Shown here piece by piece: positions 1 to 64,000 of a stretch of DNA of 64,000 nucleotides (position 1 is its first letter; each line of letters opens with the position of its first letter). Source of the DNA: Marinobacter subterrani (GTDB lineage: Bacteria; Pseudomonadota; Gammaproteobacteria; Pseudomonadales; Oleiphilaceae). The notes under the pieces were generated by a model. That model did not search any database. It saw only the letters and a list, made by a program, of their open reading frames with translations, and was not told where the DNA came from. The stretch covers positions 2,046,001-2,110,000 of the forward strand of contig NZ_LFBU01000001.1 of NCBI RefSeq assembly GCF_001045555.1, given 5' to 3'. The position numbers were made by a program, and so were the translations under genes.

Positions 1-874
1 GGCGGAACATTTCCTGGTAGCCCTGGATATCCTTCTTGGGAATCCGGATCCACTTCGCTTCGGGAATGGCATTCTCCTGCCCCCGGATCAGGTCCATTGC
101 CTGGGGAAACATATTCCAGGCGACTTCCCGGGCTTCCTGGGCAGTGGCGTCGTCCAGCACCTCATCTTTCGCAATAATCTGCAGCGTCAACTGGGCCAGC
201 GGGTAATCAACAATACCGCCCTTGTCACCAATCCCCTTGTACAGCTCCAGCGCCTGGTAGGCGAAGGCCGGCGCGTAGGCGGTGTCTACCGAGCCGTTGT
301 TGAACTTGCCGGCAAAGTTGGTGATATCGGAGGGCACCACCGTCGCCTTCACATAGTTCACCATGTGAATGGCATCCTTCTGGTAGTCCAGGGTCGCCAT
401 CCGCTTGCCCGCCAGTTCACCGGCGGTATCAATGCTGCGATCATTCACGAACAGGTAACCGGCACCCACCGGCACAATACCCAGCACCTCGTAGCCGTTC
501 TCTTTCATCAGGGGGGCGGCCTTGGGCTGGACCAGGGTGGCCAGCAGGGTCTTGAGGTTATCGTAACTGGGAATGGCCCCGACGGCGCTGATGGTGCCGG
601 TAAACCGGTTATAGGGCCGAGTACGGAGATCGGTCGCGGCGACGGCATCACACTGGCCGGCATTGAAGTCACCAATCGCCACGCCTTCGTCGGTGTAGGG
701 CCTGAGCTGGAAATCCACGCCATGGGCTTTCATCTCCAGGGCGTAGTCCTCCATGAAATTGTAAAAGTCACCATTGGCGCCAATCACATCGAACACGCAC
801 ATCTCGATGGCCTGCGCCGAGGCCAGGGGCGCAACAGCAGCCAGGGTCACGGCGGAAAGGGTCTTGCGGATCAT
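1..874 (-). CDS. Periplasmic solute-binding protein (DUF6091-like), 3' end cut by window edge
   Basis: At least 291 residues are visible; the C-terminus runs off the left edge. The start is an ATG at 874-872 with GGAGGT six bases upstream. The first ~22 residues form a clear Sec signal peptide (MIRKTLSAVTLAAVAPLASA, then QA), so the product is periplasmic. The mature part begins IEMCVFDVIGANGDFYNF and contains YTDEGVAIGDFNAGQCDAV and SDITNFAGKFNNGSVD, which I recognise from proteins annotated as putative solute-binding proteins (DUF6091). These resemble the binding subunits of TRAP-type uptake systems; the ligand is unknown. The gene lies 59 bp downstream of a lipoprotein gene on the same strand, so the two are probably co-transcribed. 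Family assignment is from memory. Confidence 0.75.
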   Translation of the reverse strand, partial: MIRKTLSAVTLAAVAPLASAQAIEMCVFDVIGANGDFYNFMEDYALEMKAHGVDFQLRPYTDEGVAIGDFNAGQCDAVAATDLRTRPYNRFTGTISAVGAIPSYDNLKTLLATLVQPKAAPLMKENGYEVLGIVPVGAGYLFVNDRSIDTAGELAGKRMATLDYQKDAIHMVNYVKATVVPSDITNFAGKFNNGSVDTAYAPAFAYQALELYKGIGDKGGIVDYPLAQLTLQIIAKDEVLDDATAQEAREVAWNMFPQAMDLIRGQENAIPEAKWIRIPKKDIQGYQEMFR

Positions 875-933
875 AACGACCTCCGGGTCATTGTTGTCTT
901 TGTATCAACGGGGAAGTGTTTGCACGGCCTGCC

Positions 934-1998
934 TTAGAGCAGGCCGTCGAGGCTCATGGTTTCTACGTTTTCGGTGTTGCGCTCCGGGGTCATCCTGCCG
1001 AAAAAGCTCTGGGGTGTCCGGTAGCCGTAATGGCGGGTCCAGTACTTGTCGGAGGAGAACCGGATAACACCGGCGGCCACCTCATCCACCAGGCGGTACT
1101 CGTCCCAGACCTCGATCCGGCCTTCGGCCTCGGCAAACCGGGCAATAACGTCGGCGAGCACCTCCGGCCGGCCAAAGGTTTCAGCCGCCACGGCCTCGAC
1201 CGCCATGGAGGCCCGGATGCCGGCCTGCACGCCGAGCTCGGAACTGTTTTCGAGCACAGCCCACGGATCCGGCGAGAGTGCCGGGCGGGTGTCTGGCAGC
1301 AGCAGCCACACCAGTGCGCGGATGGCATTGGGCAGGCCACCCCATTTTTCGTTGTCTACACAGCGGGCCGCGCGTTCGGCCTGGGGGGCGATGTTTTTGG
1401 GAATGTCTGCCCGGGCGCCGGAGTTGGCGTCGTTGACAATGGCCTGCATACCGGTGAGCAGGCCCAGCAGAAAGGTCAGCTCGTCCTGCTCATTGAACAG
1501 GAAGGGGCATGCCAACGGTTCCGCCGCCGGGTCGAACTCGTAGGCTGCCATTGCCCGCTGAAACGCCAGGTAGCGGCGCTCGGCAACCCTTGCGTTGAGT
1601 CTTTTGGCTTCTTCCCGGGCGTCCTTGGCGGCCGGCACCCGGCCTGCAAAATCTGCCCGGAGGTAGGCCAGCTCGGCTTCCCAGGCCCGGTATTCCATGC
1701 AGTTGGCCGCCAGCAGCATCAGCAGCGATCCGGTGCTGTAGGGCGCATCGGTAACGCGGGAAAAGGAATAGAGCAACGGGTCGACGCCCTCACCCAGGGA
1801 GCAGGCCATTTGCGGGTCTGACATCTGCATGACATAAGGCGTGGCTTCGGTCTTCGAATAACCGGAGAGGACAACCCCGGTGGTGGTGTAAATGGGGTTT
1901 GCCGAACAGCCCGCAAGGGCAGCAACGGCCCCCAGTGAGAGAGCCTTGAGGCGTACCGCCGACATGAGCGGTGCGAGCCTTCGCAGTAAGGAAATCAT
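934..1998 (-). CDS. Lipoprotein of unknown function, possibly TatT-like
   Basis: 354 residues. A hydrophobic leader ends in the lipobox LAGC (Cys about residue 31), so the protein is predicted to be lipidated. The start at 1998 has AGGGTG upstream; a second Met at residue 12 would give a more typical lipoprotein leader. The mature protein is largely alpha-helical by eye, with a charged helical stretch near residues 125-155 and repeats of short helices. Its layout (lipid anchor, DP followed by helical repeats, a gene for a periplasmic binding protein next door) recalls the TatT lipoproteins that accompany some TRAP binding proteins, but I see no decisive motif. Likely first gene of a two-gene operon with the binding protein at 1-874. 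Confidence 0.7.
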   Translation of the reverse strand: MISLLRRLAPLMSAVRLKALSLGAVAALAGCSANPIYTTTGVVLSGYSKTEATPYVMQMSDPQMACSLGEGVDPLLYSFSRVTDAPYSTGSLLMLLAANCMEYRAWEAELAYLRADFAGRVPAAKDAREEAKRLNARVAERRYLAFQRAMAAYEFDPAAEPLACPFLFNEQDELTFLLGLLTGMQAIVNDANSGARADIPKNIAPQAERAARCVDNEKWGGLPNAIRALVWLLLPDTRPALSPDPWAVLENSSELGVQAGIRASMAVEAVAAETFGRPEVLADVIARFAEAEGRIEVWDEYRLVDEVAAGVIRFSSDKYWTRHYGYRTPQSFFGRMTPERNTENVETMSLDGLL

Positions 1999-2197
1999 AA
2001 TTCACCCTGCACTTCGTTGTTTTTGTAGGTCCGATCCAACGAACGATTTTTGTCAACGGGTGCAAGAATGCGGCGAAAGCTGTCCTACAAAAATGGCTCG
2101 AATGCCGATCCGGTTATGCCGATCAGGCCAATGGCCCATAGAGGAAAGCGGTAAGAGGGGATTTATTTGATTTAAAACAGGGACTTTTCCAAAACGT

Positions 2198-2818
2198 TCA
2201 TCCGGACTTCAAAGCCATCATCGCCATCACCTGGTCGGTCAGGCCGTCCAGTGTGAGGCCGCCCCGCCCGGGGTTGTACCAGGTAACGGTCCAGCTCAGG
2301 GCACCGGTCAACATCCGGCGCACCACGAACGGATCGGCTTCCAGCGCACCCTCACTTTTCAGGGCTTCCAGCACCTCCAGCCAGAGCGCTTCGTAAATAT
2401 CACGCAGCTCCAGCACCTCAGCCTGCGAGGCCGCCGAGAGGCTTCGCCATTCGAACACCAGCACCGCCATGGCCTCGCCCGTCTGGCCGTTGATCGACTC
2501 CAGCTCGGCACGAACCAACCCACGCAGTTTGTCCCGGATTGAATCGGCAGCTTCCAGGGCTGCCTGCATCAGCGCAGTATTCAGTCGGATGGTTTCCACC
2601 ATCACCGCCTTGAGGATTTCCTCCTTGGTCCGGAAGTGGTGAAACAGGCTGCCAGACTGGATGCCGACGGCCGCCGCCAGATCGCGCACCGTTGTGCGTT
2701 CATAGCCTTTCTCACGGAACAGCCGGGCCGCCTCGGTAAGCAGGCGACCACGGGCGCCATTGGGGTCGGACACGAGATTTTCGGCAATCAGGGACTGGAG
2801 GATCTGGTTCTGGCTCAC
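2198..2818 (-). CDS. atuR: TetR-family regulator of the atu cluster
   Basis: 206 residues starting at a GTG (2818-2816). Residues ~20-70 hold a TetR helix-turn-helix ([20 protein letters not shown], then [20 protein letters not shown]), followed by an all-helical ligand-binding half with a trailing segment of the type seen in regulators of acyl-CoA catabolism. It is divergent from atuA, with 158 bp between the two starts, the same arrangement as atuR in Pseudomonas. A perfect-armed palindrome sits within a predicted atuA promoter in this gap. Inference: it represses the atu genes until an isoprenoid acyl-CoA or acid binds. The symbol rests on position plus family. Confidence 0.82.
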
Positions 2819-2871
2819 TAACGCTATCCGGTTGGCATTTGAGGCCCTTGATTCTACCTCAAACTTGCCTG

Positions 2872-2901
2872 TTTACAAACCAAGCGCTTGCTTGGTATTG
2901 T
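2872..2901 (+). promoter_or_regulatory. Predicted atuA promoter with an AtuR operator in the spacer
   Basis: TTTACA (2872-2877) and TATTGT (2896-2901) are separated by 18 bp and make a reasonable sigma-70 promoter for atuA. The spacer holds ACCAAGCGCTTGCTTGGT (2879-2896): 7-bp arms ACCAAGC/GCTTGGT in perfect inversion around GCTT. This size and symmetry is typical of TetR-family operators, and its position would block RNA polymerase. It could also control the divergent atuR gene. Confidence 0.6.
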
Positions 2902-2976
2902 CAGTTTCATCATCAGGCAATTCCGCCAGACTCCGACATCGATCCGGGTTGGCGACCGCAGATAAGGCAGAACACC

Positions 2977-4773
2977 ATGGCTGATTCCCCGAAAACGGTT
3001 CGCATCGGATGCTCCGCGGCATTCTGGGGCGATACGGAAACCGCCGCCGCGCAACTGGTACGCCAGGGCACGATTGATTATCTAGTGGCGGATTATCTGG
3101 CCGAAATCACCATGTCCATCATGGCCGGCCAGAAAATGAAGGACCCGACCCAGGGTTACGCCCGTGATTTCGTGCAGACGGTCATGGGGCCCCTGCTGGG
3201 CGACCTCAAGGAAAAAGGCATCCGGGTGCTCGCCAACGCGGGCGGCGTGAATCCGGTCGCCTGCCGCGATGCCCTCCAGGCCCTCTGTGAAAAGGCAGGC
3301 GTAGAGATGAACATTGCCCTGGTGCTGGGCGACGATCTGCTGATGAAGAAGAAAAAGCTCGCCGATATGGGCATCACGGAGATGAGTTCCGGCCAGGCGA
3401 TGCCACCCATGATGGTCAGCCTCAACGCTTACCTGGGTGCGCCGGGCCTGGTTGCGGCGCTGGAACAGGGCGCCGATATTGTGATTACCGGCCGGGTTGC
3501 CGACAGCGCGCTGGTGCTGGCGCCTTTGGTGCACGAATTCGGATGGAGCTGGCAAGACTACGACAAGCTGGCCCAGGGTAGCCTGGCCGGGCATCTGCTT
3601 GAGTGCGGTGCCCAGGCCACCGGTGGCAACTTCACAGACTGGGAAGCCGTGGCCGGCGGCTACGCCGATATGGGCTTCCCCATCGCGGAAGTCAGCGCCG
3701 ACGGCGGGTTTTTCATCACCAAACCCGACGATACCGGCGGCCTGGTCAGCCGCGGCACCGTGGCAGAGCAATTGGTCTATGAGATTGGCGACCCCCGGGC
3801 TTACCTTCTCCCGGATGTGACCTGCGATTTCACGGGCGTTGAGCTGGAAGAAGCCGGTACCAATCGGGTTAAGGTTCGGGGCGCCCGAGGGCTTCCACCC
3901 ACGGACCGCTACAAGGTATCGGGCACCTGGCCAGATGGGTTCAAGTGCACGGTCACCTTCCTTCTGGCTGGCATGAACGCAAGGGCCAAGGCACAGACAG
4001 TCGCCCAGGCCATTCTGACCAAGACCTCACGCATCTTCAGCGAGCGTGGCCTGCCCGATTACAGTGAGACCAGCATTGAGCTTCTGGGCACTGAAACCAC
4101 CTATGGCGCCCACGGCCGTGGCGAGGACTGCCGGGAAGTGGTAGTGAAGATCAGCACGGCCCATCCCAAGAAAGAGGCCCTGGTGCTGTTTTCCCGGGAA
4201 ATTGCCCAGGCGGCCACGGGTATGGCGCCGGGAATTACCGGAATTGTCGGGGGGCGGCCGACGGTGTGGCCGAAGATCCGGTTGTATTCGTGCCTGGTGC
4301 CGAAAACGGAAGTCGAGGTATCCGTGGACCTGGGTGGCAAGCGGCAAACCGTTGAGGTTGAGACCGGCGGCGGTTTCGATAGTAGCGACCTCCGGCCCCA
4401 ATTGTTCACTCACGCGACAGGCGCTACGGATACCACTGTGCCGCTGGTGGAACTGGCCTGGGCCCGGAGTGGCGACAAGGGCGACCACAGCAACATTGGC
4501 GTGATTGCCCGAAAACCGGAGTATCTGCCGTTTATCGAGGCAGCCCTGACCGAGGCGGCGGTTGCGGACTGGATGGCCCATACCCTGAATCCGGAAACCG
4601 GCCGGGTCACTCGCTGGGCCTTGCCGGGATTGCAGGCGATCAATTTTCTGCTGGAGCACAGCCTTGGCGGCGGCGGTGTGGCCAGCCTGCGGATTGATCC
4701 CCAGGGGAAGGCGTTTGCCCAGCAACTATTGGAGTTTCCGGTCCCGGTTTCTGCAAAGGTCATCAACAAGTAA
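2977..4773 (+). CDS. atuA: Acyclic terpene utilization protein AtuA
   Basis: 598 residues. The reading frame is open further upstream, but ATG 2977 is chosen because AAGG lies 10 bases before it and the family begins [19 protein letters not shown]. The first ~450 residues are the DUF1446/AtuA domain ([38 protein letters not shown]). The last ~110 residues form the small AtuA-associated C-terminal domain ([20 protein letters not shown]). AtuA is required for growth on citronellol in Pseudomonas, but its biochemical step is not settled. It is the first gene downstream of the regulated promoter, followed after 15 bp by repeat element E1 and then atuB. Confidence 0.92.
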
Positions 4774-4788
4774 ACAATGGAGCATGCA

Positions 4789-4892
4789 CTGAGGCAGGTA
4801 AGGCTTTCCGAAACACGCTGTCAATACGTCCCTGTACGCTTGAGCGCAGCATCCCTGCTGCGCACAGTTCCGGAAAGCCTTACCTGCCTCAG
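4789..4892 (+). repeat. Y-shaped inverted repeat E1 (forward)
   Basis: Outer stem 4789-4810 / 4871-4892, 22 bp, perfect. Inner hairpin A: TACG-TCCC-TGTA (4825-4836). Inner hairpin B: GCGCAGCA-TCCC-TGCTGCGC (4844-4863). It fills the atuA-atuB gap, starting 15 bp after the atuA stop and ending 30 bp before atuB. No T-tract follows the stem, so it is not a standard intrinsic terminator. Confidence 0.9.
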
Positions 4893-4922
4893 CGCCCGAA
4901 CTTCGATAAGGGTCATCCAGAA

Positions 4923-5789
4923 ATGAGCTATCAATCTGTTTTTCGTCCGGACTTGTTTAAAGGCCATGTATTTATTGTCACCGGCGGTGGTTCCGGCATC
5001 GGCCGGTGTACGGCCCATGAACTTGCGGCCCTGGGTGCGCGGGTTGCCCTGGTGGGCCGTAAGGCCGAGAAAGTGGAGTCTGTAAAAGCAGAGATCACCG
5101 AAGACGGAGGCGTTGCCTCGGCTCATGTCTGCGATATCCGGGAAGAGGAATCTGTGAAAGCCACCGTCAAGGCGATTATTGCCGAACATGGCGGCCTGAA
5201 TGGTTTGGTGAACAACGCCGGTGGCCAGTTTCAGGCACCACTGACCGGGATTAATCAGAAGGGCTGGGAGACCGTCGTCCGCACCAATCTGACCGGCGGC
5301 TTTCTGATGGCTCGGGAAGCCTACACGCAGGCACTGTCGAAAACCGGGGGTGCCATCGTCAATATCGTGGCCGATATGTGGGGCGGCATGCCGGGCATGG
5401 GGCACTCGGGCGCCGCCCGGGCGGGAATGGTGAACTTTACCCAGACAGCCGCCGTTGAATGGGGCGCTTCCGGCGTTCGGGTGAACGCAGTTGCTCCGGG
5501 CTGGATTGCCTCCAGTGGCATGGATAACTACCCGGAACACATGAAGCAGTGGATCCGCAGCCTTGGCGATAACGTGCCCATCAAGCGGATGGGTACCGAA
5601 TCCGAAGTCAGCTCGGCCATCTGCTTTCTGCTCAGTCCGGGGGCGGCGTTTATCAGCGGCGACTGCCTGCGAATCGACGGCGGCGCCTCCCAGGGTGGTC
5701 GGGTCTGGCCGTTGCCGAAGGCCAGGAACAACGAGCCCTACAACGGCTTTCACCGGGCCATAACCCCGAAAGTTCTGAGCGACGACTGA
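4923..5789 (+). CDS. atuB: SDR-family oxidoreductase of the atu cluster (enoyl-CoA reductase-like)
   Basis: 288 residues, short-chain dehydrogenase/reductase. The N-terminal NAD(P) motif is TGGGSGIG (~residues 20-27) and NNAGG is near residue 97. At the usual YxxxK catalytic position the sequence reads SGAAR, so the canonical Tyr and Lys are Ser and Arg. SGAARAGM, AVEWG, VRVNAVAPG, and the tail CFLLSPGAAFISG resemble peroxisomal trans-2-enoyl-CoA reductase (PECR) and dienoyl-CoA reductases more than alcohol dehydrogenases. The position matches atuB, often proposed to oxidise citronellol or citronellal; the sequence suggests a CoA-thioester reductase instead. atuC starts 10 bp downstream with its ribosome site overlapping this stop. 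Confidence 0.85.
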   Translation: MSYQSVFRPDLFKGHVFIVTGGGSGIGRCTAHELAALGARVALVGRKAEKVESVKAEITEDGGVASAHVCDIREEESVKATVKAIIAEHGGLNGLVNNAGGQFQAPLTGINQKGWETVVRTNLTGGFLMAREAYTQALSKTGGAIVNIVADMWGGMPGMGHSGAARAGMVNFTQTAAVEWGASGVRVNAVAPGWIASSGMDNYPEHMKQWIRSLGDNVPIKRMGTESEVSSAICFLLSPGAAFISGDCLRIDGGASQGGRVWPLPKARNNEPYNGFHRAITPKVLSDD

Positions 5790-5799
5790 GGAGCCGCAC

Positions 5800-7416
5800 A
5801 TGCAGGTACTTGAATCCACCGTCAGCTCCCAGTCCGCAGACTTTGGCAACAACGCTGAAGCCATGGAAGCCCACATCACGACGTTCCGGGACGTTGAACA
5901 GAAGGTGCTGGATCTGGCAGAGGCCGCCCGGGAGAAATTCACCAAGCGGGGCAAGCTGTTGCCCCGGGATCGGATCAACCGGTTGCTGGATCGCGGCATG
6001 CCCTTCCTGGAGCTCTGCTCCCTGGCCGGCTACAAGATGCACGACGACAAGGACGGCAGCCAGGCCGGCGGCGGGATTATCGCCGGCATTGGTTATGTCA
6101 GTGGCATCCGTTGCCTGATCGTTGCCAGCAACAGCGCCATCAAGGGCGGCACCATTACCCCAGCCGGTCTGGACAAGACCCTGCGGCTGCAGCAGATCGC
6201 CATGGAAAACAAGCTGCCGGTTGTATCCCTCTCCGAGAGCGGCGGCGCCAACCTGAATTATGCAACCGACATTTTTGTGCTGGGCGCCCGGGGCTTTGCC
6301 AACCAGGCCAGGATGTCCGCTGCCGGCATTCCCCAGGTCACGGTGGTCCACGGCAACGCCACGGCAGGCGGTGCCTACCAGCCAGGCCTGTCCGATTATG
6401 TAATCGTGGTGCGCGAGCAAGCCAAGATGTTCCTCGCCGGCCCGCCATTGCTGAAGGCTGCCACCGGCGAAATTGCCACCGACGAAGAACTCGGCGGCGC
6501 GGAGATGCATGCCACGGTGGCAGGGACAGCGGAGTATCTGGCCGAAGACGACTCCGACGGCATCCGCCAGGCAAGAAACATCCTCGAGGCCCTGCCCTGG
6601 AACGAGCAACTGCCGCCCCGGCGCGAGCTTCAATGGGAGGAGCCGCTCTACCCGGCTGACGAACTGCTGGGCGTGATCCCGGCAGATGCCAGGAAACCCT
6701 ACGACGTTCGGGAAATTCTGGCCCGTATCGCCGACAGCTCAAAGTTCATGGACTTCAAGAACGAGTTTGACGACCAGACGGTGTGCGGCACCATCCGGAT
6801 CGAAGGCCACTCGGTTGGCATCATCGGCAACAACGGCCCGATCACACCGGCAGGCTCCGCCAAGGCCGCCCAGTTTATCCAGCTCTGTGACCAGGCGGGC
6901 ACGCCCCTGCTGTTCCTGCACAACACCACCGGTTTCATGGTGGGCACCCACTCAGAGCAGAACGGCATCATCAAACACGGCTCGAAGATGATCCAGGCCG
7001 TGGCCAATTGTCGGGTGCCAAAGGTCGCAATTGTGATCGGCGGTTCCTATGGTGCAGGTAACTACGCCATGTGCGGGCGGGGGCTGGACCCAAGGTTCAT
7101 CTTCGCCTGGCCCAACAGCCGAACGGCGGTCATGGGCCCGGCACAGGCGGGCAAGGTGATGCGCATTGTGGCGGAGGACAAGCAACGCCGCGGCGGCGTG
7201 GAGCCGGATCCGAAGACACTGGACTTTCTGGAACAGGCGACGGCCAAGAAACTGGAGGAAGGCTCTACGGCGCTGTTTGGAACAGCCCGGTTGTGGGATG
7301 ACGGGCTGATTGATCCGCGGGATACCCGGCGGGTTCTGGCTCTGGTTCTCGACGTTTGCCGCGAGGCCGAGGCTCGGCAGTTGCGGCCTAATACGTTTGG
7401 GGTGGCCCGCTTGTAG
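5800..7416 (+). CDS. atuC: Geranyl-CoA carboxylase, beta (carboxyltransferase) subunit
   Basis: 538 residues, the usual length for acyl-CoA carboxyltransferase beta subunits. Both halves of the carboxyltransferase fold are present: the N-terminal half with SGGANLNYATDIFVLGARGF and GNATAGGAY, and the C-terminal half with NNGPITPAGSAKAAQFI, GGSYGAGNYAMCGRG and FAWPNSRTAVMGPAQAG. It transfers CO2 from carboxybiotin on AtuF to the gamma-methyl of geranyl-CoA, making isohexenylglutaconyl-CoA. ATG 5800 follows GAGGAG. It could be mistaken for the methylcrotonyl-CoA carboxylase subunit LiuB; the flanking atuA, atuD, atuE and atuF favour AtuC. Confidence 0.9.
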   Translation: MQVLESTVSSQSADFGNNAEAMEAHITTFRDVEQKVLDLAEAAREKFTKRGKLLPRDRINRLLDRGMPFLELCSLAGYKMHDDKDGSQAGGGIIAGIGYVSGIRCLIVASNSAIKGGTITPAGLDKTLRLQQIAMENKLPVVSLSESGGANLNYATDIFVLGARGFANQARMSAAGIPQVTVVHGNATAGGAYQPGLSDYVIVVREQAKMFLAGPPLLKAATGEIATDEELGGAEMHATVAGTAEYLAEDDSDGIRQARNILEALPWNEQLPPRRELQWEEPLYPADELLGVIPADARKPYDVREILARIADSSKFMDFKNEFDDQTVCGTIRIEGHSVGIIGNNGPITPAGSAKAAQFIQLCDQAGTPLLFLHNTTGFMVGTHSEQNGIIKHGSKMIQAVANCRVPKVAIVIGGSYGAGNYAMCGRGLDPRFIFAWPNSRTAVMGPAQAGKVMRIVAEDKQRRGGVEPDPKTLDFLEQATAKKLEEGSTALFGTARLWDDGLIDPRDTRRVLALVLDVCREAEARQLRPNTFGVARL

Positions 7417-7468
7417 GCCTTTTCGGCTTGGGTGGGGCCCGCCTCTTGGCCTTCGAGCTTTGGGGCTG

Positions 7469-7577
7469 GAACCGGGGCGGAGGGCTTCCCAAAAAACGCC
7501 CGTAAATACGTCCCTGTAGGGCTCGGTCGCGCCATCCCTGGCGCTCCACGTTTTTGGGAAGCCCTCCGCCCCGGTTC
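7469..7577 (+). repeat. Y-shaped inverted repeat E2 (forward)
   Basis: Outer stem 7469-7498 / 7549-7577, 29 bp with one bulged A in an A6/T5 tract. Hairpin A: TACG-TCCC-TGTA (7507-7518). Hairpin B: GCGCCA-TCCC-TGGCGC (7529-7544). Starts 52 bp after the atuC stop. Pairs with E3 in opposite orientation. Confidence 0.9.
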
Positions 7578-7640
7578 TGGTCGACCACGAGTTATCGTTT
7601 TAAGAGAGAAAGCTTTTCCACTAATCAAGAGAACAAACAC

Positions 7641-7731
7641 GTAGGTCGGATTTGCCAAAGGCGTAATCCGACAAAAATGCCAGGGCACTCCGCCAATCTG
7701 TCGGATTACGCCTTCGGCTAATCCGACCTAC
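7641..7731. repeat. GTAGGTCGGATT inverted repeat R1
   Basis: Arms 7641-7672 and 7700-7731 are 32 bp each and agree at 30 positions when inverted, around a 27-base centre. Each arm itself contains the small hairpin CGGATTNGCCNAAGGCGTAATCCG. A single arm recurs at 9266-9297. Unrelated in sequence to E2 and E3, which flank it. GTAGGTCGGATT repeats of this kind are widespread in gammaproteobacterial intergenic DNA (from memory). Confidence 0.85.
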
Positions 7732-7776
7732 AGAGACAACAAAACTGTCAGCAGGTAGCAACAAACTTGCAGACAG

Positions 7777-7890
7777 CAGCGAGAGCGGGGGCAGGCTTTC
7801 AGAAAATGTAGAGGGCCAAGGATGGCCCGAAACAAGCGCACATGGATGTGCTCGTAGCGGTTTTCTGAAAGCCTGCCCCCGCTCTCGCTG
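7777..7890 (-). repeat. Y-shaped inverted repeat E3 (reverse)
   Basis: Outer stem 7777-7806 / 7861-7890, 30 bp, perfect. Read on the minus strand: hairpin A GCACA-TCCA-TGTGC, hairpin B GGGCCA-TCCT-TGGCCC. Ends 66 bp before atuD. Confidence 0.9.
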
Positions 7891-7956
7891 ACCAGATTAG
7901 CGAACGTGCTCTAACAGCACGTAGGCACGAACTTTCTTAACAAGGAGAACAAGAAC

Positions 7957-9117
7957 GTGAAATTCACACCCGAACACGAAGCCCTTCGAAAAACCGTCCG
8001 CGATTTCGTGGAGAAGGAAATCAACCCGCACTGCGACGAATGGGAAGCCGCCGGGGAGTTCCCCATTCATGAGCTGTTCAAGAAGCTCGGCAACCTGGGA
8101 ATCCTGGGCATCCAGAAACCGGAAGAATACGGCGGTATGGGGCTGGATTACAGCTACAACCTGGTGGCGGCGGAAGAACTGGGCATGGCTCATTGTGGCG
8201 GTGTTCCGCTGGCCATCGGGGTGCAGACCGATATGTGTACCCCGGCCATTTCCCGGTTTGGTTCCGATGAACTCAAACGCAGCTTCCTGGCCCCGGCCAT
8301 TGCCGGCGACATGGTGGGATGCATTGGCGTCAGCGAGGTTGGCGCGGGTTCCGATGTGGCGGGGATGAAAACGACCGCCAGGAAAGACGGTGACGACTAC
8401 ATCATCAACGGCTCCAAGATGTGGATCACCAACAGCCCCAAATCCGACTTCATCTGCCTGCTGGCCAACACCTCGGACGACAAGCCCCACAAGAACAAAT
8501 CCCTGATCGTGGTTCCCACCAAAACACCGGGCATTTCCTTCAGCCCGCATTTGAACAAACTGGGTATGCGTTCCTCGGAAACCGCGCAGATTTTCTTTGA
8601 CGACGTGCGCGTGCCGCAGCGTTATCGCATCGGCGCCGAAGGCACCGGTTTCATGATGCAGATGCTGCAGTTCCAGGAGGAGCGCCTCTGGGGTGCCGCC
8701 AACGTAATCAAGGCACTGGAAAACTGCATTACCAAAACCATCGAATACTGCCGCGAGCGCAAGACCTTCGGTCAGCCGCTGATCGACAACCAGGTCATTC
8801 ACTTCCGCCTGGCAGAACTGCAAACCGAGGTCGAGGCCCTCCGAGCCCTCACCTACCAGGCCTGTGAGCTGCACGTTGAGGGTAAGGATGTGACCCGTCT
8901 GGCGTCCATGGCCAAGCTCAAGGCCGGGCGCCTGGGGCGCGAGGTTACGGACAGCTGCCTGCAGTACTGGGGCGGCAACGGTTACATGTGGGATAACCCG
9001 ATTTCCCGGGCACACCGGGATGTGCGGCTGGTGTCCATCGGCGGTGGTGCCGATGAAATCATGCTCGGGATTATCTGCAAGATGATGGGGATCTTGCCGG
9101 GCAAGAAGCGCGACTGA
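7957..9117 (+). CDS. atuD: Citronellyl-CoA dehydrogenase (acyl-CoA dehydrogenase family)
   Basis: 386 residues, full acyl-CoA dehydrogenase length. GTG start with AAGGAG nine bases upstream. FAD and substrate motifs include CIGVSEVGAGSDVAGMKTTA and KMWITNS in the middle domain and YWGGNGYMWDNPISRAHRD near the C-terminus. Where straight-chain dehydrogenases carry the catalytic Glu (YEGT), this protein has IGGGADEIM, as in isovaleryl-CoA-type enzymes whose base lies on another helix; this suits a branched substrate. It would oxidise citronellyl-CoA to geranyl-CoA, the substrate of AtuC/AtuF. E4 follows 23 bp after the stop. Confidence 0.85.
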   Translation: MKFTPEHEALRKTVRDFVEKEINPHCDEWEAAGEFPIHELFKKLGNLGILGIQKPEEYGGMGLDYSYNLVAAEELGMAHCGGVPLAIGVQTDMCTPAISRFGSDELKRSFLAPAIAGDMVGCIGVSEVGAGSDVAGMKTTARKDGDDYIINGSKMWITNSPKSDFICLLANTSDDKPHKNKSLIVVPTKTPGISFSPHLNKLGMRSSETAQIFFDDVRVPQRYRIGAEGTGFMMQMLQFQEERLWGAANVIKALENCITKTIEYCRERKTFGQPLIDNQVIHFRLAELQTEVEALRALTYQACELHVEGKDVTRLASMAKLKAGRLGREVTDSCLQYWGGNGYMWDNPISRAHRDVRLVSIGGGADEIMLGIICKMMGILPGKKRD

Positions 9118-9140
9118 GGGGTCAGGCTTTGGTGCATGGC

Positions 9141-9249
9141 CGGTGGCCCGGTAGTTCTGTCCAGGACACGCCCGCAAGTACATCCGTGCAGGGCTCGATC
9201 GGGCCATCCCTGGCCCTCAACGGTCCTGGACAGAACTACCGGGCCACCG
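9141..9249 (+). repeat. Y-shaped inverted repeat E4 (forward)
   Basis: Outer stem 9141-9167 / 9223-9249, 27 bp, perfect. Hairpin A region ACA-TCCG-TGC is weaker than in other copies. Hairpin B: GGGCCA-TCCC-TGGCCC. Lies between atuD and atuE. Confidence 0.88.
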
Positions 9250-9265
9250 ACCCCGAACTTGGTTT

Positions 9266-9297
9266 GTCGGATTACGCCTTTGGCTAATCCGACCTAC
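9266..9297. repeat. Single arm of the GTAGGTCGGATT repeat (R2)
   Basis: GTCGGATTACGCC followed by TTTGGCTAATCCGACCTAC: near-identical to the right arm of R1 at 7700-7731, and it forms the small hairpin CGGATTACGCC/GGCTAATCCG. It sits 16 bp after E4, as R1 sits beside E2 and E3. Confidence 0.8.
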
Positions 9298-9352
9298 GGA
9301 CCGACAGGCTCTGAAAGCCTGATGGCTCCATACCTGAAGACTGGAGTTATGT

Positions 9353-10174
9353 ATGGACCAGCTACCACATTGCGAAACACTGCTTCTGGAAAAACAGGGC
9401 CCTACCCTGTTTATCACCATCAACCGTCCGGACGTTCGAAACGCCATGAGCCTGCAGATGGTGGCGGAACTTTCCACGGTCTTCTCCCAGATCCAAGAAG
9501 ATCTTCACATCCGCACCGTCGTGATCCGTGGCGCCGGTGGTCACTTCTGCGCCGGCGGTGATATCAAAGACATGGCCGGTGCCCGGGGACAGAAAGCGGC
9601 CGAAGGCGAGGCCGATCCGTTCTACCGCCTGAACCGGGCCTTCGGCCAGATGATCCAACAGGTCAACGAATCCTCGAAAGTGGTCATCGCGGTTACAGAA
9701 GGCGCGGTCATGGGCGGTGGCTTCGGCCTGGCCTGCGTCTCCGACATCGCCATCGCCGGACCATCAGCAAAATTCGGCATGCCGGAAACCTCCCTCGGCG
9801 TCATTCCCGCCCAGATTGCGCCGTTTGTGGTTGAACGGATCGGCCTCACACAGGCCCGGCGGCTGGCTTTGCTCGGTTTGAGAATCGATGCGAACGAGGC
9901 TTGCAGTCTTGGAATCGTCCACCAGACGGCAACTTCGAATGCTGAACTGGAAGAGATGCTGGCTGGCGCTCTGGATCGAGTTCGCCAGTGCGCACCGATT
10001 GCCACCGCTGAAACCAAGGCGTTGCTGCATCGGGTTGGCCATGAGCCGATGAGCGGTCTGCTTGACAGCGCGGCTGAGAAATTTGCGGAAGCTATTCGGG
10101 GCAGCGAAGGAACCGAGGGCACCATGGCCTTCATGCAGAAACGCCCACCAGCCTGGGCAGAATCCAACGACTGA
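9353..10174 (+). CDS. atuE: Isohexenylglutaconyl-CoA hydratase (crotonase family)
   Basis: 273 residues, typical enoyl-CoA hydratase size. Oxyanion-hole segments are GGHFCAGGDIKDM (~residue 62) and EGAVMGGGFGLACVSD (~residue 115). Of the two hydratase glutamates, the second is present (GMPETSLGVIP), while the first position reads GFG, lacking Glu, as in methylglutaconyl-type hydratases acting on branched glutaconyl-CoA. It would hydrate the product of the geranyl-CoA carboxylase. ATG 9353 follows GGAG. Flanked by E4 upstream and E5 11 bp downstream. Confidence 0.85.
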   Translation: MDQLPHCETLLLEKQGPTLFITINRPDVRNAMSLQMVAELSTVFSQIQEDLHIRTVVIRGAGGHFCAGGDIKDMAGARGQKAAEGEADPFYRLNRAFGQMIQQVNESSKVVIAVTEGAVMGGGFGLACVSDIAIAGPSAKFGMPETSLGVIPAQIAPFVVERIGLTQARRLALLGLRIDANEACSLGIVHQTATSNAELEEMLAGALDRVRQCAPIATAETKALLHRVGHEPMSGLLDSAAEKFAEAIRGSEGTEGTMAFMQKRPPAWAESND

Positions 10175-10185
10175 ATTACGGGGGA

Positions 10186-10299
10186 GCGAGTGGGTGTGGG
10201 GTGGCTTTCAGGAAATGTCGGCGGCCATGGATGGCCGACGCCAAGCGCACATGGATGTGCTCGTAGCGGTTTCCTGAAAGCCACCCCACAGCCGCTCGC
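10186..10299 (-). repeat. Y-shaped inverted repeat E5 (reverse)
   Basis: Outer stem 10186-10215 / 10270-10299, 30 bp with two mismatches near the open end. On the minus strand: hairpin A GCACA-TCCA-TGTGC, hairpin B CGGCCA-TCCA-TGGCCG. It fills the atuE-atuF gap and ends 30 bp before atuF. Confidence 0.9.
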
Positions 10300-10329
10300 G
10301 GACTGGCACCAATAGATGAGACCAGCACC

Positions 10330-12306
10330 ATGTTAAGAAAACTGTTAATAGCCAACCGAGGCGAAATCGCCGTCCGGGTCATCCGCACCGCGAAAGCCCT
10401 GGGTTACCGCACCGTGGCTGTCTACTCCGAGGCTGACGCCAAAGCCGTGCATGTGGAAATGGCCGACGAAGCCGTCTGCATCGGCCCGGCACAAGTATCC
10501 GCCTCCTACCTGAACAGCGACGCCATCCTCGACGCCGCCCGCAGAACCGGCGCCGACTGCATCCACCCGGGTTACGGCTTCCTCTCCGAGAATGCTGCCT
10601 TCGCCACTGCCTGCAAAGAAGCCGGCCTGGTCTTCGTTGGCCCGCCAGCAGCTGCCATCGAACTGATGGGCAGCAAGCGGCGATCCAAAATCGCCATGCA
10701 GGAAGCCGGTGTGCCCGTGGTGCCCGGCTACGAAGGCAACAACGCCAGTGACGATGAACTCATCATCGCAGCCAAAGACATCGGCTACCCCCTGATGATC
10801 AAAGCCTCCGCCGGCGGCGGTGGCCGCGGCATGCGACTGGTTGAGAGTGAATCCGAACTGGCCGAAAACATCAAACGGGCCCGCTCCGAGTCGAAACAGG
10901 CCTTCGGCGACGACGAACTGATCCTCGAGAAGGCCGTGATCGAGCCCCGCCACGTGGAAATCCAGGTGTTCGCCGACAGCCAAGGTAACGCCGTGTACCT
11001 GGGCGAGCGGGACTGCTCCGTGCAGCGCCGGCACCAGAAAGTAGTCGAGGAAGCGCCCTCCCCCTTTGTAACACCGGAACTGCGCCAGGCCATGGGCGAG
11101 GCCGCGGTCAAAGCGGCGCTGGCCTGCAATTACGAGGGTGCCGGCACCGTCGAGTTTCTGGTCGACAAACACCGGAATTTCTATTTCCTGGAAATGAACA
11201 CCCGCCTGCAGGTGGAACATCCGGTCACCGAGCTGATTACCGGCCAGGATCTGGTCGCCTGGCAGCTCAGGGTCGCCGAAGGACTCCCTTTGCCCCTGGC
11301 CCAGGACGATATCCACCTGAACGGCCATGCCATCGAGGTACGGCTGTATGCCGAAGACCCTGCCCACGGCTTCACGCCCCAGACGGGCCCATTGCTCGAA
11401 TTCAAGCCGGCCGCGGGCGAAGGCCTGCGATTTGATACCGGGGTACGTTCCGGAGACGCCATCACACCCCACTACGACCCCATGCTGGCAAAAGTCATTG
11501 CCTGGGGCCGGAACCGCGATGAAGCCCGGCGCCGGCTGATCCGGGCCCTGGAGGACACCACCATATTCGGCGTCACCACCAACCGCCATTTCCTGAGCCG
11601 GATCATCGCCAATGAGACCTTCGGTGCCGGCGAGGCCACCACCGCCTTCCTGCAGCAGGCGTTCAGCGATGATCCCTCCCTGCAGCCCCAGACTCTGGAC
11701 ATTCGCCAGCTGGCCCTGGCCGCCTGCGTGCTCGACCATGGCATGTCAGGCCAGAGCGCCTGGAGCAATGCCCCGGCTACCATGACGCCAATCAAGCTGG
11801 CAACCGGCGACAGCACCGTTGAGTTACTGGTCACCCGCAGCGGCAACCGGCTGTCGGTCAGCATGGGCGAAGTCCGGCACACCCTGGAGCTGGTAAGCCA
11901 GCGCGATGGTCTTTTGTGCATTATCGACAACGGGGTTCGTCAGACTTGCCAATACCATCGCCAGGGCAATTCCCTATATTTGCAGGCGTTCGGGCAGTCC
12001 TGGTCGGTGCGGGACATTACCCACCAGCCGGCAACCGGCCCCAAAGGCGTTGGCAGCGGTCGCATCCAGGCAACCATGGATGGCGCCATTATTGATGTAC
12101 TGGTCGAGGCCGGCCACAGTGTTCGCCAGGGCGATACGCTGGTGATTCTGGAAGCCATGAAAATGGAGCATCCGGTGAAGGCAGACCGCGACGGCATCGT
12201 CGGCGAGGTCCATGCCCGCAAGGGTGACCAGGTAAAACGCAGCCAGTTGCTGGTGGAAATCACTGCGGACCAGAATGCCGAACGGGAGAGCACCGCGAAA
12301 CCCTGA
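10330..12306 (+). CDS. atuF: Geranyl-CoA carboxylase, alpha (biotin carboxylase/biotin carrier) subunit
   Basis: 658 residues. Domains in order: biotin carboxylase N-domain (~1-110, LIANRGEIAVRVIRTAKALG), ATP-grasp (~115-320, KASAGGGGRGMR, EMNTRLQVEHPVTE), biotin carboxylase C-domain (~335-445, RLYAEDP), a linker, and a C-terminal biotinyl domain with EAMKMEH (Lys ~611 is the biotin site). It carboxylates its own biotin with ATP and bicarbonate and hands CO2 to AtuC. The same architecture occurs in methylcrotonyl-CoA carboxylase (LiuD); context supports AtuF. The next gene begins 18 bp downstream, so the two are co-transcribed. Confidence 0.9.
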   Translation: MLRKLLIANRGEIAVRVIRTAKALGYRTVAVYSEADAKAVHVEMADEAVCIGPAQVSASYLNSDAILDAARRTGADCIHPGYGFLSENAAFATACKEAGLVFVGPPAAAIELMGSKRRSKIAMQEAGVPVVPGYEGNNASDDELIIAAKDIGYPLMIKASAGGGGRGMRLVESESELAENIKRARSESKQAFGDDELILEKAVIEPRHVEIQVFADSQGNAVYLGERDCSVQRRHQKVVEEAPSPFVTPELRQAMGEAAVKAALACNYEGAGTVEFLVDKHRNFYFLEMNTRLQVEHPVTELITGQDLVAWQLRVAEGLPLPLAQDDIHLNGHAIEVRLYAEDPAHGFTPQTGPLLEFKPAAGEGLRFDTGVRSGDAITPHYDPMLAKVIAWGRNRDEARRRLIRALEDTTIFGVTTNRHFLSRIIANETFGAGEATTAFLQQAFSDDPSLQPQTLDIRQLALAACVLDHGMSGQSAWSNAPATMTPIKLATGDSTVELLVTRSGNRLSVSMGEVRHTLELVSQRDGLLCIIDNGVRQTCQYHRQGNSLYLQAFGQSWSVRDITHQPATGPKGVGSGRIQATMDGAIIDVLVEAGHSVRQGDTLVILEAMKMEHPVKADRDGIVGEVHARKGDQVKRSQLLVEITADQNAERESTAKP

Positions 12307-12324
12307 GCCGGGCAAGGAACCCTC

Positions 12325-14154
12325 ATGAACCAAGACAACGTATCCGTACTGGACATAGCCCGCAGCCTGCCCCGTGTCATCCGGCGCCTGCCGGCCATTA
12401 CCCGGGGCCTGTACTACTATTCGCTGAAAAACGAGAACCTGGAACTGACCCTCGGAACGCTCATTGAGAACAACGCCCGGAATGTTGGCAGCCGGCCCGC
12501 CGTTCTTTTTGAGGACCGTTCTGTCACCTGGCAGGAATTCAACGGCTGGGCCAACCGCATCGCTTACTATCTGCAGGCCCAGGGGCTCACCAAAGGCGAC
12601 GCCATTGCCGTGTTTCTGGAGAACCGCCCGGAGCTTCTCGCCGTCGTAGCGGGCGCCGCCAAACTGGGCGTGGCCTGCGCCATGCTCAACACCTCCCAGA
12701 AAGGCAAGGTACTCGAACACAGCATTCACCTGATTGAACCGAAAATGGTGGTTGTCGGCGAGGAACTGGTCGAGGCCTTCGACGGCATCAAGGCAGGGCT
12801 CAGGACCGAGCATCCGCACCCCTTCCAGTTCCTGGCGGACACCAACACCCTGAACGCCTTCGGCGATGCACCGGATGGCTACACCAACATGGCGGAGCGG
12901 GTGAGCACCTTCAACAGTGGCAACCCGGCGCTGAGTGACCCACCCAGAATGGGCGACACCGCCGTCTACCTGTTCACCTCCGGCACCACCGGCCTGCCCA
13001 AGGCGGCCCCGGGCTCCCACCGCAAGTTCATCAAGGCCTACGGCGGGTTCGGCCTGATGTCGCTGGCGATGGAGCCGAAGGATGTCCTCTACTGCACCCT
13101 GCCCCTGTACCATGGCACCGCGCTGCTGGTGTGCTGGGGCTCCGTGCTGGCCGGCGGCTCTGCCATTGCCCTGCGCCGAAAATTCTCCGCCAGCGCCTTC
13201 TGGGACGACATCCGCTACTACCACGCCACCGCCTTCGGTTATGTCGGCGAACTCTGCCGCTACCTGCTCAACCAGCCGCCGGGCGCCCAGGACCGGAACC
13301 ACAGCCTGACCAAAATGATCGGCAACGGACTGCGCTCCTCCATCTGGCGAGAATTCAAGGATCGCTTTGGCATTGAAACCGTGGCGGAACTCTATGCCTC
13401 CAGCGAGGGCAACATCGGCTTCAGCAACTTCTTCAACATGGACAACACCGTCGGTTTCTCCACCGCCCCTTACAAACTGGTGAAATTCCATGACGGCACG
13501 AGGGACCCGGTAAGGAACGAAAAGGGTTTCATGAAGGAAGTTGCCAGGGGCGAACCTGGCCTGCTGATCGGCGAGATCACCAAGAAGTGGTCCTTCGAGG
13601 GCTACACCCAGAAAGAAGCCACGGAAAAATCCATCCTCCGCAATGCCTTCAAGAAAGGCGATGCCTGGTTCAACACCGGCGATGTACTGAAGGAAATCGG
13701 CTGCGGTCACCTGCAGTTCATGGATCGCATGGGGGATACCTTCCGCTGGAAGGGCGAGAACGTCTCGACGACGGAAGTGGAGAACATCCTCGACGGCTCC
13801 GGGTTGGTCGAGGAAGCCATCGTCTACGGCGTCGAAATCCCCGGCACCAACGGCAAGGCCGGGATGGTGACCCTGGTGCCCCACAGCAATGGCCGTGAGT
13901 TCGACGTTAACAGACTGTTCGCCTACCTCCAGGACAACCTGCCGGCCTATGCTATTCCGGTGTTCGTCCGGGTAACCCACGCCATCGAGAAAACGGGGAC
14001 GTTCAAGTACCGGAAGGTGGATATTCAGAAAGCGGGCTATTCACTCGGTCATTCCAGCGAAAAAGTTTATGCCTGGCTGCCTCGTACTGATGGCTATACC
14101 CTGCTGACACCGGGGCTGGTTGCGGAGATTGATAGTGGGAAGGTCAGCTTTTGA
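12325..14154 (+). CDS. atuH: Very-long-chain/isoprenoid acyl-CoA synthetase
   Basis: 609 residues, AMP-binding superfamily, FATP/very-long-chain acyl-CoA synthetase branch. The adenylate loop is YLFTSGTTGLPKAAPGSHRK (~residue 215), and later come YASSEGNIGF, DAWFNTGDVLKEIG, FMDRMGDTFRWKGENVSTTE and the C-terminal GTFKYRKVDIQKAGY. It activates the acid to its CoA ester. In Pseudomonas the atu cluster ends atuF-atuG-atuH, with AtuH an acyl-CoA synthetase; atuG (an SDR) is absent here and atuH follows atuF directly. AAGGA lies seven bases before the ATG. Confidence 0.82.
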   Translation: MNQDNVSVLDIARSLPRVIRRLPAITRGLYYYSLKNENLELTLGTLIENNARNVGSRPAVLFEDRSVTWQEFNGWANRIAYYLQAQGLTKGDAIAVFLENRPELLAVVAGAAKLGVACAMLNTSQKGKVLEHSIHLIEPKMVVVGEELVEAFDGIKAGLRTEHPHPFQFLADTNTLNAFGDAPDGYTNMAERVSTFNSGNPALSDPPRMGDTAVYLFTSGTTGLPKAAPGSHRKFIKAYGGFGLMSLAMEPKDVLYCTLPLYHGTALLVCWGSVLAGGSAIALRRKFSASAFWDDIRYYHATAFGYVGELCRYLLNQPPGAQDRNHSLTKMIGNGLRSSIWREFKDRFGIETVAELYASSEGNIGFSNFFNMDNTVGFSTAPYKLVKFHDGTRDPVRNEKGFMKEVARGEPGLLIGEITKKWSFEGYTQKEATEKSILRNAFKKGDAWFNTGDVLKEIGCGHLQFMDRMGDTFRWKGENVSTTEVENILDGSGLVEEAIVYGVEIPGTNGKAGMVTLVPHSNGREFDVNRLFAYLQDNLPAYAIPVFVRVTHAIEKTGTFKYRKVDIQKAGYSLGHSSEKVYAWLPRTDGYTLLTPGLVAEIDSGKVSF

Positions 14155-14199
14155 TATTGGCCGGTTTGTTTGGCCCTAGCCTGACAAATACGGGGGACT

Positions 14200-14306
14200 G
14201 CATTGGTGGTAACCCCCTCCCAAAAAACGCTACAAGCACATCCATGTGCGCTTGGCTCCGCCATCCATGGCTCCGCACATTTTTGGGAGGGGGTTACAAC
14301 CAATGC
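14200..14306 (+). repeat. Y-shaped inverted repeat E6 (forward)
   Basis: Outer stem 14200-14226 / 14280-14306, 27 bp, one mismatch. Hairpin A: GCACA-TCCA-TGTGC. Hairpin B: GCCA-TCCA-TGGC. Begins 45 bp after the atuH stop. Confidence 0.9.
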
Positions 14307-14374
14307 GTTCAGAAAACTCAGATATATCGAGGTGAAATCAGGCCCACAACTCTTCGTATACCCGGAGCTCCGGT

Positions 14375-14486
14375 ACGCCGTGTCGGGCAGGCCTTCCCAA
14401 AAATGTTGGAGGCCATGGATGGCCGGAAACAAGCGCACATGGACGTGCTCGTAGCGGTTTTTGGGAAGGCCTGCCCGACATGGCGT
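14375..14486 (-). repeat. Y-shaped inverted repeat E7 (reverse)
   Basis: Outer stem 14375-14403 / 14458-14486, 29 bp, one mismatch. On the minus strand: hairpin A GCACG-TCCA-TGTGC, hairpin B GGCCA-TCCA-TGGCC. It lies 31 bp downstream of the oxidoreductase stop and 68 bp from E6. Confidence 0.9.
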
Positions 14487-14517
14487 TGCCACCAGGCCTT
14501 GCAGGCTGGGTTAAAGC

Positions 14518-15498
14518 TCAGGAGCCGACTTTAAGAACTACCTTTCCGGTAGCCCGCCGCTCAGTCAGCGCCCCCAGGGCCTTGGCGTAGTCTTCAAACT
14601 CGAAGACCGCGCTGATTTGCGGGTCAATCTTGCCTTCGGCGTAGAGCTTCATCAGCTCCATCATGTTCTGGGCACTGGCCTCCGGTTCGCGCTGGGTGAA
14701 GCTGCCCCAGAATACGCCAACCACCGAACAGCCTTTAAGTAACGTCAGGTTTGCGGGAATTTTCGGAATCTCGCCAGCGGCAAAGCCCACGATAAGGTGC
14801 CGGCCGTTCCACGCCATGGCGCGCAGGGCCTGTTCGGTGAAATCACCGCCCACGGGATCGTAGATCACATCCACGCCCTTACTGTGGGTGAGCTTTTTGA
14901 CGGCGTCTTTCAGAGGTTCTTCGGAGTAGTTAATCAGCTCATCGGCGCCCGCCGCCCTGGCGACAGCGAGTTTTTCAGCGGAACTGGCGGCGGCAATGAC
15001 GGTCGCGCCCATGGCCTTGCCCAGTTCAACCGTGGCCAGGCCGACGCCGCCACTGGCACCAAGCACCAGCAATGTCTCGCCGGGCTGAAGCTTTGCGCGC
15101 TGCTTGAGCGCGTAATAAGAGGTGGCGTAAACCATGGTAAAGGCCGCAGCCTTTTCATCGGACATTCCTTCGGGGACGGGCAGCAGGTTCTGCTCGGGAA
15201 CAACCACCTCTTCGGCAAAAGCTCCGTATCCGGTCAGGCCGGCCACACGGTCGCCCACTTTGAAGCGGGTCACTTTCTCACCCACACCGATCACTTCACC
15301 GGACATCTCGCCGCCCGGGGAAAACGGCATGTTGGGTTTGAGCTGGTACTTGCCTTCGATGATCAGGGTATCCGGAAAGTTCAGGCCGGCGGCCCTGACA
15401 CGAACCTTTACGCCGCGTCCTTTAACGTCCGGGCTGGGGACTTCCTCAATCACCAGCTTTTCGGCCGGGCCGTATTCCTTGCAGAGTATGGCTTTCAT
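14518..15498 (-). CDS. NADPH:quinone oxidoreductase, zinc-independent MDR family
   Basis: 326 residues, quinone oxidoreductase (QOR/MDR) length. The N-terminal catalytic domain opens MKAILCKEYGPAEKLVIEEV and has RAAGLNFPDTLIIEGKYQ. The nucleotide-binding domain has LVLGASGGVGLATVELGKA (~residue 145), the AxxGxxG form typical of NADPH quinone reductases. The cysteine cluster of zinc-containing alcohol dehydrogenases is absent. It probably reduces quinones or enone-type aldehydes in the cytosol; the substrate is unknown. Convergent with atuH. A role in handling terpenoid enals is possible from position only. Confidence 0.85.
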   Translation of the reverse strand: MKAILCKEYGPAEKLVIEEVPSPDVKGRGVKVRVRAAGLNFPDTLIIEGKYQLKPNMPFSPGGEMSGEVIGVGEKVTRFKVGDRVAGLTGYGAFAEEVVVPEQNLLPVPEGMSDEKAAAFTMVYATSYYALKQRAKLQPGETLLVLGASGGVGLATVELGKAMGATVIAAASSAEKLAVARAAGADELINYSEEPLKDAVKKLTHSKGVDVIYDPVGGDFTEQALRAMAWNGRHLIVGFAAGEIPKIPANLTLLKGCSVVGVFWGSFTQREPEASAQNMMELMKLYAEGKIDPQISAVFEFEDYAKALGALTERRATGKVVLKVGS

Positions 15499-15644
15499 GC
15501 TCGCTCCATTTATGTCTGATCGGGTTCCAGGCGTTGATTACCTGCTTTTTGATACCCGTCAAGCTAAACAGAGTCCCGGCATGAAGCAAATAAAGTTCTC
15601 TTATCGAGCCCCATCAGCCCTGCTTATTTTCGCTGGCAACGCGA

Positions 15645-16211
15645 TCAGAGCATGGAACCGGCGAAAAAAAGCGCGCCCAGAAGACACAGGCCGGCGACAA
15701 TCAGCCCCGCCTTCAAACCCGGGGAGAAGGCCTGAGGCGTCTCGCGCACGGTTCTGGCCTCGTCATGATTGACCAGTTTCTGGTCATGGCTGGAGTTGCG
15801 GATAAGCTCGATCATCTGCTCGCATTGGGCCGACGTGAAGGACGCCGGTTCGAATCTCTGCAGCCCCTGCGACTCCAGAAACCGCTGCACGTCCCTGGAG
15901 AGCGGCACGTACTTCATTGACCAGTTGCTGAAGGTACGGTCAGCAACGGGCTCCTCAATCAGGGTCACAACATTGCGGTGCCGGTCATCCTGCAGTATCC
16001 GGTCGTAGGTCTTCCTTACCTCGTCTTCGTCCCCCTCCAGATACTGGAAGAACCGGTTGTTGCCGTAATACAGCCCGCCCACCAGTTTTCCTCTGGCATT
16101 ATTCTTTCGGGAGGTCATCAGGATCCGGGCAACGTGGGGCTCAACACCTTTTTCCACCGGTTTGGCTTCGAATGTGGCTTCACTGGCATAGGCCAGACGC
16201 ATCAGGGACAT
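15645..16211 (-). CDS. BLUF-domain blue-light sensor with C-terminal membrane anchor
   Basis: 188 residues. ATG 16211 is chosen over upstream options because GGAG lies five bases before it and BLUF domains begin this way (MSLMRLAYASEAT). The flavin-site residues are present: Tyr8, Asn37/38, Gln56 in FFQYLEG, plus RTFSNWSM at ~92-99. The remaining segment (~100-165) has no known output domain and ends in a hydrophobic helix (AGLIVAGLCLLGALFFAGSM), so the sensor is probably tethered to the inner membrane. A short BLUF protein without an enzymatic domain normally signals by protein contact; the partner is unknown. Divergent from the TRIC-type gene. Confidence 0.88.
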   Translation of the reverse strand: MSLMRLAYASEATFEAKPVEKGVEPHVARILMTSRKNNARGKLVGGLYYGNNRFFQYLEGDEDEVRKTYDRILQDDRHRNVVTLIEEPVADRTFSNWSMKYVPLSRDVQRFLESQGLQRFEPASFTSAQCEQMIELIRNSSHDQKLVNHDEARTVRETPQAFSPGLKAGLIVAGLCLLGALFFAGSML

Positions 16212-16405
16212 AACAACTCCGTACAACAGGATAAAGGTAAGCGGAATGCAAGATACGTCCAGATGTGTCGTTGTGGATCACAGTTGCACCGATTACAGGC
16301 TCCACATGCCGCGCCATGGAGATGAACTCACGCGCATTTTCCGCTATTCTGCGCGCGCGGAAATCCGCCGCCAGCCTTTTTTCTGCTCATCGTTCAGGGC
16401 CTGAC

Positions 16406-17023
16406 ATGCTCGACATCATTTACATTCTTGAAATGATTGGAATCGTTGCCTTTGCCATTTCCGGCATGATTGTCGCGCGCTCCAAGAATATGGATCCGGT
16501 CGGCGTGTTTACCATCGGGTTCATTACCGCCCTGGGCGGCGGCACCCTCCGGGACATGATCCTGGACAATCACCCGGTTTACTGGATCAAACATCAGGAG
16601 CAGCCCATCCTGATTCTGGCCATGGCCATTGTGTTCAGTTACTGGCGCCGGGCGGAGCGGATTCGCGAATCCGGCATCGTCTTCCCGGACGCCATCGGGC
16701 TCGGGGTCTTTTCCATACTGGGCGCCCAGCTTGCGCTGGACCTGGGGCATTCTTGGTTTATCGCCTCACTGCTCGGGGTGATGACCGGCACTTTCGGGGG
16801 CGCGCTTCGGGATACACTGTGCAATGAAGTACCCTACATTTTCCGCAAGGATCAGATCTACGCATCCATCTCTTTCGCGGGATGCTGGCTGTACTTCGTG
16901 TGCCAGTGGCTGCTGGACAACGAAACCCTGCCCCTGACCATCGGCCTGCTGTTTATTACGATTGTGCGGGTACTTGCGGTGCGGTTCGACATCCGGCTGC
17001 AGCGGGACCCTCACGGCCACTGA
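16406..17023 (+). CDS. UPF0126/TRIC-type small membrane channel or transporter
   Basis: 205 residues. The frame is open upstream, but ATG 16406 (MLDIIYILEMIGI) follows AGGG and gives the usual family start. Two homologous halves each contain a Gly-rich hairpin and the family signature: ITALGGGTLRDMI (~50) and MTGTFGGALRDTLCNEVP (~135). About seven membrane segments are expected. Bacterial TRIC homologues conduct cations; YadS-type members have been linked to glycine uptake. The substrate here is not deducible. Confidence 0.85.
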   Translation: MLDIIYILEMIGIVAFAISGMIVARSKNMDPVGVFTIGFITALGGGTLRDMILDNHPVYWIKHQEQPILILAMAIVFSYWRRAERIRESGIVFPDAIGLGVFSILGAQLALDLGHSWFIASLLGVMTGTFGGALRDTLCNEVPYIFRKDQIYASISFAGCWLYFVCQWLLDNETLPLTIGLLFITIVRVLAVRFDIRLQRDPHGH

Positions 17024-17039
17024 GCGCACTTCGGGCACG

Positions 17040-17052
17040 TGACAAATTGTCA
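17040..17052. promoter_or_regulatory. Palindrome upstream of the purine permease
   Basis: TGACAAATTGTCA is a perfect odd palindrome (6-bp arms around one A) about 125 bp before the permease start. It could be an operator, but no regulator is identified. Confidence 0.3.
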
Positions 17053-17176
17053 ATCATCCCTTGGCCTTGGACCTCTCAGCCGGTAAGATTGCCGTTTTTT
17101 CACGCAATTCTCGAATTCCGTTCAGACCAGACTTCCAAACACCAACTTTCAGCATCCTGTGAGGCAGACACCCGTC

Positions 17177-18475
17177 ATGCTTGAACGACTGTTCCAACTC
17201 CAGGCCCACGGCACCACCGTTCGTAAAGAAGTGGTTGCGGGCATTACCACCTTCCTGACCATGGCCTACATCATCGTGGTCAACCCCAGCATCCTGTCGT
17301 CCACCGGCATGGATTTCGGAGCTATCTTCGTGGCCACCTGTCTGGCTGCGGCTATCGGTACGCTGATCATGGGCCTGTGGGCAAACTACCCGATCGCCCT
17401 GGCACCCGGCATGGGCCTGAACGCCTTTTTCTCGTTTACCGTGGTTGGCAGCATGGGCTACAGCTGGCAGGTGGCGCTGGGTGCGGTCTTCCTGTCCGGC
17501 TTCCTTTTCTTCATGCTCAGCATTTTCAGGATCCGGGAATGGATCATTAACAGTATCCCCATGTCTCTGCGCTTCGGCATTTCCGCGGGCATCGGTTTCT
17601 TCCTGGCCCTGATCGCCCTGAAAAACGCCGGCATTGTGGTGGATCATCCGGCGACGCTGGTCGGCCTGGGCGAAGTCAAGACTGCGGAGAGCCTGCTGTT
17701 CTTCGGCGGCTTCATACTGATCTGCGCGCTGTCGTTCAGGCAGGTGACCGGCGCCGTGATGATCGGCATCCTTGCGGTGACCGGCATTGCCATGACCTTG
17801 GGCATGGTGGAATACAAGGGCCTTGCGTCCATGCCGCCCAGCATCGCGCCAACCTTTTTGCAGCTCGACCTGGCCGGCGCCCTGAACGTGGGCATGATCA
17901 GCATCGTCTTTGCCTTTCTGTTCGTCGATCTGTTCGACACGTCAGGAACGCTTATCGGCGCCGCCCAGCGCGGCGGGCTGCTCGACAAGGAGGGCAAGCT
18001 CCCTCGTCTGGGCCGGGCCCTGATGTCGGATTCCATCGCCACCATGTCCGGCGCGGCTCTGGGCACCTCCACCACCACCAGTTACATCGAATCGACCGCC
18101 GGTATCTCCGCCGGGGGCCGGACCGGGCTGACGGCCGTGGTGGTAGCCGCCCTGTTTCTGGCCAGCCTTCTGCTGTCGCCGATCGCCAGCATTATCCCCG
18201 CCTACGCCACGGCGCCGGCTCTGTTGTACGTGGCGGTTCTGATGACCAGCGGGCTCAAATTGATAGACTGGGACGACGTAACCGACGCTGCCCCGGCAGT
18301 CGTCACGGCGCTGATGATGCCGCTGACCTTCTCCATCGCCAATGGTATCGCGCTGGGCTTCATTACCTACGCGCTCATGAAGGCAGCCAGTGGCCGCTGG
18401 TCGGATCTGAACGCCAGTGTTGTGATCATTGCTGCCATCTTCATTCTCAAATTCATGTTCCTGGACGTGGCATAA
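17177..18475 (+). CDS. NCS2 (AzgA-type) purine permease
   Basis: 432 residues from ATG 17177; a GTG at 17159 is in frame but has no ribosome site, whereas GAGG lies upstream of the ATG. Family features: HGTTVRKEVVAGITTFLTMA, ANYPIALAPGMGLNAFFSFT (~residue 75), FLFVDLFDTSGTLIGAA (~residue 250) and LGTSTTTSYIESTAGISAGG (~residue 295). About twelve membrane spans. The AzgA branch carries adenine, guanine or hypoxanthine with protons. apt starts 31 bp downstream, so uptake and salvage are coupled. Confidence 0.88.
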   Translation: MLERLFQLQAHGTTVRKEVVAGITTFLTMAYIIVVNPSILSSTGMDFGAIFVATCLAAAIGTLIMGLWANYPIALAPGMGLNAFFSFTVVGSMGYSWQVALGAVFLSGFLFFMLSIFRIREWIINSIPMSLRFGISAGIGFFLALIALKNAGIVVDHPATLVGLGEVKTAESLLFFGGFILICALSFRQVTGAVMIGILAVTGIAMTLGMVEYKGLASMPPSIAPTFLQLDLAGALNVGMISIVFAFLFVDLFDTSGTLIGAAQRGGLLDKEGKLPRLGRALMSDSIATMSGAALGTSTTTSYIESTAGISAGGRTGLTAVVVAALFLASLLLSPIASIIPAYATAPALLYVAVLMTSGLKLIDWDDVTDAAPAVVTALMMPLTFSIANGIALGFITYALMKAASGRWSDLNASVVIIAAIFILKFMFLDVA

Positions 18476-18505
18476 CCCGCGTCCGGAACCATTACCGGAT
18501 CTGTT

Positions 18506-19048
18506 ATGGATTATTTCTCGGAGAGCATCAAGAAAGCCATTCGTACCGTGCCGGACTGGCCGAAGCCCGGCGTCGCCTTCCGCGACATTACCACCGTGCT
18601 CCAGGACAAGACCGCGTTCCGGAAGCTTATTGATGCCTTTGTGCACCGCTATCATGGCGAGGAGATTGATGCCGTGGCCGCGGTTGATGCCCGCGGGTTC
18701 ATCATCGGTTCGGCCCTGGCCTATGAACTCAATGCGTCGCTGGTGCTGGTCCGCAAGAAAGGCAAACTGCCGTTCGATACCCTGGTCGAAGATTATGAGC
18801 TGGAGTACGGCACAGCTTCCGTCGAACTGCACAAGGATGCCTTCAAGCCAGGCGACAAGGTGGTGCTGGTGGACGACCTGATCGCCACAGGCGGCACCAT
18901 GCTGGCGGCAAGCCGGCTGATCCGGCGCATCGGTGCGGAGATAGTGGAAGTGGCCGCCATGATTGATCTGCCCGACCTGGGAGGTTCCCGGAAGCTGCAG
19001 GAGGAGGGGCTTCAGGTTTATACTGTGTGCTCGTTTGAAGGGGATTAA
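18506..19048 (+). CDS. apt: Adenine phosphoribosyltransferase
   Basis: 180 residues, the normal Apt length. The PRPP loop is [14 protein letters not shown] (~residue 118), and the N-terminal segment [17 protein letters not shown] is the Apt signature. [14 protein letters not shown] and RKKGKLP complete the active site. It converts adenine plus PRPP to AMP in the cytosol. Placed right behind a purine permease, in the same operon. Confidence 0.95.
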
Positions 19049-19072
19049 CCAACCGTACACAGGGAGCGACCC

Positions 19073-19735
19073 ATGCCGGATTACCAACACCACTGGAAGG
19101 ACGGGACACCTGTTCATCTGCCCCTGGGCAAAATCGTCTGTATTGGTCGCAACTACGCGGAGCATGCGAAGGAACTGAACAACCCGGTACCGGATGAGCC
19201 GCTGCTGTTTATCAAGCCAGCCACCTCTGCCGTTCACCTCACCCGCCCTGTGGACTTCCCCAGAGACCGGGGCGAGGTTCACTTCGAAACCGAGCTGGCC
19301 GTGCTCATCGGCCGCCCCCTGACCAACGCTTCCGCCAGCGAGGCCGAGGCCGCCATTCTCGGTTACGGCCTGGCGCTGGACCTGACCCTGCGGGATCTGC
19401 AAAGCAGGCTGAAGGAAAAGGGCCAGCCCTGGGAAAGGGCCAAAGCCTTCGACGGTGCCTGCCCGCTCTCGCCCTTCGTGGCGGCCGAGAAGTTTACCGG
19501 TGGCAATATCCACTTCACGCTGGATATTGATGGCAGTCGCCAGCAGACCGGCGACACCCACGACATGCTCAACCCGGTAATCCCACTGATTGCCCACATC
19601 AGCAGCCAGTTCACACTGCTGCCCGGCGATGTGGTGCTGACCGGCACACCCAAAGGGGTCGGCCCGCTGAAGTCTGGCCAGACACTCTCGCTTGAACTGG
19701 AAGACCTGCTGTTCGTGGAGACCAAAGTGGTTTAA
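19073..19735 (+). CDS. Fumarylacetoacetate hydrolase-family protein (acylpyruvase/oxaloacetate decarboxylase type)
   Basis: 220 residues, the short single-domain FAH form (YcgM/FAHD1). Metal ligands are in HFETELAVLIG (two Glu near residue 66) and GYGLALDLTLRDLQ (Asp near 102), with KAFDGACPLSPF and TGTPKGVGPL further on. This class cleaves acylpyruvates or decarboxylates oxaloacetate using Mg or Mn. Begins 24 bp after apt on the same strand and may share its transcript. The exact substrate cannot be told from sequence. Confidence 0.85.
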   Translation: MPDYQHHWKDGTPVHLPLGKIVCIGRNYAEHAKELNNPVPDEPLLFIKPATSAVHLTRPVDFPRDRGEVHFETELAVLIGRPLTNASASEAEAAILGYGLALDLTLRDLQSRLKEKGQPWERAKAFDGACPLSPFVAAEKFTGGNIHFTLDIDGSRQQTGDTHDMLNPVIPLIAHISSQFTLLPGDVVLTGTPKGVGPLKSGQTLSLELEDLLFVETKVV

Positions 19736-19783
19736 CGTGCAGGGCCGGCTAAACCCAACTCCGGTCAAGGGCGTACATCTGTT

Positions 19784-21097
19784 ATGGCAAAGAAACCGGT
19801 AACCTCCCGAAGTGGTCGCTTTTTCAAACTCGCAGGCATGACTGCGTCTGTCGCAGGGCAGTACGCAGGCCAGCGCGCGCGCCGGCTATTCCGAACCGAA
19901 AATGACGAAGGCGCCCAGAGCGAGAGCTACACCCGCATGGCCGACCAGATTGCCGACACCCTGGGCGAGCTCAAGGGCGCGGTCATGAAAGTCGGACAGA
20001 TTGCCTCGCAGACCCAGGATTTTCTGCCCAGGGAGTTTTCCGACGCGCTGGAGAAACTGCAGAAAGAAGCCCCTCCGATGCCGTTTGAGGTGATCGTTGA
20101 GCAGATTGAGTCCGAGCTGGGCAAACCGGTTTCCGAACTGTTCGAATACCTGCAGGAAACGCCCTACGCCGCCGCGTCCATCGGCCAAGTGCATCGGGCG
20201 CGGCTGCAGGACGGTACCGATGTCATTGTGAAAGTCCAGTACCCGGGCGTTGACGAATCCTGCGATTCCGACCTGAAGCAACTGCGCATGGCCCTGAAAC
20301 TGGGCGGCCTGTTGAAGATGCCCAAGGAGTCGGTTGACCGCCTGTTCGCGGAAATCCGGGAGCGTCTCAAAGAGGAACTGGACTACGAAAACGAAGCCAA
20401 CAACATCGACCTGTTCCGGAAATTCCACGAGGATCAGCCCTGGATACTGATTCCTTCGGTTGCCCGGAGCCACTCAACCCGGCGGGTGCTCACCCTTGAG
20501 CTGGTGGAGGGCGACCATGTCAGCAAGGTCAGCCGTGACCGCTATGACCAGGACACCATTAATCTGATTGGCCACCGGATTTTTACCCTCATGGCGGACC
20601 AGCTGTTCCGCTTCCGGTGCATTCATGGCGACCCCCACGCCGGCAACTTTGCCTACAGGCCCGACGGCACCATCATCATGTACGACTTCGGCTGTGTTAA
20701 GAAGCTCAAGCCGGAGATTGTCGAGGCTTATCGCAACGCGTTGGTTGCCGCCCTCAACGAGGATTATGAAGCACTCGACCGCTATCTAATCGACCTTGGC
20801 GCCCGGGTCGGCAGCCAGCCAGCGGTCGATGAAGCCTACTATGCCATGTGGCGGGACATCCTCGTTGTGCCCTTCGAGCACGACGAGCCCTACGATTTCG
20901 GGGAGTCGGAAATCCACAAACGGGTAGCGGCCAAGACCAGCACCGTGTTCAAGTACCTCGACTACTTCAAACCGCCGGTGGAGAGCATTTTTATTGACCG
21001 GATGATCGCCGGCCACTACTGGATGCTGAAGCGGCTGGGGGTTCAGGCCGCGTTCCGGACCGAACTACAAAAGTACCTGCAAAAAGCGCCGGGATAA
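19784..21097 (+). CDS. ABC1/UbiB-family atypical kinase
   Basis: 437 residues. ABC1 hallmarks are present: the KxGQ motif in [19 protein letters not shown] (~residue 70), the Ala-rich nucleotide loop [13 protein letters not shown] (~residue 128), the Lys in [13 protein letters not shown], and the catalytic [12 protein letters not shown] with YDFGCVKKL (~residue 285). Family members support ubiquinone biosynthesis or lipid handling. With no C-terminal membrane helices visible, it is the soluble ADCK-like form rather than UbiB itself. Its stop codon lies in the loop of a terminator. Confidence 0.88.
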
Positions 21098-21117
21098 GGC
21101 CCATTCCCGACGCTTTT
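21082..21117. terminator. Bidirectional terminator between the ABC1 kinase and mscL
   Basis: AAAAGCG-C-CGGGA (21082-21094) pairs with TCCCG-A-CGCTTTT (21105-21117): 12 bp with one mismatch and a 10-base loop that contains the kinase TAA stop. A- and T-tracts flank both sides, so it can serve both converging genes. Confidence 0.65.
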
Positions 21118-21145
21118 GCCTGTATCTCTGCGACCCGTATTCCAG

Positions 21146-21550
21146 CTAGGGTTTGTTCTTCAGAAGGTCCCGGATCTCCATCAGCAACTGCTCCTGGGCC
21201 GAGGGCGCGGGTGGTGCCGCCGGGGTTTCAGCCTCTTTCTTGCGCAGACTGTTCAGCGCCTTCACCGCCATGAATACCGCGAAGGCGACAATCACGAAAT
21301 CAAACACCGCCTGCAGGAACACACCATAACGTATCGCGACAGCCTCAACGCCCTCACTTGCCGCCTTGAGAGTAATCACCAGATTCGAGAAATCCACACC
21401 GCCGATCAGCATTCCAATCGGTGGCATCAGCACATCGGCCACAAACGACGTCACAATCTTGCCAAACGCCACGCCTATGATAATACCCACCGCCATATCC
21501 ACGACATTGCCCTTGACGGCAAACTCCTTGAACTCTTTCATAATGCTCAT
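21146..21550 (-). CDS. mscL: Large-conductance mechanosensitive channel MscL
   Basis: 134 residues, standard MscL size. TM1 carries [20 protein letters not shown] and the pore-lining stretch through [17 protein letters not shown]2 is [20 protein letters not shown]; the C-terminal helix is [10 protein letters not shown] after a Pro/Ala linker. Homopentameric inner-membrane valve that releases solutes on hypo-osmotic shock. Convergent with the ABC1 kinase gene. Confidence 0.97.
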
Positions 21551-21676
21551 CGCACTCTACTCCTTGAATGTCAGACCCGGTTGGCCCACAGACGTCGGGG
21601 GCACGCCATCTAAGACGTAACTTGAGTGTAGTGTATGGAGAAAAAAAGAATAAGAAACGGTAGTGGGTATACTGAG

Positions 21677-22354
21677 TTAGCGCAGGCAGGCAACCCACTC
21701 AGCAGTGCCCTCGCAGGCGCCCTTGCGAATTACCCGGGCCCGGGACACCCTCGGCGGCTCGCCGGGATCGATGAGGGTGATGGGCACGTCCCGGTCCACT
21801 TCATAGACCAGTCCGGCGGCTGGGTAGACCTGCAGAGAGGTGCCCACGATCAGCAAGTGATCCGCCGTGCGAACAATCTCGGCGGCTTTGTCCAGCATGG
21901 GCACTTCCTCGCCGAACCAGACAATATGCGGGCGCAACTGGGCGCCCCGTTCGCAGGTGTCACCGGGGTTTATGTCCCGGTAACCGATGTCATACACCAG
22001 ATCGGGATACCGTGAGCTGCGGGCCTTGGTGAGCTCACCATGCAGGTGAATCACGGTACTGGCACCGCCGCGTTCGTGCAGGTCGTCGACATTCTGGGTA
22101 ATCACCGTTACCCGGTAGCGCTTTTCCAGTTCCGCCAGCAGCCGGTGGGCCTGGTTGGGCTGTGCAGATTCCAGCTGGCGCCGACGGTCGTTGTAGAAGC
22201 GCAGCACCAGTTCCTGATTCCGGGCAAACGCCTCGGGCGTGGCCACATCGTAGACACTGTGCTGCTCCCACAGGCCGCCGTTGTCCCGGAAGGTGGAGAG
22301 GCCGCTTTCGGCGCTGATTCCGGCGCCTGTCAGTATTACGATATGATCCTGCAT
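21677..22354 (-). CDS. Sir2-family NAD-dependent protein deacylase lacking zinc cysteines
   Basis: 225 residues. NAD-binding GAGISAESGLSTFRD (~10-24), QNVDDLHERGG (~87-97), catalytic His105 in HLHGE, and VWFGEEVP (~145). The pair Tyr54/Arg57 (FYNDRR) is the class III marker for removing succinyl and malonyl groups. The zinc module is degraded: only Cys134 remains where four cysteines are expected, and the usual ARC position reads ARSS. Its ATG overlaps the stop of the D-2-hydroxyglutarate dehydrogenase gene (TGATG), so the two are translationally coupled. Confidence 0.88.
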   Translation of the reverse strand: MQDHIVILTGAGISAESGLSTFRDNGGLWEQHSVYDVATPEAFARNQELVLRFYNDRRRQLESAQPNQAHRLLAELEKRYRVTVITQNVDDLHERGGASTVIHLHGELTKARSSRYPDLVYDIGYRDINPGDTCERGAQLRPHIVWFGEEVPMLDKAAEIVRTADHLLIVGTSLQVYPAAGLVYEVDRDVPITLIDPGEPPRVSRARVIRKGACEGTAEWVACLR

Positions 22355-23757
22355 CAGTCGAATATCTTGCCCGGGTTCATGATGCCGTTGGGGTCGAAAA
22401 CCCGCTTGATCCCCTTCAGATAGGCAATCTCCGCCTCACTGCGGGTGTACTTCAGGTAGGGTTTCTTGGTCATGCCCACGCCATGCTCGGCGGAGACACT
22501 GCCCTGGTAGCGCTCGACAATCTCGAATACCCACTTGTTGACCTGCTGGCATTTCCCGAAAAAGTCTTCCTTGGCCATGTCTTCCGGTTTGAGGATGTTC
22601 AGGTGCAGGTTGCCATCGCCGATGTGGCCAAACCAGATGATCTCGAAATCCGGGTAGTGCTCGGTGACCACCTCGTCGATTTCCTGAAGAAACCCGGGAA
22701 CCTTGGACACCACCACGGAAATGTCGTTCTTGTAGGGAGTGCGCGGGGCAATGGATTCGGAAATCCGCTCCCGCAGCTGCCACAGGTTCCGGGCCTGGGT
22801 TTCACTCTGGCTGATCACGCCATCGAGCACCCAGCCGTTCTCGACGCACTGCTCGAACAGGCCCATGGCGTCATCCATAACCTGATCGGAGACTGCCTCG
22901 AACTCCAGCAGCGCGTAATAAGGCGCCTCGGTTTCGAACGGTGCCTGCACCTGGCCATGAGCCAGAACGTGGCCCATGGCCTGATGGGAGAAGAACTCAT
23001 AGGCAGTAAGGTCAATCTTTTTCTGGAAGGTCTGCAACACATCCATGGTGTTGGTCAGGTCATTCAGGCCCAGGACCAGTACCGTCAGGTTCTCCGGCTT
23101 CCGGGAAAGCTTCATGGTGGCTTCGGTGATAAACCCCAGGGTGCCTTCGGCACCGATAAACAGATGGCGAAGATCGTAGCCGGTGTTGTTCTTTTCCAGA
23201 TCCTTGTTCAGGTCCAGGATGTCGCCCTTACCGGTTACCACCTTTAAACCGGCCACCCAGTCGCGGCTCATGCCATAACGGATCACCTTGATACCGCCGG
23301 CGTTGGTGGAGAGATTACCGCCGAGCTGGCTGGAGCCGGCGGAAGCGAAATCCACCGGGTAATAAAGGCCGTTTTCCGCGGCGGCATTCTGCAACTGCTC
23401 CGTCACGACACCGGCCTGGCAGCGCACCGTCCGGTCACTGGCATTGAAATCCAGAATCCGGTTCATGTTGTCAAACGCCACAACCACCTCGCCGTTGGCC
23501 GCCACTGCACCAGCGCTCAGGCCGGTCCTGCCGCCGGAAGGCACCAGCGCCACCTGACTGTCGTTGGCAAACCGTACCAGCGCCTGCACCTGCTCCGTGG
23601 TCTTGGGCAACACAATCGCCAGCGGCTTGGGCGGGTAGATCCGGGTCCAGTCCTTGCCGTAGGTGTCGAGGTCTGCCGGATCGGTCAGTACCTTGCCGGG
23701 GGCATCGCCGGCGGCCATCAGGTCTTTCAGGGAAGCAATGATCTGTTCGGAATTCAT
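22354..23757 (-). CDS. FAD-linked D-2-hydroxyglutarate dehydrogenase
   Basis: 467 residues from ATG 23757 (a TTG 14 codons upstream is also in frame). FAD-binding type 4 domain: LALVPSGGRTGLSAGAVA-like motif (~residue 75) and FASAGSSQLGGNLSTNAGG (~residue 130). The C-terminal oxidase domain carries the metal-site motif WFGHIGDGNLHLNI (~residue 370) and SAEHGVGMTKK (~residue 420). It oxidises D-2-hydroxyglutarate to 2-oxoglutarate, passing electrons to the respiratory chain. Divergent from serA: in Pseudomonas the same neighbour pair recycles the D-2-hydroxyglutarate made by SerA. D-lactate dehydrogenase is the alternative. Confidence 0.85.
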   Translation of the reverse strand: MNSEQIIASLKDLMAAGDAPGKVLTDPADLDTYGKDWTRIYPPKPLAIVLPKTTEQVQALVRFANDSQVALVPSGGRTGLSAGAVAANGEVVVAFDNMNRILDFNASDRTVRCQAGVVTEQLQNAAAENGLYYPVDFASAGSSQLGGNLSTNAGGIKVIRYGMSRDWVAGLKVVTGKGDILDLNKDLEKNNTGYDLRHLFIGAEGTLGFITEATMKLSRKPENLTVLVLGLNDLTNTMDVLQTFQKKIDLTAYEFFSHQAMGHVLAHGQVQAPFETEAPYYALLEFEAVSDQVMDDAMGLFEQCVENGWVLDGVISQSETQARNLWQLRERISESIAPRTPYKNDISVVVSKVPGFLQEIDEVVTEHYPDFEIIWFGHIGDGNLHLNILKPEDMAKEDFFGKCQQVNKWVFEIVERYQGSVSAEHGVGMTKKPYLKYTRSEAEIAYLKGIKRVFDPNGIMNPGKIFD

Positions 23758-23946
23758 GGAATCGTCGTTCTCGTAAGGTTCTGGCCGGGGATCTTGCAAC
23801 AGGAATCACAGACAGTTGATTCAGGCAAACCGGCGCGCTGTGAAAGTCTGCGTTTATGGTATCATACTGCCCCTGTTCTGTGAGCCAGCCCTGACGATCA
23901 CTGGCCACGGGTCATTTCACGTGACGAAAGGTTCGGAAGCAAGCCC

Positions 23947-25176
23947 ATGTCAAATACGTCTCTTGAGAAGAGCAAAATCCGGATTCTGCTGCTGGAAGGC
24001 GTGCATCAATCTGCCATTGATACCCTGAACGCTGCGGGCTACACCAACATCGAGTATCTGACTCACTCACTGGCTGAGGACGACCTGATCGAGAAGATTG
24101 CCGATGCGCACTTCGTCGGGATCCGCTCTCGCACCCAGTTGACCGGGAAAGTATTTGAAGCCGCCAAGAAGCTGGTGGCCGTGGGCTGCTTCTGTATCGG
24201 CACCAACCAGGTTGATCTGCAGGCGGCCACCCGCAAGGGTGTTGCGGTCTTCAACGCGCCCTTCTCCAACACCCGGAGTGTGGCGGAACTGGTTCTGGCC
24301 CAGGCTATCCTGCTGCTGCGGGGCGTGCCTGAGAAGAACGCCAAGGCCCATCGCGGTGAATGGCAGAAGTCCGCCAAGGACAGCTATGAGATCCGGGGCA
24401 AGAAGCTTGGCATTATTGGCTATGGCAACATTGGCACCCAGTTCAGCGTCCTGGCCGAAGGCCTGGGCATGGACGTGTACTTCTACGATGTGGTCTCCAA
24501 ACTGTCCATCGGCAACGCCACCCAGGTGGGCACCATGCAGGAGCTGCTCAACATCGCCGACGTGGTCAGCCTGCATGTGCCAGAAACACCGGCCACCAGG
24601 TACATGTTCAAGGCTGAGCAGTTCGCCCAGATGAAGCCGGGCAGCATCCTGATGAACGCGTCCCGCGGCACGGTCGTCGAGATCGATGCCCTGGCGGATG
24701 CCCTGAGCAGCGGCAAGCTGCTAGGCGCGGCCATTGATGTATTCCCGGTTGAGCCGAAGTCCAACGACGAGGAATTTGTATCTCCCCTGCGGGAATTCGA
24801 TAACGTGATCCTGACCCCGCACGTGGGCGGATCGACGATTGAAGCCCAGGAAAACATTGGCCGTGAAGTGGCCGAGAAGCTGGCCATGTACAGCGACAAC
24901 GGCACCTCTGTCTCTTCCGTGAACTTCCCGGAAGTGGCGCTGCCCTCGCACCCCAACCAGCACCGTCTGCTGCACATCCACGAGAACGTGCCGGGCGTGA
25001 TGTCCGAGATCAACCAGGTATTCTCGGAAAACGGCATCAACGTGTGTGGCCAGTATCTGCAGACCAAGGAAGACATCGGTTACGTGGTGGTGGATGTCGA
25101 CAAGGCCTACGGCGAGCTGGCACTGGAGAAGCTGTTGCAGGTCAAGGGCACGATCCGCTGTCGAGTGCTGTTCTGA
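23947..25176 (+). CDS. serA: D-3-phosphoglycerate dehydrogenase
   Basis: 409 residues, the E. coli SerA size class. NAD-binding GIIGYGNIGTQFSVLAEGLG (~residue 155), catalytic region MNASRGTVVEIDALADAL (~residue 238) and HVGGSTIEAQENIG (~residue 296). The last ~80 residues are an ACT domain (NVPGVMSEINQVFSENGINV) for serine feedback. First step of serine biosynthesis; the enzyme of this type can also reduce 2-oxoglutarate. Divergent from the D-2-hydroxyglutarate dehydrogenase gene and followed by a strong terminator. Confidence 0.95.
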   Translation: MSNTSLEKSKIRILLLEGVHQSAIDTLNAAGYTNIEYLTHSLAEDDLIEKIADAHFVGIRSRTQLTGKVFEAAKKLVAVGCFCIGTNQVDLQAATRKGVAVFNAPFSNTRSVAELVLAQAILLLRGVPEKNAKAHRGEWQKSAKDSYEIRGKKLGIIGYGNIGTQFSVLAEGLGMDVYFYDVVSKLSIGNATQVGTMQELLNIADVVSLHVPETPATRYMFKAEQFAQMKPGSILMNASRGTVVEIDALADALSSGKLLGAAIDVFPVEPKSNDEEFVSPLREFDNVILTPHVGGSTIEAQENIGREVAEKLAMYSDNGTSVSSVNFPEVALPSHPNQHRLLHIHENVPGVMSEINQVFSENGINVCGQYLQTKEDIGYVVVDVDKAYGELALEKLLQVKGTIRCRVLF

Positions 25177-25192
25177 TCAGAACCGGCAGGTC

Positions 25193-25224
25193 AAAAAAAC
25201 CGGAGCAGATGCTCCGGTTTTTTT
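25193..25224. terminator. Strong bidirectional terminator after serA
   Basis: A7-CCGGAGC (25193-25206) pairs perfectly with GCTCCGG-T7 (25211-25224) around AGAT. The A- and T-tracts on both sides serve serA and the convergent OmpA-family gene. Confidence 0.92.
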
Positions 25225-25233
25225 ATGGTCTGC

Positions 25234-25890
25234 TTACTGCATGGGAACCAGCGTCAGCTCAACCCGGCGGTTCTGTTCACGACCAGCGGGGGTCTCGTTT
25301 GTGGCAACGGGGTAACGTTCACCATAGCCCACTGCCCGAGTGCGCTTCGGCTCGATACCCTGGTTGAGCAGGAAGTCCCGCACTGACGCCGCACGCTGCT
25401 CGCTCAGCAACTGGTTATAGCTGTCTGAACCCAGGCTGTCGGTGTGCCCTTCAATCTGGATCATGGTCTGGTCAAATTCCTTGAGTACCAGCGCGACCGA
25501 CTCCAGGGTGTCTCTGAAAGCGGGCTGGATGGAGGACTCGTTCAGATCAAAGGTGATATTGCCCGGCATGATCAGTTCGATCTGATCACCGTTACGCACC
25601 ACCTGCACACCGGAGCCCTGAAGCTTCTGACGCAGCTGGGCCTCCTGGCGATCCATGTAATACCCGATACCCCCACCAACGGCAGCACCGCCAGCGGCAC
25701 CGATCAGTGCGCCCTTGCCCCGGTCACTGTCGCTGGATGTCGCGGCACCGATAGCGGCACCACCAATGGCCCCGATAATGCTGCCAGTGGTCGCCTTGGA
25801 GACTTCTTTCTCACCAGTGTACGGATCGTATGTCATACAGCCGCTCAAACCGGCAGTAGCAACGGCAAATGCGATAATTGTTTTCTTCAC
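25234..25890 (-). CDS. OmpA-family lipoprotein with glycine-zipper domain
   Basis: 218 residues from GTG 25890, chosen because AGGAG lies six bases before it and a lipoprotein leader follows (VKKTIIAFAVATAGLSGC); upstream in-frame codons would bury the leader. After the lipidated Cys comes a glycine-zipper stretch (GSIIGAIGGAAIGAA and a second repeat, ~35-80), then a C-terminal OmpA domain with TFDLNESSIQP, IEGHTDSLGSDSYNQLLSEQ and GYGERYPVATNETPAGREQN. YiaD/YfiB-like; it would sit in the outer membrane and bind peptidoglycan. Confidence 0.9.
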   Translation of the reverse strand: MKKTIIAFAVATAGLSGCMTYDPYTGEKEVSKATTGSIIGAIGGAAIGAATSSDSDRGKGALIGAAGGAAVGGGIGYYMDRQEAQLRQKLQGSGVQVVRNGDQIELIMPGNITFDLNESSIQPAFRDTLESVALVLKEFDQTMIQIEGHTDSLGSDSYNQLLSEQRAASVRDFLLNQGIEPKRTRAVGYGERYPVATNETPAGREQNRRVELTLVPMQ

Positions 25891-25912
25891 AAACTTCTCC
25901 TGTAACTTGTGA

Positions 25913-26932
25913 TTAACACAGCCCCCTGGGGGCTTCTGACGCTTCAATTGTGAATGTATCTATGATGGTATTGAATACCGTTGCCTGCAAATCCTGCGCT
26001 TCGTTCACAAGATGATGACGACCGTCAGGGATTTTCAGTTCCTCCACAAAGGAAAATTTATTCCTGATAATCCGCAAATTATGCTGCCAGTCGACGGTAA
26101 GATCCTTTTCACCCTGCACAACCGTAACCGGAAAGTCGACCGGCCGGGCGGCTTCAATGTGCGGAACCCACTTCCGCAGGGCTGCGACCCAGTCGGCGTG
26201 AACCGCGCGCGCCTGAAGCGGATCGTGTTCACGCAGAAACCGCAGGAACCGGGTGTTAGCACTGTTCGCCGCGAACACACGGCGCCAGCGCGAGATAAAC
26301 GGCCGCGCCAGGCTGTGAAGCACTTTGGCGCCAAGCCAGCCCGCAGGCCGTATTAGCGGTGCCAACAAAACCACTTTCCGGAACTCGGAGGTGCTCTGGC
26401 TGTGATGATTGGATAACAGGTAGTCGATCAGAATCGCCCCACCGGTGCTCTGCCCGACCGCAAACCACGGCCCACGGACGTTGCCCCGGACCTGCGCCAA
26501 AACATCTGCCAGGACACTCTGGTACTCCAGAAAACTGCCAATGGCGGCCGGCGTGCCACTTGACAGGCCATGGCCCGGCTGATCGTAGGCCAATACGTCG
26601 AAGCCCTCTGCAATACAGCGTTCAATCAACTGGCTGTAGAGCCCGACGTGGTCAAAATAACCGTGCAGGATAAATACGGTGCCCCGCTGGCCCCGGGATT
26701 CCGGCAGGCGGAAATAGTGCGCCATGACCTCGTGGCCGCCGGCTTTAAGGTAGCCCTGATGGTAGGCGACCTCGGGGTGTTCAACCCAGAGGTCAAGGCC
26801 GTAAAAACGGCAGTAGGCCACCATCTCATTGCTGAGCTTACGGTGAGTGGCGGGATCAAACGGTTCAAGCCTGTCCAGGAGCGAGTGCCTGTCCCAATCC
26901 GGTATTTCTATGGTATCTGTTTTCCAGTACAC
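25913..26932 (-). CDS. Alpha/beta hydrolase (monoacylglycerol lipase/S33 type)
   Basis: 339 residues from a GTG start. Features of the serine aminopeptidase/monoacylglycerol lipase group: FILHGYFDHVGLY (~residue 92), YDQPGHGLSSG (~residue 122), the nucleophile elbow VGQSTGG (Ser ~167), an Asp in QGEKDLTVDW (~residue 285) and a His in DGRHHLVNE (~residue 310). No signal peptide. Probably a cytosolic esterase or lipase on glycerides or other esters. Ends 22 bp after the OmpA lipoprotein start on the same strand. Confidence 0.8.
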   Translation of the reverse strand: MYWKTDTIEIPDWDRHSLLDRLEPFDPATHRKLSNEMVAYCRFYGLDLWVEHPEVAYHQGYLKAGGHEVMAHYFRLPESRGQRGTVFILHGYFDHVGLYSQLIERCIAEGFDVLAYDQPGHGLSSGTPAAIGSFLEYQSVLADVLAQVRGNVRGPWFAVGQSTGGAILIDYLLSNHHSQSTSEFRKVVLLAPLIRPAGWLGAKVLHSLARPFISRWRRVFAANSANTRFLRFLREHDPLQARAVHADWVAALRKWVPHIEAARPVDFPVTVVQGEKDLTVDWQHNLRIIRNKFSFVEELKIPDGRHHLVNEAQDLQATVFNTIIDTFTIEASEAPRGLC

Positions 26933-27026
26933 GTAGAGTTAAACGCCTGTCATGGATGAGTTACTGATTTTCGGCTCTCAATCCTAACCCATAGCGGGCC
27001 TAACCCATAGCGAGGGTATACCAAAG

Positions 27027-27920
27027 ATGTTGCAACAGCTTCTCGAGACCGGGTTGCGCCAGACCATGATGCGTCTGGTTCGGCCGGTTCTCCACCCGGC
27101 CATTCCGGTGTCACTCCAGAGAAGAATTGTCAGCCAGGCGTATCGCAGTTCGACACCGCCGCGGGGGGCCCGGTTCCGGAAAACCACCGTTGGCGCAGTA
27201 CCGGCAACCCGGGCAACTTACGGGAGCAACCTGGACGGAGCAGTGCTCTACCTGCACGGCGGCGGCTATATCATTGGCTCCTCAACCACACATCGCGGAA
27301 TCACCGGGCATCTTGCGAAAACCAGCGGTTGTTCCGTTGTGACCCCGGATTACCGGCTGGCGCCGGAGCACCCCTTTCCGGCCGCGCTGGATGACGCCGA
27401 GGCCTGCTGGACCGGCCTGCTTGAAGAAGGCTACAAGCCTGAGCAGATTGCCGTCGCCGGCGATTCAGCGGGTGGCGGGCTCTCCATCGCCCTGGCCATG
27501 CGGCTGCGGGACAAGGGGCTGCCCGTGCCGTCCTCGCTGACGGTGCTATCACCCTGGGTTGACCTGACCCAGGCACATCTCTACTCGCCGGAGTGTGAGC
27601 CGGTAATACAGGCCGCCTGGACCAGCAAGGCCGCCCGACTCTATGCCGGCCGGGAATCCTTGACCAACCCGCTGATATCGCCCGTTTTTGGCGACCTGAG
27701 CGGCCTCCCGCCATTACTGATCCAGGTAGGCAGCCAGGAAATCCTGCTGAACGACGCGGAGCGCCTGGCCGAGGCGGCAAACCGGGATGACGTTGAAACC
27801 AGGCTCGAGGTATTCAACAGTCTCTGGCACGTATTCCAGGTGCACAGCGGCCAACTGGATCGCGCAACCGCTGCCATGGAAACCGCCGGGGACCACATCA
27901 GACGTCATCTGGCAGGCTGA
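27027..27920 (+). CDS. HSL-family esterase (alpha/beta hydrolase fold-3)
   Basis: 297 residues. Hormone-sensitive-lipase signature: oxyanion HGGGYIIGS (~residue 76), nucleophile [20 protein letters not shown] (Ser ~148), then [14 protein letters not shown], an Asp/Glu in [13 protein letters not shown] (~residue 235) and His in [11 protein letters not shown] (~residue 270). Hydrolyses short-chain esters. Divergent from the preceding hydrolase; its last 23 bases overlap the convergent GIY-YIG gene. Just upstream is the direct repeat CCTAACCCATAGCG (two copies near 26983-27013). Confidence 0.85.
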
Positions 27921-28176
27921 GTTCGCCCTGGGCGAGCGCCTCTTTCCGGGGCCGTGGCCACTGTTTGATATGCCATTCCAGTTTCGATGCCCGGCTCCGG
28001 TCGCCGGCGACGGCACTGAACACCAGCTCAAGGGGTCCTTTGCCGCGCAGGCTCCGGGCGCCTTTCGGGGTACCCGCCTGGTGCTCCTGAAAACGCCTGT
28101 TCACGTCCGTGGTGATGCCGGTGTACAGCGCCCCCCGGGCCGTCCGCACCATATAGACAAACCAGTTATCCGCCAT
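27898..28176 (-). CDS. GIY-YIG nuclease-superfamily protein (YhbQ-like)
   Basis: 92 residues, the size of YhbQ/UPF0213 proteins. The GIY-YIG core reads [20 protein letters not shown], followed by [20 protein letters not shown] and KLEWHIKQW. It is expected to act on DNA, though the role of these small stand-alone proteins is unclear. Its start overlaps the stop of the EamA permease gene by 11 bp, suggesting one transcript. Confidence 0.9.
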
Positions 28177-29074
28177 GAATGACGGCCTCCTCCCGGGCCT
28201 TGACCTTTTTCTGCTGGAGCCAGAGGCCGGCCATAATCAGCACCAGGCCGATGTAGGTCGAGGACAGAATCTGCTCACCCAGTATGAAATGGATGAACAC
28301 CAGGGACAGGAACGGGGAAATGAAGATCAGGTTGCTGACCTTCGAGGTGTTTTCGGCCTTTTTCATCGCGTACGACCACAGGACAAAGGCAATGCCCATC
28401 TCGAAAACGCCGACATACACTGCCGCCGCAAGCGATGTACCCGGGGTAAAGGACAGGCCCTCGGTCCACCAGCAGATCAGGAAAATAACCGGCAGCCCGA
28501 ACAGAAAGTTCAGAAACAGGCCAACCACCGGGTCCCGGGCATCCCGGGTCGCAATGATCCAGTAGGACGCCCACACAAGGGTACTGGCGATGGCCAGTGA
28601 CACCCCGAGCGGATCGGAAAAGCTGAGGGAGGTGACCGCGCCCCGGGTAGCGATCACCACTACGCCGGCATAGCAGACCAGGCCGGCCAGGATATCCAGC
28701 GTGCGCAGACGCTGGCCAAGAAACGGTACCGACAGATAGGCCAGCACCAGCGCCCAGGTGTAGTTGAGGGGCTGAGCTTCCTGGGCCGGCAACCGGTCAA
28801 AGGCGCCGAACAGCACGAAATAATACAGGCACGGATTGATCAGCCCCATGCCAAAGGACTGCACATACTGTTTCCTGCTCAGGGAAAATACCAGGTGCCA
28901 CCGGCCCTGGAGCATCAGAATGACAGCCATGACCACCACTGACGCGGTGCAGGCTATCAACAGCATCTGGACCGGCGCCAGCTCCCGCAGGGAAAGCTTG
29001 AACGCGGTGGCCACCGTCGACCACAACAGCACGGTGCCAAGACCGTACAGCATGGCCTGTTTCTGGTTAGTCAT
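28166..29074 (-). CDS. EamA/DMT-family permease
   Basis: 302 residues with about ten predicted membrane helices in two EamA repeats. The first begins [20 protein letters not shown], the second [20 protein letters not shown] (~residue 155). Inner-membrane exporter or importer of small metabolites; the substrate cannot be inferred. Transcribed ahead of the GIY-YIG gene. Confidence 0.85.
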
Positions 29075-29238
29075 TCCCGGACTCCTGAATGCAGCAGGTC
29101 CTTCATGGTGTTACTCCCCCTTACCCCTGGTCTGGCCCTTGATCAGTTTCGGCGACAGTGTAATTCAATTGCGTCCTGTTACCCACGGCTGCGTGTATTC
29201 TTGTGGTGCCTTGTATAGCACTAACAAACAAGGATTAA

Positions 29239-29691
29239 GTGAACTGGACGGCGGACAAGGCACTGCGCAGACCGGAAGATTTCCAGGGGTTCCGGATCCG
29301 GACCATGACCTCAGATATCGCCGAAGAAGCCTATCGTGCCTACCGCGCCACAACCAGGCAGATTCCCTATTCACAGGTGTACAGCGATCTTCAGTTGCAG
29401 AAGATTGACGGCCAGAGCAATCCCGTTTTCGCCATTGAGGAAATGGGTTTCTACGAGGTCCAGAGCACCCTGACCATGGCCCGGCCCGCCCAGTTTGTCT
29501 CATCGGTGGTATCCAACCTGGAGTGGTACAACAGTTTGCCGGACAACCAGCAGCATTGGCTGGATAACGCGCTCAGGGATGTCGCGGAGATTGCCTAGGA
29601 AACCCAGGAAGAGCTCAACCAGAGGCGGCTGCAAAGCATGCGGGAAGACGCCCGGATGTCTGTCGTTCGCCTGACCGATGCCGGAGACTGA
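29239..29691 (+). pseudogene. Remnant of a TRAP dicarboxylate-type solute-binding protein (DctP)
   Basis: The frame encodes the middle of a DctP protein (RRPEDFQGFRIRTMTSDIA, YSQVYSDLQLQKIDGQSNPV, FYEVQSTLTMARPAQFVSS), then hits TAG at 29596-29598, and the same frame continues with family-like sequence (ETQEELNQRRLQSMRED) to TGA at 29689. The first ~150 residues, including the signal peptide, and the C-terminal helix are missing. No dctQ or dctM is near. The GTG at 29239 has a weak ribosome site, so a short product is possible but would not bind ligand as a full lobe pair. Confidence 0.8.
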
Positions 29692-29731
29692 AGCCACTTT
29701 GTCCGCGTCATAGGGGCATCAACGGCCTGGC

Positions 29732-30568
29732 CTATTCAGGCACCAGCCACTCCATAGCATGGGACAGGTTCAGGATATCCGGCCCGGCAACCTCATTCAT
29801 CAAGTCCGAGAACCGGCTGTCGAATCCCCAGGGCGGATTGATCACCAGCATTCCCGAGCCGGTCATGCCCCTTTCCGGTGGCTCGCGCAGGTGTACCTCA
29901 CTGCACAGCACCTTGCGGATCGCGCTGACGCGGACCGCCTCTTTCAGTTGCGCCTGCAGGCCACTGGTCAGCACCGGATACCAGACAAGATAGACCCCAT
30001 GCCGGCATTTCTGCCACGCTTTTTCGAGAGTTTCGGCGACTGCCCGGTACTCCGACTTGATTTCGTAGGACGGATCAATCAACGCCATCAGTCGCGGCTG
30101 CTTCGGGGGCAACTGCCGAAGCAGGCCCGCGAGGCCATCCTGCCGCAGCACACGAACCGGTCCGGCTGACGCCCAGTCTGCCAGTTGCTCGCCCTCGGAG
30201 GGGTGGAGCTCAAACAGGGCCAGGCTATCCTCCGCCCGGAGAAAGTGCCGAAACCAGGCAGGCGACCCCGGATAAACCGTCAACGGCCCGTTGCCGGCAT
30301 TGAACTGTGCCAATAGATCCAGCACCGGCAGCCAGTCCGGCCCCAGCTGATGGCGGGCCGTCCAGAGTTTCTGGATGCCGCTGTCCGCCTCGCCGGTTTT
30401 CCGGGCTCTTTCGCTGCGCAAATCGTAGAAGGCGCTGCCGGCATGGGTATCAAAACAGGCGATGGCGGATGCTTTCGCGTTCATCATGGCGCGAACCAGT
30501 GCCAGCGCCCCATGCTTCTGGACATCGGCGAAGTTCCCGGCGTGAAAGGCGTGCAGATAGCTCAGCAT
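29732..30568 (-). CDS. rlmJ: 23S rRNA (adenine-2030-N6)-methyltransferase RlmJ
   Basis: 278 residues, matching RlmJ. The N-terminal signature MLSYLHAFHAGNFADVQKHG is characteristic, CFDTHAGSAFYDL (~residue 39) is the SAM loop, and LIDPSYEIKSEY (~residue 162) is the DPPY-like N6-adenine motif. It methylates A2030 of 23S rRNA using SAM. A small palindrome (ATGGTT-ACCG-AACCAT, 30583-30598) lies just upstream of the start. Confidence 0.93.
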   Translation of the reverse strand: MLSYLHAFHAGNFADVQKHGALALVRAMMNAKASAIACFDTHAGSAFYDLRSERARKTGEADSGIQKLWTARHQLGPDWLPVLDLLAQFNAGNGPLTVYPGSPAWFRHFLRAEDSLALFELHPSEGEQLADWASAGPVRVLRQDGLAGLLRQLPPKQPRLMALIDPSYEIKSEYRAVAETLEKAWQKCRHGVYLVWYPVLTSGLQAQLKEAVRVSAIRKVLCSEVHLREPPERGMTGSGMLVINPPWGFDSRFSDLMNEVAGPDILNLSHAMEWLVPE

Positions 30569-30789
30569 AAAATAACGGCTCCATGGTTACCGAACCATTA
30601 AGCCCGATCACCGCGGCGCAGTGCAATAGGGCGCAAGATCCTGACAGACCAGCATTTCCGATGTGCTGATTGCAATTCAGCCATTAACGACCACTCTCTG
30701 GTCTGATCACAGGTTTGTGCCGTACTCCAGATTCAGGAATAGCCGGGCCAACTGGTATCCTTGCCTGACATTTTCCGGAGGACAGCCGC

Positions 30790-32103
30790 TTGCCAGACCG
30801 CAAAAAGGACACCCTTGATCAGCTCTACAGCCTTATTGCCAATGAAGAGGACGCACGGGTCTGTAAGGATATTCCGGAGGAGGCCTGTCGCGAGGTTCCC
30901 CGCAATTTCTTCCTGATTCTCGCCAGCAATGTGCTCACCAAACTGGGCGACCTGTTGACCAGCCCGAAGACGGTACTGGCCTGGTTGATGAGCACCATCG
31001 GTGCACCCGCGCTGGTGGCCTGGCTGGTACCCATCCGGGAATCGGGTTCACTGGTCCCGCAAATGGTGATCGCGGCCTGGGTGCGTCGCAAAGCCGTTCG
31101 CAAATGGTTCTGGATCCTGGGCAGCTTCGGCCAGGCGGCCAGTGTTGTCGCCATGGCGGCCAGCGTCTGGTTTCTTGAGGGCTATACCGCCGGCTACGGC
31201 ATTATCGCTGCTCTCATTGTGTTTTCTCTGGCCCGGGGATTCTGCTCCGTGTCCATGAAGGACGTTCAGGGCAAGTGCATCCCGAAAACACGGCGGGGCA
31301 GGCTGGGAGGACTGGCATCGACCATTGGCGGTACCGCCACCGTGATTCTGACCGTCCTGCTATTCTGGGAGCGGGGTGACCCGACGATTGGGTTTTACGC
31401 CGTGCTCTTGTTGCTGGCCGCCTCGCTCTGGGTAATTGCCGGCTTTCTGTTTGCCGGGGTGGAAGAGTTCGGGGGAGAGACGGGCGGCGGAGGCAATGCC
31501 ATCAATGAGGCTTTCCGGAGTCTGTCCCTGCTACGGGATGATGTTCCCTTCCGGAACTTCGTGATCACCCGGGCGCTTCTGCTGTGCTCGGCTCTGGCGT
31601 CGCCGTATTTCGTGGTCCTGGCGCAGAAAGAGTCCGATATTGGCTGGATGCTGGGCATCTTCCTGCTGGCCAGCAGCCTGGCCAGTTCCCTGAGTGCCAG
31701 TTTCTGGGGCTGGGCTGCGGATACCTCAAGCCGGAAGGTCATGATCCGGGGTGCCGCGATGGCCAGCGGCGTTTGCCTGATCGTTGGATTCACCGCCCTG
31801 TGGCTCGGTACCGATATCGGCAGTGTCTGGTTTTACCCGATCGCTTTCTTCGTGCTCAGCATCGCCCACGCTGGTGTGAGGCTCGGGCGGAAGACCTATC
31901 TGGTGGACATGGCAGGGGGCAACAAGCGCACTGACTACACGGCGGTCAGCAATACCGTGATCGGTTTCCTGCTGCTGGCCACCGGCGGCCTGACTGCCCT
32001 GGTTTCAATGATTTCCGAGGTGGCCGTGATCATTGTGCTCGGCCTGATGGGCCTGGCCGGCATGTTCAGTGCCATTCGCCTGGAGGAGGTGACGGAGGAT
32101 TGA
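30790..32103 (+). CDS. Major facilitator superfamily transporter
   Basis: 437 residues starting at TTG, supported by GGAGG nine bases upstream. A soluble N-terminal ~45 residues (LYSLIANEEDARVCKDIPEE) precede the membrane part, followed by about twelve helices; the loop WVRRKAVRKWFWILGS and the motif KCIPKTRRGRLGGLASTIGG are MFS-like. The substrate is unknown and no partner gene is adjacent. Confidence 0.78.
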   Translation: MPDRKKDTLDQLYSLIANEEDARVCKDIPEEACREVPRNFFLILASNVLTKLGDLLTSPKTVLAWLMSTIGAPALVAWLVPIRESGSLVPQMVIAAWVRRKAVRKWFWILGSFGQAASVVAMAASVWFLEGYTAGYGIIAALIVFSLARGFCSVSMKDVQGKCIPKTRRGRLGGLASTIGGTATVILTVLLFWERGDPTIGFYAVLLLLAASLWVIAGFLFAGVEEFGGETGGGGNAINEAFRSLSLLRDDVPFRNFVITRALLLCSALASPYFVVLAQKESDIGWMLGIFLLASSLASSLSASFWGWAADTSSRKVMIRGAAMASGVCLIVGFTALWLGTDIGSVWFYPIAFFVLSIAHAGVRLGRKTYLVDMAGGNKRTDYTAVSNTVIGFLLLATGGLTALVSMISEVAVIIVLGLMGLAGMFSAIRLEEVTED

Positions 32104-32113
32104 GGAGCGCCCC

Positions 32114-32479
32114 TCAGGACGGCGCCTTGCCGTCATTCAGGGCCAGGGCGCCTTTGACGATCCGGTAGATGATCCAGATGGAAATGCCGAGGAGAATGAA
32201 CCAGCCGATGATCAGCGGCGTGGTCACAATTCCGATCACCGTCCAAAGCACCCCGATCCAGAAGGTGCGAATCTGCCAGCGGAAATGGCGCTCCACCCAG
32301 GTGTTACGCACGTCTTCCAGTTTGACGTAATTGATGATCACGCCCACCAGGCCGGTGATGCCGCCGACAAAAAATGACAACGCCTGAAGGATATAGACCA
32401 CGACCGCCAGGTTACGGGTCTTATCCGGTTGGCGGGACGCGGGATCAGAATCCGCTGGAATAAACTCCGGTTCGGTCAA
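32114..32479 (-). CDS. Small membrane protein, DUF4870-like
   Basis: 121 residues from a TTG start with AGGAG upstream. A hydrophilic N-terminus (~22 residues) is followed by three hydrophobic segments: VVVYILQALSFFVGGITGLV, FWIGVLWTVIGIVTTPLIIG and ILLGISIWIIYRIVKGALAL, separated by VRNTWVERHFRWQIRTFW. This layout resembles DUF4870 membrane proteins of unknown function. Convergent with the MFS gene, 10 bp apart. Confidence 0.78.
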   Translation of the reverse strand: MTEPEFIPADSDPASRQPDKTRNLAVVVYILQALSFFVGGITGLVGVIINYVKLEDVRNTWVERHFRWQIRTFWIGVLWTVIGIVTTPLIIGWFILLGISIWIIYRIVKGALALNDGKAPS

Positions 32480-32547
32480 GGCAGGTCTCCTGTTGGGCCG
32501 TTAGCCGAAGTCTACCACAGCCTCTCGGGCCGGAAATCCCGGAGCGG

Positions 32548-34188
32548 TCAGTGATTGTCCGGACGGTAGCCGAGACGGAACCCGCCCCAGTGCTTGCCAT
32601 TGACATACACCGGCACCGACAGATCATGCATGATTTCGCCGGTATCCCGCCGGTAGGTTTGCAACAGCATATTCTCGGTATGCGTGCCACAGCGAATGCC
32701 GGTGCGGTCGTTAAACAGCCGCTTGCTCCGGCTCTTGACCAGGTCCACTTTCGGATCACCGGTGGGCGCATGGGCAAAATCCCGGTTATGCGTGGGCACA
32801 TAGCCATCCGGCGCGGCGGCAATGGCAAAGACAATGGCCTCATGGGCGTTCTTCACCTGTTCCTGGACGGTCGGCAGGAACTGGTCGGTAAACTTGTCAA
32901 AACTGCTGGAATACTTCGGCGGATGGGTATTCGGGATTGGCGTCCGGGTCTTGTCGAACAGCGCGCTTTCGGAAAGTTTGCCATCACGGATCGCCTGCTC
33001 GAACAACTGGCCAATCTGGTCAGCACCGGCCCGGGCCTGTTGATAGAACGGGCGGTGATAACTCGCCTCGCTGTTCAGCGCGAAGGAGGCATTGGCTTTT
33101 TCCGCCAGCTCCATCAGGGTGGCCGCCTGCTCTGCCAGGGAGGCGACGCTGGAGTCGCTCTCGGAGATCTGGTCCCGAACCGTTTCGATGGCCGAGAACA
33201 CCTGTGCCAGGCTCTGCTCGTTGTTCTGGTCGATTTCGGCAATCCGGGCAACCTGCTGCTGAACGCGATCCGACTGGTCGCGGATCTGCTCAAGCCGCTC
33301 GCCGACACTCTCCACAGAGGTCAGCCCTTCCTCCACGCTTCGCGCCAGATCTTCAATTCGCGACACGATCAGGGCCGTATCCGACCGGATTTCCTCAAGG
33401 GTTTCCGCCACTTCACCGGTTGCCTGGGCCGTGCGGCCCGCCAACTGGCGTACCTCATCGGCTACCACGGCAAAGCCGCGACCCTGATCACCCGCCCGCG
33501 CCGCCTCAATGGCCGCATTCAGTGCCAGCAGATTGGTCTGCTCGGCTATGCCCTGAATGGTCGAGGTCACGCCCTGGATCTTGTGGGACTTCTCGTTCAG
33601 TTCCTGGATCAGCCGCAGGTTCTCACCGGATTGCTGGTGTACCGCCCGCACGCTGTCGATGGCCGAGGTCAGCGCCTCACGCCCCTCGATACTGACCTGC
33701 TTGTTCTGCAACGCCATGGTGGCGGCATCCGTGGCCTGCTCAGAGGACTCCCGCACGGTCTCGGTAATCTGGCCGGCGTAATCGGCCATCTGGGCGGTTT
33801 CCTGCACCTGGCGATCCAGCCGGAGCTTGAGCTGGTCGGCAGCAAACGACACCTGGGCGGCAGAAATGGCGTTCCTGTCGGCACTGCCCGAGAGGGTTTC
33901 AACCAGGGCGCGGCCGGCGTTGGCATCGGAAAGCAGTTGCCGGCACTGGGCCTGAAGCGGGTTGTCTTCGGCCAGGGTGCCATCATTCAGGGCCTTGAGC
34001 CCCCGTTCCGTCGGCTCCAGTACCCGGATAATCAGAAAACCAGCGGCGGCCACAAGGCCCACGACCAACCCAATCAGCATTGATGCGCTATCCAGACCTA
34101 ACAACGGCGCCACCCCCGCGCAACCAACTCCGAGAACAGCCGCAATCGCAATCCCCCACAAAACTGAAGCCCGATCCAGTAACCCCAT
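32548..34188 (-). CDS. Methyl-accepting chemotaxis protein with C-terminal Cache-like domain
   Basis: 546 residues from ATG 34188 (GAGG upstream; the frame is open 54 codons further but without a ribosome site). Two adjacent N-terminal helices ([16 protein letters not shown] and [18 protein letters not shown]) are joined by only a few residues, so there is no periplasmic sensor. The signalling tip is intact ([36 protein letters not shown]). The last ~150 residues ([71 protein letters not shown]) look like a cytoplasmic Cache/PAS-type sensor placed after the signalling domain. Confidence 0.88.
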
Positions 34189-34246
34189 AGCAACCTCGTA
34201 GTTATTATCTCTTTTGCATACATTTTTATTGAAGGCCATTGCGGAG

Positions 34247-34285
34247 ACTAAAGAATTGACCTGAGTTAATAACTCATACTTTAGT
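34247..34285. promoter_or_regulatory. Nested palindromes upstream of the chemoreceptor gene
   Basis: TGAGTTAATAACTCA (34262-34276) is a perfect 15-base palindrome, nested in a wider inverted pair ACTAAAG (34247-34253) / CTTTAGT (34279-34285). AT-rich and 60-100 bp upstream of the chemoreceptor start, so a plausible operator; no regulator assigned. Confidence 0.35.
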
Positions 34286-34328
34286 GGATTTATACCGGTT
34301 ATCGGCAGGTAAAAAAGTATCTGAAACA

Positions 34329-34379
34329 AAAAACCGCAAACCCTACCCACTCTGTTACCGAGTGAGCCGGGTTTGCGGT
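34329..34379 (-). terminator. Intrinsic terminator of phoX
   Basis: ACCGCAAACCC and GGGTTTGCGGT form an 11-bp stem with a smaller inner pairing (ACTC/GAGT) in the loop. Read on the minus strand, the stem is followed by T6, right behind the phoX stop at 34407. Confidence 0.75.
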
Positions 34380-34406
34380 GTTCAGGTGCTTGGTGTGGCG
34401 GCGGAA

Positions 34407-36434
34407 TCAGGCGCCCACAACACCACCGTCGTCGCGGGTGACGATCACGGTTGCATCACGGGGACGCGGATCGCTGGCATCAGGCCAGTTTCCGTCCGGG
34501 TGCTGAATGTTCACAAACATGGTTTTCACATCCGGCGTTGAGACGACACCCGTCACTTCACAGCCTAACGGGCCAACAAAGAACCGTTTTATTTCGCGGG
34601 TCTCCGGGTTGGCGGCCAGCATCATGTTGTTCTGGTACGGCGCGGCGTCCGAGCCATCGGTCTGGATCCAGAGGCGACCGTTGTAATCGAACCAGAGGCC
34701 ATCGGGGCTGTTGAAAATGTTGTCGTCGGTCAGGGATACGATGACCTCGCCATCAACCACGGTTTCGGTGCCCTGCTCTCCAGCGAACACGAAGATGTCC
34801 CAGTCGAAGCTCGTGGCTGCATGGTCGTTGCCTTGCTCGCTCCAGCGAATGATGTGGCCGGTATTGTTGAGCTCATTCGGGTTCGCTGCATTGACGCCTT
34901 CGAAGCCAGGCTTACCGCGATTGGAGTTATTGGTAAGCGTGAAGTACACCTGCCCGGTGTTCGGGTCGACCGCACCCCACTCGGGGCGATCCATCGTCGT
35001 GGCGCCGGCAATGTCTGCTGCCAGCCGGGTGTTCAGCAGTACATCCGCCTGATTCTCGAAGCCGCTGAAGGCCACCACGTCACCAACGGTTGTTCCCACT
35101 GCGGCATCAACCTTTGCTTTAAAATCTGCATTTTCCAGATCCAGAGGCAGCCAGTCTCCGGAGCCATCGTCGTTGAAACGGGCCACGTAGAGGCTACCCT
35201 CGTCCAACAGGTAGCCACCGGCCGTCGCCGCATAGTAGGGCTTTGCAGAAACGAACTTGTAGATATACTCGAAGCGCGAGTCATCACCAGAGTAGCAAAC
35301 CACCGGCTGGCCTTCCTTGACCGGCGCGAAGATCACACCTTCATGGCCAAAGCGGCCAAGAGCGGTGCGCTTTTGCGGCTTGCTTTCCGGGGTGAACGGA
35401 TCAATCTCGACCATGTAGCCGTAGGTATTGGCTTCGTTGCGGTAATCGTCTGCAGCCGTGGCGCCAACCGTGCTTATGTTGAACCGAACATACTGATCCT
35501 CAGCGCTGTCCGCCAGTTCCCAGTCATAGCGACTGGCACTTCCCACGCCAAGACGTGTCTGTTCCCGCGGCTGGGTGGCGTCGCCGTTGGCGAAATAGCC
35601 TGCCCAGTTCTCTTCTGCAGCGAGATAGGTTCCCCAGGGTGTCGGGCCCATGGAGCAGTTGTTCAGGGTGCCACGGGTCTCGGTGGCATTCGGGCTGTAT
35701 TTGGTGATCAGTTTGTTGTAACCGCGAACCGGGCCACGGATATCCATCTCGGTGTTGCCAGTGATGCGACGATTGAAGGGGCTGCCGAAAACGATGTCCC
35801 AGGTACCTTCGCTATCCTGTTTGATATGTACAACTGACACGCCGTGCGCGGCGATTTCCTTTCGAACCTCGTCTGCCGGGCGAACGCCTGCGTTGTCAGC
35901 AGCAGCGGTCGGTCCACTGGCGTGCAAGGCGTCCTGGTTGATGTATTCATGGTTCATCACCAACAGGCCTTCGGCGGAACTGTTTCCGCCAGCCTTCTGA
36001 TCGATCGGGAAGAAATGCATGCCGTCGTGGTGCATGCCAACCTGCTGCTCCTGTTCGGCACCGGTATTGGTTCCGTCGGCGCGATACGCGGGATAGGAGC
36101 CGGTAATCGGGGTGCCCCACGGCAGGAAGGCTTTGGCCGTGTATCCCTCAGGAACAACAACCTGATTGGCATTGGAGGTTGCAACAGCCTTGAATCCGAG
36201 ATCGGTTTTCGCAACATTGCCGCTGGTTGCAGGGCTGGAACTGTTATCGCTGCCACAAGCCACCAGACCCAGGCCCATGACGCTGGCAAGCGCGGCGCCC
36301 ACGCTGCCTTTCATCACGGTACGGCGCTGCATGCGCGCGGCCAGAACCTGATGGAAAGGGGTATTTCCGGAATGGTTAACTACCGGTTCGTAGTTGGGAT
36401 CCAGGTAATTGGGATCAAGGTCGTGCTTTGCCAT
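34407..36434 (-). CDS. phoX: PhoX-family alkaline phosphatase (DUF839), Tat-exported
   Basis: 675 residues, the size of PhoX phosphatases. The leader has a twin-arginine motif, [17 protein letters not shown] (~residue 35), and a lipobox-like GLVACGS, suggesting Tat export and possible lipid anchoring. PhoX landmarks: [11 protein letters not shown] (~residue 160), [21 protein letters not shown] (split ~residue 262), [39 protein letters not shown] and [19 protein letters not shown]. It releases phosphate from organic phosphoesters in the periplasm using Ca and Fe. A partial Pho-box lies 50-70 bp upstream. Confidence 0.88.
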
Positions 36435-36485
36435 GGTAATGCCTCTCTCAAAGAACTGCAGGTCGGTGTTGTCGAGAGGCCAGTT

Positions 36486-36504
36486 TCGGCAGGAAATATG
36501 ACAG
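36486..36504 (-). promoter_or_regulatory. Possible partial Pho box upstream of phoX
   Basis: On the minus strand the sequence reads CTGTCATATTTCCTGCCGA. The first half is a perfect CTGTCAT direct-repeat unit of the PhoB box with the usual AT spacer; the second unit (CTGCCGA) is degenerate and offset by one base. It fits a phosphate-starvation gene but is weak by itself. Confidence 0.35.
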
Positions 36505-36617
36505 TAAGCGTACGTTTGAAAGACAAACTTGTTAACATTATTTTACAGAGCCAAGGGCCGGCTCGGTATAAGGATCGCCCCGCGCAACATGCTGCAACGG
36601 AGCGATCAGCCAGTCAT

Positions 36618-36914
36618 TTACTGTTTTGTGGCGTCTTCGTAGCCCTCTTCAATGGCATCACCCGCCTCTTCGGCGGCATCCCCCATCTCATCGGCCGCAT
36701 TTTCCGCGCCCTGTTTCATTTCGCCCATGGCGCCGTCGGCCTGGCCTGTGGCTTCCTCGTAGGTCTGTTCGACGGACTCACCGGCTTCCTCCATCATATC
36801 GCCGGCGTTATCTGCAGCCTTTTCGACATCCACACCTTCGTTGTCTTCAGAACTGCAGGCAGCAAGGCCGAGTGTCAGTACCATCAAAAGCGCACTCATT
36901 GTGAGCTTGTTCAT
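36618..36914 (-). CDS. Small acidic lipoprotein with repetitive helices
   Basis: 98 residues from ATG 36914 (GAGGG upstream; the longer frame has no ribosome site). The leader MNKLTMSALLMVLTLGLAAC ends in a LAAC lipobox. The mature ~80 residues are Glu/Ala/Gly/Asp-rich with recurring 7- and 11-residue units (DNAGDMMEEAGESVEQTYEE, then AENAADEMGDAAEEAGDAIE), predicted as an extended amphipathic helix or coiled coil. Such proteins may act as periplasmic spacers or stress proteins; the function is not known. Confidence 0.78.
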   Translation of the reverse strand: MNKLTMSALLMVLTLGLAACSSEDNEGVDVEKAADNAGDMMEEAGESVEQTYEEATGQADGAMGEMKQGAENAADEMGDAAEEAGDAIEEGYEDATKQ

Positions 36915-37005
36915 ACCATATCCCTCTGTTGGTAAGTATCTACAACGGGGAACAGAGTACGGCGAGGCCCGGGACAAAGGCAATTACCGGCCGATTACCC
37001 TTTGG

Positions 37006-37257
37006 TTAGCCGGCGCTGTCGGTCAGCAACCGGCCATTGATGGTAATGACATGATCGAACGGAAGCAGAGTGCCCCGGCCCAGCAGCAAAAAGTCCTGCC
37101 CGGCCCGGCTGCACAGGTCGCGGATAACATCGTGCACCTGGCACACCTGACCCGCGCTGTCCCGGTAGATCACCTCGGTCAGTTGTCCTGACCCCAGATA
37201 CTCCCGAAGCATGCCCTGAACGGAGTACGAGGCCGTAGCGGGGGATACATTTGGCAT
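37006..37257 (-). CDS. Small conserved-looking protein, possibly Rof/Sm-like fold
   Basis: 83 residues, ATG 37257 preceded by AGGGA. No signal peptide or membrane helix. The sequence (YSVQGMLREYLGSGQLTEVI, YRDSAGQVCQVHDVIRDLCS, then QDFLLLGRGTLLPFDHVITI) alternates short beta-like strands with one helix and resembles small SH3/Sm-like regulators such as Rof, but I cannot identify it firmly. Divergent from alkB, so the two may share the 180-bp control region. Confidence 0.6.
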   Translation of the reverse strand: MPNVSPATASYSVQGMLREYLGSGQLTEVIYRDSAGQVCQVHDVIRDLCSRAGQDFLLLGRGTLLPFDHVITINGRLLTDSAG

Positions 37258-37330
37258 GGCTGATTCTTCCCTGTTGTCGAGCTCTTGTTTTCCCCAAAGT
37301 CTGGCTCAGAAACCGGGATTTCGCCAAAAC

Positions 37331-37346
37331 AATGACATTTGTCATT
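37331..37346. promoter_or_regulatory. Inverted repeat upstream of alkB
   Basis: AATGACA-TT-TGTCATT: perfect 7-bp arms with a 2-base spacer, about 50 bp upstream of the predicted alkB -35 element. Candidate operator for alkB or the divergent small gene. Confidence 0.35.
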
Positions 37347-37366
37347 TTGCGCCAAGCTGCCTCTCC

Positions 37367-37409
37367 TGAGTGCGCACTCATTGCATTGTCTGATTGTCCG
37401 ACATAAATT
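37367..37409 (+). promoter_or_regulatory. Predicted alkB promoter with adjacent 14-bp palindrome
   Basis: TTGCAT (37381-37386) and TAAATT (37404-37409) are 17 bp apart and lie 31 bp before the alkB ATG. Immediately upstream, abutting the -35, is the perfect palindrome TGAGTGCGCACTCA (37367-37380). Its position suits an activator, or a repressor hindering polymerase. The regulator is not known; the glxA-type gene at 42182 is a candidate only by proximity. Confidence 0.5.
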
Positions 37410-37439
37410 TCAGTGACGTGCATCGAACGGGAGAGAACA

Positions 37440-38708
37440 ATGAACGCCAACAGTCCTGATAATCTGCAATCCCATAAAGTGGCCTCGCCTGCCGAAGAAG
37501 AGGCGACCGGCAAATGGAAGGACCCGAAACGCTATCTGTGGCTGCTTGGCCCTGCCCTGCCAGGCATCGGCCTGGCGGCCCTGACCGGTTACGCCCTGGC
37601 GCCGAAAAAACTGAAAGCTCTGGCCTGGACAGGCCCAGCTTTGGTGCACGGCATTATCCCGGCCCTGGACCGGGCCATTGGCGAGGATCAGAGCAACCCG
37701 CCGGAATCGGCTGTGAACCCCCTGGAGCAGGACAAGTATTACGACCGGATCGTGAAGGCTTTTATCCCGACCCAGTACGCCATGACCTTTCTCGGCGCCT
37801 GGCTGGCCAGCCGTAAAAGCACGCCGCTGGATGACAGGATCGGGCTGATGCTGACGGTTGGCGGGATCAATGGAGTGGGCATCAACACAGCCCATGAGCT
37901 TGGCCACAAATCCAACAGACTGAACAAACTGCTGGCAATGGCAGCCCTGGCCCCCACCGGCTATACCCACTTTGTGGTGGAGCACAACTTCGGCCACCAC
38001 AAGCGGGTGGCAACGCCGGAGGATCCGGCCAGCAGCCGTATGGGTGAGAGCTTCTGGAAGTTCCTGCCACGCACGGTCATCGGCGGTATCAAGTCATCCA
38101 TCCGGATTGAAAAGGCGCGGCTGGAGCGCAAAGGGAAAGGCTTCTGGAGTCTGGACAACGAGTTGCTGCAGGGCTGGGCCATGAGCGCCGGGTTCTTTGG
38201 GGCAACCACACTGGTTTGCGGGCGACGGGCGGTGCCGTTCCTGGCGGCCCAGGCGGTGTATGGCGCCAGCCTGCTGGAGAGCGTGAATTACATCGAGCAC
38301 TACGGCTTGCTGCGCCAGAAGGACAAGAATGGCAAGTACGAGCGCACCCAACCGGAACACAGCTGGAACAGCAACCATGTTGTGACCAACCTGTTCCTGT
38401 ACCAGTTGCAGCGGCACTCGGACCACCATGCGCACCCGCAACGCAGCTACCAGGCACTCAGACACTTCGAGAAAGCGCCGCAGTTACCGGGTGGCTATGC
38501 CTCGATGCTATTGCCCGCATACCTGCCCCAGTGGTGGTATGAAACCATGGATAAGCGCGTGATTGATCACTACGAAGGGGATCTGAGCAAGATCAACTGG
38601 GATCCGGACCGGAAAGAGGAACTGATGGCCAGGTATGCGGACTACGCAGCTGAGGTCGCCGCCGAGGCTGAGGCCAGGCGTAATTCTGAAAACTCCGAAG
38701 CGGCCTGA
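37440..38708 (+). CDS. alkB: Alkane 1-monooxygenase AlkB
   Basis: 422 residues from ATG 37440 with GGGAG upstream. All histidine boxes of the di-iron membrane hydroxylase are present: HELGHK (152-157), EHNFGHH (181-187) and LQRHSDHH (323-330), plus the AlkB signature NYIEHYGL (283-290). Several hydrophobic helices place it in the inner membrane. It hydroxylates the terminal methyl of medium/long alkanes with O2 and electrons from rubredoxin; no rubredoxin or rubredoxin reductase gene is in this window. Followed after 50 bp by element E8. Confidence 0.95.
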   Translation: MNANSPDNLQSHKVASPAEEEATGKWKDPKRYLWLLGPALPGIGLAALTGYALAPKKLKALAWTGPALVHGIIPALDRAIGEDQSNPPESAVNPLEQDKYYDRIVKAFIPTQYAMTFLGAWLASRKSTPLDDRIGLMLTVGGINGVGINTAHELGHKSNRLNKLLAMAALAPTGYTHFVVEHNFGHHKRVATPEDPASSRMGESFWKFLPRTVIGGIKSSIRIEKARLERKGKGFWSLDNELLQGWAMSAGFFGATTLVCGRRAVPFLAAQAVYGASLLESVNYIEHYGLLRQKDKNGKYERTQPEHSWNSNHVVTNLFLYQLQRHSDHHAHPQRSYQALRHFEKAPQLPGGYASMLLPAYLPQWWYETMDKRVIDHYEGDLSKINWDPDRKEELMARYADYAAEVAAEAEARRNSENSEAA

Positions 38709-38758
38709 TTCTCGCCGCCTGCTTCAACTCTGGCCCCAGCCTTCCCGGTACTGTGCAG

Positions 38759-38866
38759 GCGGCCAACCGATGACGCCTTCCGGGAGCCGCCGTAAACCCA
38801 TCCATGGGGGCTTGAGCGCAGCATCCATGCTGCGCACACTCCCGGAAGACGTCATAGGCCGGCCGC
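38759..38866 (+). repeat. Y-shaped inverted repeat E8 (forward)
   Basis: Outer stem 38759-38786 / 38839-38866, 28 positions with four mismatches, the most eroded copy. Hairpin A: CCCA-TCCA-TGGG. Hairpin B: GCGCAGCA-TCCA-TGCTGCGC. It lies in the convergent gap between alkB and the crotonase gene. Confidence 0.88.
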
Positions 38867-38938
38867 TTCTCACTTTGGAGAAATAGTCAGGTTAGCTTGA
38901 ACGCTTCAACCAAAACTCACCTGATGCACCAAAAGTAG

Positions 38939-39718
38939 CTATTTCCCTTTGAATACGGCTTCCCGCCTTTCCAGGAAGGACTGAATTCCTTCCTTTACAT
39001 CGTCACTGGCCATGACCGGCTGCAAATCCGGAAACAACCGCTGCTTCGCGACTTCCTGCCCTTCACTGACCGCGATCTTCGAGGATTTCAGGCTGCCCTG
39101 GACACCCAACGGGGCGGCTTTCGCAATCTTCTCGGCGATTTCCAGCGCAACCGCGAACTGCTCACCCGGCTCCACCAGTTCCTGAATCAAGCCCCACTGG
39201 TATGCCTGCTCGGCATTCCACTCATCACCCGTCAGCAGGTACCGCTGGGCATTGCCCCAGCCGATTTCCCGTTGCAGGCGGATTGTTGCTCCACCGCAAG
39301 CGAAGATGCCGCGTTTCACTTCCAGCTGGGCGAAGCGCGTGCCTTTGGCCGCGACGCGAACGTCGGAGTTCAGCATCATTTCAACGCCGCAGGTGAAACA
39401 GATACCCTGGGCGGCGAAGACCACCGGTTTGCTCAGCCCCTGTCCGGTAATGTGGAACGGGTCCAGCTCGCCCTCGCCCGGCTCTATGCCTTTGCCGTTG
39501 GCAAAGACACCCGCCCAGTCGTCGAGTTGCAGGCCGCTGGTGAAGTGGTCGCCTTCGGCATGCATCAGCCCGACCCGCAGCTCCGGGTCGTTTTCCAGCT
39601 GGTAATAGGCCGCCGCGATCTGGTGATACATCTCGCGGTTCATGGCGTTCATTTTTTCCGGGCGGTTCAGCCCGATCAGCAAGATGTGATTTTTCTTTTC
39701 AACGGTTACCAGTGACAT
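38939..39718 (-). CDS. Enoyl-CoA hydratase/isomerase (crotonase family)
   Basis: 259 residues from ATG 39718 (GAGGA eight bases upstream). Oxyanion-hole segments: GDHFTSGLQLDDWA (~residue 57) and AQGICFTCGVEMMLNSDVRV (~residue 104). Both hydratase glutamates appear present (GVEMM and AQLEV). Likely a cytosolic beta-oxidation or related CoA-thioester enzyme; the gene neighbours alkB and an acyl-CoA dehydrogenase. The exact substrate is unknown. E9 lies upstream, in its promoter/leader region. Confidence 0.85.
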   Translation of the reverse strand: MSLVTVEKKNHILLIGLNRPEKMNAMNREMYHQIAAAYYQLENDPELRVGLMHAEGDHFTSGLQLDDWAGVFANGKGIEPGEGELDPFHITGQGLSKPVVFAAQGICFTCGVEMMLNSDVRVAAKGTRFAQLEVKRGIFACGGATIRLQREIGWGNAQRYLLTGDEWNAEQAYQWGLIQELVEPGEQFAVALEIAEKIAKAAPLGVQGSLKSSKIAVSEGQEVAKQRLFPDLQPVMASDDVKEGIQSFLERREAVFKGK

Positions 39719-39775
39719 CGGATTTGTCCTCATCTTTGGGCCCCCAGCCTGCCCGTTATGGTGTCAGCACGATCA

Positions 39776-39871
39776 ACGGGGAACGCCTTCCGGGACACGC
39801 TACGAGCACGTCCCTGTGCGCTCGGCTGTGGCCATCCTTGGCCACAGACGGTCCCGGAAGGCGTTCCCCGT
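39776..39871 (+). repeat. Y-shaped inverted repeat E9 (forward)
   Basis: Outer stem 39776-39796 / 39851-39871, 21 bp, perfect. Hairpin A: GCACG-TCCC-TGTGC. Hairpin B: CTGTGGCCA-TCCT-TGGCCACAG (39826-39847), the longest B stem of the family. Confidence 0.9.
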
Positions 39872-39981
39872 CGCTCGCGCTCTGAATCTGGCAGTTATAC
39901 GGGAAAGTTTCTTTTTACCTATGAGTAGCCTCTGCGCGGAGTCCCGCCTCCTTGGAGAATTTCACCGAAATCTGGACACGG

Positions 39982-40082
39982 TCGGCCGGCAGGCCTTTCC
40001 GGGACCGTTGAGGGCCAGGGATGGCCCGATCGAGCCTACAGGGACGTACTTGCGGCGTGTCCCGGAAAGGCCTGCCGGCCGA
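39982..40082 (-). repeat. Y-shaped inverted repeat E10 (reverse)
   Basis: Outer stem 39982-40005 / 40059-40082, 24 bp, perfect. On the minus strand: hairpin A TACG-TCCC-TGTA, hairpin B GGGCCA-TCCC-TGGCCC. It lies 37 bp downstream of the acyl-CoA dehydrogenase stop. Confidence 0.9.
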
Positions 40083-40119
40083 GCGTGCAACCACCCGAAA
40101 CATCAGGCTACAAACAGAA

Positions 40120-41922
40120 TCAGAACCAATCGGCTTTCATGTTCAGGCAGGTATCGTCCTGATTGCGCAGCAGCACCAGATCCTGGGCCACGGCTGGCAA
40201 TTCCCAGTGGAAAAAATACTGGGCCGCCTGCAGCTTGCCCTGGTAGAAATTGCGCTCATCATCGGTGTTGGCAGAACCCAGGGCGTGGGCCGCAGCGTTG
40301 GCCTGGCGCAGCCACATCCAGGCAACAATGATGTGCCCGAAGAGGTGCAGGTAGCAGGAGGCATTCGCCAGGGTTTTGTCGGGGTCGCCTTCCATCAGGG
40401 ATTTACCCAGGCTCTGGGTGACTTTCACCGCCTGTTGCAGGGTTTCACTCAGGGACAGGGCCCATTGCTGGCAGCGATCGGTGGTGGCTGCCTGCAGGTC
40501 TACCTGCATGGCCTGCATCAACAGTTGCAGGCCGTGGCTCTGATCCTGCCAGATCTTCCGGCCCAGCAGGTCGAGGGCCTGGATACCGTTGGTGCCCTCG
40601 TGAATCGGGTTCAGGCGATTGTCGCGCCAGCATTGTTCTACCGGATACTCCCGGGTGTATCCCGCGCCACCGTATACCTGGATGGCCAGGTCGTTGGCCT
40701 TGGGACCGTATTCGGAAGGCCAGGCCTTGATCACCGGTGTGAGCAGGTCCAGCAGCTTGCCGGCTTCCAGGCGTTTCTGTTGGTCCGGATGGGTGTGCTG
40801 GTCATCCATCAGTCGGGCGCCATAGAGACACAGGGCCAGGCCACCTTCGCTGTAGGCTTTCTGGGCCAATAGCATACGCCGGACATCGGCATGATCAATG
40901 ATGGGTACCTGTGGTGACTCAGGGTCTTTCTCGCTGACCTTGCGGCCTTGCAGCCGGTCCTTGGCGTATTCCAGGCTGTGCATGTAACCGCGATAGCCAA
41001 TCACGGCAGCACCAAAACCCACACCAACCCGCGCTTCATTCATCATCTGGAACATGTACTTCAGGCCCTGGTGGGGCTCGCCAACCAGGTAGCCATGGCA
41101 GGGGGCATCGTCGCCGAAACTCAGGGCGGTGGAGGTGGTACCCCGGTAACCGAGCTTATGGATCAGGCCGGCAAGACTTACGCCGTTGCGTTCGGTGGGG
41201 TTGCCTTCGTCGTCCACCAGGAATTTCGGCACGATGAACAGGGAGATGCCCTTCACGCCTGCCGGCGCACCTTTGATCTTGGCCAGCACCATGTGGACGA
41301 TGTTATCGGTGATGGACTGCTCGCCACCGGAGATATAGATCTTGGCGCCCTTGATCAGGTAATGGCCTTCTTCGGTGGGCGATGCGGACGTACGGATATC
41401 CGCCAGGGAGGAGCCTGCATGGGGCTCGGTCAGAGCCATGGTGCCGCTGAAGCGGCCGCTGAGCATGTTCGGCAAAAACGTGGCCTGCTGCTGCTCGTTA
41501 CCGAAGACGCGAATAAGATTGGCCGCGGCGGTGGTCAGGAACGGGTAGCCGGCGGTGCCGGGGTTGGCGGCGGTAAAGAAACCGTTACAGGCGGCCATGA
41601 CCGATTCGGGCAGTTGCATGCCGCCCAGCTCGTAATCATAACGTCCGGCGATGAAGCCAGCCTGGGCATAGGCATCGAAGGCTTCTTTGACCTGGGGCAG
41701 CATCTCGACCTGGCCGTTGACGAATTTCGGCTCGTCTTTGTCGGCGGCGCTGTTGTGGGTGGCGAACTTTTCCCGGGCCATTTTGTCGGCGGTTTCGATG
41801 ACGGCATCGAAGGTGTCGCGGTTGTGTTCGCTGAAGCGCTCGCGGGTGGTGAGGTTTTCGGTATCGAGGACTTCGTAGAGTTGGAACGCCAGGTCGCGGC
41901 GGTCGATCAGGGTATCGGTCAT
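40120..41922 (-). CDS. Acyl-CoA dehydrogenase, 600-residue form
   Basis: 600 residues, the large bacterial class (as in Pseudomonas PA0506/PA0508 or DmdC) with an extra C-terminal helical domain of ~130 residues. N-terminal and middle domains carry GTMALTEPHAGSSLADIRTS (~residue 160) and KIYISGGEQSITDNIVHMVL. The C-terminal dehydrogenase domain has VYGGAGYTREYPVEQCWRDN and the catalytic Glu in IHEGTNGIQALDLLGRK. It introduces the alpha-beta double bond into fatty acyl-CoA, consistent with oxidation of AlkB products. AGGAG precedes the ATG. Confidence 0.9.
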   Translation of the reverse strand: MTDTLIDRRDLAFQLYEVLDTENLTTRERFSEHNRDTFDAVIETADKMAREKFATHNSAADKDEPKFVNGQVEMLPQVKEAFDAYAQAGFIAGRYDYELGGMQLPESVMAACNGFFTAANPGTAGYPFLTTAAANLIRVFGNEQQQATFLPNMLSGRFSGTMALTEPHAGSSLADIRTSASPTEEGHYLIKGAKIYISGGEQSITDNIVHMVLAKIKGAPAGVKGISLFIVPKFLVDDEGNPTERNGVSLAGLIHKLGYRGTTSTALSFGDDAPCHGYLVGEPHQGLKYMFQMMNEARVGVGFGAAVIGYRGYMHSLEYAKDRLQGRKVSEKDPESPQVPIIDHADVRRMLLAQKAYSEGGLALCLYGARLMDDQHTHPDQQKRLEAGKLLDLLTPVIKAWPSEYGPKANDLAIQVYGGAGYTREYPVEQCWRDNRLNPIHEGTNGIQALDLLGRKIWQDQSHGLQLLMQAMQVDLQAATTDRCQQWALSLSETLQQAVKVTQSLGKSLMEGDPDKTLANASCYLHLFGHIIVAWMWLRQANAAAHALGSANTDDERNFYQGKLQAAQYFFHWELPAVAQDLVLLRNQDDTCLNMKADWF

Positions 41923-42054
41923 TCTTGGTCTCCTGTTTGTTGCCGACAGCCTCTCACAACTGGTTTTTTCTGGGAACCGGCGTTTATGACATAATCATGG
42001 TGGTTCTCGCCATTGCCCGCTGGACACTGGGTTCGGCTGGTGTTCGCCGGCCGG

Positions 42055-42164
42055 GCACGAGCGCGGGGGCAACGTCCCGAGACACGCCGTGAATACATCC
42101 ATGTAGGCTTGAGTGCAGCATCCATGCTGCACACAGTCCCGGGACGTTGCCCCCGCGCTCGCGC
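42055..42164 (+). repeat. Y-shaped inverted repeat E11 (forward)
   Basis: Outer stem 42055-42083 / 42136-42164, 29 bp with two mismatches. Hairpin A: TACA-TCCA-TGTA. Hairpin B: GTGCAGCA-TCCA-TGCTGCAC. Unlike the others it lies between divergent genes, and it ends only 17 bp before the start of the regulator gene, so it is probably part of that mRNA leader. Confidence 0.9.
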
Positions 42165-42181
42165 CCTCCTCTGGAGAATGT

Positions 42182-43177
42182 ATGCAAACGGTTTCAGTTA
42201 TCGGCTTCGATGGCGCTTTGGCCAGCGCTATTACCGGCATCATTGATCTTTTCCGGCTGGCGGGGGTTACCTGGGCGCGGATTAACAATGAAACGCCGGC
42301 ACCTCAGTTCGAAACACGTCTTCTGACGAAGGACGGAGCGCCCTGCCGCTGTATCAACGGGCTGACCCTTCAACCGGACGGAGCCTGGAACACGCTGCTC
42401 CCGGGTGGCAACAGCAGTGACCTGGTGGTTATTCCCACCATTGGCGGGCCCATCAATCGGGTGCTGGCTGAAAATCCGGAGCTGATTGCATGGCTCCGCG
42501 ATTTTCAGTCGGCCGACGCTGGCCAGGTTCGCTTGGCCAGCAATTGCACAGGGGCTTTCATGCTTGCCGAGGCCGGTTTGCTTGACGGTCGCCAGGCGAC
42601 AACGCACTGGGGTTTCAGCCACCAGTTCCGGCATCGTTATCCGGCCGTAAATCTGCAGCCTGACAGACTGGTGACCGTAGATGGCCACATCGCCTGTGCC
42701 GGGGGTGGCATGGCCTGGTGGGATCTGGGTATCTATCTGGTGGAACGTCATGCCGGGGCACAGGTTGCCCGGGAATTGGCGAAGGCGTTTGTGATTGATG
42801 CCGGCCGGACCAGCCAGGCACCATATAGCGCGTTGCAGGCTCGGCGGTATCATTCCGATGCGGCCATTCTGAGGCTCCAGAACTGGCTGGATGACCATTA
42901 CCGGCAGCCGATCACACTGCAGGCTCTCTCGTCGTTATGTGGACTGACCGAGCGTTCGCTGATTCGCCGGTTCAAGGCGGCAACCGGCGATACACCTACC
43001 GGTTATTTGCAGGTTCTGCGCATTGAGGCGGCAAGGCAGCACCTGGAGAACTCCAGGGTGGCAGTGGAGGAGATTACCCGGTTAGTGGGTTATGAGGATG
43101 TCAGCTCATTCAGCCGCCTGTTCCGAAAACACACCGGTCTGGCGCCTGGGGTATACCGCTCGAGGTTCGGGCGCTGA
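42182..43177 (+). CDS. GlxA-type AraC-family regulator with DJ-1/PfpI-like domain
   Basis: 331 residues from ATG 42182 (GGAG upstream; the longer frame reads through E11 and is not believable). Residues ~1-190 form a glutamine amidotransferase-like DJ-1/PfpI domain with the nucleophile-elbow region ASNCTGAFMLAEAGLLDGRQ and THWGF. Residues ~220-331 hold two helix-turn-helix motifs of AraC type (ITLQALSSLCGLTERSLIRR; VAVEEITRLVGYEDVSSFSR). Target genes are unknown; it is divergent from the acyl-CoA dehydrogenase gene and near alkB. Confidence 0.88.
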   Translation: MQTVSVIGFDGALASAITGIIDLFRLAGVTWARINNETPAPQFETRLLTKDGAPCRCINGLTLQPDGAWNTLLPGGNSSDLVVIPTIGGPINRVLAENPELIAWLRDFQSADAGQVRLASNCTGAFMLAEAGLLDGRQATTHWGFSHQFRHRYPAVNLQPDRLVTVDGHIACAGGGMAWWDLGIYLVERHAGAQVARELAKAFVIDAGRTSQAPYSALQARRYHSDAAILRLQNWLDDHYRQPITLQALSSLCGLTERSLIRRFKAATGDTPTGYLQVLRIEAARQHLENSRVAVEEITRLVGYEDVSSFSRLFRKHTGLAPGVYRSRFGR

Positions 43178-43286
43178 TGCCGTCAACCGCCTTCTGGCGC
43201 GGGTTATGCATTTAAATTTTCAGAAGGCCAACTTTCGGCCGGTAATGTAAAGAATACCGACAGGTGTCACTATGGGGAGATCCACC

Positions 43287-43451
43287 ATGAACGCGCCGAT
43301 GCGACAAAGCCAGGCAGACATTCTCAGCCGGCTCTATGACATGAAACGCAAGCAGATCGAACACGCTCTTCAGCAGGGCAACAGCTTTCGTTGCCAGGTA
43401 CTTGAGGCGGAGGCTGAGGCTATTTCCAACGCCCTGAGGTCGGTGCGCTAG
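43287..43451 (+). CDS. Small helical protein, 54 residues
   Basis: ATG 43287 is preceded by GGGGAG at a good distance, and the 54-residue frame ends at TAG 43449-43451. The product (MNAPMRQSQADILSRLYDMK, then RKQIEHALQQGNSFRCQVLE) is charged, with one long amphipathic helix and no signal peptide or membrane segment. Codon use looks like the neighbours. I do not recognise a family. Confidence 0.6.
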   Translation: MNAPMRQSQADILSRLYDMKRKQIEHALQQGNSFRCQVLEAEAEAISNALRSVR

Positions 43452-43837
43452 CCACATGACCCAAACCGCCACCGATTGCCAATCTTTGTCAATCCCTGGC
43501 AGTTTTAAACAGCCAGCGAACTTGATAAATAACAAGTTGACTTGACCTTCCGGGCGGGCCACGTATCATCGGGTATCAAGTTTTACTGACGGAGCAACCA
43601 TGACCGCAAGGTCCTTCGGCTGCAACAGCATTATTCGCCCACCCATTACCGCTGACATCGCGCGGCACAGGGGAAGTCTCCCTTATTTCCCGGACCCTCC
43701 AGTTTCCTGCTGATCCACTCTGCCCCGCCGGTCGTATCGGCTCCCTTGCGCGTTATGCAGGCTCGCCGGCCGGCGACTAGACTCAGGCGTACATGCCTTC
43801 GATACTCACGTAAAAGAAAACCAATAATGAGGTTGCG
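43452..43837. other. 386-bp region upstream of the mrp operon
   Basis: Holds a possible 37-codon ORF (43600-43713), then ~125 bp leading to mrpA that should contain the mrp promoter. I see no clear -35/-10 pair, palindrome or riboswitch fold. The mrpA ribosome site GAGG is at 43829-43832. Confidence 0.5.
43600..43713 (+). CDS. Possible 37-residue ORF ahead of mrp
   Basis: ATG 43600 with GGAG eight bases upstream opens a frame ending at TGA 43711-43713. The product (MTARSFGCNSIIRPPITADI, then ARHRGSLPYFPDPPVSC) has no recognised domain. It could be a leader peptide, a small protein or chance. It lies 124 bp upstream of mrpA. Confidence 0.3.
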   Translation: MTARSFGCNSIIRPPITADIARHRGSLPYFPDPPVSC

Positions 43838-46639
43838 ATGTCGCTACCGCTGGTTGTTTTCCTGCCCTTTTTGGGCGCTCTCGCTGCTCCCCTGTTCGCC
43901 CTGGGCGGACGAACAGCAATAGCCATAGCCTCGTCGGTTCCTGCCCTGATTGCCCTGGCAGTCCTTTTCCCCTTCTGGGAGACCCTCGCCAATGGCGATG
44001 TGGTAGTGCAGAGCTACGAGTGGCTGCCGACTCTGGGCCTGTCTTTCAGCTTCAGGCTGGACGGGCTGTCCCTGCTGTTTGCCCTGCTGATCCTGCTCAT
44101 CGGGCTGCTGGTCATCCTGTACTCCCGCTACTATCTCAAATCACACGAGAATGTCGGCAAGTTCTATGCCCTGCTACTCTGTTTCATGGGGTCGATGCTT
44201 GGCATTGTCATGGCCAGCAATCTGCTGCTGATGATGATTTTCTGGGAATTGACCAGCCTTACCTCCTTCCTTCTGATCAGTTTCTGGACCCATAAACAGG
44301 GGGCCCGCCGCGGTGCACGCATGGCACTGGCGGTTACCGGTGGGGGCGGACTGGCCCTGCTGGCCGGGATTCTCATCATTGGCAATATCGTCGGCAGCTT
44401 TGAGCTGGACGCCGTGTTGGCCGCTGGCGATCAGATAAAAGCCCACGCCATGTACCCGGTAGCGCTGACCCTGGTTCTGCTCGGAGCCTTTACCAAGTCT
44501 GCCCAGTTCCCCTTTCACTTCTGGCTGCCACACGCCATGGAAGCGCCCACACCTATATCGGCCTATCTGCATTCAGCCACCATGGTCAAGGCCGGCGTGT
44601 TTCTGCTGGCGCGCCTGTACCCAGCGCTGGCGGGCACCGAGATGTGGTTCTACATGGTGAGCTTTACCGGCATGGCCACCTTGCTTCTGGGCGCTTATGT
44701 GGCCATGTTAAAGCATGATCTGAAGGGGCTTCTGGCATATTCCACGGTCAGCAATCTGGGCCTCATTACCCTGCTGTTCGGCATGGGCACCAAGCTGGCA
44801 GCGATCGCAGCCCTGTTCCATGTGATCAACCACGCGACCTTCAAGGCCTCGCTGTTCATGGCTGCGGGCATCGTCGACCACGAAACCGGCACCCGCGACA
44901 TGCGCAGAATCAATGGCCTTTGGCGTTATATGCCCCACACCGCAACTCTGGCCATGGTCGCGGCCTCCTCCATGGCGGGTGTCCCTCTGCTCAACGGCTT
45001 CCTCAGCAAGGAAATGTTCTTCGCCGAGTCCCTGGCGCTGAATCTTCCTGGGTTGTGGGGATGGCTGCCGCCAATTGTGGCCATACTGGCCGGTATTTTT
45101 GCCGTGGCCTACTCAGCCCGCTTTGTTCACGACGTTTTCTTTAACGGCAAGCCCGTGGACCTGCCAATCTATCCACCCCACGAGCCCCCCAGATACATGA
45201 AGATCCCGGTCGAGATACTGGTGTTTGCCTGCATCATGGTGGGCGTCTTCCCGACGATCTCTGTTGGCCCGCTGATCTACGCCGCCGCGTCTGCAACCCT
45301 GGGCGAGGCCGTGCCCGACTATGAGCTTGCCGTCTTCCATGGCTTCAACCTGCCGCTGATGATGAGCCTTATTGCGTTCTTTGGCGGTTTGCTGATGTAC
45401 AGCCAGCGCCAGCGCTTCTTCGATTTCCATGCCCGTTTCCGGGAGATTGACGAGAAAGCCGTGTTCGAGGCGGTTGTCGCCCGGTGTGTGAACCTGGCCA
45501 ACCGGTTCACCGGCAAGATTGAAAGCGGCTCCCTGCAGCGTTATGCCATGTTGCTGGTAGTTGCCGTAATTGCCATGGCCTTCCTGCCTCTCACCAATCT
45601 GGGCCTGTATATCGGGGCATCCGGTCTGACCCCGGTGGACTGGCCCACAGCCATTGCCGCCGGCACACTGATCGTGTCTGCCATCATCACGGCGGTGATG
45701 CACCGGGAACGGTTCTTTGCCCTGGTCATGCTGAGTGTGGTGGGTCTCGTGGTATCGCTGGGCTTTGCCCGGTTTTCCGCTCCTGACCTGGCCATGACCC
45801 AACTGTCGGTGGAAGTCGTCACCATTGTGTTACTGATGCTGGCACTCTATTACATGCCGTCCTGGACCCCTCTGGAAACCACAACGCCCAGGCGTATTCG
45901 TGACATCGCCATTGCCCTCACGGCAGGCATCGGCATGACACTGGTGACGCTGGCCATGCTGACCCGGCCCTTCAGTTCAATCTCCTCGTTTTTCCTGGAG
46001 CACAGCAAACCGCACGGTGGCGGAACCAATGTGGTAAACGTCATTCTGGTGGACTTCCGGGGCTTCGATACCCTCGGCGAGATTAGCGTTCTGGCCATTG
46101 CTGCCCTCGGGATCTACGCCATGCTCAAGAACACCGCACTTACGCCACCCTCCGGAGACGGCCAGGGCCATCCATGGACCCGGGACGCCCACCCGATGAT
46201 GCTGGCGCAGATCGCACGGCCCATGTTGCCTCTGGCCTTGATGGTGTCTGTGTACATATTCCTGCGGGGACACAACATGCCCGGCGGCGGTTTTATTGCC
46301 GGCCTGATCACCTCGGTGGCACTGATTCTCCAGTATATCGCCAGTGGCATGGTCTGGACCGAAGAGCGGATCTCCTTCCGCTACCATAACGTGATAGGTC
46401 TGGGCCTGCTGTTTGCCACCGTGTGTGGGGCGGGCAGTCTGGTCTTCGGGTATCCGTTTCTCACGTCCACGTTCGGCCATATAACCTGGCCCGTGGTGGG
46501 CGAGTTCGAGGTTGCCTCCGCCATGGTGTTTGATCTGGGCGTTTATCTGACGGTGATTGGCGCCACCCTGCTCGCACTGGTCAGTATCGGCCGGCTGTCG
46601 CCCCACTCCGCCATCAAGAGCAAAAAGGAGCCCGTGTAA
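43838..46639 (+). CDS. mrpA: Mrp Na+/H+ antiporter subunit A fused to subunit B
   Basis: 933 residues. The first ~500 residues are an NADH-dehydrogenase-subunit-5-like proton channel (FSFRLDGLSLLFALLILLIG; SAQFPFHFWLPHAMEAPTPI; HSATMVKAGVFLLARL). The C-terminal ~150 residues carry the MnhB domain (GHNMPGGGFIAGLITSVALI), so this is the fused A' subunit of the six-gene type. With MrpC-G it forms an inner-membrane antiporter expelling Na+ for H+, important in seawater and at high pH. Overlaps mrpC by one base (TAATG), the sign of coupled translation. GAGG lies five bases before the ATG. Confidence 0.93.
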   Translation: MSLPLVVFLPFLGALAAPLFALGGRTAIAIASSVPALIALAVLFPFWETLANGDVVVQSYEWLPTLGLSFSFRLDGLSLLFALLILLIGLLVILYSRYYLKSHENVGKFYALLLCFMGSMLGIVMASNLLLMMIFWELTSLTSFLLISFWTHKQGARRGARMALAVTGGGGLALLAGILIIGNIVGSFELDAVLAAGDQIKAHAMYPVALTLVLLGAFTKSAQFPFHFWLPHAMEAPTPISAYLHSATMVKAGVFLLARLYPALAGTEMWFYMVSFTGMATLLLGAYVAMLKHDLKGLLAYSTVSNLGLITLLFGMGTKLAAIAALFHVINHATFKASLFMAAGIVDHETGTRDMRRINGLWRYMPHTATLAMVAASSMAGVPLLNGFLSKEMFFAESLALNLPGLWGWLPPIVAILAGIFAVAYSARFVHDVFFNGKPVDLPIYPPHEPPRYMKIPVEILVFACIMVGVFPTISVGPLIYAAASATLGEAVPDYELAVFHGFNLPLMMSLIAFFGGLLMYSQRQRFFDFHARFREIDEKAVFEAVVARCVNLANRFTGKIESGSLQRYAMLLVVAVIAMAFLPLTNLGLYIGASGLTPVDWPTAIAAGTLIVSAIITAVMHRERFFALVMLSVVGLVVSLGFARFSAPDLAMTQLSVEVVTIVLLMLALYYMPSWTPLETTTPRRIRDIAIALTAGIGMTLVTLAMLTRPFSSISSFFLEHSKPHGGGTNVVNVILVDFRGFDTLGEISVLAIAALGIYAMLKNTALTPPSGDGQGHPWTRDAHPMMLAQIARPMLPLALMVSVYIFLRGHNMPGGGFIAGLITSVALILQYIASGMVWTEERISFRYHNVIGLGLLFATVCGAGSLVFGYPFLTSTFGHITWPVVGEFEVASAMVFDLGVYLTVIGATLLALVSIGRLSPHSAIKSKKEPV

Positions 46640-47007
46640 TGGAGCTGATGTTTGCACTGGTAATCGGCACCCTGACCGCAACGGGTGTGTATCTGCTGCT
46701 GCGCGCCAGAACCTTCCCGGTGGTAGTCGGCCTGACCCTGCTCTCCTATGGCGTCAACCTGTTCCTGTTTTCAACCGGCCGCCTGGTCACCGGCCAGCAG
46801 CCTATCATTGGCAGCGCTGAACACTATACCGACCCGCTGCCCCAGGCCCTCGTGCTGACCGCCATAGTGATCGGTTTCGCCATGACGGCTTTTGTTGTCG
46901 TGCTGTCTTTGCGCAGCCTGGCCGACCACGACGACGATCACGTTGACGGCCGCCGTGACGAGCCTCCGCTCCGAGAGATAGACGAGACGGAGGCGAACGG
47001 CCAATGA
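46639..47007 (+). CDS. mrpC: Mrp antiporter subunit C
   Basis: 122 residues, NuoK-like with three membrane helices (MELMFALVIGTLTATGVYLL; VVVGLTLLSYGVNLFLFSTG; ALVLTAIVIGFAMTAFVVVL). The motif DPLPQALVLTAIVIGFA is the MnhC/MrpC signature. The acidic C-terminal tail is hydrophilic. Overlaps mrpD by four bases (ATGA). Confidence 0.93.
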   Translation: MELMFALVIGTLTATGVYLLLRARTFPVVVGLTLLSYGVNLFLFSTGRLVTGQQPIIGSAEHYTDPLPQALVLTAIVIGFAMTAFVVVLSLRSLADHDDDHVDGRRDEPPLREIDETEANGQ

Positions 47008-48521
47008 ACGACTGGCTTCTTGCACCAATCCTGATCCCCCTGCTGGGTGCCATTGTTCAGGCCTTTATGGGCTATGCGCCGATCAGCCTGCGCCGAACGC
47101 TGGCCCTGGCGACCACGGTCCTGATCCTGGTTTCCGCGATTGTGCTGCTGATACTGGCAAATGACGGCAGCTACCGGATTTACGCGTTCGGGAACTGGCA
47201 ACCGCCGTTCGGCATCGTTCTGGTACTGGACCGGCTTGCGGCCCTGATGCTGGTGGTTACTGCGGTTCTCGGCCTGCTCAGCCATATCTACGCGGTCGGC
47301 GGAGCCGATGAGGGCAACCGGCAGTTTCACGGGCTGTTCCTGTTCCAGTTGATGGGCCTGAACATTGCCTTTCTTACCGGCGACCTGTTCAACCTGTTCG
47401 TCGCGTTTGAAGTGCTTCTGATCGCGTCCTACGGTCTGCTGATGCATGGCGGTGGCACCGCCAGAACCGTCCCGGGCCTACATTATGTTGTGCTGAACCT
47501 GGTCGGTTCGGCCATCTTCCTGATCAGCGTGGGCATGATCTACAGCGTCACGGGCACGCTCAACATGGCGGATCTCGCGCTGGCGGTGCGGGGGCTGTCT
47601 GGGGCCGATCTGGAGATTGTGCGGGCCGGCGGCCTGATGCTGTTGGTGGTGTTCGGGCTGAAAGCCGCCATCCTGCCATTGTGTTTCTGGTTGCCAAAAG
47701 CCTACGCCAAGGCAACGGCGCCGGTTGCCGCACTGTTTGCCGTTATGACCAAGGTTGGCACCTACGCCATCCTCAGGGTGTACCTGCTGGTTTTCGGCGA
47801 TAATGCTGGCCCCCTCGCCAACCTGGGCATGGACTGGCTGTTCCCGCTGGCCCTGATCACTCTGGCCATGGGCGTGATTGGCGCCCTCGGCGCCGGCAGC
47901 CTGAAAAACCTGGTGGCGTGGCAGGTCATCATTTCCGTAGGCACCCTGCTGGCACCGGTCGCTCTCGGGTCTGAAGCCGGGCTCTCGGCAGCCCTGTTCT
48001 ACCTGTTGAGCACAACCTTTACCGTGGGTGGCCTGTTTCTGGTCTCAGATCTGGTGTCCAGCCAGCGCGGGAGCGCCGCTGACCGGATTATCACGGCCCC
48101 GAAAATGCGCAACCGCACCTTCCTGAGCGTACTGTTTCTGGTTGGCGCAGTGGCCGCCGCAGGGATTCCACCGCTGAGCGGCTTCTTCGGCAAGATTCTG
48201 ATCCTGCAATCAGTACAGTCCGGCGCCGAAATGGGGTGGCTCTGGTCCGTCCTGCTGATTGGCAGTTTCCTGACCGTCATCGCGTACAGCCGGGCGGGCA
48301 GCATCGTGTTCTGGCGCACGGTGGATGGTCACCTCGAACGTCCTGCGCGGCTGAACGGGCGCGTGTCGGCGTCGGCTGGGGCCCTGATTGCACTGACCGT
48401 GACCCTTGTGGTGCTGGCCGGACCGATCACCCGCTACACTGATGCCACGGCGGCGCAGCTTCACAACACGGCGGCGTATACCGCCATACTGCAGATTCCC
48501 ATGGTCGCGGAGGGTAACTGA
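47004..48521 (+). CDS. mrpD: Mrp antiporter subunit D
   Basis: 505 residues, NuoN/NuoL-like proton channel subunit with about fourteen helices. Landmarks are LTGDLFNLFVAFEVLLIASY (~residue 127), AAILPLCFWLPKAYAKATAP (~residue 222) with the lysine of the channel, and AAAGIPPLSGFFGKILILQS (~residue 385). Overlaps mrpE by one base. Confidence 0.93.
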   Translation: MNDWLLAPILIPLLGAIVQAFMGYAPISLRRTLALATTVLILVSAIVLLILANDGSYRIYAFGNWQPPFGIVLVLDRLAALMLVVTAVLGLLSHIYAVGGADEGNRQFHGLFLFQLMGLNIAFLTGDLFNLFVAFEVLLIASYGLLMHGGGTARTVPGLHYVVLNLVGSAIFLISVGMIYSVTGTLNMADLALAVRGLSGADLEIVRAGGLMLLVVFGLKAAILPLCFWLPKAYAKATAPVAALFAVMTKVGTYAILRVYLLVFGDNAGPLANLGMDWLFPLALITLAMGVIGALGAGSLKNLVAWQVIISVGTLLAPVALGSEAGLSAALFYLLSTTFTVGGLFLVSDLVSSQRGSAADRIITAPKMRNRTFLSVLFLVGAVAAAGIPPLSGFFGKILILQSVQSGAEMGWLWSVLLIGSFLTVIAYSRAGSIVFWRTVDGHLERPARLNGRVSASAGALIALTVTLVVLAGPITRYTDATAAQLHNTAAYTAILQIPMVAEGN

Positions 48522-49009
48522 TGCTTGATCGACTGACTTTTCCGCAACCCTGGCTCAGCGTGCTCCTGTTCACTACCTGGCAGTTCCTGAGCAACGGGGT
48601 GTCCGGTGCCAGTGTTGTCATGGGCCTGGTTCTGGCGTGGCTGATTCCCCAGATCACCTCGGGGTTCTGGCCCGAGCGGCCGGTGTTCGTCAAAGCCTGG
48701 CGGGTGCCGGCTTATCTGCTCCGGCTGGTCCAGGATATTATCGTGGCAAGCTTCTCTGTCGCCCGGCTGATTCTCAGCCCACGACCGCCACGGCCAGTGT
48801 TCGTCGCCTACCCCCTGAGCCTGGAGCACCCGCTGGCAATCACCATTCTGGCCAGCACAATTTCGTTAACACCCGGAACGGTCAGTGCCGATGTCAGTGA
48901 TGACCAGAAGACCCTGCTGGTCCATACGTTGGATGCCGACAGTGCCCAGGAGGTTATCGATGCCATCCACAACCGTTACGAGAAACCACTGATGGAGATG
49001 TTCCAATGA
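48521..49009 (+). CDS. mrpE: Mrp antiporter subunit E
   Basis: 162 residues. Two N-terminal membrane segments (SVLLFTTWQFLSNGVSGASV; VVMGLVLAWLIPQI), then DIIVASFSVARLILSP and a soluble C-terminal domain with STISLTPGTVSADVSDDQKT, the MrpE signature. Overlaps mrpF by four bases. Confidence 0.92.
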   Translation: MLDRLTFPQPWLSVLLFTTWQFLSNGVSGASVVMGLVLAWLIPQITSGFWPERPVFVKAWRVPAYLLRLVQDIIVASFSVARLILSPRPPRPVFVAYPLSLEHPLAITILASTISLTPGTVSADVSDDQKTLLVHTLDADSAQEVIDAIHNRYEKPLMEMFQ

Positions 49010-49275
49010 TGACCGCCGCGCTCTACATCACCATAGGCATGGTAACGCTGGCTGCCGTATTGAACGTCTGTCGTCTGATCAAGGGGCCAGACGCACCGGA
49101 CCGGGTCCTGGCACTGGACACGCTTTACGTCAATGCCATCGCGCTGATCATCCTGCTCGGGCTCGTTCTGGGCACCCGGTTATACCTCGAAGCGGCGCTG
49201 TTGATCGCTGTAATGGGCTTTGTGGGAACAGTTGCCATGGGCAAGTACCTGAAGCGGGGAAGTGTCATTGAATAG
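49006..49275 (+). CDS. mrpF: Mrp antiporter subunit F
   Basis: 89 residues with three helices. The signature LIKGPDAPDRVLALDTLYVN (~residue 24) carries the conserved Asp. mrpG follows after 39 bp, the only real gap in the operon. Confidence 0.92.
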   Translation: MMTAALYITIGMVTLAAVLNVCRLIKGPDAPDRVLALDTLYVNAIALIILLGLVLGTRLYLEAALLIAVMGFVGTVAMGKYLKRGSVIE

Positions 49276-49314
49276 CCTGGCCACGGCAACAAGATTCCTG
49301 GGAGGACACGACAA

Positions 49315-49647
49315 ATGAGCCTAATCTCTGAATACCTGGTTTCCGCCCTGCTCCTGCTGGGTGGGGCCTTCACCCTCATTGGCGCGCTGGGGCTGCTCCG
49401 CCTGCCAGACTTTTACACCCGCCTGCATGCCCCCACCAAAGCCACGACGCTGGGCGTAGGGGCCATCATGCTGAGCTCGGTGATCTATTTCTCCAATCAT
49501 GACCAGCAACTGGGTTTTTCGGAAACACTGATTACGGTATTTCTGTTCCTGACAGCCCCCGTCAGCGCCAATATTCTTGCCAAGGCCGCCATGCATATCG
49601 GCGTAAAGCCAGTTCGCGGAACCCGGGGCAGGCCCTGGGAACAATGA
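49315..49647 (+). CDS. mrpG: Mrp antiporter subunit G
   Basis: 110 residues, three helices. GALGLLRLPDFYTRLHAPTK (~residue 23) is the MrpG signature, and TAPVSANILAKAAMHIG follows near the C-terminus. Last gene of the mrp operon. Confidence 0.92.
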   Translation: MSLISEYLVSALLLLGGAFTLIGALGLLRLPDFYTRLHAPTKATTLGVGAIMLSSVIYFSNHDQQLGFSETLITVFLFLTAPVSANILAKAAMHIGVKPVRGTRGRPWEQ

Positions 49648-49754
49648 CTGAGCCGGTCGGCGCGGCCGGTTCCCTGGCGCGCCGAAATTTGTCATTGGAC
49701 TTACGTAATTTTGCCGTATAGTAGGCCGCCAAACCCCCTTTCAGGAGACAGCAT

Positions 49755-50036
49755 ATGCTGCATGTGAACGAATATTTTGATGGCAAGGCCAAGTCCATTG
49801 CCTTCCAGACCTCGACCCTGCCGGCCACCGTCGGCGTGATCAGCCCGGGCGAATACGAGTTTGGCACCAGCAAGAAGGAGACCATGACTGTCATCAGCGG
49901 CGCCCTCTCCGTGCTGCTGCCCGGCATGGAAGAATGGATGACCTATGGTGCCGGTGAGAGCTTTGATGTTGCCGGACAGGCCAGCTTCAAGGCAAAAACT
50001 GATATCGATACTGCCTACCTCTGCACCTACGAGTAA
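49755..50036 (+). CDS. ppnP: Pyrimidine/purine nucleoside phosphorylase PpnP
   Basis: 93 residues, single cupin domain (DUF1255). VNEYFDGKAKSIAFQTSTLP, PATVGVISPGEYEFGTSKKE and WMTYGAGESFDVAG are the family markers. It phosphorolyses several nucleosides to base and ribose-1-phosphate. AGGAG precedes the ATG. Confidence 0.94.
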   Translation: MLHVNEYFDGKAKSIAFQTSTLPATVGVISPGEYEFGTSKKETMTVISGALSVLLPGMEEWMTYGAGESFDVAGQASFKAKTDIDTAYLCTYE

Positions 50037-50063
50037 CACTCATTCGAACAGCAGGCGTGTCCA

Positions 50064-50113
50064 CAGAGCGAAACCGGCCTTTCCTAAGCCTCGGTTCGCT
50101 CTGCATTTTTTTC
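50064..50113 (+). terminator. Intrinsic terminator after ppnP
   Basis: CAGAGCGAA pairs with TTCGCTCTG, extended inward by CCG/CGG with small bulges, followed by GCATTTTTTT. It lies 27 bp after the ppnP stop. Confidence 0.8.
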
Positions 50114-50203
50114 AATTTCCCGGTTCCTGTTTCCCACAATCTGTGTCAGATTTAGTGCTGTTTCTCACGATAAGACCAACAACCGGGAAAGAGGACACAC
50201 GTC

Positions 50204-51847
50204 ATGGCACAGCCCCGCATTCTGGCTCCGGCTGACAACGCTCATCAGTACCCCCTGCTGATCAAACAACTCCTGCTCTCCGGGCCGCGATACAATCCGG
50301 ACCAGGAGATCGTCTACGCCAATCGCAGCAAGTACACCTACACCGACCTGGTAGAGCGTATCCACCGCCTGGCCAATGCCCTGACCGACGCCGGCGTGAA
50401 ACCCGGCGACACGGTGGCAGTCATGGACTGGGATACACCCCGCTACCTGGAGTGCTTCTTCGCCATACCCATGATTGGCGCTGTACTGCACACCATCAAC
50501 GTGCGCCTGTCGCCGGATCAGGTGGTGTACACCATGAACCATGCGGAAGACGACGTGGTGCTGGTGCATGACGACTTCCTGCCGATCCTCGAATCCGTCA
50601 AGGACGAGATCAAAACCGTTAAAACCTACATTCAGTTGACCGATGAGAAAGCCGCAAAATCCACAACCCTGAAGGTAGCCGGCGATTACGAAGCACTGCT
50701 TGCGAAGGCCGGCACCGAGTTTGATTTCCCGGATTTTGATGAGAACAGCGTTGCCACCACCTTCTACACCACCGGCACCACTGGCAACCCGAAGGGCGTG
50801 TTCTTCAGCCACCGGCAACTGGTGCTGCACACCCTGGCCATGACCGGCTCGCTCTCGGCGTACGACGAGATGCCCCTGCTGCGTTCCACGTCGGTTTATA
50901 TGCCGGTAACCCCCATGTTCCACGTACACGCCTGGGGCGTGCCCTACGCCGCGACCATGCTGGGCATCAAACAGATCTATCCCGGCCGCTACGAGCCGGA
51001 ACTGCTGGTTGATCTGCTCAAGGAGCACAAGGTCACCTTCTCCCACTGCGTACCCACCATCATGCAGATGATGATGGGCACCGAATCCATCAAGACGGCC
51101 GATCTGAGCAACTGGCACGTGCTGATCGGCGGCAGCGCCTTGACCAAAGGCCTGTGCGACGCCGGCGCCAGACTCGGCATCCGCATGTACACCGGCTACG
51201 GAATGTCAGAGACCTGCCCACTGCTGAGTGTTACCCACCTCAAGCCCGAGGATCTGGAGCTGCCGCTGGAGCAGCAGACCAACAAACGGGTCAAAACCGG
51301 CATTGCCGTGCCCATGGTGGAGCTTGAAATTGTCGCCCCGGATGGCCAGCCGGTGCCACATGACGGCGAGGCCAAGGGGGAAGTCGTGGCAAGGGCGCCC
51401 TGGCTCACCCAGAGCTATTTCAAGCAGCCGGACAAGGGGGAGGAACTCTGGCAAGGTGGCTGGCTGCACACCGGCGATGTCGCCTCCATGGAGCCGGATA
51501 ACACCCTAACCATCAAGGACCGCATCAAGGATGTGATCAAGACCGGCGGTGAATGGTTGTCTTCCCTCGACCTGGAAAACCTGATCAGCCAGCACCCGGC
51601 CGTCGCCGGTGCAGCCGTCGTCGGCGTGCCCGATGAGAAATGGGGTGAACGCCCCCACGCGCTGGTCACCCTCAAGCCCGGTGAGCAGGCCGATGTAGAG
51701 GATATTCAGCGCCATCTGGAGCAGTTCGTGGCCAGCGGCGAGATCAACAAGTGGGCGATCCCCGAACATATTGATTTCGTGGAGGATATTCCGAAGACCA
51801 GCGTTGGCAAGATCAACAAGAAGCTGATTCGGGATCAATTGAAGTAG
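50204..51847 (+). CDS. Fatty acid-CoA ligase (AMP-binding family)
   Basis: 547 residues, the AlkK/DmdB-type medium-chain acyl-CoA ligase length. Adenylate loop TTFYTTGTTGNPKGVFFSHR (~residue 182), GYGMSETCPLLSVTHL (~residue 333), GWLHTGDVASME (~residue 422), KDRIKDVIKTGGEWLSSLDL (~residue 445) and a C-terminal Lys in PKTSVGKINKK. It makes acyl-CoA plus AMP and PPi, and would feed acids from alkane or terpene oxidation into beta-oxidation; the chain length is not deducible. Stands alone on its strand. Confidence 0.88.
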   Translation: MAQPRILAPADNAHQYPLLIKQLLLSGPRYNPDQEIVYANRSKYTYTDLVERIHRLANALTDAGVKPGDTVAVMDWDTPRYLECFFAIPMIGAVLHTINVRLSPDQVVYTMNHAEDDVVLVHDDFLPILESVKDEIKTVKTYIQLTDEKAAKSTTLKVAGDYEALLAKAGTEFDFPDFDENSVATTFYTTGTTGNPKGVFFSHRQLVLHTLAMTGSLSAYDEMPLLRSTSVYMPVTPMFHVHAWGVPYAATMLGIKQIYPGRYEPELLVDLLKEHKVTFSHCVPTIMQMMMGTESIKTADLSNWHVLIGGSALTKGLCDAGARLGIRMYTGYGMSETCPLLSVTHLKPEDLELPLEQQTNKRVKTGIAVPMVELEIVAPDGQPVPHDGEAKGEVVARAPWLTQSYFKQPDKGEELWQGGWLHTGDVASMEPDNTLTIKDRIKDVIKTGGEWLSSLDLENLISQHPAVAGAAVVGVPDEKWGERPHALVTLKPGEQADVEDIQRHLEQFVASGEINKWAIPEHIDFVEDIPKTSVGKINKKLIRDQLK

Positions 51848-51891
51848 AACCCGGGGTCAGATGGACGCCTCTGAGGCCGAGGGCCAAACCC

Positions 51892-51926
51892 GGGGTCAGA
51901 TGAACGCTTTCATCTGACCCCTTTTT
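51892..51926. terminator. GGGGTCAGATGAA hairpin terminator
   Basis: GGGGTCAGATGAA (51892-51904) pairs perfectly over 13 bp with TTCATCTGACCCC (51909-51921), loop CGCT, followed by T5. A second, unpaired copy (ACCCGGGGTCAGATGGACGC) begins at ~51849, so this is a local direct repeat of a common dispersed sequence. It separates the converging ligase and dadA genes. Confidence 0.85.
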
Positions 51927-51931
51927 CAGTC

Positions 51932-53185
51932 TTACAGGCCAGAAAAGGCAAAATCCACCTCCGGCCTTCGCCCCCCGATGATATCCGCCAGTGCCGCCGC
52001 CGAGCCGCAGGAATGCGTCCAGCCCAGCGTACCGTGCCCGGTATTCAGGTACAGGTTGGCAAAGTGGCTTTTGCCGATGTACGGCACGTTGGAGGGTGTC
52101 GTCGGGCGCAGGCCGGTCCAGAACTCGGCCTGGTCCCAGTGGCCCGCGTCCGGCATCACTTCGGCAGTGCGCCGGACTATGCTGCGACAGCGGGTGTAAT
52201 TCAGGTTCCGGCTGTAGCCGCTCAGCTCGGCCGTGCCGGCCACCCGGATCCGGTCACCCAGGCGTGAATACACCAGTTTGTATTCGTCGTCGGTGAGGCT
52301 GACGTTGAACGCCGCTTCCTCATTTTTCACCGGCACGGTTATGGAATACCCCTTGGCCGGATAGATGTTCAGGAAGATGCCAAGCTGCCGGGCCAGCGCA
52401 GCGCTGTAACTGCCAAGGCTCAGAACATAGGCGTCTGCCCGCAGTGTCTCATGGCGGCCATCAGTCAGGGTCTGGATTCCCAGAACCCGCTCACCGGCCC
52501 GCTCAAAATTCAGAATCTGGCTGCCATAGCGGAAGGCAACACCGGCCTCAACACAGCGCTGAGCCAGATTCTGGGTAAACATCCGGGCATCGCCGGATTC
52601 GTCTTCCGAGGTGTAGGTGGCGCCCGCGATCCGGTTCCGGATGGGCTTCAGGGCCGGCTCCAGCTCGATGGCCCGGTCGGCATCGATAATTTGCCGATCG
52701 CAGCCCAGGCTCTGCATAATCCGGGTCGGTTCCCGCGCGGCATCAAATTCTGCAGGATTGGTGTAGAAGTGCAGGATGCCCTTCTCGAGGTGATCGTATT
52801 CAATACCGGCGTCCTTGCGAAGCGCCTGTAACTGGCCACGACTGTAAGTGCCCAGATTCACCATCTGGCGAATATTATGCGCCGCTTTGGCGGAGGTGCA
52901 CTCGCCCAGGAAAGACAGCGCCCAGCGCCACTGGGCAGGATCCAGTGTTGGCCGGAACAGCAGCGGGGCATCGGCCCGGGTCAGCCACTTCAGCACCTTC
53001 AGTGGTGCCGACGGATTGGCCCAGGGCTCGGCATGGGACACGGAAATCTGGCCACCGTTGGCGTAGCTGGTTTCGAGACCGGCCTGATTCTGTCGGTCAA
53101 CCACCGTCACCTGGTGCCCCTGCTTCTGCAGAAACCAGGCCGTTGTTGTGCCAACAACACCCGCACCCAAAACCAGTATGTGCAT
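51932..53185 (-). CDS. dadA: D-amino acid dehydrogenase
   Basis: 417 residues, DadA length. FAD-binding LVLGAGVVGTTTAWFLQKQG at the N-terminus, then ETSYANGGQISVSHAEPWAN (~residue 40), SLGSYSAALARQLGIFLNIY and the C-terminal FWTGLRPTTPSNVPYIGKSH with GHGTLGWTHSCGSA. A membrane-associated flavoenzyme that deaminates D-amino acids such as D-alanine and passes electrons to quinones. GGAGG precedes the ATG. No alanine racemase gene is adjacent. Confidence 0.93.
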   Translation of the reverse strand: MHILVLGAGVVGTTTAWFLQKQGHQVTVVDRQNQAGLETSYANGGQISVSHAEPWANPSAPLKVLKWLTRADAPLLFRPTLDPAQWRWALSFLGECTSAKAAHNIRQMVNLGTYSRGQLQALRKDAGIEYDHLEKGILHFYTNPAEFDAAREPTRIMQSLGCDRQIIDADRAIELEPALKPIRNRIAGATYTSEDESGDARMFTQNLAQRCVEAGVAFRYGSQILNFERAGERVLGIQTLTDGRHETLRADAYVLSLGSYSAALARQLGIFLNIYPAKGYSITVPVKNEEAAFNVSLTDDEYKLVYSRLGDRIRVAGTAELSGYSRNLNYTRCRSIVRRTAEVMPDAGHWDQAEFWTGLRPTTPSNVPYIGKSHFANLYLNTGHGTLGWTHSCGSAAALADIIGGRRPEVDFAFSGL

Positions 53186-53271
53186 TCTTGCCTCCGGTCA
53201 GTATCAACTGTGAGATTCGCTACTCGAAGGCTCTATTGTAGCGGGCTGGCAGGGCAATTGCGCCCCGACCA

Positions 53272-53628
53272 TCAGCCACCGGCGCGTTTGACTTTCCAGC
53301 CTTTCTGTTCAAGCAGGGGCACCAGAAGATCGCGCTGGTCGCCCTGGATTTCCACCACGCCGTCCTTTACCGTGCCGCCGGTACCGCATTTGGCTTTCAG
53401 GGTCTTGGCGTAGGCCTTGAGGGCCTTTTCATCCAGCGGAATGCCGGTAACCAGGGTGACACCCTTACCCTTTCGCCCCTTGGTTTCCCGGCTGACCCGC
53501 ACAATACCGTCGCCCGCAGGCCCCGGGGAATCACCGCAGGTGCACTCCGCCACCGGATTGCGGCAGCCGGGGCACATCCGCCCCGTCTCGGTGGAGAACA
53601 CCAGTCCTCCCTCGGATCGCTTTTTCAT
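53272..53628 (-). CDS. yciH: SUI1-family translation factor YciH
   Basis: 118 residues. The C-terminal ~75 residues form the SUI1 fold (GVTLVTGIPLDEKALKAYAK, LKAKCGTGGTVKDGVVEIQG). The N-terminus has four cysteines (CPGCRNPVAECTC) that may bind metal. Homologous to eIF1; in bacteria it modulates initiation fidelity. Confidence 0.92.
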   Translation of the reverse strand: MKKRSEGGLVFSTETGRMCPGCRNPVAECTCGDSPGPAGDGIVRVSRETKGRKGKGVTLVTGIPLDEKALKAYAKTLKAKCGTGGTVKDGVVEIQGDQRDLLVPLLEQKGWKVKRAGG

Positions 53629-53664
53629 TCTGTTTCTGTGCCTTTACCTGTGTTTCACAATGGA

Positions 53665-54201
53665 TCAGTCAAGTCCCGGCGGATACTTGCTGAACATCTC
53701 CGAGACAACTTCATCGATCAGCTCCCGTCGGGTTTCCGGCGACTGGTCCTCATTCAGATAACGACGGCTGGCAGCTCGCCAGACGACCTGTTTGGTCTCG
53801 GCATCCGCCAACTCAACCACCAGCTTGCCTTCTTCAACTTCACGCACGGGTGGCGGTGCGGAAAGTGCCCAACCGAAATTCCCGCTGCCAAAGCCAAACC
53901 CAAGGCCTACCCCGGTCTGCTCAAGCCGGTCCTCCTCGACAATCTGCCAGCTCACCAGCAAATCGGCTTCGGCCAGAGGAACCTCCCGCAGCGCCTCCTG
54001 GCTCAGTTCTCTGGCAATCGCATCCTTGATCCGGCTGCCATCCAGCGACACGAAGGGCGAGGAATCCGCACCGGCCGATGGCGCAAACGCCCAGGATGAA
54101 TAGTTTCCAAAAACCACAGACGAGTTGTAATCCGTCACCACATTGCTGGCGCAACCGGCCATGGCCAGCGCGACGATCGACAACATTACGAAACGCATCA
54201 T
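53665..54201 (-). CDS. DUF4136 lipoprotein
   Basis: 178 residues. The leader MMRFVMLSIVALAMAGC ends in an MAGC lipobox. The mature part has the DUF4136 layout: SSVVFGNYSSWAFAP, RIKDAIARELSQEAL, ADLLVSWQIVEEDR, a Gly-rich loop, and WRAASRRYLNEDQSPETRRE near the end. Probably outer-membrane or periplasmic; function unknown. Confidence 0.88.
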   Translation of the reverse strand: MMRFVMLSIVALAMAGCASNVVTDYNSSVVFGNYSSWAFAPSAGADSSPFVSLDGSRIKDAIARELSQEALREVPLAEADLLVSWQIVEEDRLEQTGVGLGFGFGSGNFGWALSAPPPVREVEEGKLVVELADAETKQVVWRAASRRYLNEDQSPETRRELIDEVVSEMFSKYPPGLD

Positions 54202-54276
54202 GTTTTCCTTCCTCCACAGAGGGTGAATATCAACAATCCATGCACTGCTAACGGGTGGCCGCGCGGTTTGGATCCA

Positions 54277-54888
54277 TCATGTTGCAAAACGGTAATCCAG
54301 CTTCTGGGCGTCACAGAAGGCACCAAACTCCCCGGCCAGGCTTTCAGGCACCGAGAGCCTGGCCTGGACCACACTGCCATAATCAATCGAGTCCAACACC
54401 GCGCCATGGACGTCACACCAGTGTCTCAGAGGTTGCTCGTCGGCGAAAGACAGGGTAACCCTTGCGTCTACCATCGGCTGTTGGACAACCCGGCCCACTG
54501 CCGAGAGCACACTCTCCGCTGCACCGGCATAGGCCCGTACCAGACCGCCGGCACCCAGTTTGATGCCCCCGAAATAGCGGATCACCATAACGAGGACGTC
54601 GCCCATATCCTTGTGCTGGATGACATTGAGGATTGGCTTGCCCGCCGTTCCGGACGGTTCACCATCATCGTTCATCGCCGCCTCGGCCGCCGAACCCGGT
54701 CGGCCGATCTGGTAGGCCCAGCAGATATGCCGGGCGTCCGGATGGTCCCTGTGAGCCTGCTCCAGCCACTCTTTCACTTCATCCCTGGAGCCTACCGGCG
54801 CCACTCTGGCGATGAACCGGCTTTTCTTCACTTCCGTTTCCCGCTCGAGGTATCCTGCCGGTACGGGGTAATCTTTTTTCATGGACAA
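54277..54888 (-). CDS. yigZ: YigZ/IMPACT-family protein
   Basis: 203 residues, YigZ length. The N-terminal IMPACT (UPF0029) domain has EVKKSRFIARVAPVGSRDEV, HICWAYQIG, NDDGEPSGTAGKPILNVIQH and VRYFGGIKLGAGGLVRAYAG. The C-terminal ~70 residues form the DUF1949 domain. Biological role uncertain. Divergent from a small ORF 6 bp away. Confidence 0.93.
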   Translation of the reverse strand: MSMKKDYPVPAGYLERETEVKKSRFIARVAPVGSRDEVKEWLEQAHRDHPDARHICWAYQIGRPGSAAEAAMNDDGEPSGTAGKPILNVIQHKDMGDVLVMVIRYFGGIKLGAGGLVRAYAGAAESVLSAVGRVVQQPMVDARVTLSFADEQPLRHWCDVHGAVLDSIDYGSVVQARLSVPESLAGEFGAFCDAQKLDYRFAT

Positions 54889-54894
54889 CGACCT

Positions 54895-55113
54895 ATGGCC
54901 TCTGAAGACGAAAACACCAGCCCGGGCACCGCGAAACCGGCCAGAATCCGGAAAGCAGCCTGCGGTATCCGGTTTGACGAGGATGAGCTGCAGGAAGGCA
55001 TCGACTTCTCCAATGCGGCCAAACTGAAGCCGGCGAGCGACGACACCGAAAACGCCGAAAAGCCGATGCCGTCAGCCCGCGATAAACACCGGAAGGCGCA
55101 CCGTAACGCCTAG
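54895..55113 (+). CDS. Possible 72-residue hydrophilic protein
   Basis: The frame from ATG 54895 encodes MASEDENTSPGTAKPARIRK, AACGIRFDEDELQEGIDFSN and a basic C-terminus. No strong ribosome site, and the last 42 bases overlap the convergent histidine kinase gene. The acidic/basic composition and start right beside yigZ are compatible with a small PA3496-type protein, but this is weak. Confidence 0.4.
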   Translation: MASEDENTSPGTAKPARIRKAACGIRFDEDELQEGIDFSNAAKLKPASDDTENAEKPMPSARDKHRKAHRNA

Positions 55114-56391
55114 ACCGCCGGACTCACCAATGGCTGCCGTGATCTCGCCATCGTGAGCGGAAACGATGTCTCTGGCAATAGCCAGCCCAAGCCCCCAGCC
55201 CGCTCCTCCCCGGGATTTGTCGGCGCGGAAGAACGGCTCGAACAGATGGGGCAGAAGCTCTTCAGGAACGCCGGGGCCCTGGTCCTCAACAACAAGGCTG
55301 AGCCACCCCTCCGAGACCGACACCGCAAGCTTGATGGCCCGGCCCGGGGGCGTATGGTCCAACGCATTCTGCAGAACATTGTCAATCGCCCGCTGTAACA
55401 GCCCCTCATCGCCCAGCACCGAGGTACCGGTACTGTCCGGCGAGGCAACAAGCCGGCAATCGACCCCCTGATGTTCCGCGTAATCCGCCGCTCCCTGAAG
55501 CACCCGGTTGATCACCCTGACTGGCTTGAGGGGCTCGCGCGCAATGTCACCACCGGCCTCGGTCACCCGATACAGAGTCAGAATCTGACCGGTCATGGCT
55601 TCAATCCGCTCATTCTGGCGCAGAATGCTGGCCATCAGGTCCTCATCCGCGCCGGCCTCGCTTGCCAGCTCAATGGCTACTCGCTGGCGCGCCAGGGGCG
55701 TGCGCAGATCATGGGAGATATCCCGGAGTAGATGCTTCTGGCGCTCCAGCAGGTTGCACAGTCTTTCGGTCATGGCATTGAAAGCCGTTGCCAGTTGGCC
55801 TACTTCATCGCGCCGTTTGGCAATCCTTCCGCTGACCCTCAAGGTGTTCTCGCCCCCCGCAATCGCCCGGGCGGTTGTTTCCATATGTCGAAGTGGCCGC
55901 GAGACCAGCCGGGCAATCCACCAGCAGGCAAGGGAAATCATGATCAAGGCCAGCCCGAGCTCTATGGCGCGGAAGAACTTCGGATCCAGCCAGCCAGAAC
56001 CATGAATCCGGGGCCAGGCTACCAGACGGTACCCGTCACCAACGTCGAGGATCGCAGGCTTTTGCGGATACCAGCCGGAATTCATCCGATCCCGGATAAA
56101 CGAAGGCAGCTTGCCGTCCTTCTCATCCTGCTCGATGAGAACCAGGTACAGCTCTAGGCGTTCACCCTCATCGCGCAGAAAGCGCCAGGCGCCGCTCCGG
56201 TCGCCGGCTTCACGGATGTCTATCGCCTCTTCGGCCAGTTCCCTGAGACCCACCTGTCGCTCTATGGCCTCACGCTCCCGATCCAGCAACATTCGGGTAG
56301 CCAGGTTGCTGACCACGACGGTCACAGCCATGGCGAGCCAGATTGAGAGGAATATCCGCCAGAACAAGGGGAACATGGTACGTTGCTTCAT
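55072..56391 (-). CDS. Two-component sensor histidine kinase (CpxA/RstB-like)
   Basis: 439 residues. TM1 (FWRIFLSIWLAMAVTVVVSN), a ~110-residue periplasmic sensor, TM2 (ELGLALIMISLACWWIARLV), HAMP, dimerisation domain with LRDISHDLRTPLARQRVAIE (phospho-His ~243), N box in DNVLQNALDHTPPGRAIK, G1 VEDQGPGVPEELLPHLFEPF and G2 GAGWGLGLAIARDIVSAHDG. Inner-membrane kinase for the adjacent response regulator; the overlap ATGA couples their translation. The stimulus is unknown; the sequence resembles envelope-stress sensors. Confidence 0.92.
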   Translation of the reverse strand: MKQRTMFPLFWRIFLSIWLAMAVTVVVSNLATRMLLDREREAIERQVGLRELAEEAIDIREAGDRSGAWRFLRDEGERLELYLVLIEQDEKDGKLPSFIRDRMNSGWYPQKPAILDVGDGYRLVAWPRIHGSGWLDPKFFRAIELGLALIMISLACWWIARLVSRPLRHMETTARAIAGGENTLRVSGRIAKRRDEVGQLATAFNAMTERLCNLLERQKHLLRDISHDLRTPLARQRVAIELASEAGADEDLMASILRQNERIEAMTGQILTLYRVTEAGGDIAREPLKPVRVINRVLQGAADYAEHQGVDCRLVASPDSTGTSVLGDEGLLQRAIDNVLQNALDHTPPGRAIKLAVSVSEGWLSLVVEDQGPGVPEELLPHLFEPFFRADKSRGGAGWGLGLAIARDIVSAHDGEITAAIGESGGLGVTVRLPVFIAG

Positions 56392-57074
56392 CCGGGTACC
56401 CGATAGCTGTAGCCAAGCCCGCGAACCGTCTCGATCCGGGGCGGATTGTCATTGCCCAGTTTTTTGCGAAGGTTGCTGATGTGCATATCAAGAGTGCGGT
56501 CGTACGCCTCGAGCCTGCGCCCCAGGGCCCATTGCATGAGGTCGGTTTTTCGCACCACACTGCCGGCGTGAGCGAGCAGAACCTGCAGAACCTCATACTC
56601 GGTGGCGGTCAGATCCAGCGCCTCATCGTTCTGGTAAATACGGCGGTGGCCGGGTTCCACCCGCAGGTCTCCGTGGGTGCGACTGGCATTGGCCTCGGTT
56701 TTCTGATCCCAGGCAACCCGCCGTAACAGAGCCTGCAAACGAGCCACCAGCTCCCGGGGGTTACAGGGCTTGGGAATATAGTCGTCGGCACCGACTTCAA
56801 AGCCTACGATGCGATCGGTCTCATCCCCCCTGGCCGTGAGCAGTGCCACGGGCAGGTGAGTCTCGGCCCGAAGCTGCCGCAATACCTCGAGGCCATTGAT
56901 ATCCGGCAACATGATATCCAGCACCACGATATCGCAGTGCTGGCCCAACGCCAGGGCCAGGCCGTCTCGGCCAGTGGCCGCCTCGCGGACGGTAAAGCCC
57001 TGATTGGAGAGGTATCGGGCCAGCAGCTCCCGCAACTCAACATCATCTTCAACCAGTAACACCCTGTTCTGCAT
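56388..57074 (-). CDS. OmpR-family response regulator
   Basis: 228 residues. The receiver domain has VEDDVELRELLARYL, the phospho-acceptor Asp in VVLDIMLPDINGLEVLRQLR (~residue 50), ALLTARGDETDRIVGFEVGA and YIPKPCNPRELVARLQALLR. The C-terminal winged helix has LDLTATEYEVLQVLLAHAGS and AYDRTLDMHISNLRKKLG. CpxR/RstA-like; target genes not evident. Confidence 0.93.
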   Translation of the reverse strand: MQNRVLLVEDDVELRELLARYLSNQGFTVREAATGRDGLALALGQHCDIVVLDIMLPDINGLEVLRQLRAETHLPVALLTARGDETDRIVGFEVGADDYIPKPCNPRELVARLQALLRRVAWDQKTEANASRTHGDLRVEPGHRRIYQNDEALDLTATEYEVLQVLLAHAGSVVRKTDLMQWALGRRLEAYDRTLDMHISNLRKKLGNDNPPRIETVRGLGYSYRVPG

Positions 57075-57247
57075 GTCTGCTCTCCAACCGTTGCTGGGTG
57101 AAGTCTAACACGCCTCTGGGAACTGGCTGATTCGACGGGAATTCGTTTGCAGAACCTTTACAAACGCGGGGTTCTGATGAATCAGGGGTGATCAGAAGCC
57201 GACTTCTGACGTATGGTATCGGGTAGATCAAGGAGCCTTACCTGACC

Positions 57248-58414
57248 ATGTCACCACCCGGATTGTCTGCACTTACCCTGGAAACCTGCACCAGTATCAC
57301 CGCTATTCCTCCACAGGACTGGCAACGACTGGCTGGCGAGACCAACCCGTTTCTTCGTTACGAGTTTTTCCGGGCTCTGGAAGAGTCCGGCTGCACCTCG
57401 GCGGATACCGGCTGGACTCCGTGCCACCTGGTGTTCCGGACGGGCGGCAGAATCGCTGGCCTCGCGCCGGGTTTCCTGAAAAGCCATTCCATGGGCGAAT
57501 ATGTGTTTGACTGGGCCTGGGCCGATGCCTACCAGCGCCATGGCCTGGACTACTACCCGAAATTGCTGATCGCCATCCCCTTTACCCCCTCCACGGGGCC
57601 AAGATTGTTGCTGGAGCCGGCCCTGCGCGAACAACTGACACCAGCGCTGCTCCATGACCTGCTGGACACCCTGACCGAGCGGCTTGGCGCCCACTCCTGG
57701 CACCTGTTGTTCCCGGACGCGCAAGACCAGATGCTGCTACGTCATGACCAGGAACTGCACCGCCTGGGCTGCCAGTTCCACTGGCACAACCACGGCTACC
57801 GGAGTTTTGAGGATTTTCTGGCCGAGCTCAATTCACGCAAGCGCAAGTCGATCCGGAAGGAACGCCGCCAGGTGGCTGAACAGGGCATTGCGTTTGCCCG
57901 ATACCACGGCCGGGATATTCCGGACGAGGTGCTCACCGCGTTCCATGTGTTTTACCAGGCCACCTATCTTAAACGGGGGCAGCGCCCGTACCTGACCAAA
58001 CGTTTTTTCGAATTGCTGCGGCAACATCTTCCCGAGCACCTTCACCTCGTTATGGCGGTCCGCGAAGGCGAGCTGATTGCCGGCGCCCTGTTCCTGGCCG
58101 GCCAGGACACCCTGTACGGGCGCTACTGGGGTTGCCTCGATGAATACAACCACCTGCACTTCGAGACCTGCTATTACCAGGGCATCGAGCTGGCCATGGA
58201 CCTTGGCCTTCAGCACTTTGACGCCGGCGCCCAGGGCGAGCACAAGCTGGTGCGGGGCTTTGAGCCGATCATTACGCATTCCTGGCATGGTATCCTGCAC
58301 CCCGGGTTCCGCGATGCCATCGACAACTTTACCCGGGAAGAGGCCGACCACGTGCTCGGTTATTTCGAAGACGCCAAATCAGTTTTGCCCTTCCGGCAGC
58401 AGCCGCCGGATTAG
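57248..58414 (+). CDS. FemAB/GNAT-like acyltransferase (DUF482)
   Basis: 388 residues. This family, often named peptidogalycan biosynthesis protein, has the order seen here: PPQDWQRLAGETNPFLRYEF (~20-40), WHLLFPDAQDQMLL, SRKRKSIRKERRQVAEQGIA (~residue 200), YQATYLKRGQRPYLTKRFFE, AGALFLAGQDTLYGRYWGCL and QGEHKLVRGFEPIITHSWHG. It resembles acyltransferases of the FemAB/GNAT group; the true substrate is unproven. Upstream is 170 bp shared with the divergent two-component operon. Confidence 0.85.
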   Translation: MSPPGLSALTLETCTSITAIPPQDWQRLAGETNPFLRYEFFRALEESGCTSADTGWTPCHLVFRTGGRIAGLAPGFLKSHSMGEYVFDWAWADAYQRHGLDYYPKLLIAIPFTPSTGPRLLLEPALREQLTPALLHDLLDTLTERLGAHSWHLLFPDAQDQMLLRHDQELHRLGCQFHWHNHGYRSFEDFLAELNSRKRKSIRKERRQVAEQGIAFARYHGRDIPDEVLTAFHVFYQATYLKRGQRPYLTKRFFELLRQHLPEHLHLVMAVREGELIAGALFLAGQDTLYGRYWGCLDEYNHLHFETCYYQGIELAMDLGLQHFDAGAQGEHKLVRGFEPIITHSWHGILHPGFRDAIDNFTREEADHVLGYFEDAKSVLPFRQQPPD

Positions 58415-58461
58415 CTTCTATACTGAAAGACCCAGACAGGAACTCGACGGGATCAAACACC

Positions 58462-59127
58462 ATGGATACGGATGCGCTCTGGCACTTGTTCTCATCAGTG
58501 AATTTGCCGCTGCTTTTGGCCGCGGGGGCCCTGCTGCTGTCGCTGATTTGCCTCGGGCTTATTTCCGGCGCACGAAACCGCAGTCAGGACCAGTCGGCGA
58601 GCCTGCGCGAGAAGTGCGACACCCTCTGGCGAGAGCTGGATGACATACGGGTAGCTCAGTTCAACCGCCCGGGCGATGCCGGAAATGCCGGCGCCGCTTC
58701 GCCCTGCGAGGAAGGCCGGTACCGCACCGAGATGGAGGCGTACAGTCAGATCTGGCCCCAGGTGTGGCAGCTTTACGAGCGCCTGGGCCTGTTCCTGCGG
58801 GCCGTAGAGGCCGGGGAGGCCGCCGGTGAGTTGAGGTTGGAATCCCGGAACGCCGCGCTCGAAGCCCGGGGGTTGCTGAACAGAAACCGCCCGTTCTGCA
58901 GTGAATCCGTGGATGAGCTGGTAACCCGGTTGATCGACGCCGAAATCAAGGCCCACCTGGCCGCCTGCCAGTACCTGGACCTTCTCAAGGACGCCAGCAG
59001 TGCCTCTTCCAGCCACGACCGACGGGTTCTGCAGGATAAATGCCACAGCCTGCATGAGGGCGAAGCCCGGGAGCTGATGAATCAACTGGCGTCATCCATC
59101 CGACAACGGGCTATCCGGGGCAACTGA
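58462..59127 (+). CDS. Hypothetical membrane-anchored helical protein
   Basis: 221 residues. One N-terminal membrane segment (LPLLLAAGALLLSLICLGLI, ~15-35), then a cytoplasmic helical region rich in Arg, Glu and Leu (SLREKCDTLWRELDDIR, YSQIWPQVWQLYERLGLFLR, ESVDELVTRLIDAEIKAHLA). No known domain recognised. Begins 47 bp after the FemAB-like gene on the same strand. Confidence 0.75.
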   Translation: MDTDALWHLFSSVNLPLLLAAGALLLSLICLGLISGARNRSQDQSASLREKCDTLWRELDDIRVAQFNRPGDAGNAGAASPCEEGRYRTEMEAYSQIWPQVWQLYERLGLFLRAVEAGEAAGELRLESRNAALEARGLLNRNRPFCSESVDELVTRLIDAEIKAHLAACQYLDLLKDASSASSSHDRRVLQDKCHSLHEGEARELMNQLASSIRQRAIRGN

Positions 59128-59138
59128 CCCTGCGACGC

Positions 59139-59354
59139 TCAGCTTTCGGCAATACGGAAGCCGACCTTCATCGCGACCTGATAATGGCCCACCTTGCCGT
59201 TCACGATATGGCCACGGGTTTCCGTAACCTCAAACCATTCCATGTTACGAACGCTTTTCCCGCACTCCTGCAGTGCGTTTTCGATAGCATCTTCAATGCT
59301 TTTGTCGGACGAGCCGACGATCTCAACTTTTTTGTACACGTGATGGTCAGACAT
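59139..59354 (-). CDS. Dodecin
   Basis: 71 residues from ATG 59354 with AGGAGG upstream; the longer in-frame extension has no ribosome site. MSDHHVYKKVEIVGSSDKSI, AIENALQECGKSVRNMEWFE, VTETRGHIVNGKVGHYQVAM and KVGFRI match dodecins, twelve-subunit flavin-binding spheres that store or buffer FMN/riboflavin or CoA. The conserved Trp (NMEWFEV) stacks on flavin. Confidence 0.93.
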   Translation of the reverse strand: MSDHHVYKKVEIVGSSDKSIEDAIENALQECGKSVRNMEWFEVTETRGHIVNGKVGHYQVAMKVGFRIAES

Positions 59355-59548
59355 AAAAGCCTCCTGAAAATGGGGAGTGGTACCCCCTGAGCCTAGAAGA
59401 CAAGCGGCACTCCGGCAAACCACAGCGCCGCTCCGTGCTCATCCGACAGATGCCGGAGATCGTACTCCTTCAGTACAATTCTTCTGCACCCCCGGAACTT
59501 ACAGGCGATGGCTAAGTCTCGGTGGTCTGGCCACACTGGACAGGGTTC

Positions 59549-60346
59549 ATGAAACGATTCTTCAGATACACCGGCTGGGTTCTTGGCGGCCTGCTGTTCC
59601 TGCTCTCGGGGCCAATACTGCTGGCCACCAGCGGCAGCCTGCAAGGCGCTGAAAGCTGGCAAACCGCCACCCGTGAGAGTGCGGGGATTGCCCCGCCACC
59701 GGAGACAGCTCAGGAAGCCATCGTGCAGGTCTATGGCGCCCGGGCCTGGAGCTGGCGCGGCTACTTCGCGGTACACACCTGGATTGCCACCAAGGAGAAA
59801 GGCGCCGACCACTACCAGGTTCACCAGGTTATCGGCTGGCGCAATCATGTCGTCAATTCCGGCCCGGGCGAACCGGACCGGCACTGGTACGGCGCCAGGC
59901 CGGAGCTCTACGCGGACATCCGTGGAGCCCTGGCAGAGAAACTGATTCCGCGTATCTACGAAGCCGTGGACTCCTACCCCTTCCCCACTGAATACCAGGC
60001 CTGGCCGGGCCCCAACAGCAACACCTTCGTGGCATGGGTAATCCGGCAAGTGCCGGGCCTTGATGTCGCGTTGCCGAATCACGCCATCGGCAAGGATTAC
60101 CTGGTTGACCAGATCGTAGCGGAAGTTCCGGGTGGGGCCGGTTACCAGGTTTCATTCGGTGGCTATTTCGGCTTGCTGGCAGGTGTCAGGGAGGGGGTCG
60201 AGCTGAATGTTCTGGGGCTTTCGTTCGGTATTAACCCTCTGGCGCTGGGTATCAAACTTCCCGGCATTGGCGAACTCGCGTTGCGCAACACCAATCCAAT
60301 GCCCTCCGATTCGGACCAGACGGCCGGAGCGGGGTGGGAACTTTAA
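59549..60346 (+). CDS. DUF3750 protein
   Basis: 265 residues from ATG 59549. One N-terminal hydrophobic helix (YTGWVLGGLLFLLSGPILLA) is probably an uncleaved signal anchor. The DUF3750 core has VQVYGARAWSWRGYFAVHTW, GWRNHVVNSGPGEPDRHWYG, WPGPNSNTFVAWVIRQVPGL and LPNHAIGKDYL. The PNSNTF segment, with nearby His residues, looks like a hydrolase or NlpC-like active-site neighbourhood (inference). Periplasmic. Confidence 0.82.
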   Translation: MKRFFRYTGWVLGGLLFLLSGPILLATSGSLQGAESWQTATRESAGIAPPPETAQEAIVQVYGARAWSWRGYFAVHTWIATKEKGADHYQVHQVIGWRNHVVNSGPGEPDRHWYGARPELYADIRGALAEKLIPRIYEAVDSYPFPTEYQAWPGPNSNTFVAWVIRQVPGLDVALPNHAIGKDYLVDQIVAEVPGGAGYQVSFGGYFGLLAGVREGVELNVLGLSFGINPLALGIKLPGIGELALRNTNPMPSDSDQTAGAGWEL

Positions 60347-60364
60347 TCCACTGGAACCGGCAAC

Positions 60365-60676
60365 TTACGCCAGAAAACGCACGATGGCTGCCGCCGCAAT
60401 GCCGGCAGCGATGGCTGGCAGCGGCTTGCGCAGAGCCAGCATGGTTATTGCGGTTACCGCCAGAGCCGCAAGCGCCCCGGCGTCACCACCGACCGCCATC
60501 GGAACGATGATGGCAATCAACACCGAGCTGGCCATGGTGTTGATGAAGCTTTCTATCCGTGGATTGATTTTTACAAACGACATGATGAACACCCCGCCGA
60601 AACGGGTCACCAGGGTTACAGCCGTCATCACCAGAATCAGAAACAGGATGCCAGCGGTGGTGGTTTCAACGGTCAT
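60365..60676 (-). CDS. azlD: AzlD, small subunit of branched-chain amino acid exporter
   Basis: 103 residues from ATG 60676; a longer frame exists but overlaps azlC almost entirely. Four hydrophobic segments (ILFLILVMTAVTLVTRFGGV, SVLIAIIVPMAVGGDAGALA, LAVTAITMLALRKPLPAIAA). Overlaps the end of azlC by 11 bp. Pairs with AzlC to export branched-chain amino acids or related compounds. Confidence 0.88.
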   Translation of the reverse strand: MTVETTTAGILFLILVMTAVTLVTRFGGVFIMSFVKINPRIESFINTMASSVLIAIIVPMAVGGDAGALAALAVTAITMLALRKPLPAIAAGIAAAAIVRFLA

Positions 60677-61406
60677 GGGCGCCCTCCTCACTATCGGCGG
60701 TCGGTTTGCGATCAAGCCAGAAGAAACCGATCGCGCCTCCGGCCAGGGCACCGACGACCACGTGGGTATTCGGCGGCAGCCATTTCCATGCCGCCAGCGA
60801 ACCCAGCCCTGCGACAGTCCAGGCCACCAGCACCCTCGGGGATTTCTTACCGCCCAACGCCATGGCCAGCAGGAAACAGCCGAGGACCATATCCAGTCCG
60901 AGCGCTTTGGGATTCTGCAACAAGCCGCCGAAATAGACCCCCAGGCAGGTGCCTGCAATCCACGCCAGCCACAGGGCCAGACCACCGCCCAGGATGACTT
61001 CAAGATTGCGGCGACCATTCTGGTAGTCCTGGGCTGAGACGGCCCAGTTGGCATCCGTCAGCAACAGCAGAAGGCCATAACGCCTGCCGGGAGACATATC
61101 CTTCAGCATGGGATGGAGCGAGGCGCCCATCAGCAGGTGCCGGGAATTGATGGCGAACACCACGGCCATCAGGGGCAAAACCGACACCTCTCTGCCCCAC
61201 ATGTCGATGGCGGCAAACTGGGCGGCACCTGCGAACACGGTGGTACTCATGAGGATGGCTTCCAGCGGCAGGAGGCCTTTCTGGATAGCCGCCAGGCCAA
61301 AGGCAGCACCAAACGCCGCCACAAACAACGAGATGGGCAGAAGACGAAAGAATTCAGCACGCACTCTTTGCGGCTGAATCTGATAGGGATAGGCGCTGGC
61401 TGGCAT
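60666..61406 (-). CDS. azlC: AzlC, large subunit of branched-chain amino acid exporter
   Basis: 246 residues, about eight helices. AzlC markers: FFRLLPISLFVAAFGAAFGL, FAGAAQFAAIDMWGR (~residue 79), FAINSRHLLMGASLHPMLKD and LLLLTDANWAVS. Co-transcribed with azlD. Divergent from leucine dehydrogenase, which suggests a joint role in leucine, isoleucine and valine turnover. Confidence 0.9.
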   Translation of the reverse strand: MPASAYPYQIQPQRVRAEFFRLLPISLFVAAFGAAFGLAAIQKGLLPLEAILMSTTVFAGAAQFAAIDMWGREVSVLPLMAVVFAINSRHLLMGASLHPMLKDMSPGRRYGLLLLLTDANWAVSAQDYQNGRRNLEVILGGGLALWLAWIAGTCLGVYFGGLLQNPKALGLDMVLGCFLLAMALGGKKSPRVLVAWTVAGLGSLAAWKWLPPNTHVVVGALAGGAIGFFWLDRKPTADSEEGAHDR

Positions 61407-61718
61407 GTCAGGAAGCTAAGCGGTAACCACCACAAAACGAATAGGTAAAAACCACCATACCCCAGTAAAGTTTTTCCCGAAACTCAAACCGTTAGAAGAT
61501 TAACCCATCAAGGCCAGGAGAAATCGGCCGCCTCGCAGTTGACGTTAACGTAAAACGCCGCTAGTTTTATTTTCGTCCAGCCCCAAAAGGGCGCCTTCCG
61601 GCGGGAAACCCCCGATGGAAAAACGGACACCGAAATCGGAACGCCGGCCACAAGCCGGACGACAAGAACAAGATACCCGCTCATGCCGAGATCCGGCCCG
61701 GTGGGGGAGGATTTCACC
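61407..61718. other. 312-bp control region between azlC and leucine dehydrogenase
   Basis: No gene recognised. It contains the LiuR-like palindrome at 61539-61554 and a few weak inverted repeats (for example GGCGCC and CGCCGGC segments near 61590-61660). The leucine dehydrogenase ribosome site GGAGGA is at ~61706-61711. Confidence 0.6.
61539..61570 (+). promoter_or_regulatory. LiuR-like palindrome and promoter of leucine dehydrogenase
   Basis: TTGACGTTAACGTAAA (61539-61554) is a near-perfect 16-bp palindrome (one mismatch). From memory it resembles the ACGT-repeat motif proposed for LiuR, the MerR-family regulator of branched-chain amino acid degradation. The TTGACG half can act as -35, with TAGTTT (61562-61567, 17-bp spacer) or TTTTAT (61565-61570, 20-bp spacer) as -10; MerR-type sites favour long spacers. 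Same site could act on azlC. Confidence 0.45.
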
Positions 61719-62840
61719 ATGCCCAGCAGCAACGCTTCCGCGAACGTATTCTGTCATCCCGAGTTCGACAACCACGAACATCTGTCTTTTTTCTGTGATC
61801 CTGAAACCGGCCTGAAAGCCATTGTTGCCATTCATAACACCTCCCGCGGCCCTGCCCTGGGCGGCTGCCGGATGTTTCCCTATGCCACGGACGAAGAAGC
61901 CCTGCGCGATGTGCTGCGGCTTTCCCGCGGCATGACCTACAAATCCGCCCTGGCCAACCTGGACCTGGGCGGTGGCAAATCGGTGATCATTGGCGACCCG
62001 CGCAAACAGAAAACCGAAGCCCTGATGGAAGCCATGGGGCGGCACCTGGAAAGTCTCGGTGGGCAGTACATTGCAGCGGAAGACTCGGGCACCAGCGTGC
62101 CCGACCTCAAGGTGATGGGCCGGCACACCCGCCACGTGGCCGGCATCGCCTCGCGCACCGGATTCGACGGCAACCCCAGCAACGGCGACCCATCACCGGC
62201 AACCGCCTACGGCAGCTTTATCGGCCTGAAGGCAGCAGTAAAACACAAACTGGGCCAGGATAACCTGAGCGGGCTGAAGGTGGCCATCCAGGGCATTGGC
62301 AATGTCGGTTTCCGGCTGGCCAAACACCTGAAGGAGGCAGGTGCCGAGCTTTGGGTGTACGACATTCACGAAGACAACATGCGGCGCGCGGTGAACCAAC
62401 TGGGAGCCAGGCCAGCCACCGCTGAGAACATCCTGTTCCTGCCAGTAGACGTGGTCGCCCCCTGTGCCATGGGCGCAGTACTGAACTCCGCCAGCATTCC
62501 GCAACTGCAGGCCCGCATTGTGGCCGGCGCGGCCAATAACCTGCTGGAACACCCGGAGCATGACGCTATGCTGCGGAACCGGGGCATTCTCTATGCGCCC
62601 GATTTCGCCATCAACGCCGGTGGCATCATCGATGTGTTTTACGAACGTACCGGCGCCACGCCGGAAACAGTTCGCGCCCACGTCGATACCATCGGCGACA
62701 CCCTGACCGAAATCTTCAACCGGTCCGACCGCTCGGGTCGCCCGACCGGGGAGATCGCCAACGAACTGGCGGAAGAACGGTTCAAAAAGCACACCGCCGG
62801 AGCCGGTCTGGCACCCGGTCGGTTGGCTCGCACCGGATAA
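61719..62840 (+). CDS. Leucine dehydrogenase (Glu/Leu/Phe/Val dehydrogenase family)
   Basis: 373 residues from ATG 61719, which has GGAGGA eight bases upstream; the longer frame does not. Substrate domain with [12 protein letters not shown] and [20 protein letters not shown] (catalytic Lys in GGGKSV), [20 protein letters not shown], then the NAD domain with [20 protein letters not shown] and [16 protein letters not shown]. It deaminates leucine, isoleucine and valine to oxoacids with NAD. Divergent from azlCD and followed by a terminator-like hairpin. Confidence 0.9.
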
Positions 62841-62861
62841 CCCAACACCGGCGCCCCCCTC

Positions 62862-62893
62862 CGGAAGCTGCAGATGACTGCAGCTTTCCGTTT
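62862..62893 (+). terminator. Possible terminator after leucine dehydrogenase
   Basis: CGGAAGCTGCAG pairs with CTGCAGCTTTCCG (one bulged base) around ATGA, followed by TTT then AAA. A short T-tract makes it a moderate terminator. It lies 21 bp after the stop. Confidence 0.6.
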
Positions 62894-62931
62894 AAACCCT
62901 GATACAAAAACAAATACTCCGGGAGATAGTT

Positions 62932-64000
62932 ATGTCTGTTACTTCATCAGATTCCGCCAGCCATTCAGGAGCGCTCGAAGGCTCATCGGGCGCGCTTGAA
63001 GGTTCAAACGCGAAGCGCGGGCTCTGGTCATCACGTCTTGCCTTTATTCTTGCGGCCACCGGTTCCGCGGTTGGTCTCGGCAATATCTGGAAGTTCCCCT
63101 ACATCACGGGAGAAAACGGCGGTGGCGCCTTTGTCCTGATGTACCTGATCTGTATTGCCGTGGTCGGCATTCCGATCATGATGGCGGAAGTCATGATCGG
63201 CCGGCGGGGCGGCCGTAGCCCGGTCAGCAGCCTGCGCCTGATCACCGAACGGGACGGCCTCCGTCCGGTCTGGAAAATGATGGGCGCCGTGGGCATCCTC
63301 GCCGGCTTCCTGATTCTCTCGTTCTATTCGGTTATCGGTGGCTGGGCAGTGTCCTACGTGGGCACCGCGGCCAGTGGCCAGCTTACCGGCCAGTCCGCCG
63401 ACGCCATTGGTGCAATCTTCTCGGGGCTGCTCAGTGATCCGATGACCCTGCTGCTGTGGCACAGCGTATTCATGGCCCTGGTGATGGTGGTGGTCGCCCG
63501 TGGTGTCAGCTCAGGCCTTGAACGGGCAGTGACCATCCTGATGCCGGCACTCTTCGTGTTGCTCCTGATCGTGGTCGGTTACGCCATGACCAGCGGCGGC
63601 TTTAGCCGAGCGGCGGCTTTCCTGTTCCAGCCAGACTTCTCGAAGCTCACCACCTCCGGCGTTCTGGTCGCCCTCGGCCACGCCTTCTTTACCCTGAGCC
63701 TGGGTATGGCGGTGATGATGGCATACGGCTCTTACCTGCCCAAGAACATCTCCATTGCCAAAACTTCCATTACCGTGTCCATCATCGACACCGGCGTTGC
63801 ACTGCTCGCGGGCATGGCCATTTTCCCGATCGTGTTCGCCAATGGCCTGGAACCCGGCGCCGGCCCGGGCCTGATTTTCCAGACGCTGCCCCTGGCCTTT
63901 GGCCAGATGCCCATGGGATCGCTGTTTGGCACGCTATTCTTCGTGTTGCTGATTTTTGCCGCCTGGACCTCCGGGATTTCGCTGCTGGAACCCATCGTCG
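62932..64000 (+). CDS. Neurotransmitter:sodium symporter family transporter, 3' end cut by window edge
   Basis: 356 codons visible, open to the right edge. ATG 62932 follows GGGAGA. After a ~32-residue hydrophilic N-terminus comes the NSS signature SRLAFILAATGSAVGLGNIW and KFPYITGENGGGAFVLMYLI (TM1 with the unwound sodium/substrate site). Later helices include FLILSFYSVIGGWAVSYVG and LGHAFFTLSLGMAVMMAYGS (TM6-like). It would import an amino acid or osmolyte with Na+. Neighbouring leucine dehydrogenase makes a hydrophobic amino acid plausible. Confidence 0.9.
   Translation, partial: MSVTSSDSASHSGALEGSSGALEGSNAKRGLWSSRLAFILAATGSAVGLGNIWKFPYITGENGGGAFVLMYLICIAVVGIPIMMAEVMIGRRGGRSPVSSLRLITERDGLRPVWKMMGAVGILAGFLILSFYSVIGGWAVSYVGTAASGQLTGQSADAIGAIFSGLLSDPMTLLLWHSVFMALVMVVVARGVSSGLERAVTILMPALFVLLLIVVGYAMTSGGFSRAAAFLFQPDFSKLTTSGVLVALGHAFFTLSLGMAVMMAYGSYLPKNISIAKTSITVSIIDTGVALLAGMAIFPIVFANGLEPGAGPGLIFQTLPLAFGQMPMGSLFGTLFFVLLIFAAWTSGISLLEPIV

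What the first reader, a model, noticed from the sequence alone, without database searches (positions are those of the whole stretch)
4789..42164. Eleven-copy family of Y-shaped intergenic elements with a double TCCN-loop head
E1-E11 (4789, 7469, 7777, 9141, 10186, 14200, 14375, 38759, 39776, 39982, 42055) share one plan: a 21-30 bp outer stem enclosing two hairpins, A then B. Both hairpin loops are TCCN in every copy (22 of 22: TCCC, TCCA, TCCT or TCCG). The B stem varies with compensation (GCGCAGCA/TGCTGCGC, GCGCCA/TGGCGC, GGGCCA/TGGCCC, CGGCCA/TGGCCG, CTGTGGCCA/TGGCCACAG, GTGCAGCA/TGCTGCAC), which argues that the fold, not the sequence, is kept. They are not classic terminators (no T-tract follows), REPs of the simple kind, or attC sites. 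I cannot say whether the family has been described.
Basis: seen in the sequence. Interest (0 to 1): 0.85.

Follow-up and report, generated by a model that had tools for sequence, protein, structure and literature searches.

The report
Dispersed Y-shaped RNA repeats in Marinobacter
The eleven Y-shaped elements are real copies of a repeat that occurs more than a hundred times in this genome; two separately catalogued bacterial RNA families look like its two strands, and the strand that evolution preserves carries two hairpins matching the binding site of the global regulator CsrA, although no binding or transcription has been tested here.

Summary
A covariance model of the 11 window copies finds 114 sites in the genome (lower bound), matches in 60 of 61 genomes of the genus, and in 48 of 274 of the class, patchily. 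The ~27-bp outer stem is nearly always paired but differs from copy to copy; the head is conserved.

The family is not undescribed. Nearly all are below Rfam cut-offs (E5 alone passes, 43.7 vs 43 bits, in a narrow scan).

The strand under selection is the NGGA strand: its stem mismatches are G.U (64), hardly ever A.C (2), whatever the neighbouring genes' direction. Its two hairpins fit CANGGANG (207 of 210 scored), mostly 23-25 nt apart, like CsrA/RsmA dual sites.

Best reading: a dispersed, long-stemmed TwoAYGGAY variant acting as CsrA-binding RNA. Against it: no promoter signal, and orientation ignores transcription, so a DNA-level repeat stays open. Pairs within one intergenic region are convergent (18 of 18 here), unexplained. 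RAYT/REP membership is rejected.

The parts
4789..4892 (+). E1; the strand given here and below is the TCCN-loop strand, the NGGA strand is the complement. Between two + genes
   Evidence: (79.5 bits)
7469..7577 (+). E2, left member of convergent pair E2/E3
   Evidence: 84.0 bits; same orientation in 12 of 12 congener copies of the first set
7777..7890 (-). E3, right member of convergent pair E2/E3
   Evidence: 96.8 bits; 14 of 14 congener copies of the first set
9141..9249 (+). E4, single, between two + genes
   Evidence: 81.2 bits; same orientation in 22 of 22 and 13 of 13 congener copies; present in 38 of 64 genomes examined, own included
10186..10299 (-). E5, single, between two + genes; its NGGA strand (+) is the one Rfam TwoAYGGAY match over cut-off, 10179-10306
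   Evidence: 43.7 bits, cut-off 43; 96.7 bits; 26 of 26 congener copies of the first set same orientation, 26 - and 9 + in the second set, several as pairs
14200..14306 (+). E6, left member of convergent pair E6/E7, between convergent genes
   Evidence: (88.1 bits)
14375..14486 (-). E7, right member of convergent pair E6/E7
   Evidence: (93.8 bits)
38757..38867 (+). E8, single, imperfect outer stem, between convergent genes
   Evidence: (79.4 bits)
39774..39873 (+). E9, left member of convergent pair E9/E10, between two - genes
   Evidence: (97.1 bits)
39978..40086 (-). E10, right member of convergent pair E9/E10
   Evidence: (92.0 bits)
42055..42164 (+). E11, single, between divergent genes
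   Evidence: (81.3 bits)

Best explanation
Each element is one copy of a dispersed, long-stemmed variant of the RNA family that Rfam holds as TwoAYGGAY; Ysr224 matches the complementary strand of the same element. The functional molecule is the RNA of the NGGA strand: a ~27-bp clamp of free sequence holds two small hairpins whose six-base loops read A-N-GGA-N between a closing C-G, 23-25 nt apart. These are two CsrA/RsmA sites placed so that one CsrA dimer can bridge them. In the cell the copies would act as a distributed CsrA decoy and, where they lie in a leader or between genes, as local CsrA landing pads. Shown: family identity, copy number, strand of selection, loop consensus and spacing. 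Inferred: that the RNA is made from every copy, that CsrA binds it, and that titration is the benefit.
For: Strand: outer-stem mismatches at 26 fixed positions, read on the TCC strand, are A.C 64 vs G.T 2, C.C 13 vs G.G 1, C.T 17 vs G.A 8 in 109 of 110 own copies; 50 vs 2, 10 vs 3, 12 vs 2 in 72 of 73 congener copies; 65 vs 26, 22 vs 4, 58 vs 6 in 83 of 115 copies of other genera, the rest dropped by a pairing filter or for missing sequence (numbers used). Read on the NGGA strand this is wobble tolerance; in the own genome, and pooled with the congeners, the bias falls in the RNA-like order G.U > G.G > G.A. It holds in all four gene contexts (divergent 15:1, tandem TCC-sense 14:0, tandem NGGA-sense 14:1, convergent 21:0). 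In congener copies where a near relative allowed a call, A.C arose from A-T pairs 26 times and from G-C pairs 19 times, so cytosine deamination alone does not explain it. The NGGA fold is the more stable in 99 of 110. Loops: CANGGANG in 105 of 105 B and 102 of 105 A hairpins (own, 5 of 110 elements not scored), 73 of 73 and 71 of 73 (congeners), the two N positions varying; spacing 23-25 in 102 of 105. The A before NGGA is kept in 109 of 109 A hairpins scored although the facing base is C in 51. PMC7652899 (passages): CsrA SELEX consensus RUACARGGAUGU, mostly hexaloops, variable N positions, bridging of sites 10-63 nt apart. PMC4333381 (passage) proposed from motif matches that TwoAYGGAY binds CsrA. 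PMC12112432 (passage): multicopy Ysr224 transcripts with different expression profiles. Family: 48 of 48 TwoAYGGAY and 20 of 20 Ysr224 hits fall on R1 sites, on opposite strands.
Against: Orientation ignores the genes: tandem same 34, tandem opposite 31, convergent 26, divergent 23 of 114, so read-through mRNA cannot supply the NGGA strand everywhere. No sigma70-type promoter enrichment in either flank: right flank, NGGA direction, mean best score 3.28 vs 3.24 shuffled, and -10-like hexamers in that direction are fewer than in shuffles. 4 of 48 element-bearing class genomes have no CsrA match, one of them (G295, by its absence from the match list) 98% complete. CsrA SELEX hairpins mostly have four or fewer pairs, and the 27-bp clamp is not part of that consensus. 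The convergent-pair rule is not predicted. Ysr224 is annotated on the other strand. In other genera the G.U bias is weaker (65:26) and the order G.U > G.G > G.A is not seen; nor is it in congeners alone. The TCC of each loop was required by the finder, and 79 of the 115 other-genus elements were fetched with a pattern that imposes part of the loop.
Confidence: 0.5

Rival explanations
1. A DNA-level chromosomal repeat (REP/BIME- or MITE-like): the NGGA strand folds as single-stranded DNA or as one arm of an extruded cruciform and is recognised by an unknown protein that spreads, flips or organises copies. RNA is incidental.
For: Orientation independent of transcription. Pairs within one intergenic region are convergent in 18 of 18 in this genome, in 17 of 17 in 34 further congener loci (partly the same sites), and in 15 of 18 class-wide, the other three being tandem and none divergent (4 of the 15 are Marinobacter and 2 are copies of one unit in G178). 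Orientation alternates across an intervening gene in 17 of 20. A pair unit of about 360 bp is repeated in G178. In G166 the element sits inside a larger repeat with its head in both orientations. Multicopy but patchy in the class. PMC3733652 (abstract and passages) describes REP dimers mostly in inverted orientation and REP dimers seated inside palindromes.
Against: Orthologous sites mostly keep the same orientation: 74 of 74 at four sites in the first congener set and 13 of 13 at E4 in the second, though the E5 region has 26 - and 9 + there. The own-genome mismatch bias is RNA-like rather than the near-equal preference for G.T, G.G and G.A that I recall for DNA. No target-duplication signal, no Y1 transposase link, no match on plasmids or phages with one consensus query.
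Confidence: 0.32
2. Ordinary 3'-end elements: bidirectional terminators or stabilisers of mRNA ends, kept because a long stem blocks exonucleases or polymerase.
For: No copy lies inside a called gene (three overlap a called gene by 18-45 bp); 26 of 114 lie between convergent genes; stems are long and stable.
Against: 23 of 114 lie between divergent genes, where no mRNA ends, and the stem bias is the same there. No T-tract follows: T reaches only 42-49% at +20 to +22. Does not explain the two conserved loops.
Confidence: 0.08
3. REP elements mobilised by a RAYT transposase.
For: Palindromic, intergenic, over 100 copies, inverted pairs.
Against: 14 congeners with 52-73 counted copies have no Y1_Tnp match, and G004 with 6 copies has 22. 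Size and architecture differ from the 20-40 bp GTAG/CGTC REPs.
Confidence: 0.03

Closest known systems
TwoAYGGAY RNA, Rfam RF01731 (listed in PMC2864571; its table row read)
   Same: Two hairpins with AYGGAY-type loops side by side on a common outer stem; 48 of 48 hits (E <= 1) in this genome fall on these elements, NGGA strand; E5 passes the cut-off in a narrow scan.
   Different: Only 1 of 11 window copies passes the cut-off in the narrow scans, and none in the scan of the whole window. Here the outer stem is a ~27-bp near-perfect helix of copy-specific sequence and sites exceed 110 per genome. The 2010 table lists human gut, Gammaproteobacteria and Clostridiales.
Ysr224, Rfam RF02770
   Same: 20 of 20 hits (E <= 1) fall on these elements on the TCC strand; reported as multicopy with different expression profiles in PMC12112432 and as among the most abundant sRNA annotations in PMC9029176 (passages).
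   Different: Best score here 33.8 against a cut-off of 70 bits; described as a Yersinia sRNA, opposite strand to the one under selection here.
CsrA-sequestering sRNAs (CsrB, RsmY, RsmZ)
   Same: GGA in hairpin loops fitting the CsrA consensus, with spacing that allows dual-site binding.
   Different: Two sites per copy on a long stem, dispersed in over 100 loci; binding not tested. CsrB itself is not detected in 61 genomes of the genus; RsmZ and RsmY have no match over cut-off in 19 relatives, own included, although 4 and 13 of the 19 have sub-threshold ones.
REP / BIME / REPIN repeats
   Same: Intergenic, palindromic, high copy, inverted pairs.
   Different: No RAYT link, about 110 bp, Y-shaped; spacers of the pairs looked at by eye are not shared.

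Membership tests
TwoAYGGAY (RF01731) | two adjacent hairpins with AYGGAY-type loops | tested here: met
   CANGGANG in 105 of 105 and 102 of 105 hairpins scored
TwoAYGGAY (RF01731) | outer stem enclosing both | tested here: met
   helix 1, 15 modelled pairs, 98.3% of cells paired
TwoAYGGAY (RF01731) | score at or above the gathering cut-off (43 bits) | tested here: inconclusive
   E5 43.7 in a 9.9-kb scan; 0 in the whole-window scan; best in the genome search 42.6, where E5 itself is not among the 48 listed
Ysr224 (RF02770) | score at or above the cut-off (70 bits) | tested here: not met
   best 33.8
CsrA-binding RNA | ANGGAN hexaloop hairpins, two or more, 10-63 nt apart | tested here: met
CsrA-binding RNA | binds CsrA and is transcribed on that strand | not testable with these tools
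   no binding or RNA-seq data; promoter scan negative
RAYT-associated REP | co-occurrence with a Y1 tyrosine transposase | tested here: not met
   14 high-copy genomes without one; 22 matches in a 6-copy genome
Intrinsic terminator | T-tract directly after the stem | tested here: not met
   flank composition
MITE / insertion sequence | target-site duplication | tested here: not met
   similarity of an element's own left and right flanks equals shuffled pairing, 5.92 vs 5.91 (30-base windows only)
integron attC | R and L core sites recognised by an integron integrase | not tested
   considered from memory only

The most novel reading that the evidence does not exclude
The CsrA decoy of these bacteria is not one or two sRNA genes but an interspersed repeat: over a hundred scattered Y-shaped units, each keeping an NGGA-strand RNA fold with a bridged CsrA site, whatever the direction of its neighbours. 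Rfam has catalogued its two strands as unrelated RNAs, and the convergent-pair rule means that any transcript through a paired intergenic region meets a TCC unit first and an NGGA unit second.
Probability: 0.28. Interest if true: 0.85.

Novelty: new variant of a known kind. Interest (0 to 1): 0.6.

Why it matters
It joins two Rfam families into one repeat and shows by strand-biased mismatches which strand is kept. It gives the CsrA proposal for TwoAYGGAY (PMC4333381, passage) a genome-scale test bed: more than a hundred natural copies with fixed loops and free stems. If CsrA binds, global regulation in many Gammaproteobacteria would include a dispersed repeat as its buffer. If it does not, a strand-specific fold kept at over a hundred sites independently of transcription would be a puzzle of its own.

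Tried and rejected
One search counted stem mismatches too far beyond the stem ends and gave G.T 66 vs A.C 71; with the register fixed the bias is 64:2, so one search is superseded. Element-specific target duplications: none. Sigma70 promoters in either flank: no enrichment. Replication-strand bias: orientation mixed (37 + and 42 - in one zone of constant skew), and the mismatch bias is the same for both. RAYT: rejected. CsrA presence does not separate element-bearing (44 of 48) from other genomes (191 of 226). The left-flank T-richness seen in this genome is weaker in named Marinobacter records and absent in other genera, so it is not a family trait. CGTC-REP resemblance of hairpin B seen by eye: the described CGTC stems begin with AT, these do not (by eye). 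Repeat names in print: the listings of searches showed no description of this repeat; the search for TwoAYGGAY, Ysr224 and their accessions listed four papers, none holding both names. PMC9788540 (abstract and passages) describes different CsrA-related sRNAs in Alcanivorax that were not among its Rfam-annotated sRNAs, so absence of Rfam RsmY/RsmZ matches over cut-off is weak evidence. Site states for E5 and E2/E3 used a regular expression that missed many copies; only its E4 states are used, and the covariance model agrees with them in all 34 later loci checked. In some searches the gene end was misplaced for L307 and L324; the long branch of L307 in the tree is such an artefact.
Full report
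OBSERVATION. Read with TCCN loops, seven lie on + and four (E3, E5, E7, E10) on -. All 22 loops are TCCN. The outer stems are exact over 18-30 bp in ten copies; E8 is imperfect. Covariation on 116 aligned matches is far above both controls for double changes and covariation score; the number of pair types is not.

COPY NUMBER AND SPREAD. Model R1, built from the 11 copies, finds 114 matches at E <= 0.1 in the host genome (4.45 Mb, two contigs), with 150 of 3484 first-look candidates scored, so this is a lower bound. Four of the 114 have an insert of about 90 nt at the tip of hairpin A and were dropped, leaving 110 for the counts below. In 61 genomes of the genus, own included, 60 have matches, from 3 to 73 (73 is the scoring cap); one has none. 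Across the class 48 of 274 genomes match, own included, 43 of them at least twice (at most 16 candidates scored each). The genus is inferred to be Marinobacter: contig G035:C7 of a congener and a named Marinobacter record (L221) have the same length, 725877 bases. Viral contigs held 3 stretches matching a head pattern; plasmids and phages none to one consensus query.

KNOWN FAMILIES. At Rfam gathering thresholds the window has no hit, nor do the elements in 40 further loci scanned (the hits there are other RNAs). In narrower scans E5 scores 43.7 against 43 for TwoAYGGAY, and E1 28.4 against 70 for Ysr224. In the whole genome all 48 TwoAYGGAY hits (E <= 1; 150 of 221 candidates scored, E5 not among them) overlap R1 sites on the opposite strand, and all 20 Ysr224 hits overlap them on the same strand. 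The two Rfam families thus match the two strands of one element. No paper listed holds both names.

WHICH STRAND MATTERS. The outer stem pairs over about 27 positions with copy-specific sequence. Its mismatches, read on the TCC strand at 26 fixed positions, are A.C 64 and G.T 2; C.C 13 and G.G 1; C.T 17 and G.A 8 (109 of 110 copies). Congener copies (72 of 73) give 50:2, 10:3, 12:2; other genera (83 of 115) 65:26, 22:4, 58:6. On the complementary strand these are wobbles and G-containing mismatches. The bias is the same between divergent, convergent and tandem genes of either sense, and in congeners the A.C cases arise from A-T pairs (26) as well as G-C pairs (19). The NGGA strand is therefore the one whose fold is kept, independently of neighbouring transcription. 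In the own genome, and pooled with the congeners, the order G.U > G.G > G.A favours RNA over single-stranded DNA (energies of DNA mismatches recalled); congeners alone and other genera do not show that order, so DNA is not excluded.

LOOPS. On that strand both hairpins read C-A-N-GGA-N-G: own genome 105 of 105 (B) and 102 of 105 (A), with 5 of 110 elements not scored; congeners 73 of 73 and 71 of 73; other genera 101 of 104 and 104 of 104, with 11 of 115 not scored and 79 of 115 fetched by a pattern that imposes part of the loop. The finder required TCC, so GGA itself is not independent evidence; the flanking C, A and G and the freedom of the two N positions are. The A stays although the facing base is C in 51 of 109 A hairpins. 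The GGA spacing is 23-25 nt in 102 of 105. This matches the CsrA consensus and dual-site spacing given in PMC7652899 (passages). PMC4333381 had proposed CsrA for TwoAYGGAY from motif matches (passage). CsrA is present in the host (2 matches).

EVOLUTION IN PLACE. Four window sites were followed in a first set of congener loci: E2 12 of 12 +, E3 14 of 14 -, E4 22 of 22 +, E5 26 of 26 -. In 34 further loci E4 is + in 13 of 13, the E2/E3 region has 12 + and 12 -, and the E5 region 26 - and 9 + in 28 loci, so orientation is conserved but not absolutely so at E5. At one site the middle of the stem changes freely between species yet stays paired, and head types differ. At E4, 38 of 64 genomes carry the element and 26 do not (chosen among genomes that matched the query). 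Eleven changes on a tree of the flanking genes, against 21 in shuffles, fit an old element lost several times. Several empty sites keep stem remnants, by eye.

ARRANGEMENT. By my own simple gene caller no copy lies inside a gene and three overlap one by 18-45 bp; 65 of 114 lie between tandem genes (34 same, 31 opposite), 26 between convergent and 23 between divergent genes. Two copies in one intergenic region are always TCC-convergent here: 18 of 18, gaps 57-224 bp. In 34 congener loci it is 17 of 17; class-wide 15 of 18, three tandem (L162, L177, L201), none divergent. Copies separated by a gene alternate in 17 of 20. In this genome the TCC-strand left flank is A-poor and T-rich for about 100 bp in every gene context, the right flank balanced; other genera show no such skew. 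No promoter signal was found. I have no mechanism for the pair rule.

VERDICT. An Rfam-known motif in a long-stemmed, high-copy, strand-selected variant. CsrA binding is the best-supported function; transcription of the NGGA strand is the missing step.

Noticed in passing
window 7641-7731 and about 9266-9297; also beside elements near C1 216 kb, 277 kb, 1976 kb and 3067 kb of the genome: A second palindromic repeat (GTAGGTCGGATTA...TAATCCGACCTAC) often lies on the right-flank side of these elements or inside pair spacers; its k-mers are enriched in right flanks and almost absent from left flanks.
   Followed up: partly
genome C1 216104, 276937, 1975600, 3067229: Four copies have the tip of hairpin A replaced by about 90 nt with further small hairpins.
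   Followed up: no
L132, L159-L170 (G166): The element is embedded in a larger repeat of about 365 bp, with its head in both orientations relative to the same flanks.
   Followed up: partly
TCC-strand left flanks of 110 copies in this genome: A-poor, T-rich for about 100 bp outside the stem in every gene context, with a weak TTTGGNGC motif near -20; the right flank is balanced with a weak ACTTTNGAGT motif near +18. Not seen in other genera.
   Followed up: partly
window 4.8-14.5 kb and 38.7-42.1 kb: All 11 copies sit in two clusters beside genes that look by eye like acyl-CoA catabolism (no family search was run); the model finds none elsewhere in the window.
   Followed up: no
L200, L201, L228, L256: Head matches in MAG contigs titled Klebsiella pneumoniae; the heads are of the same kind as in other genera, so the titles may be wrong.
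   Followed up: no
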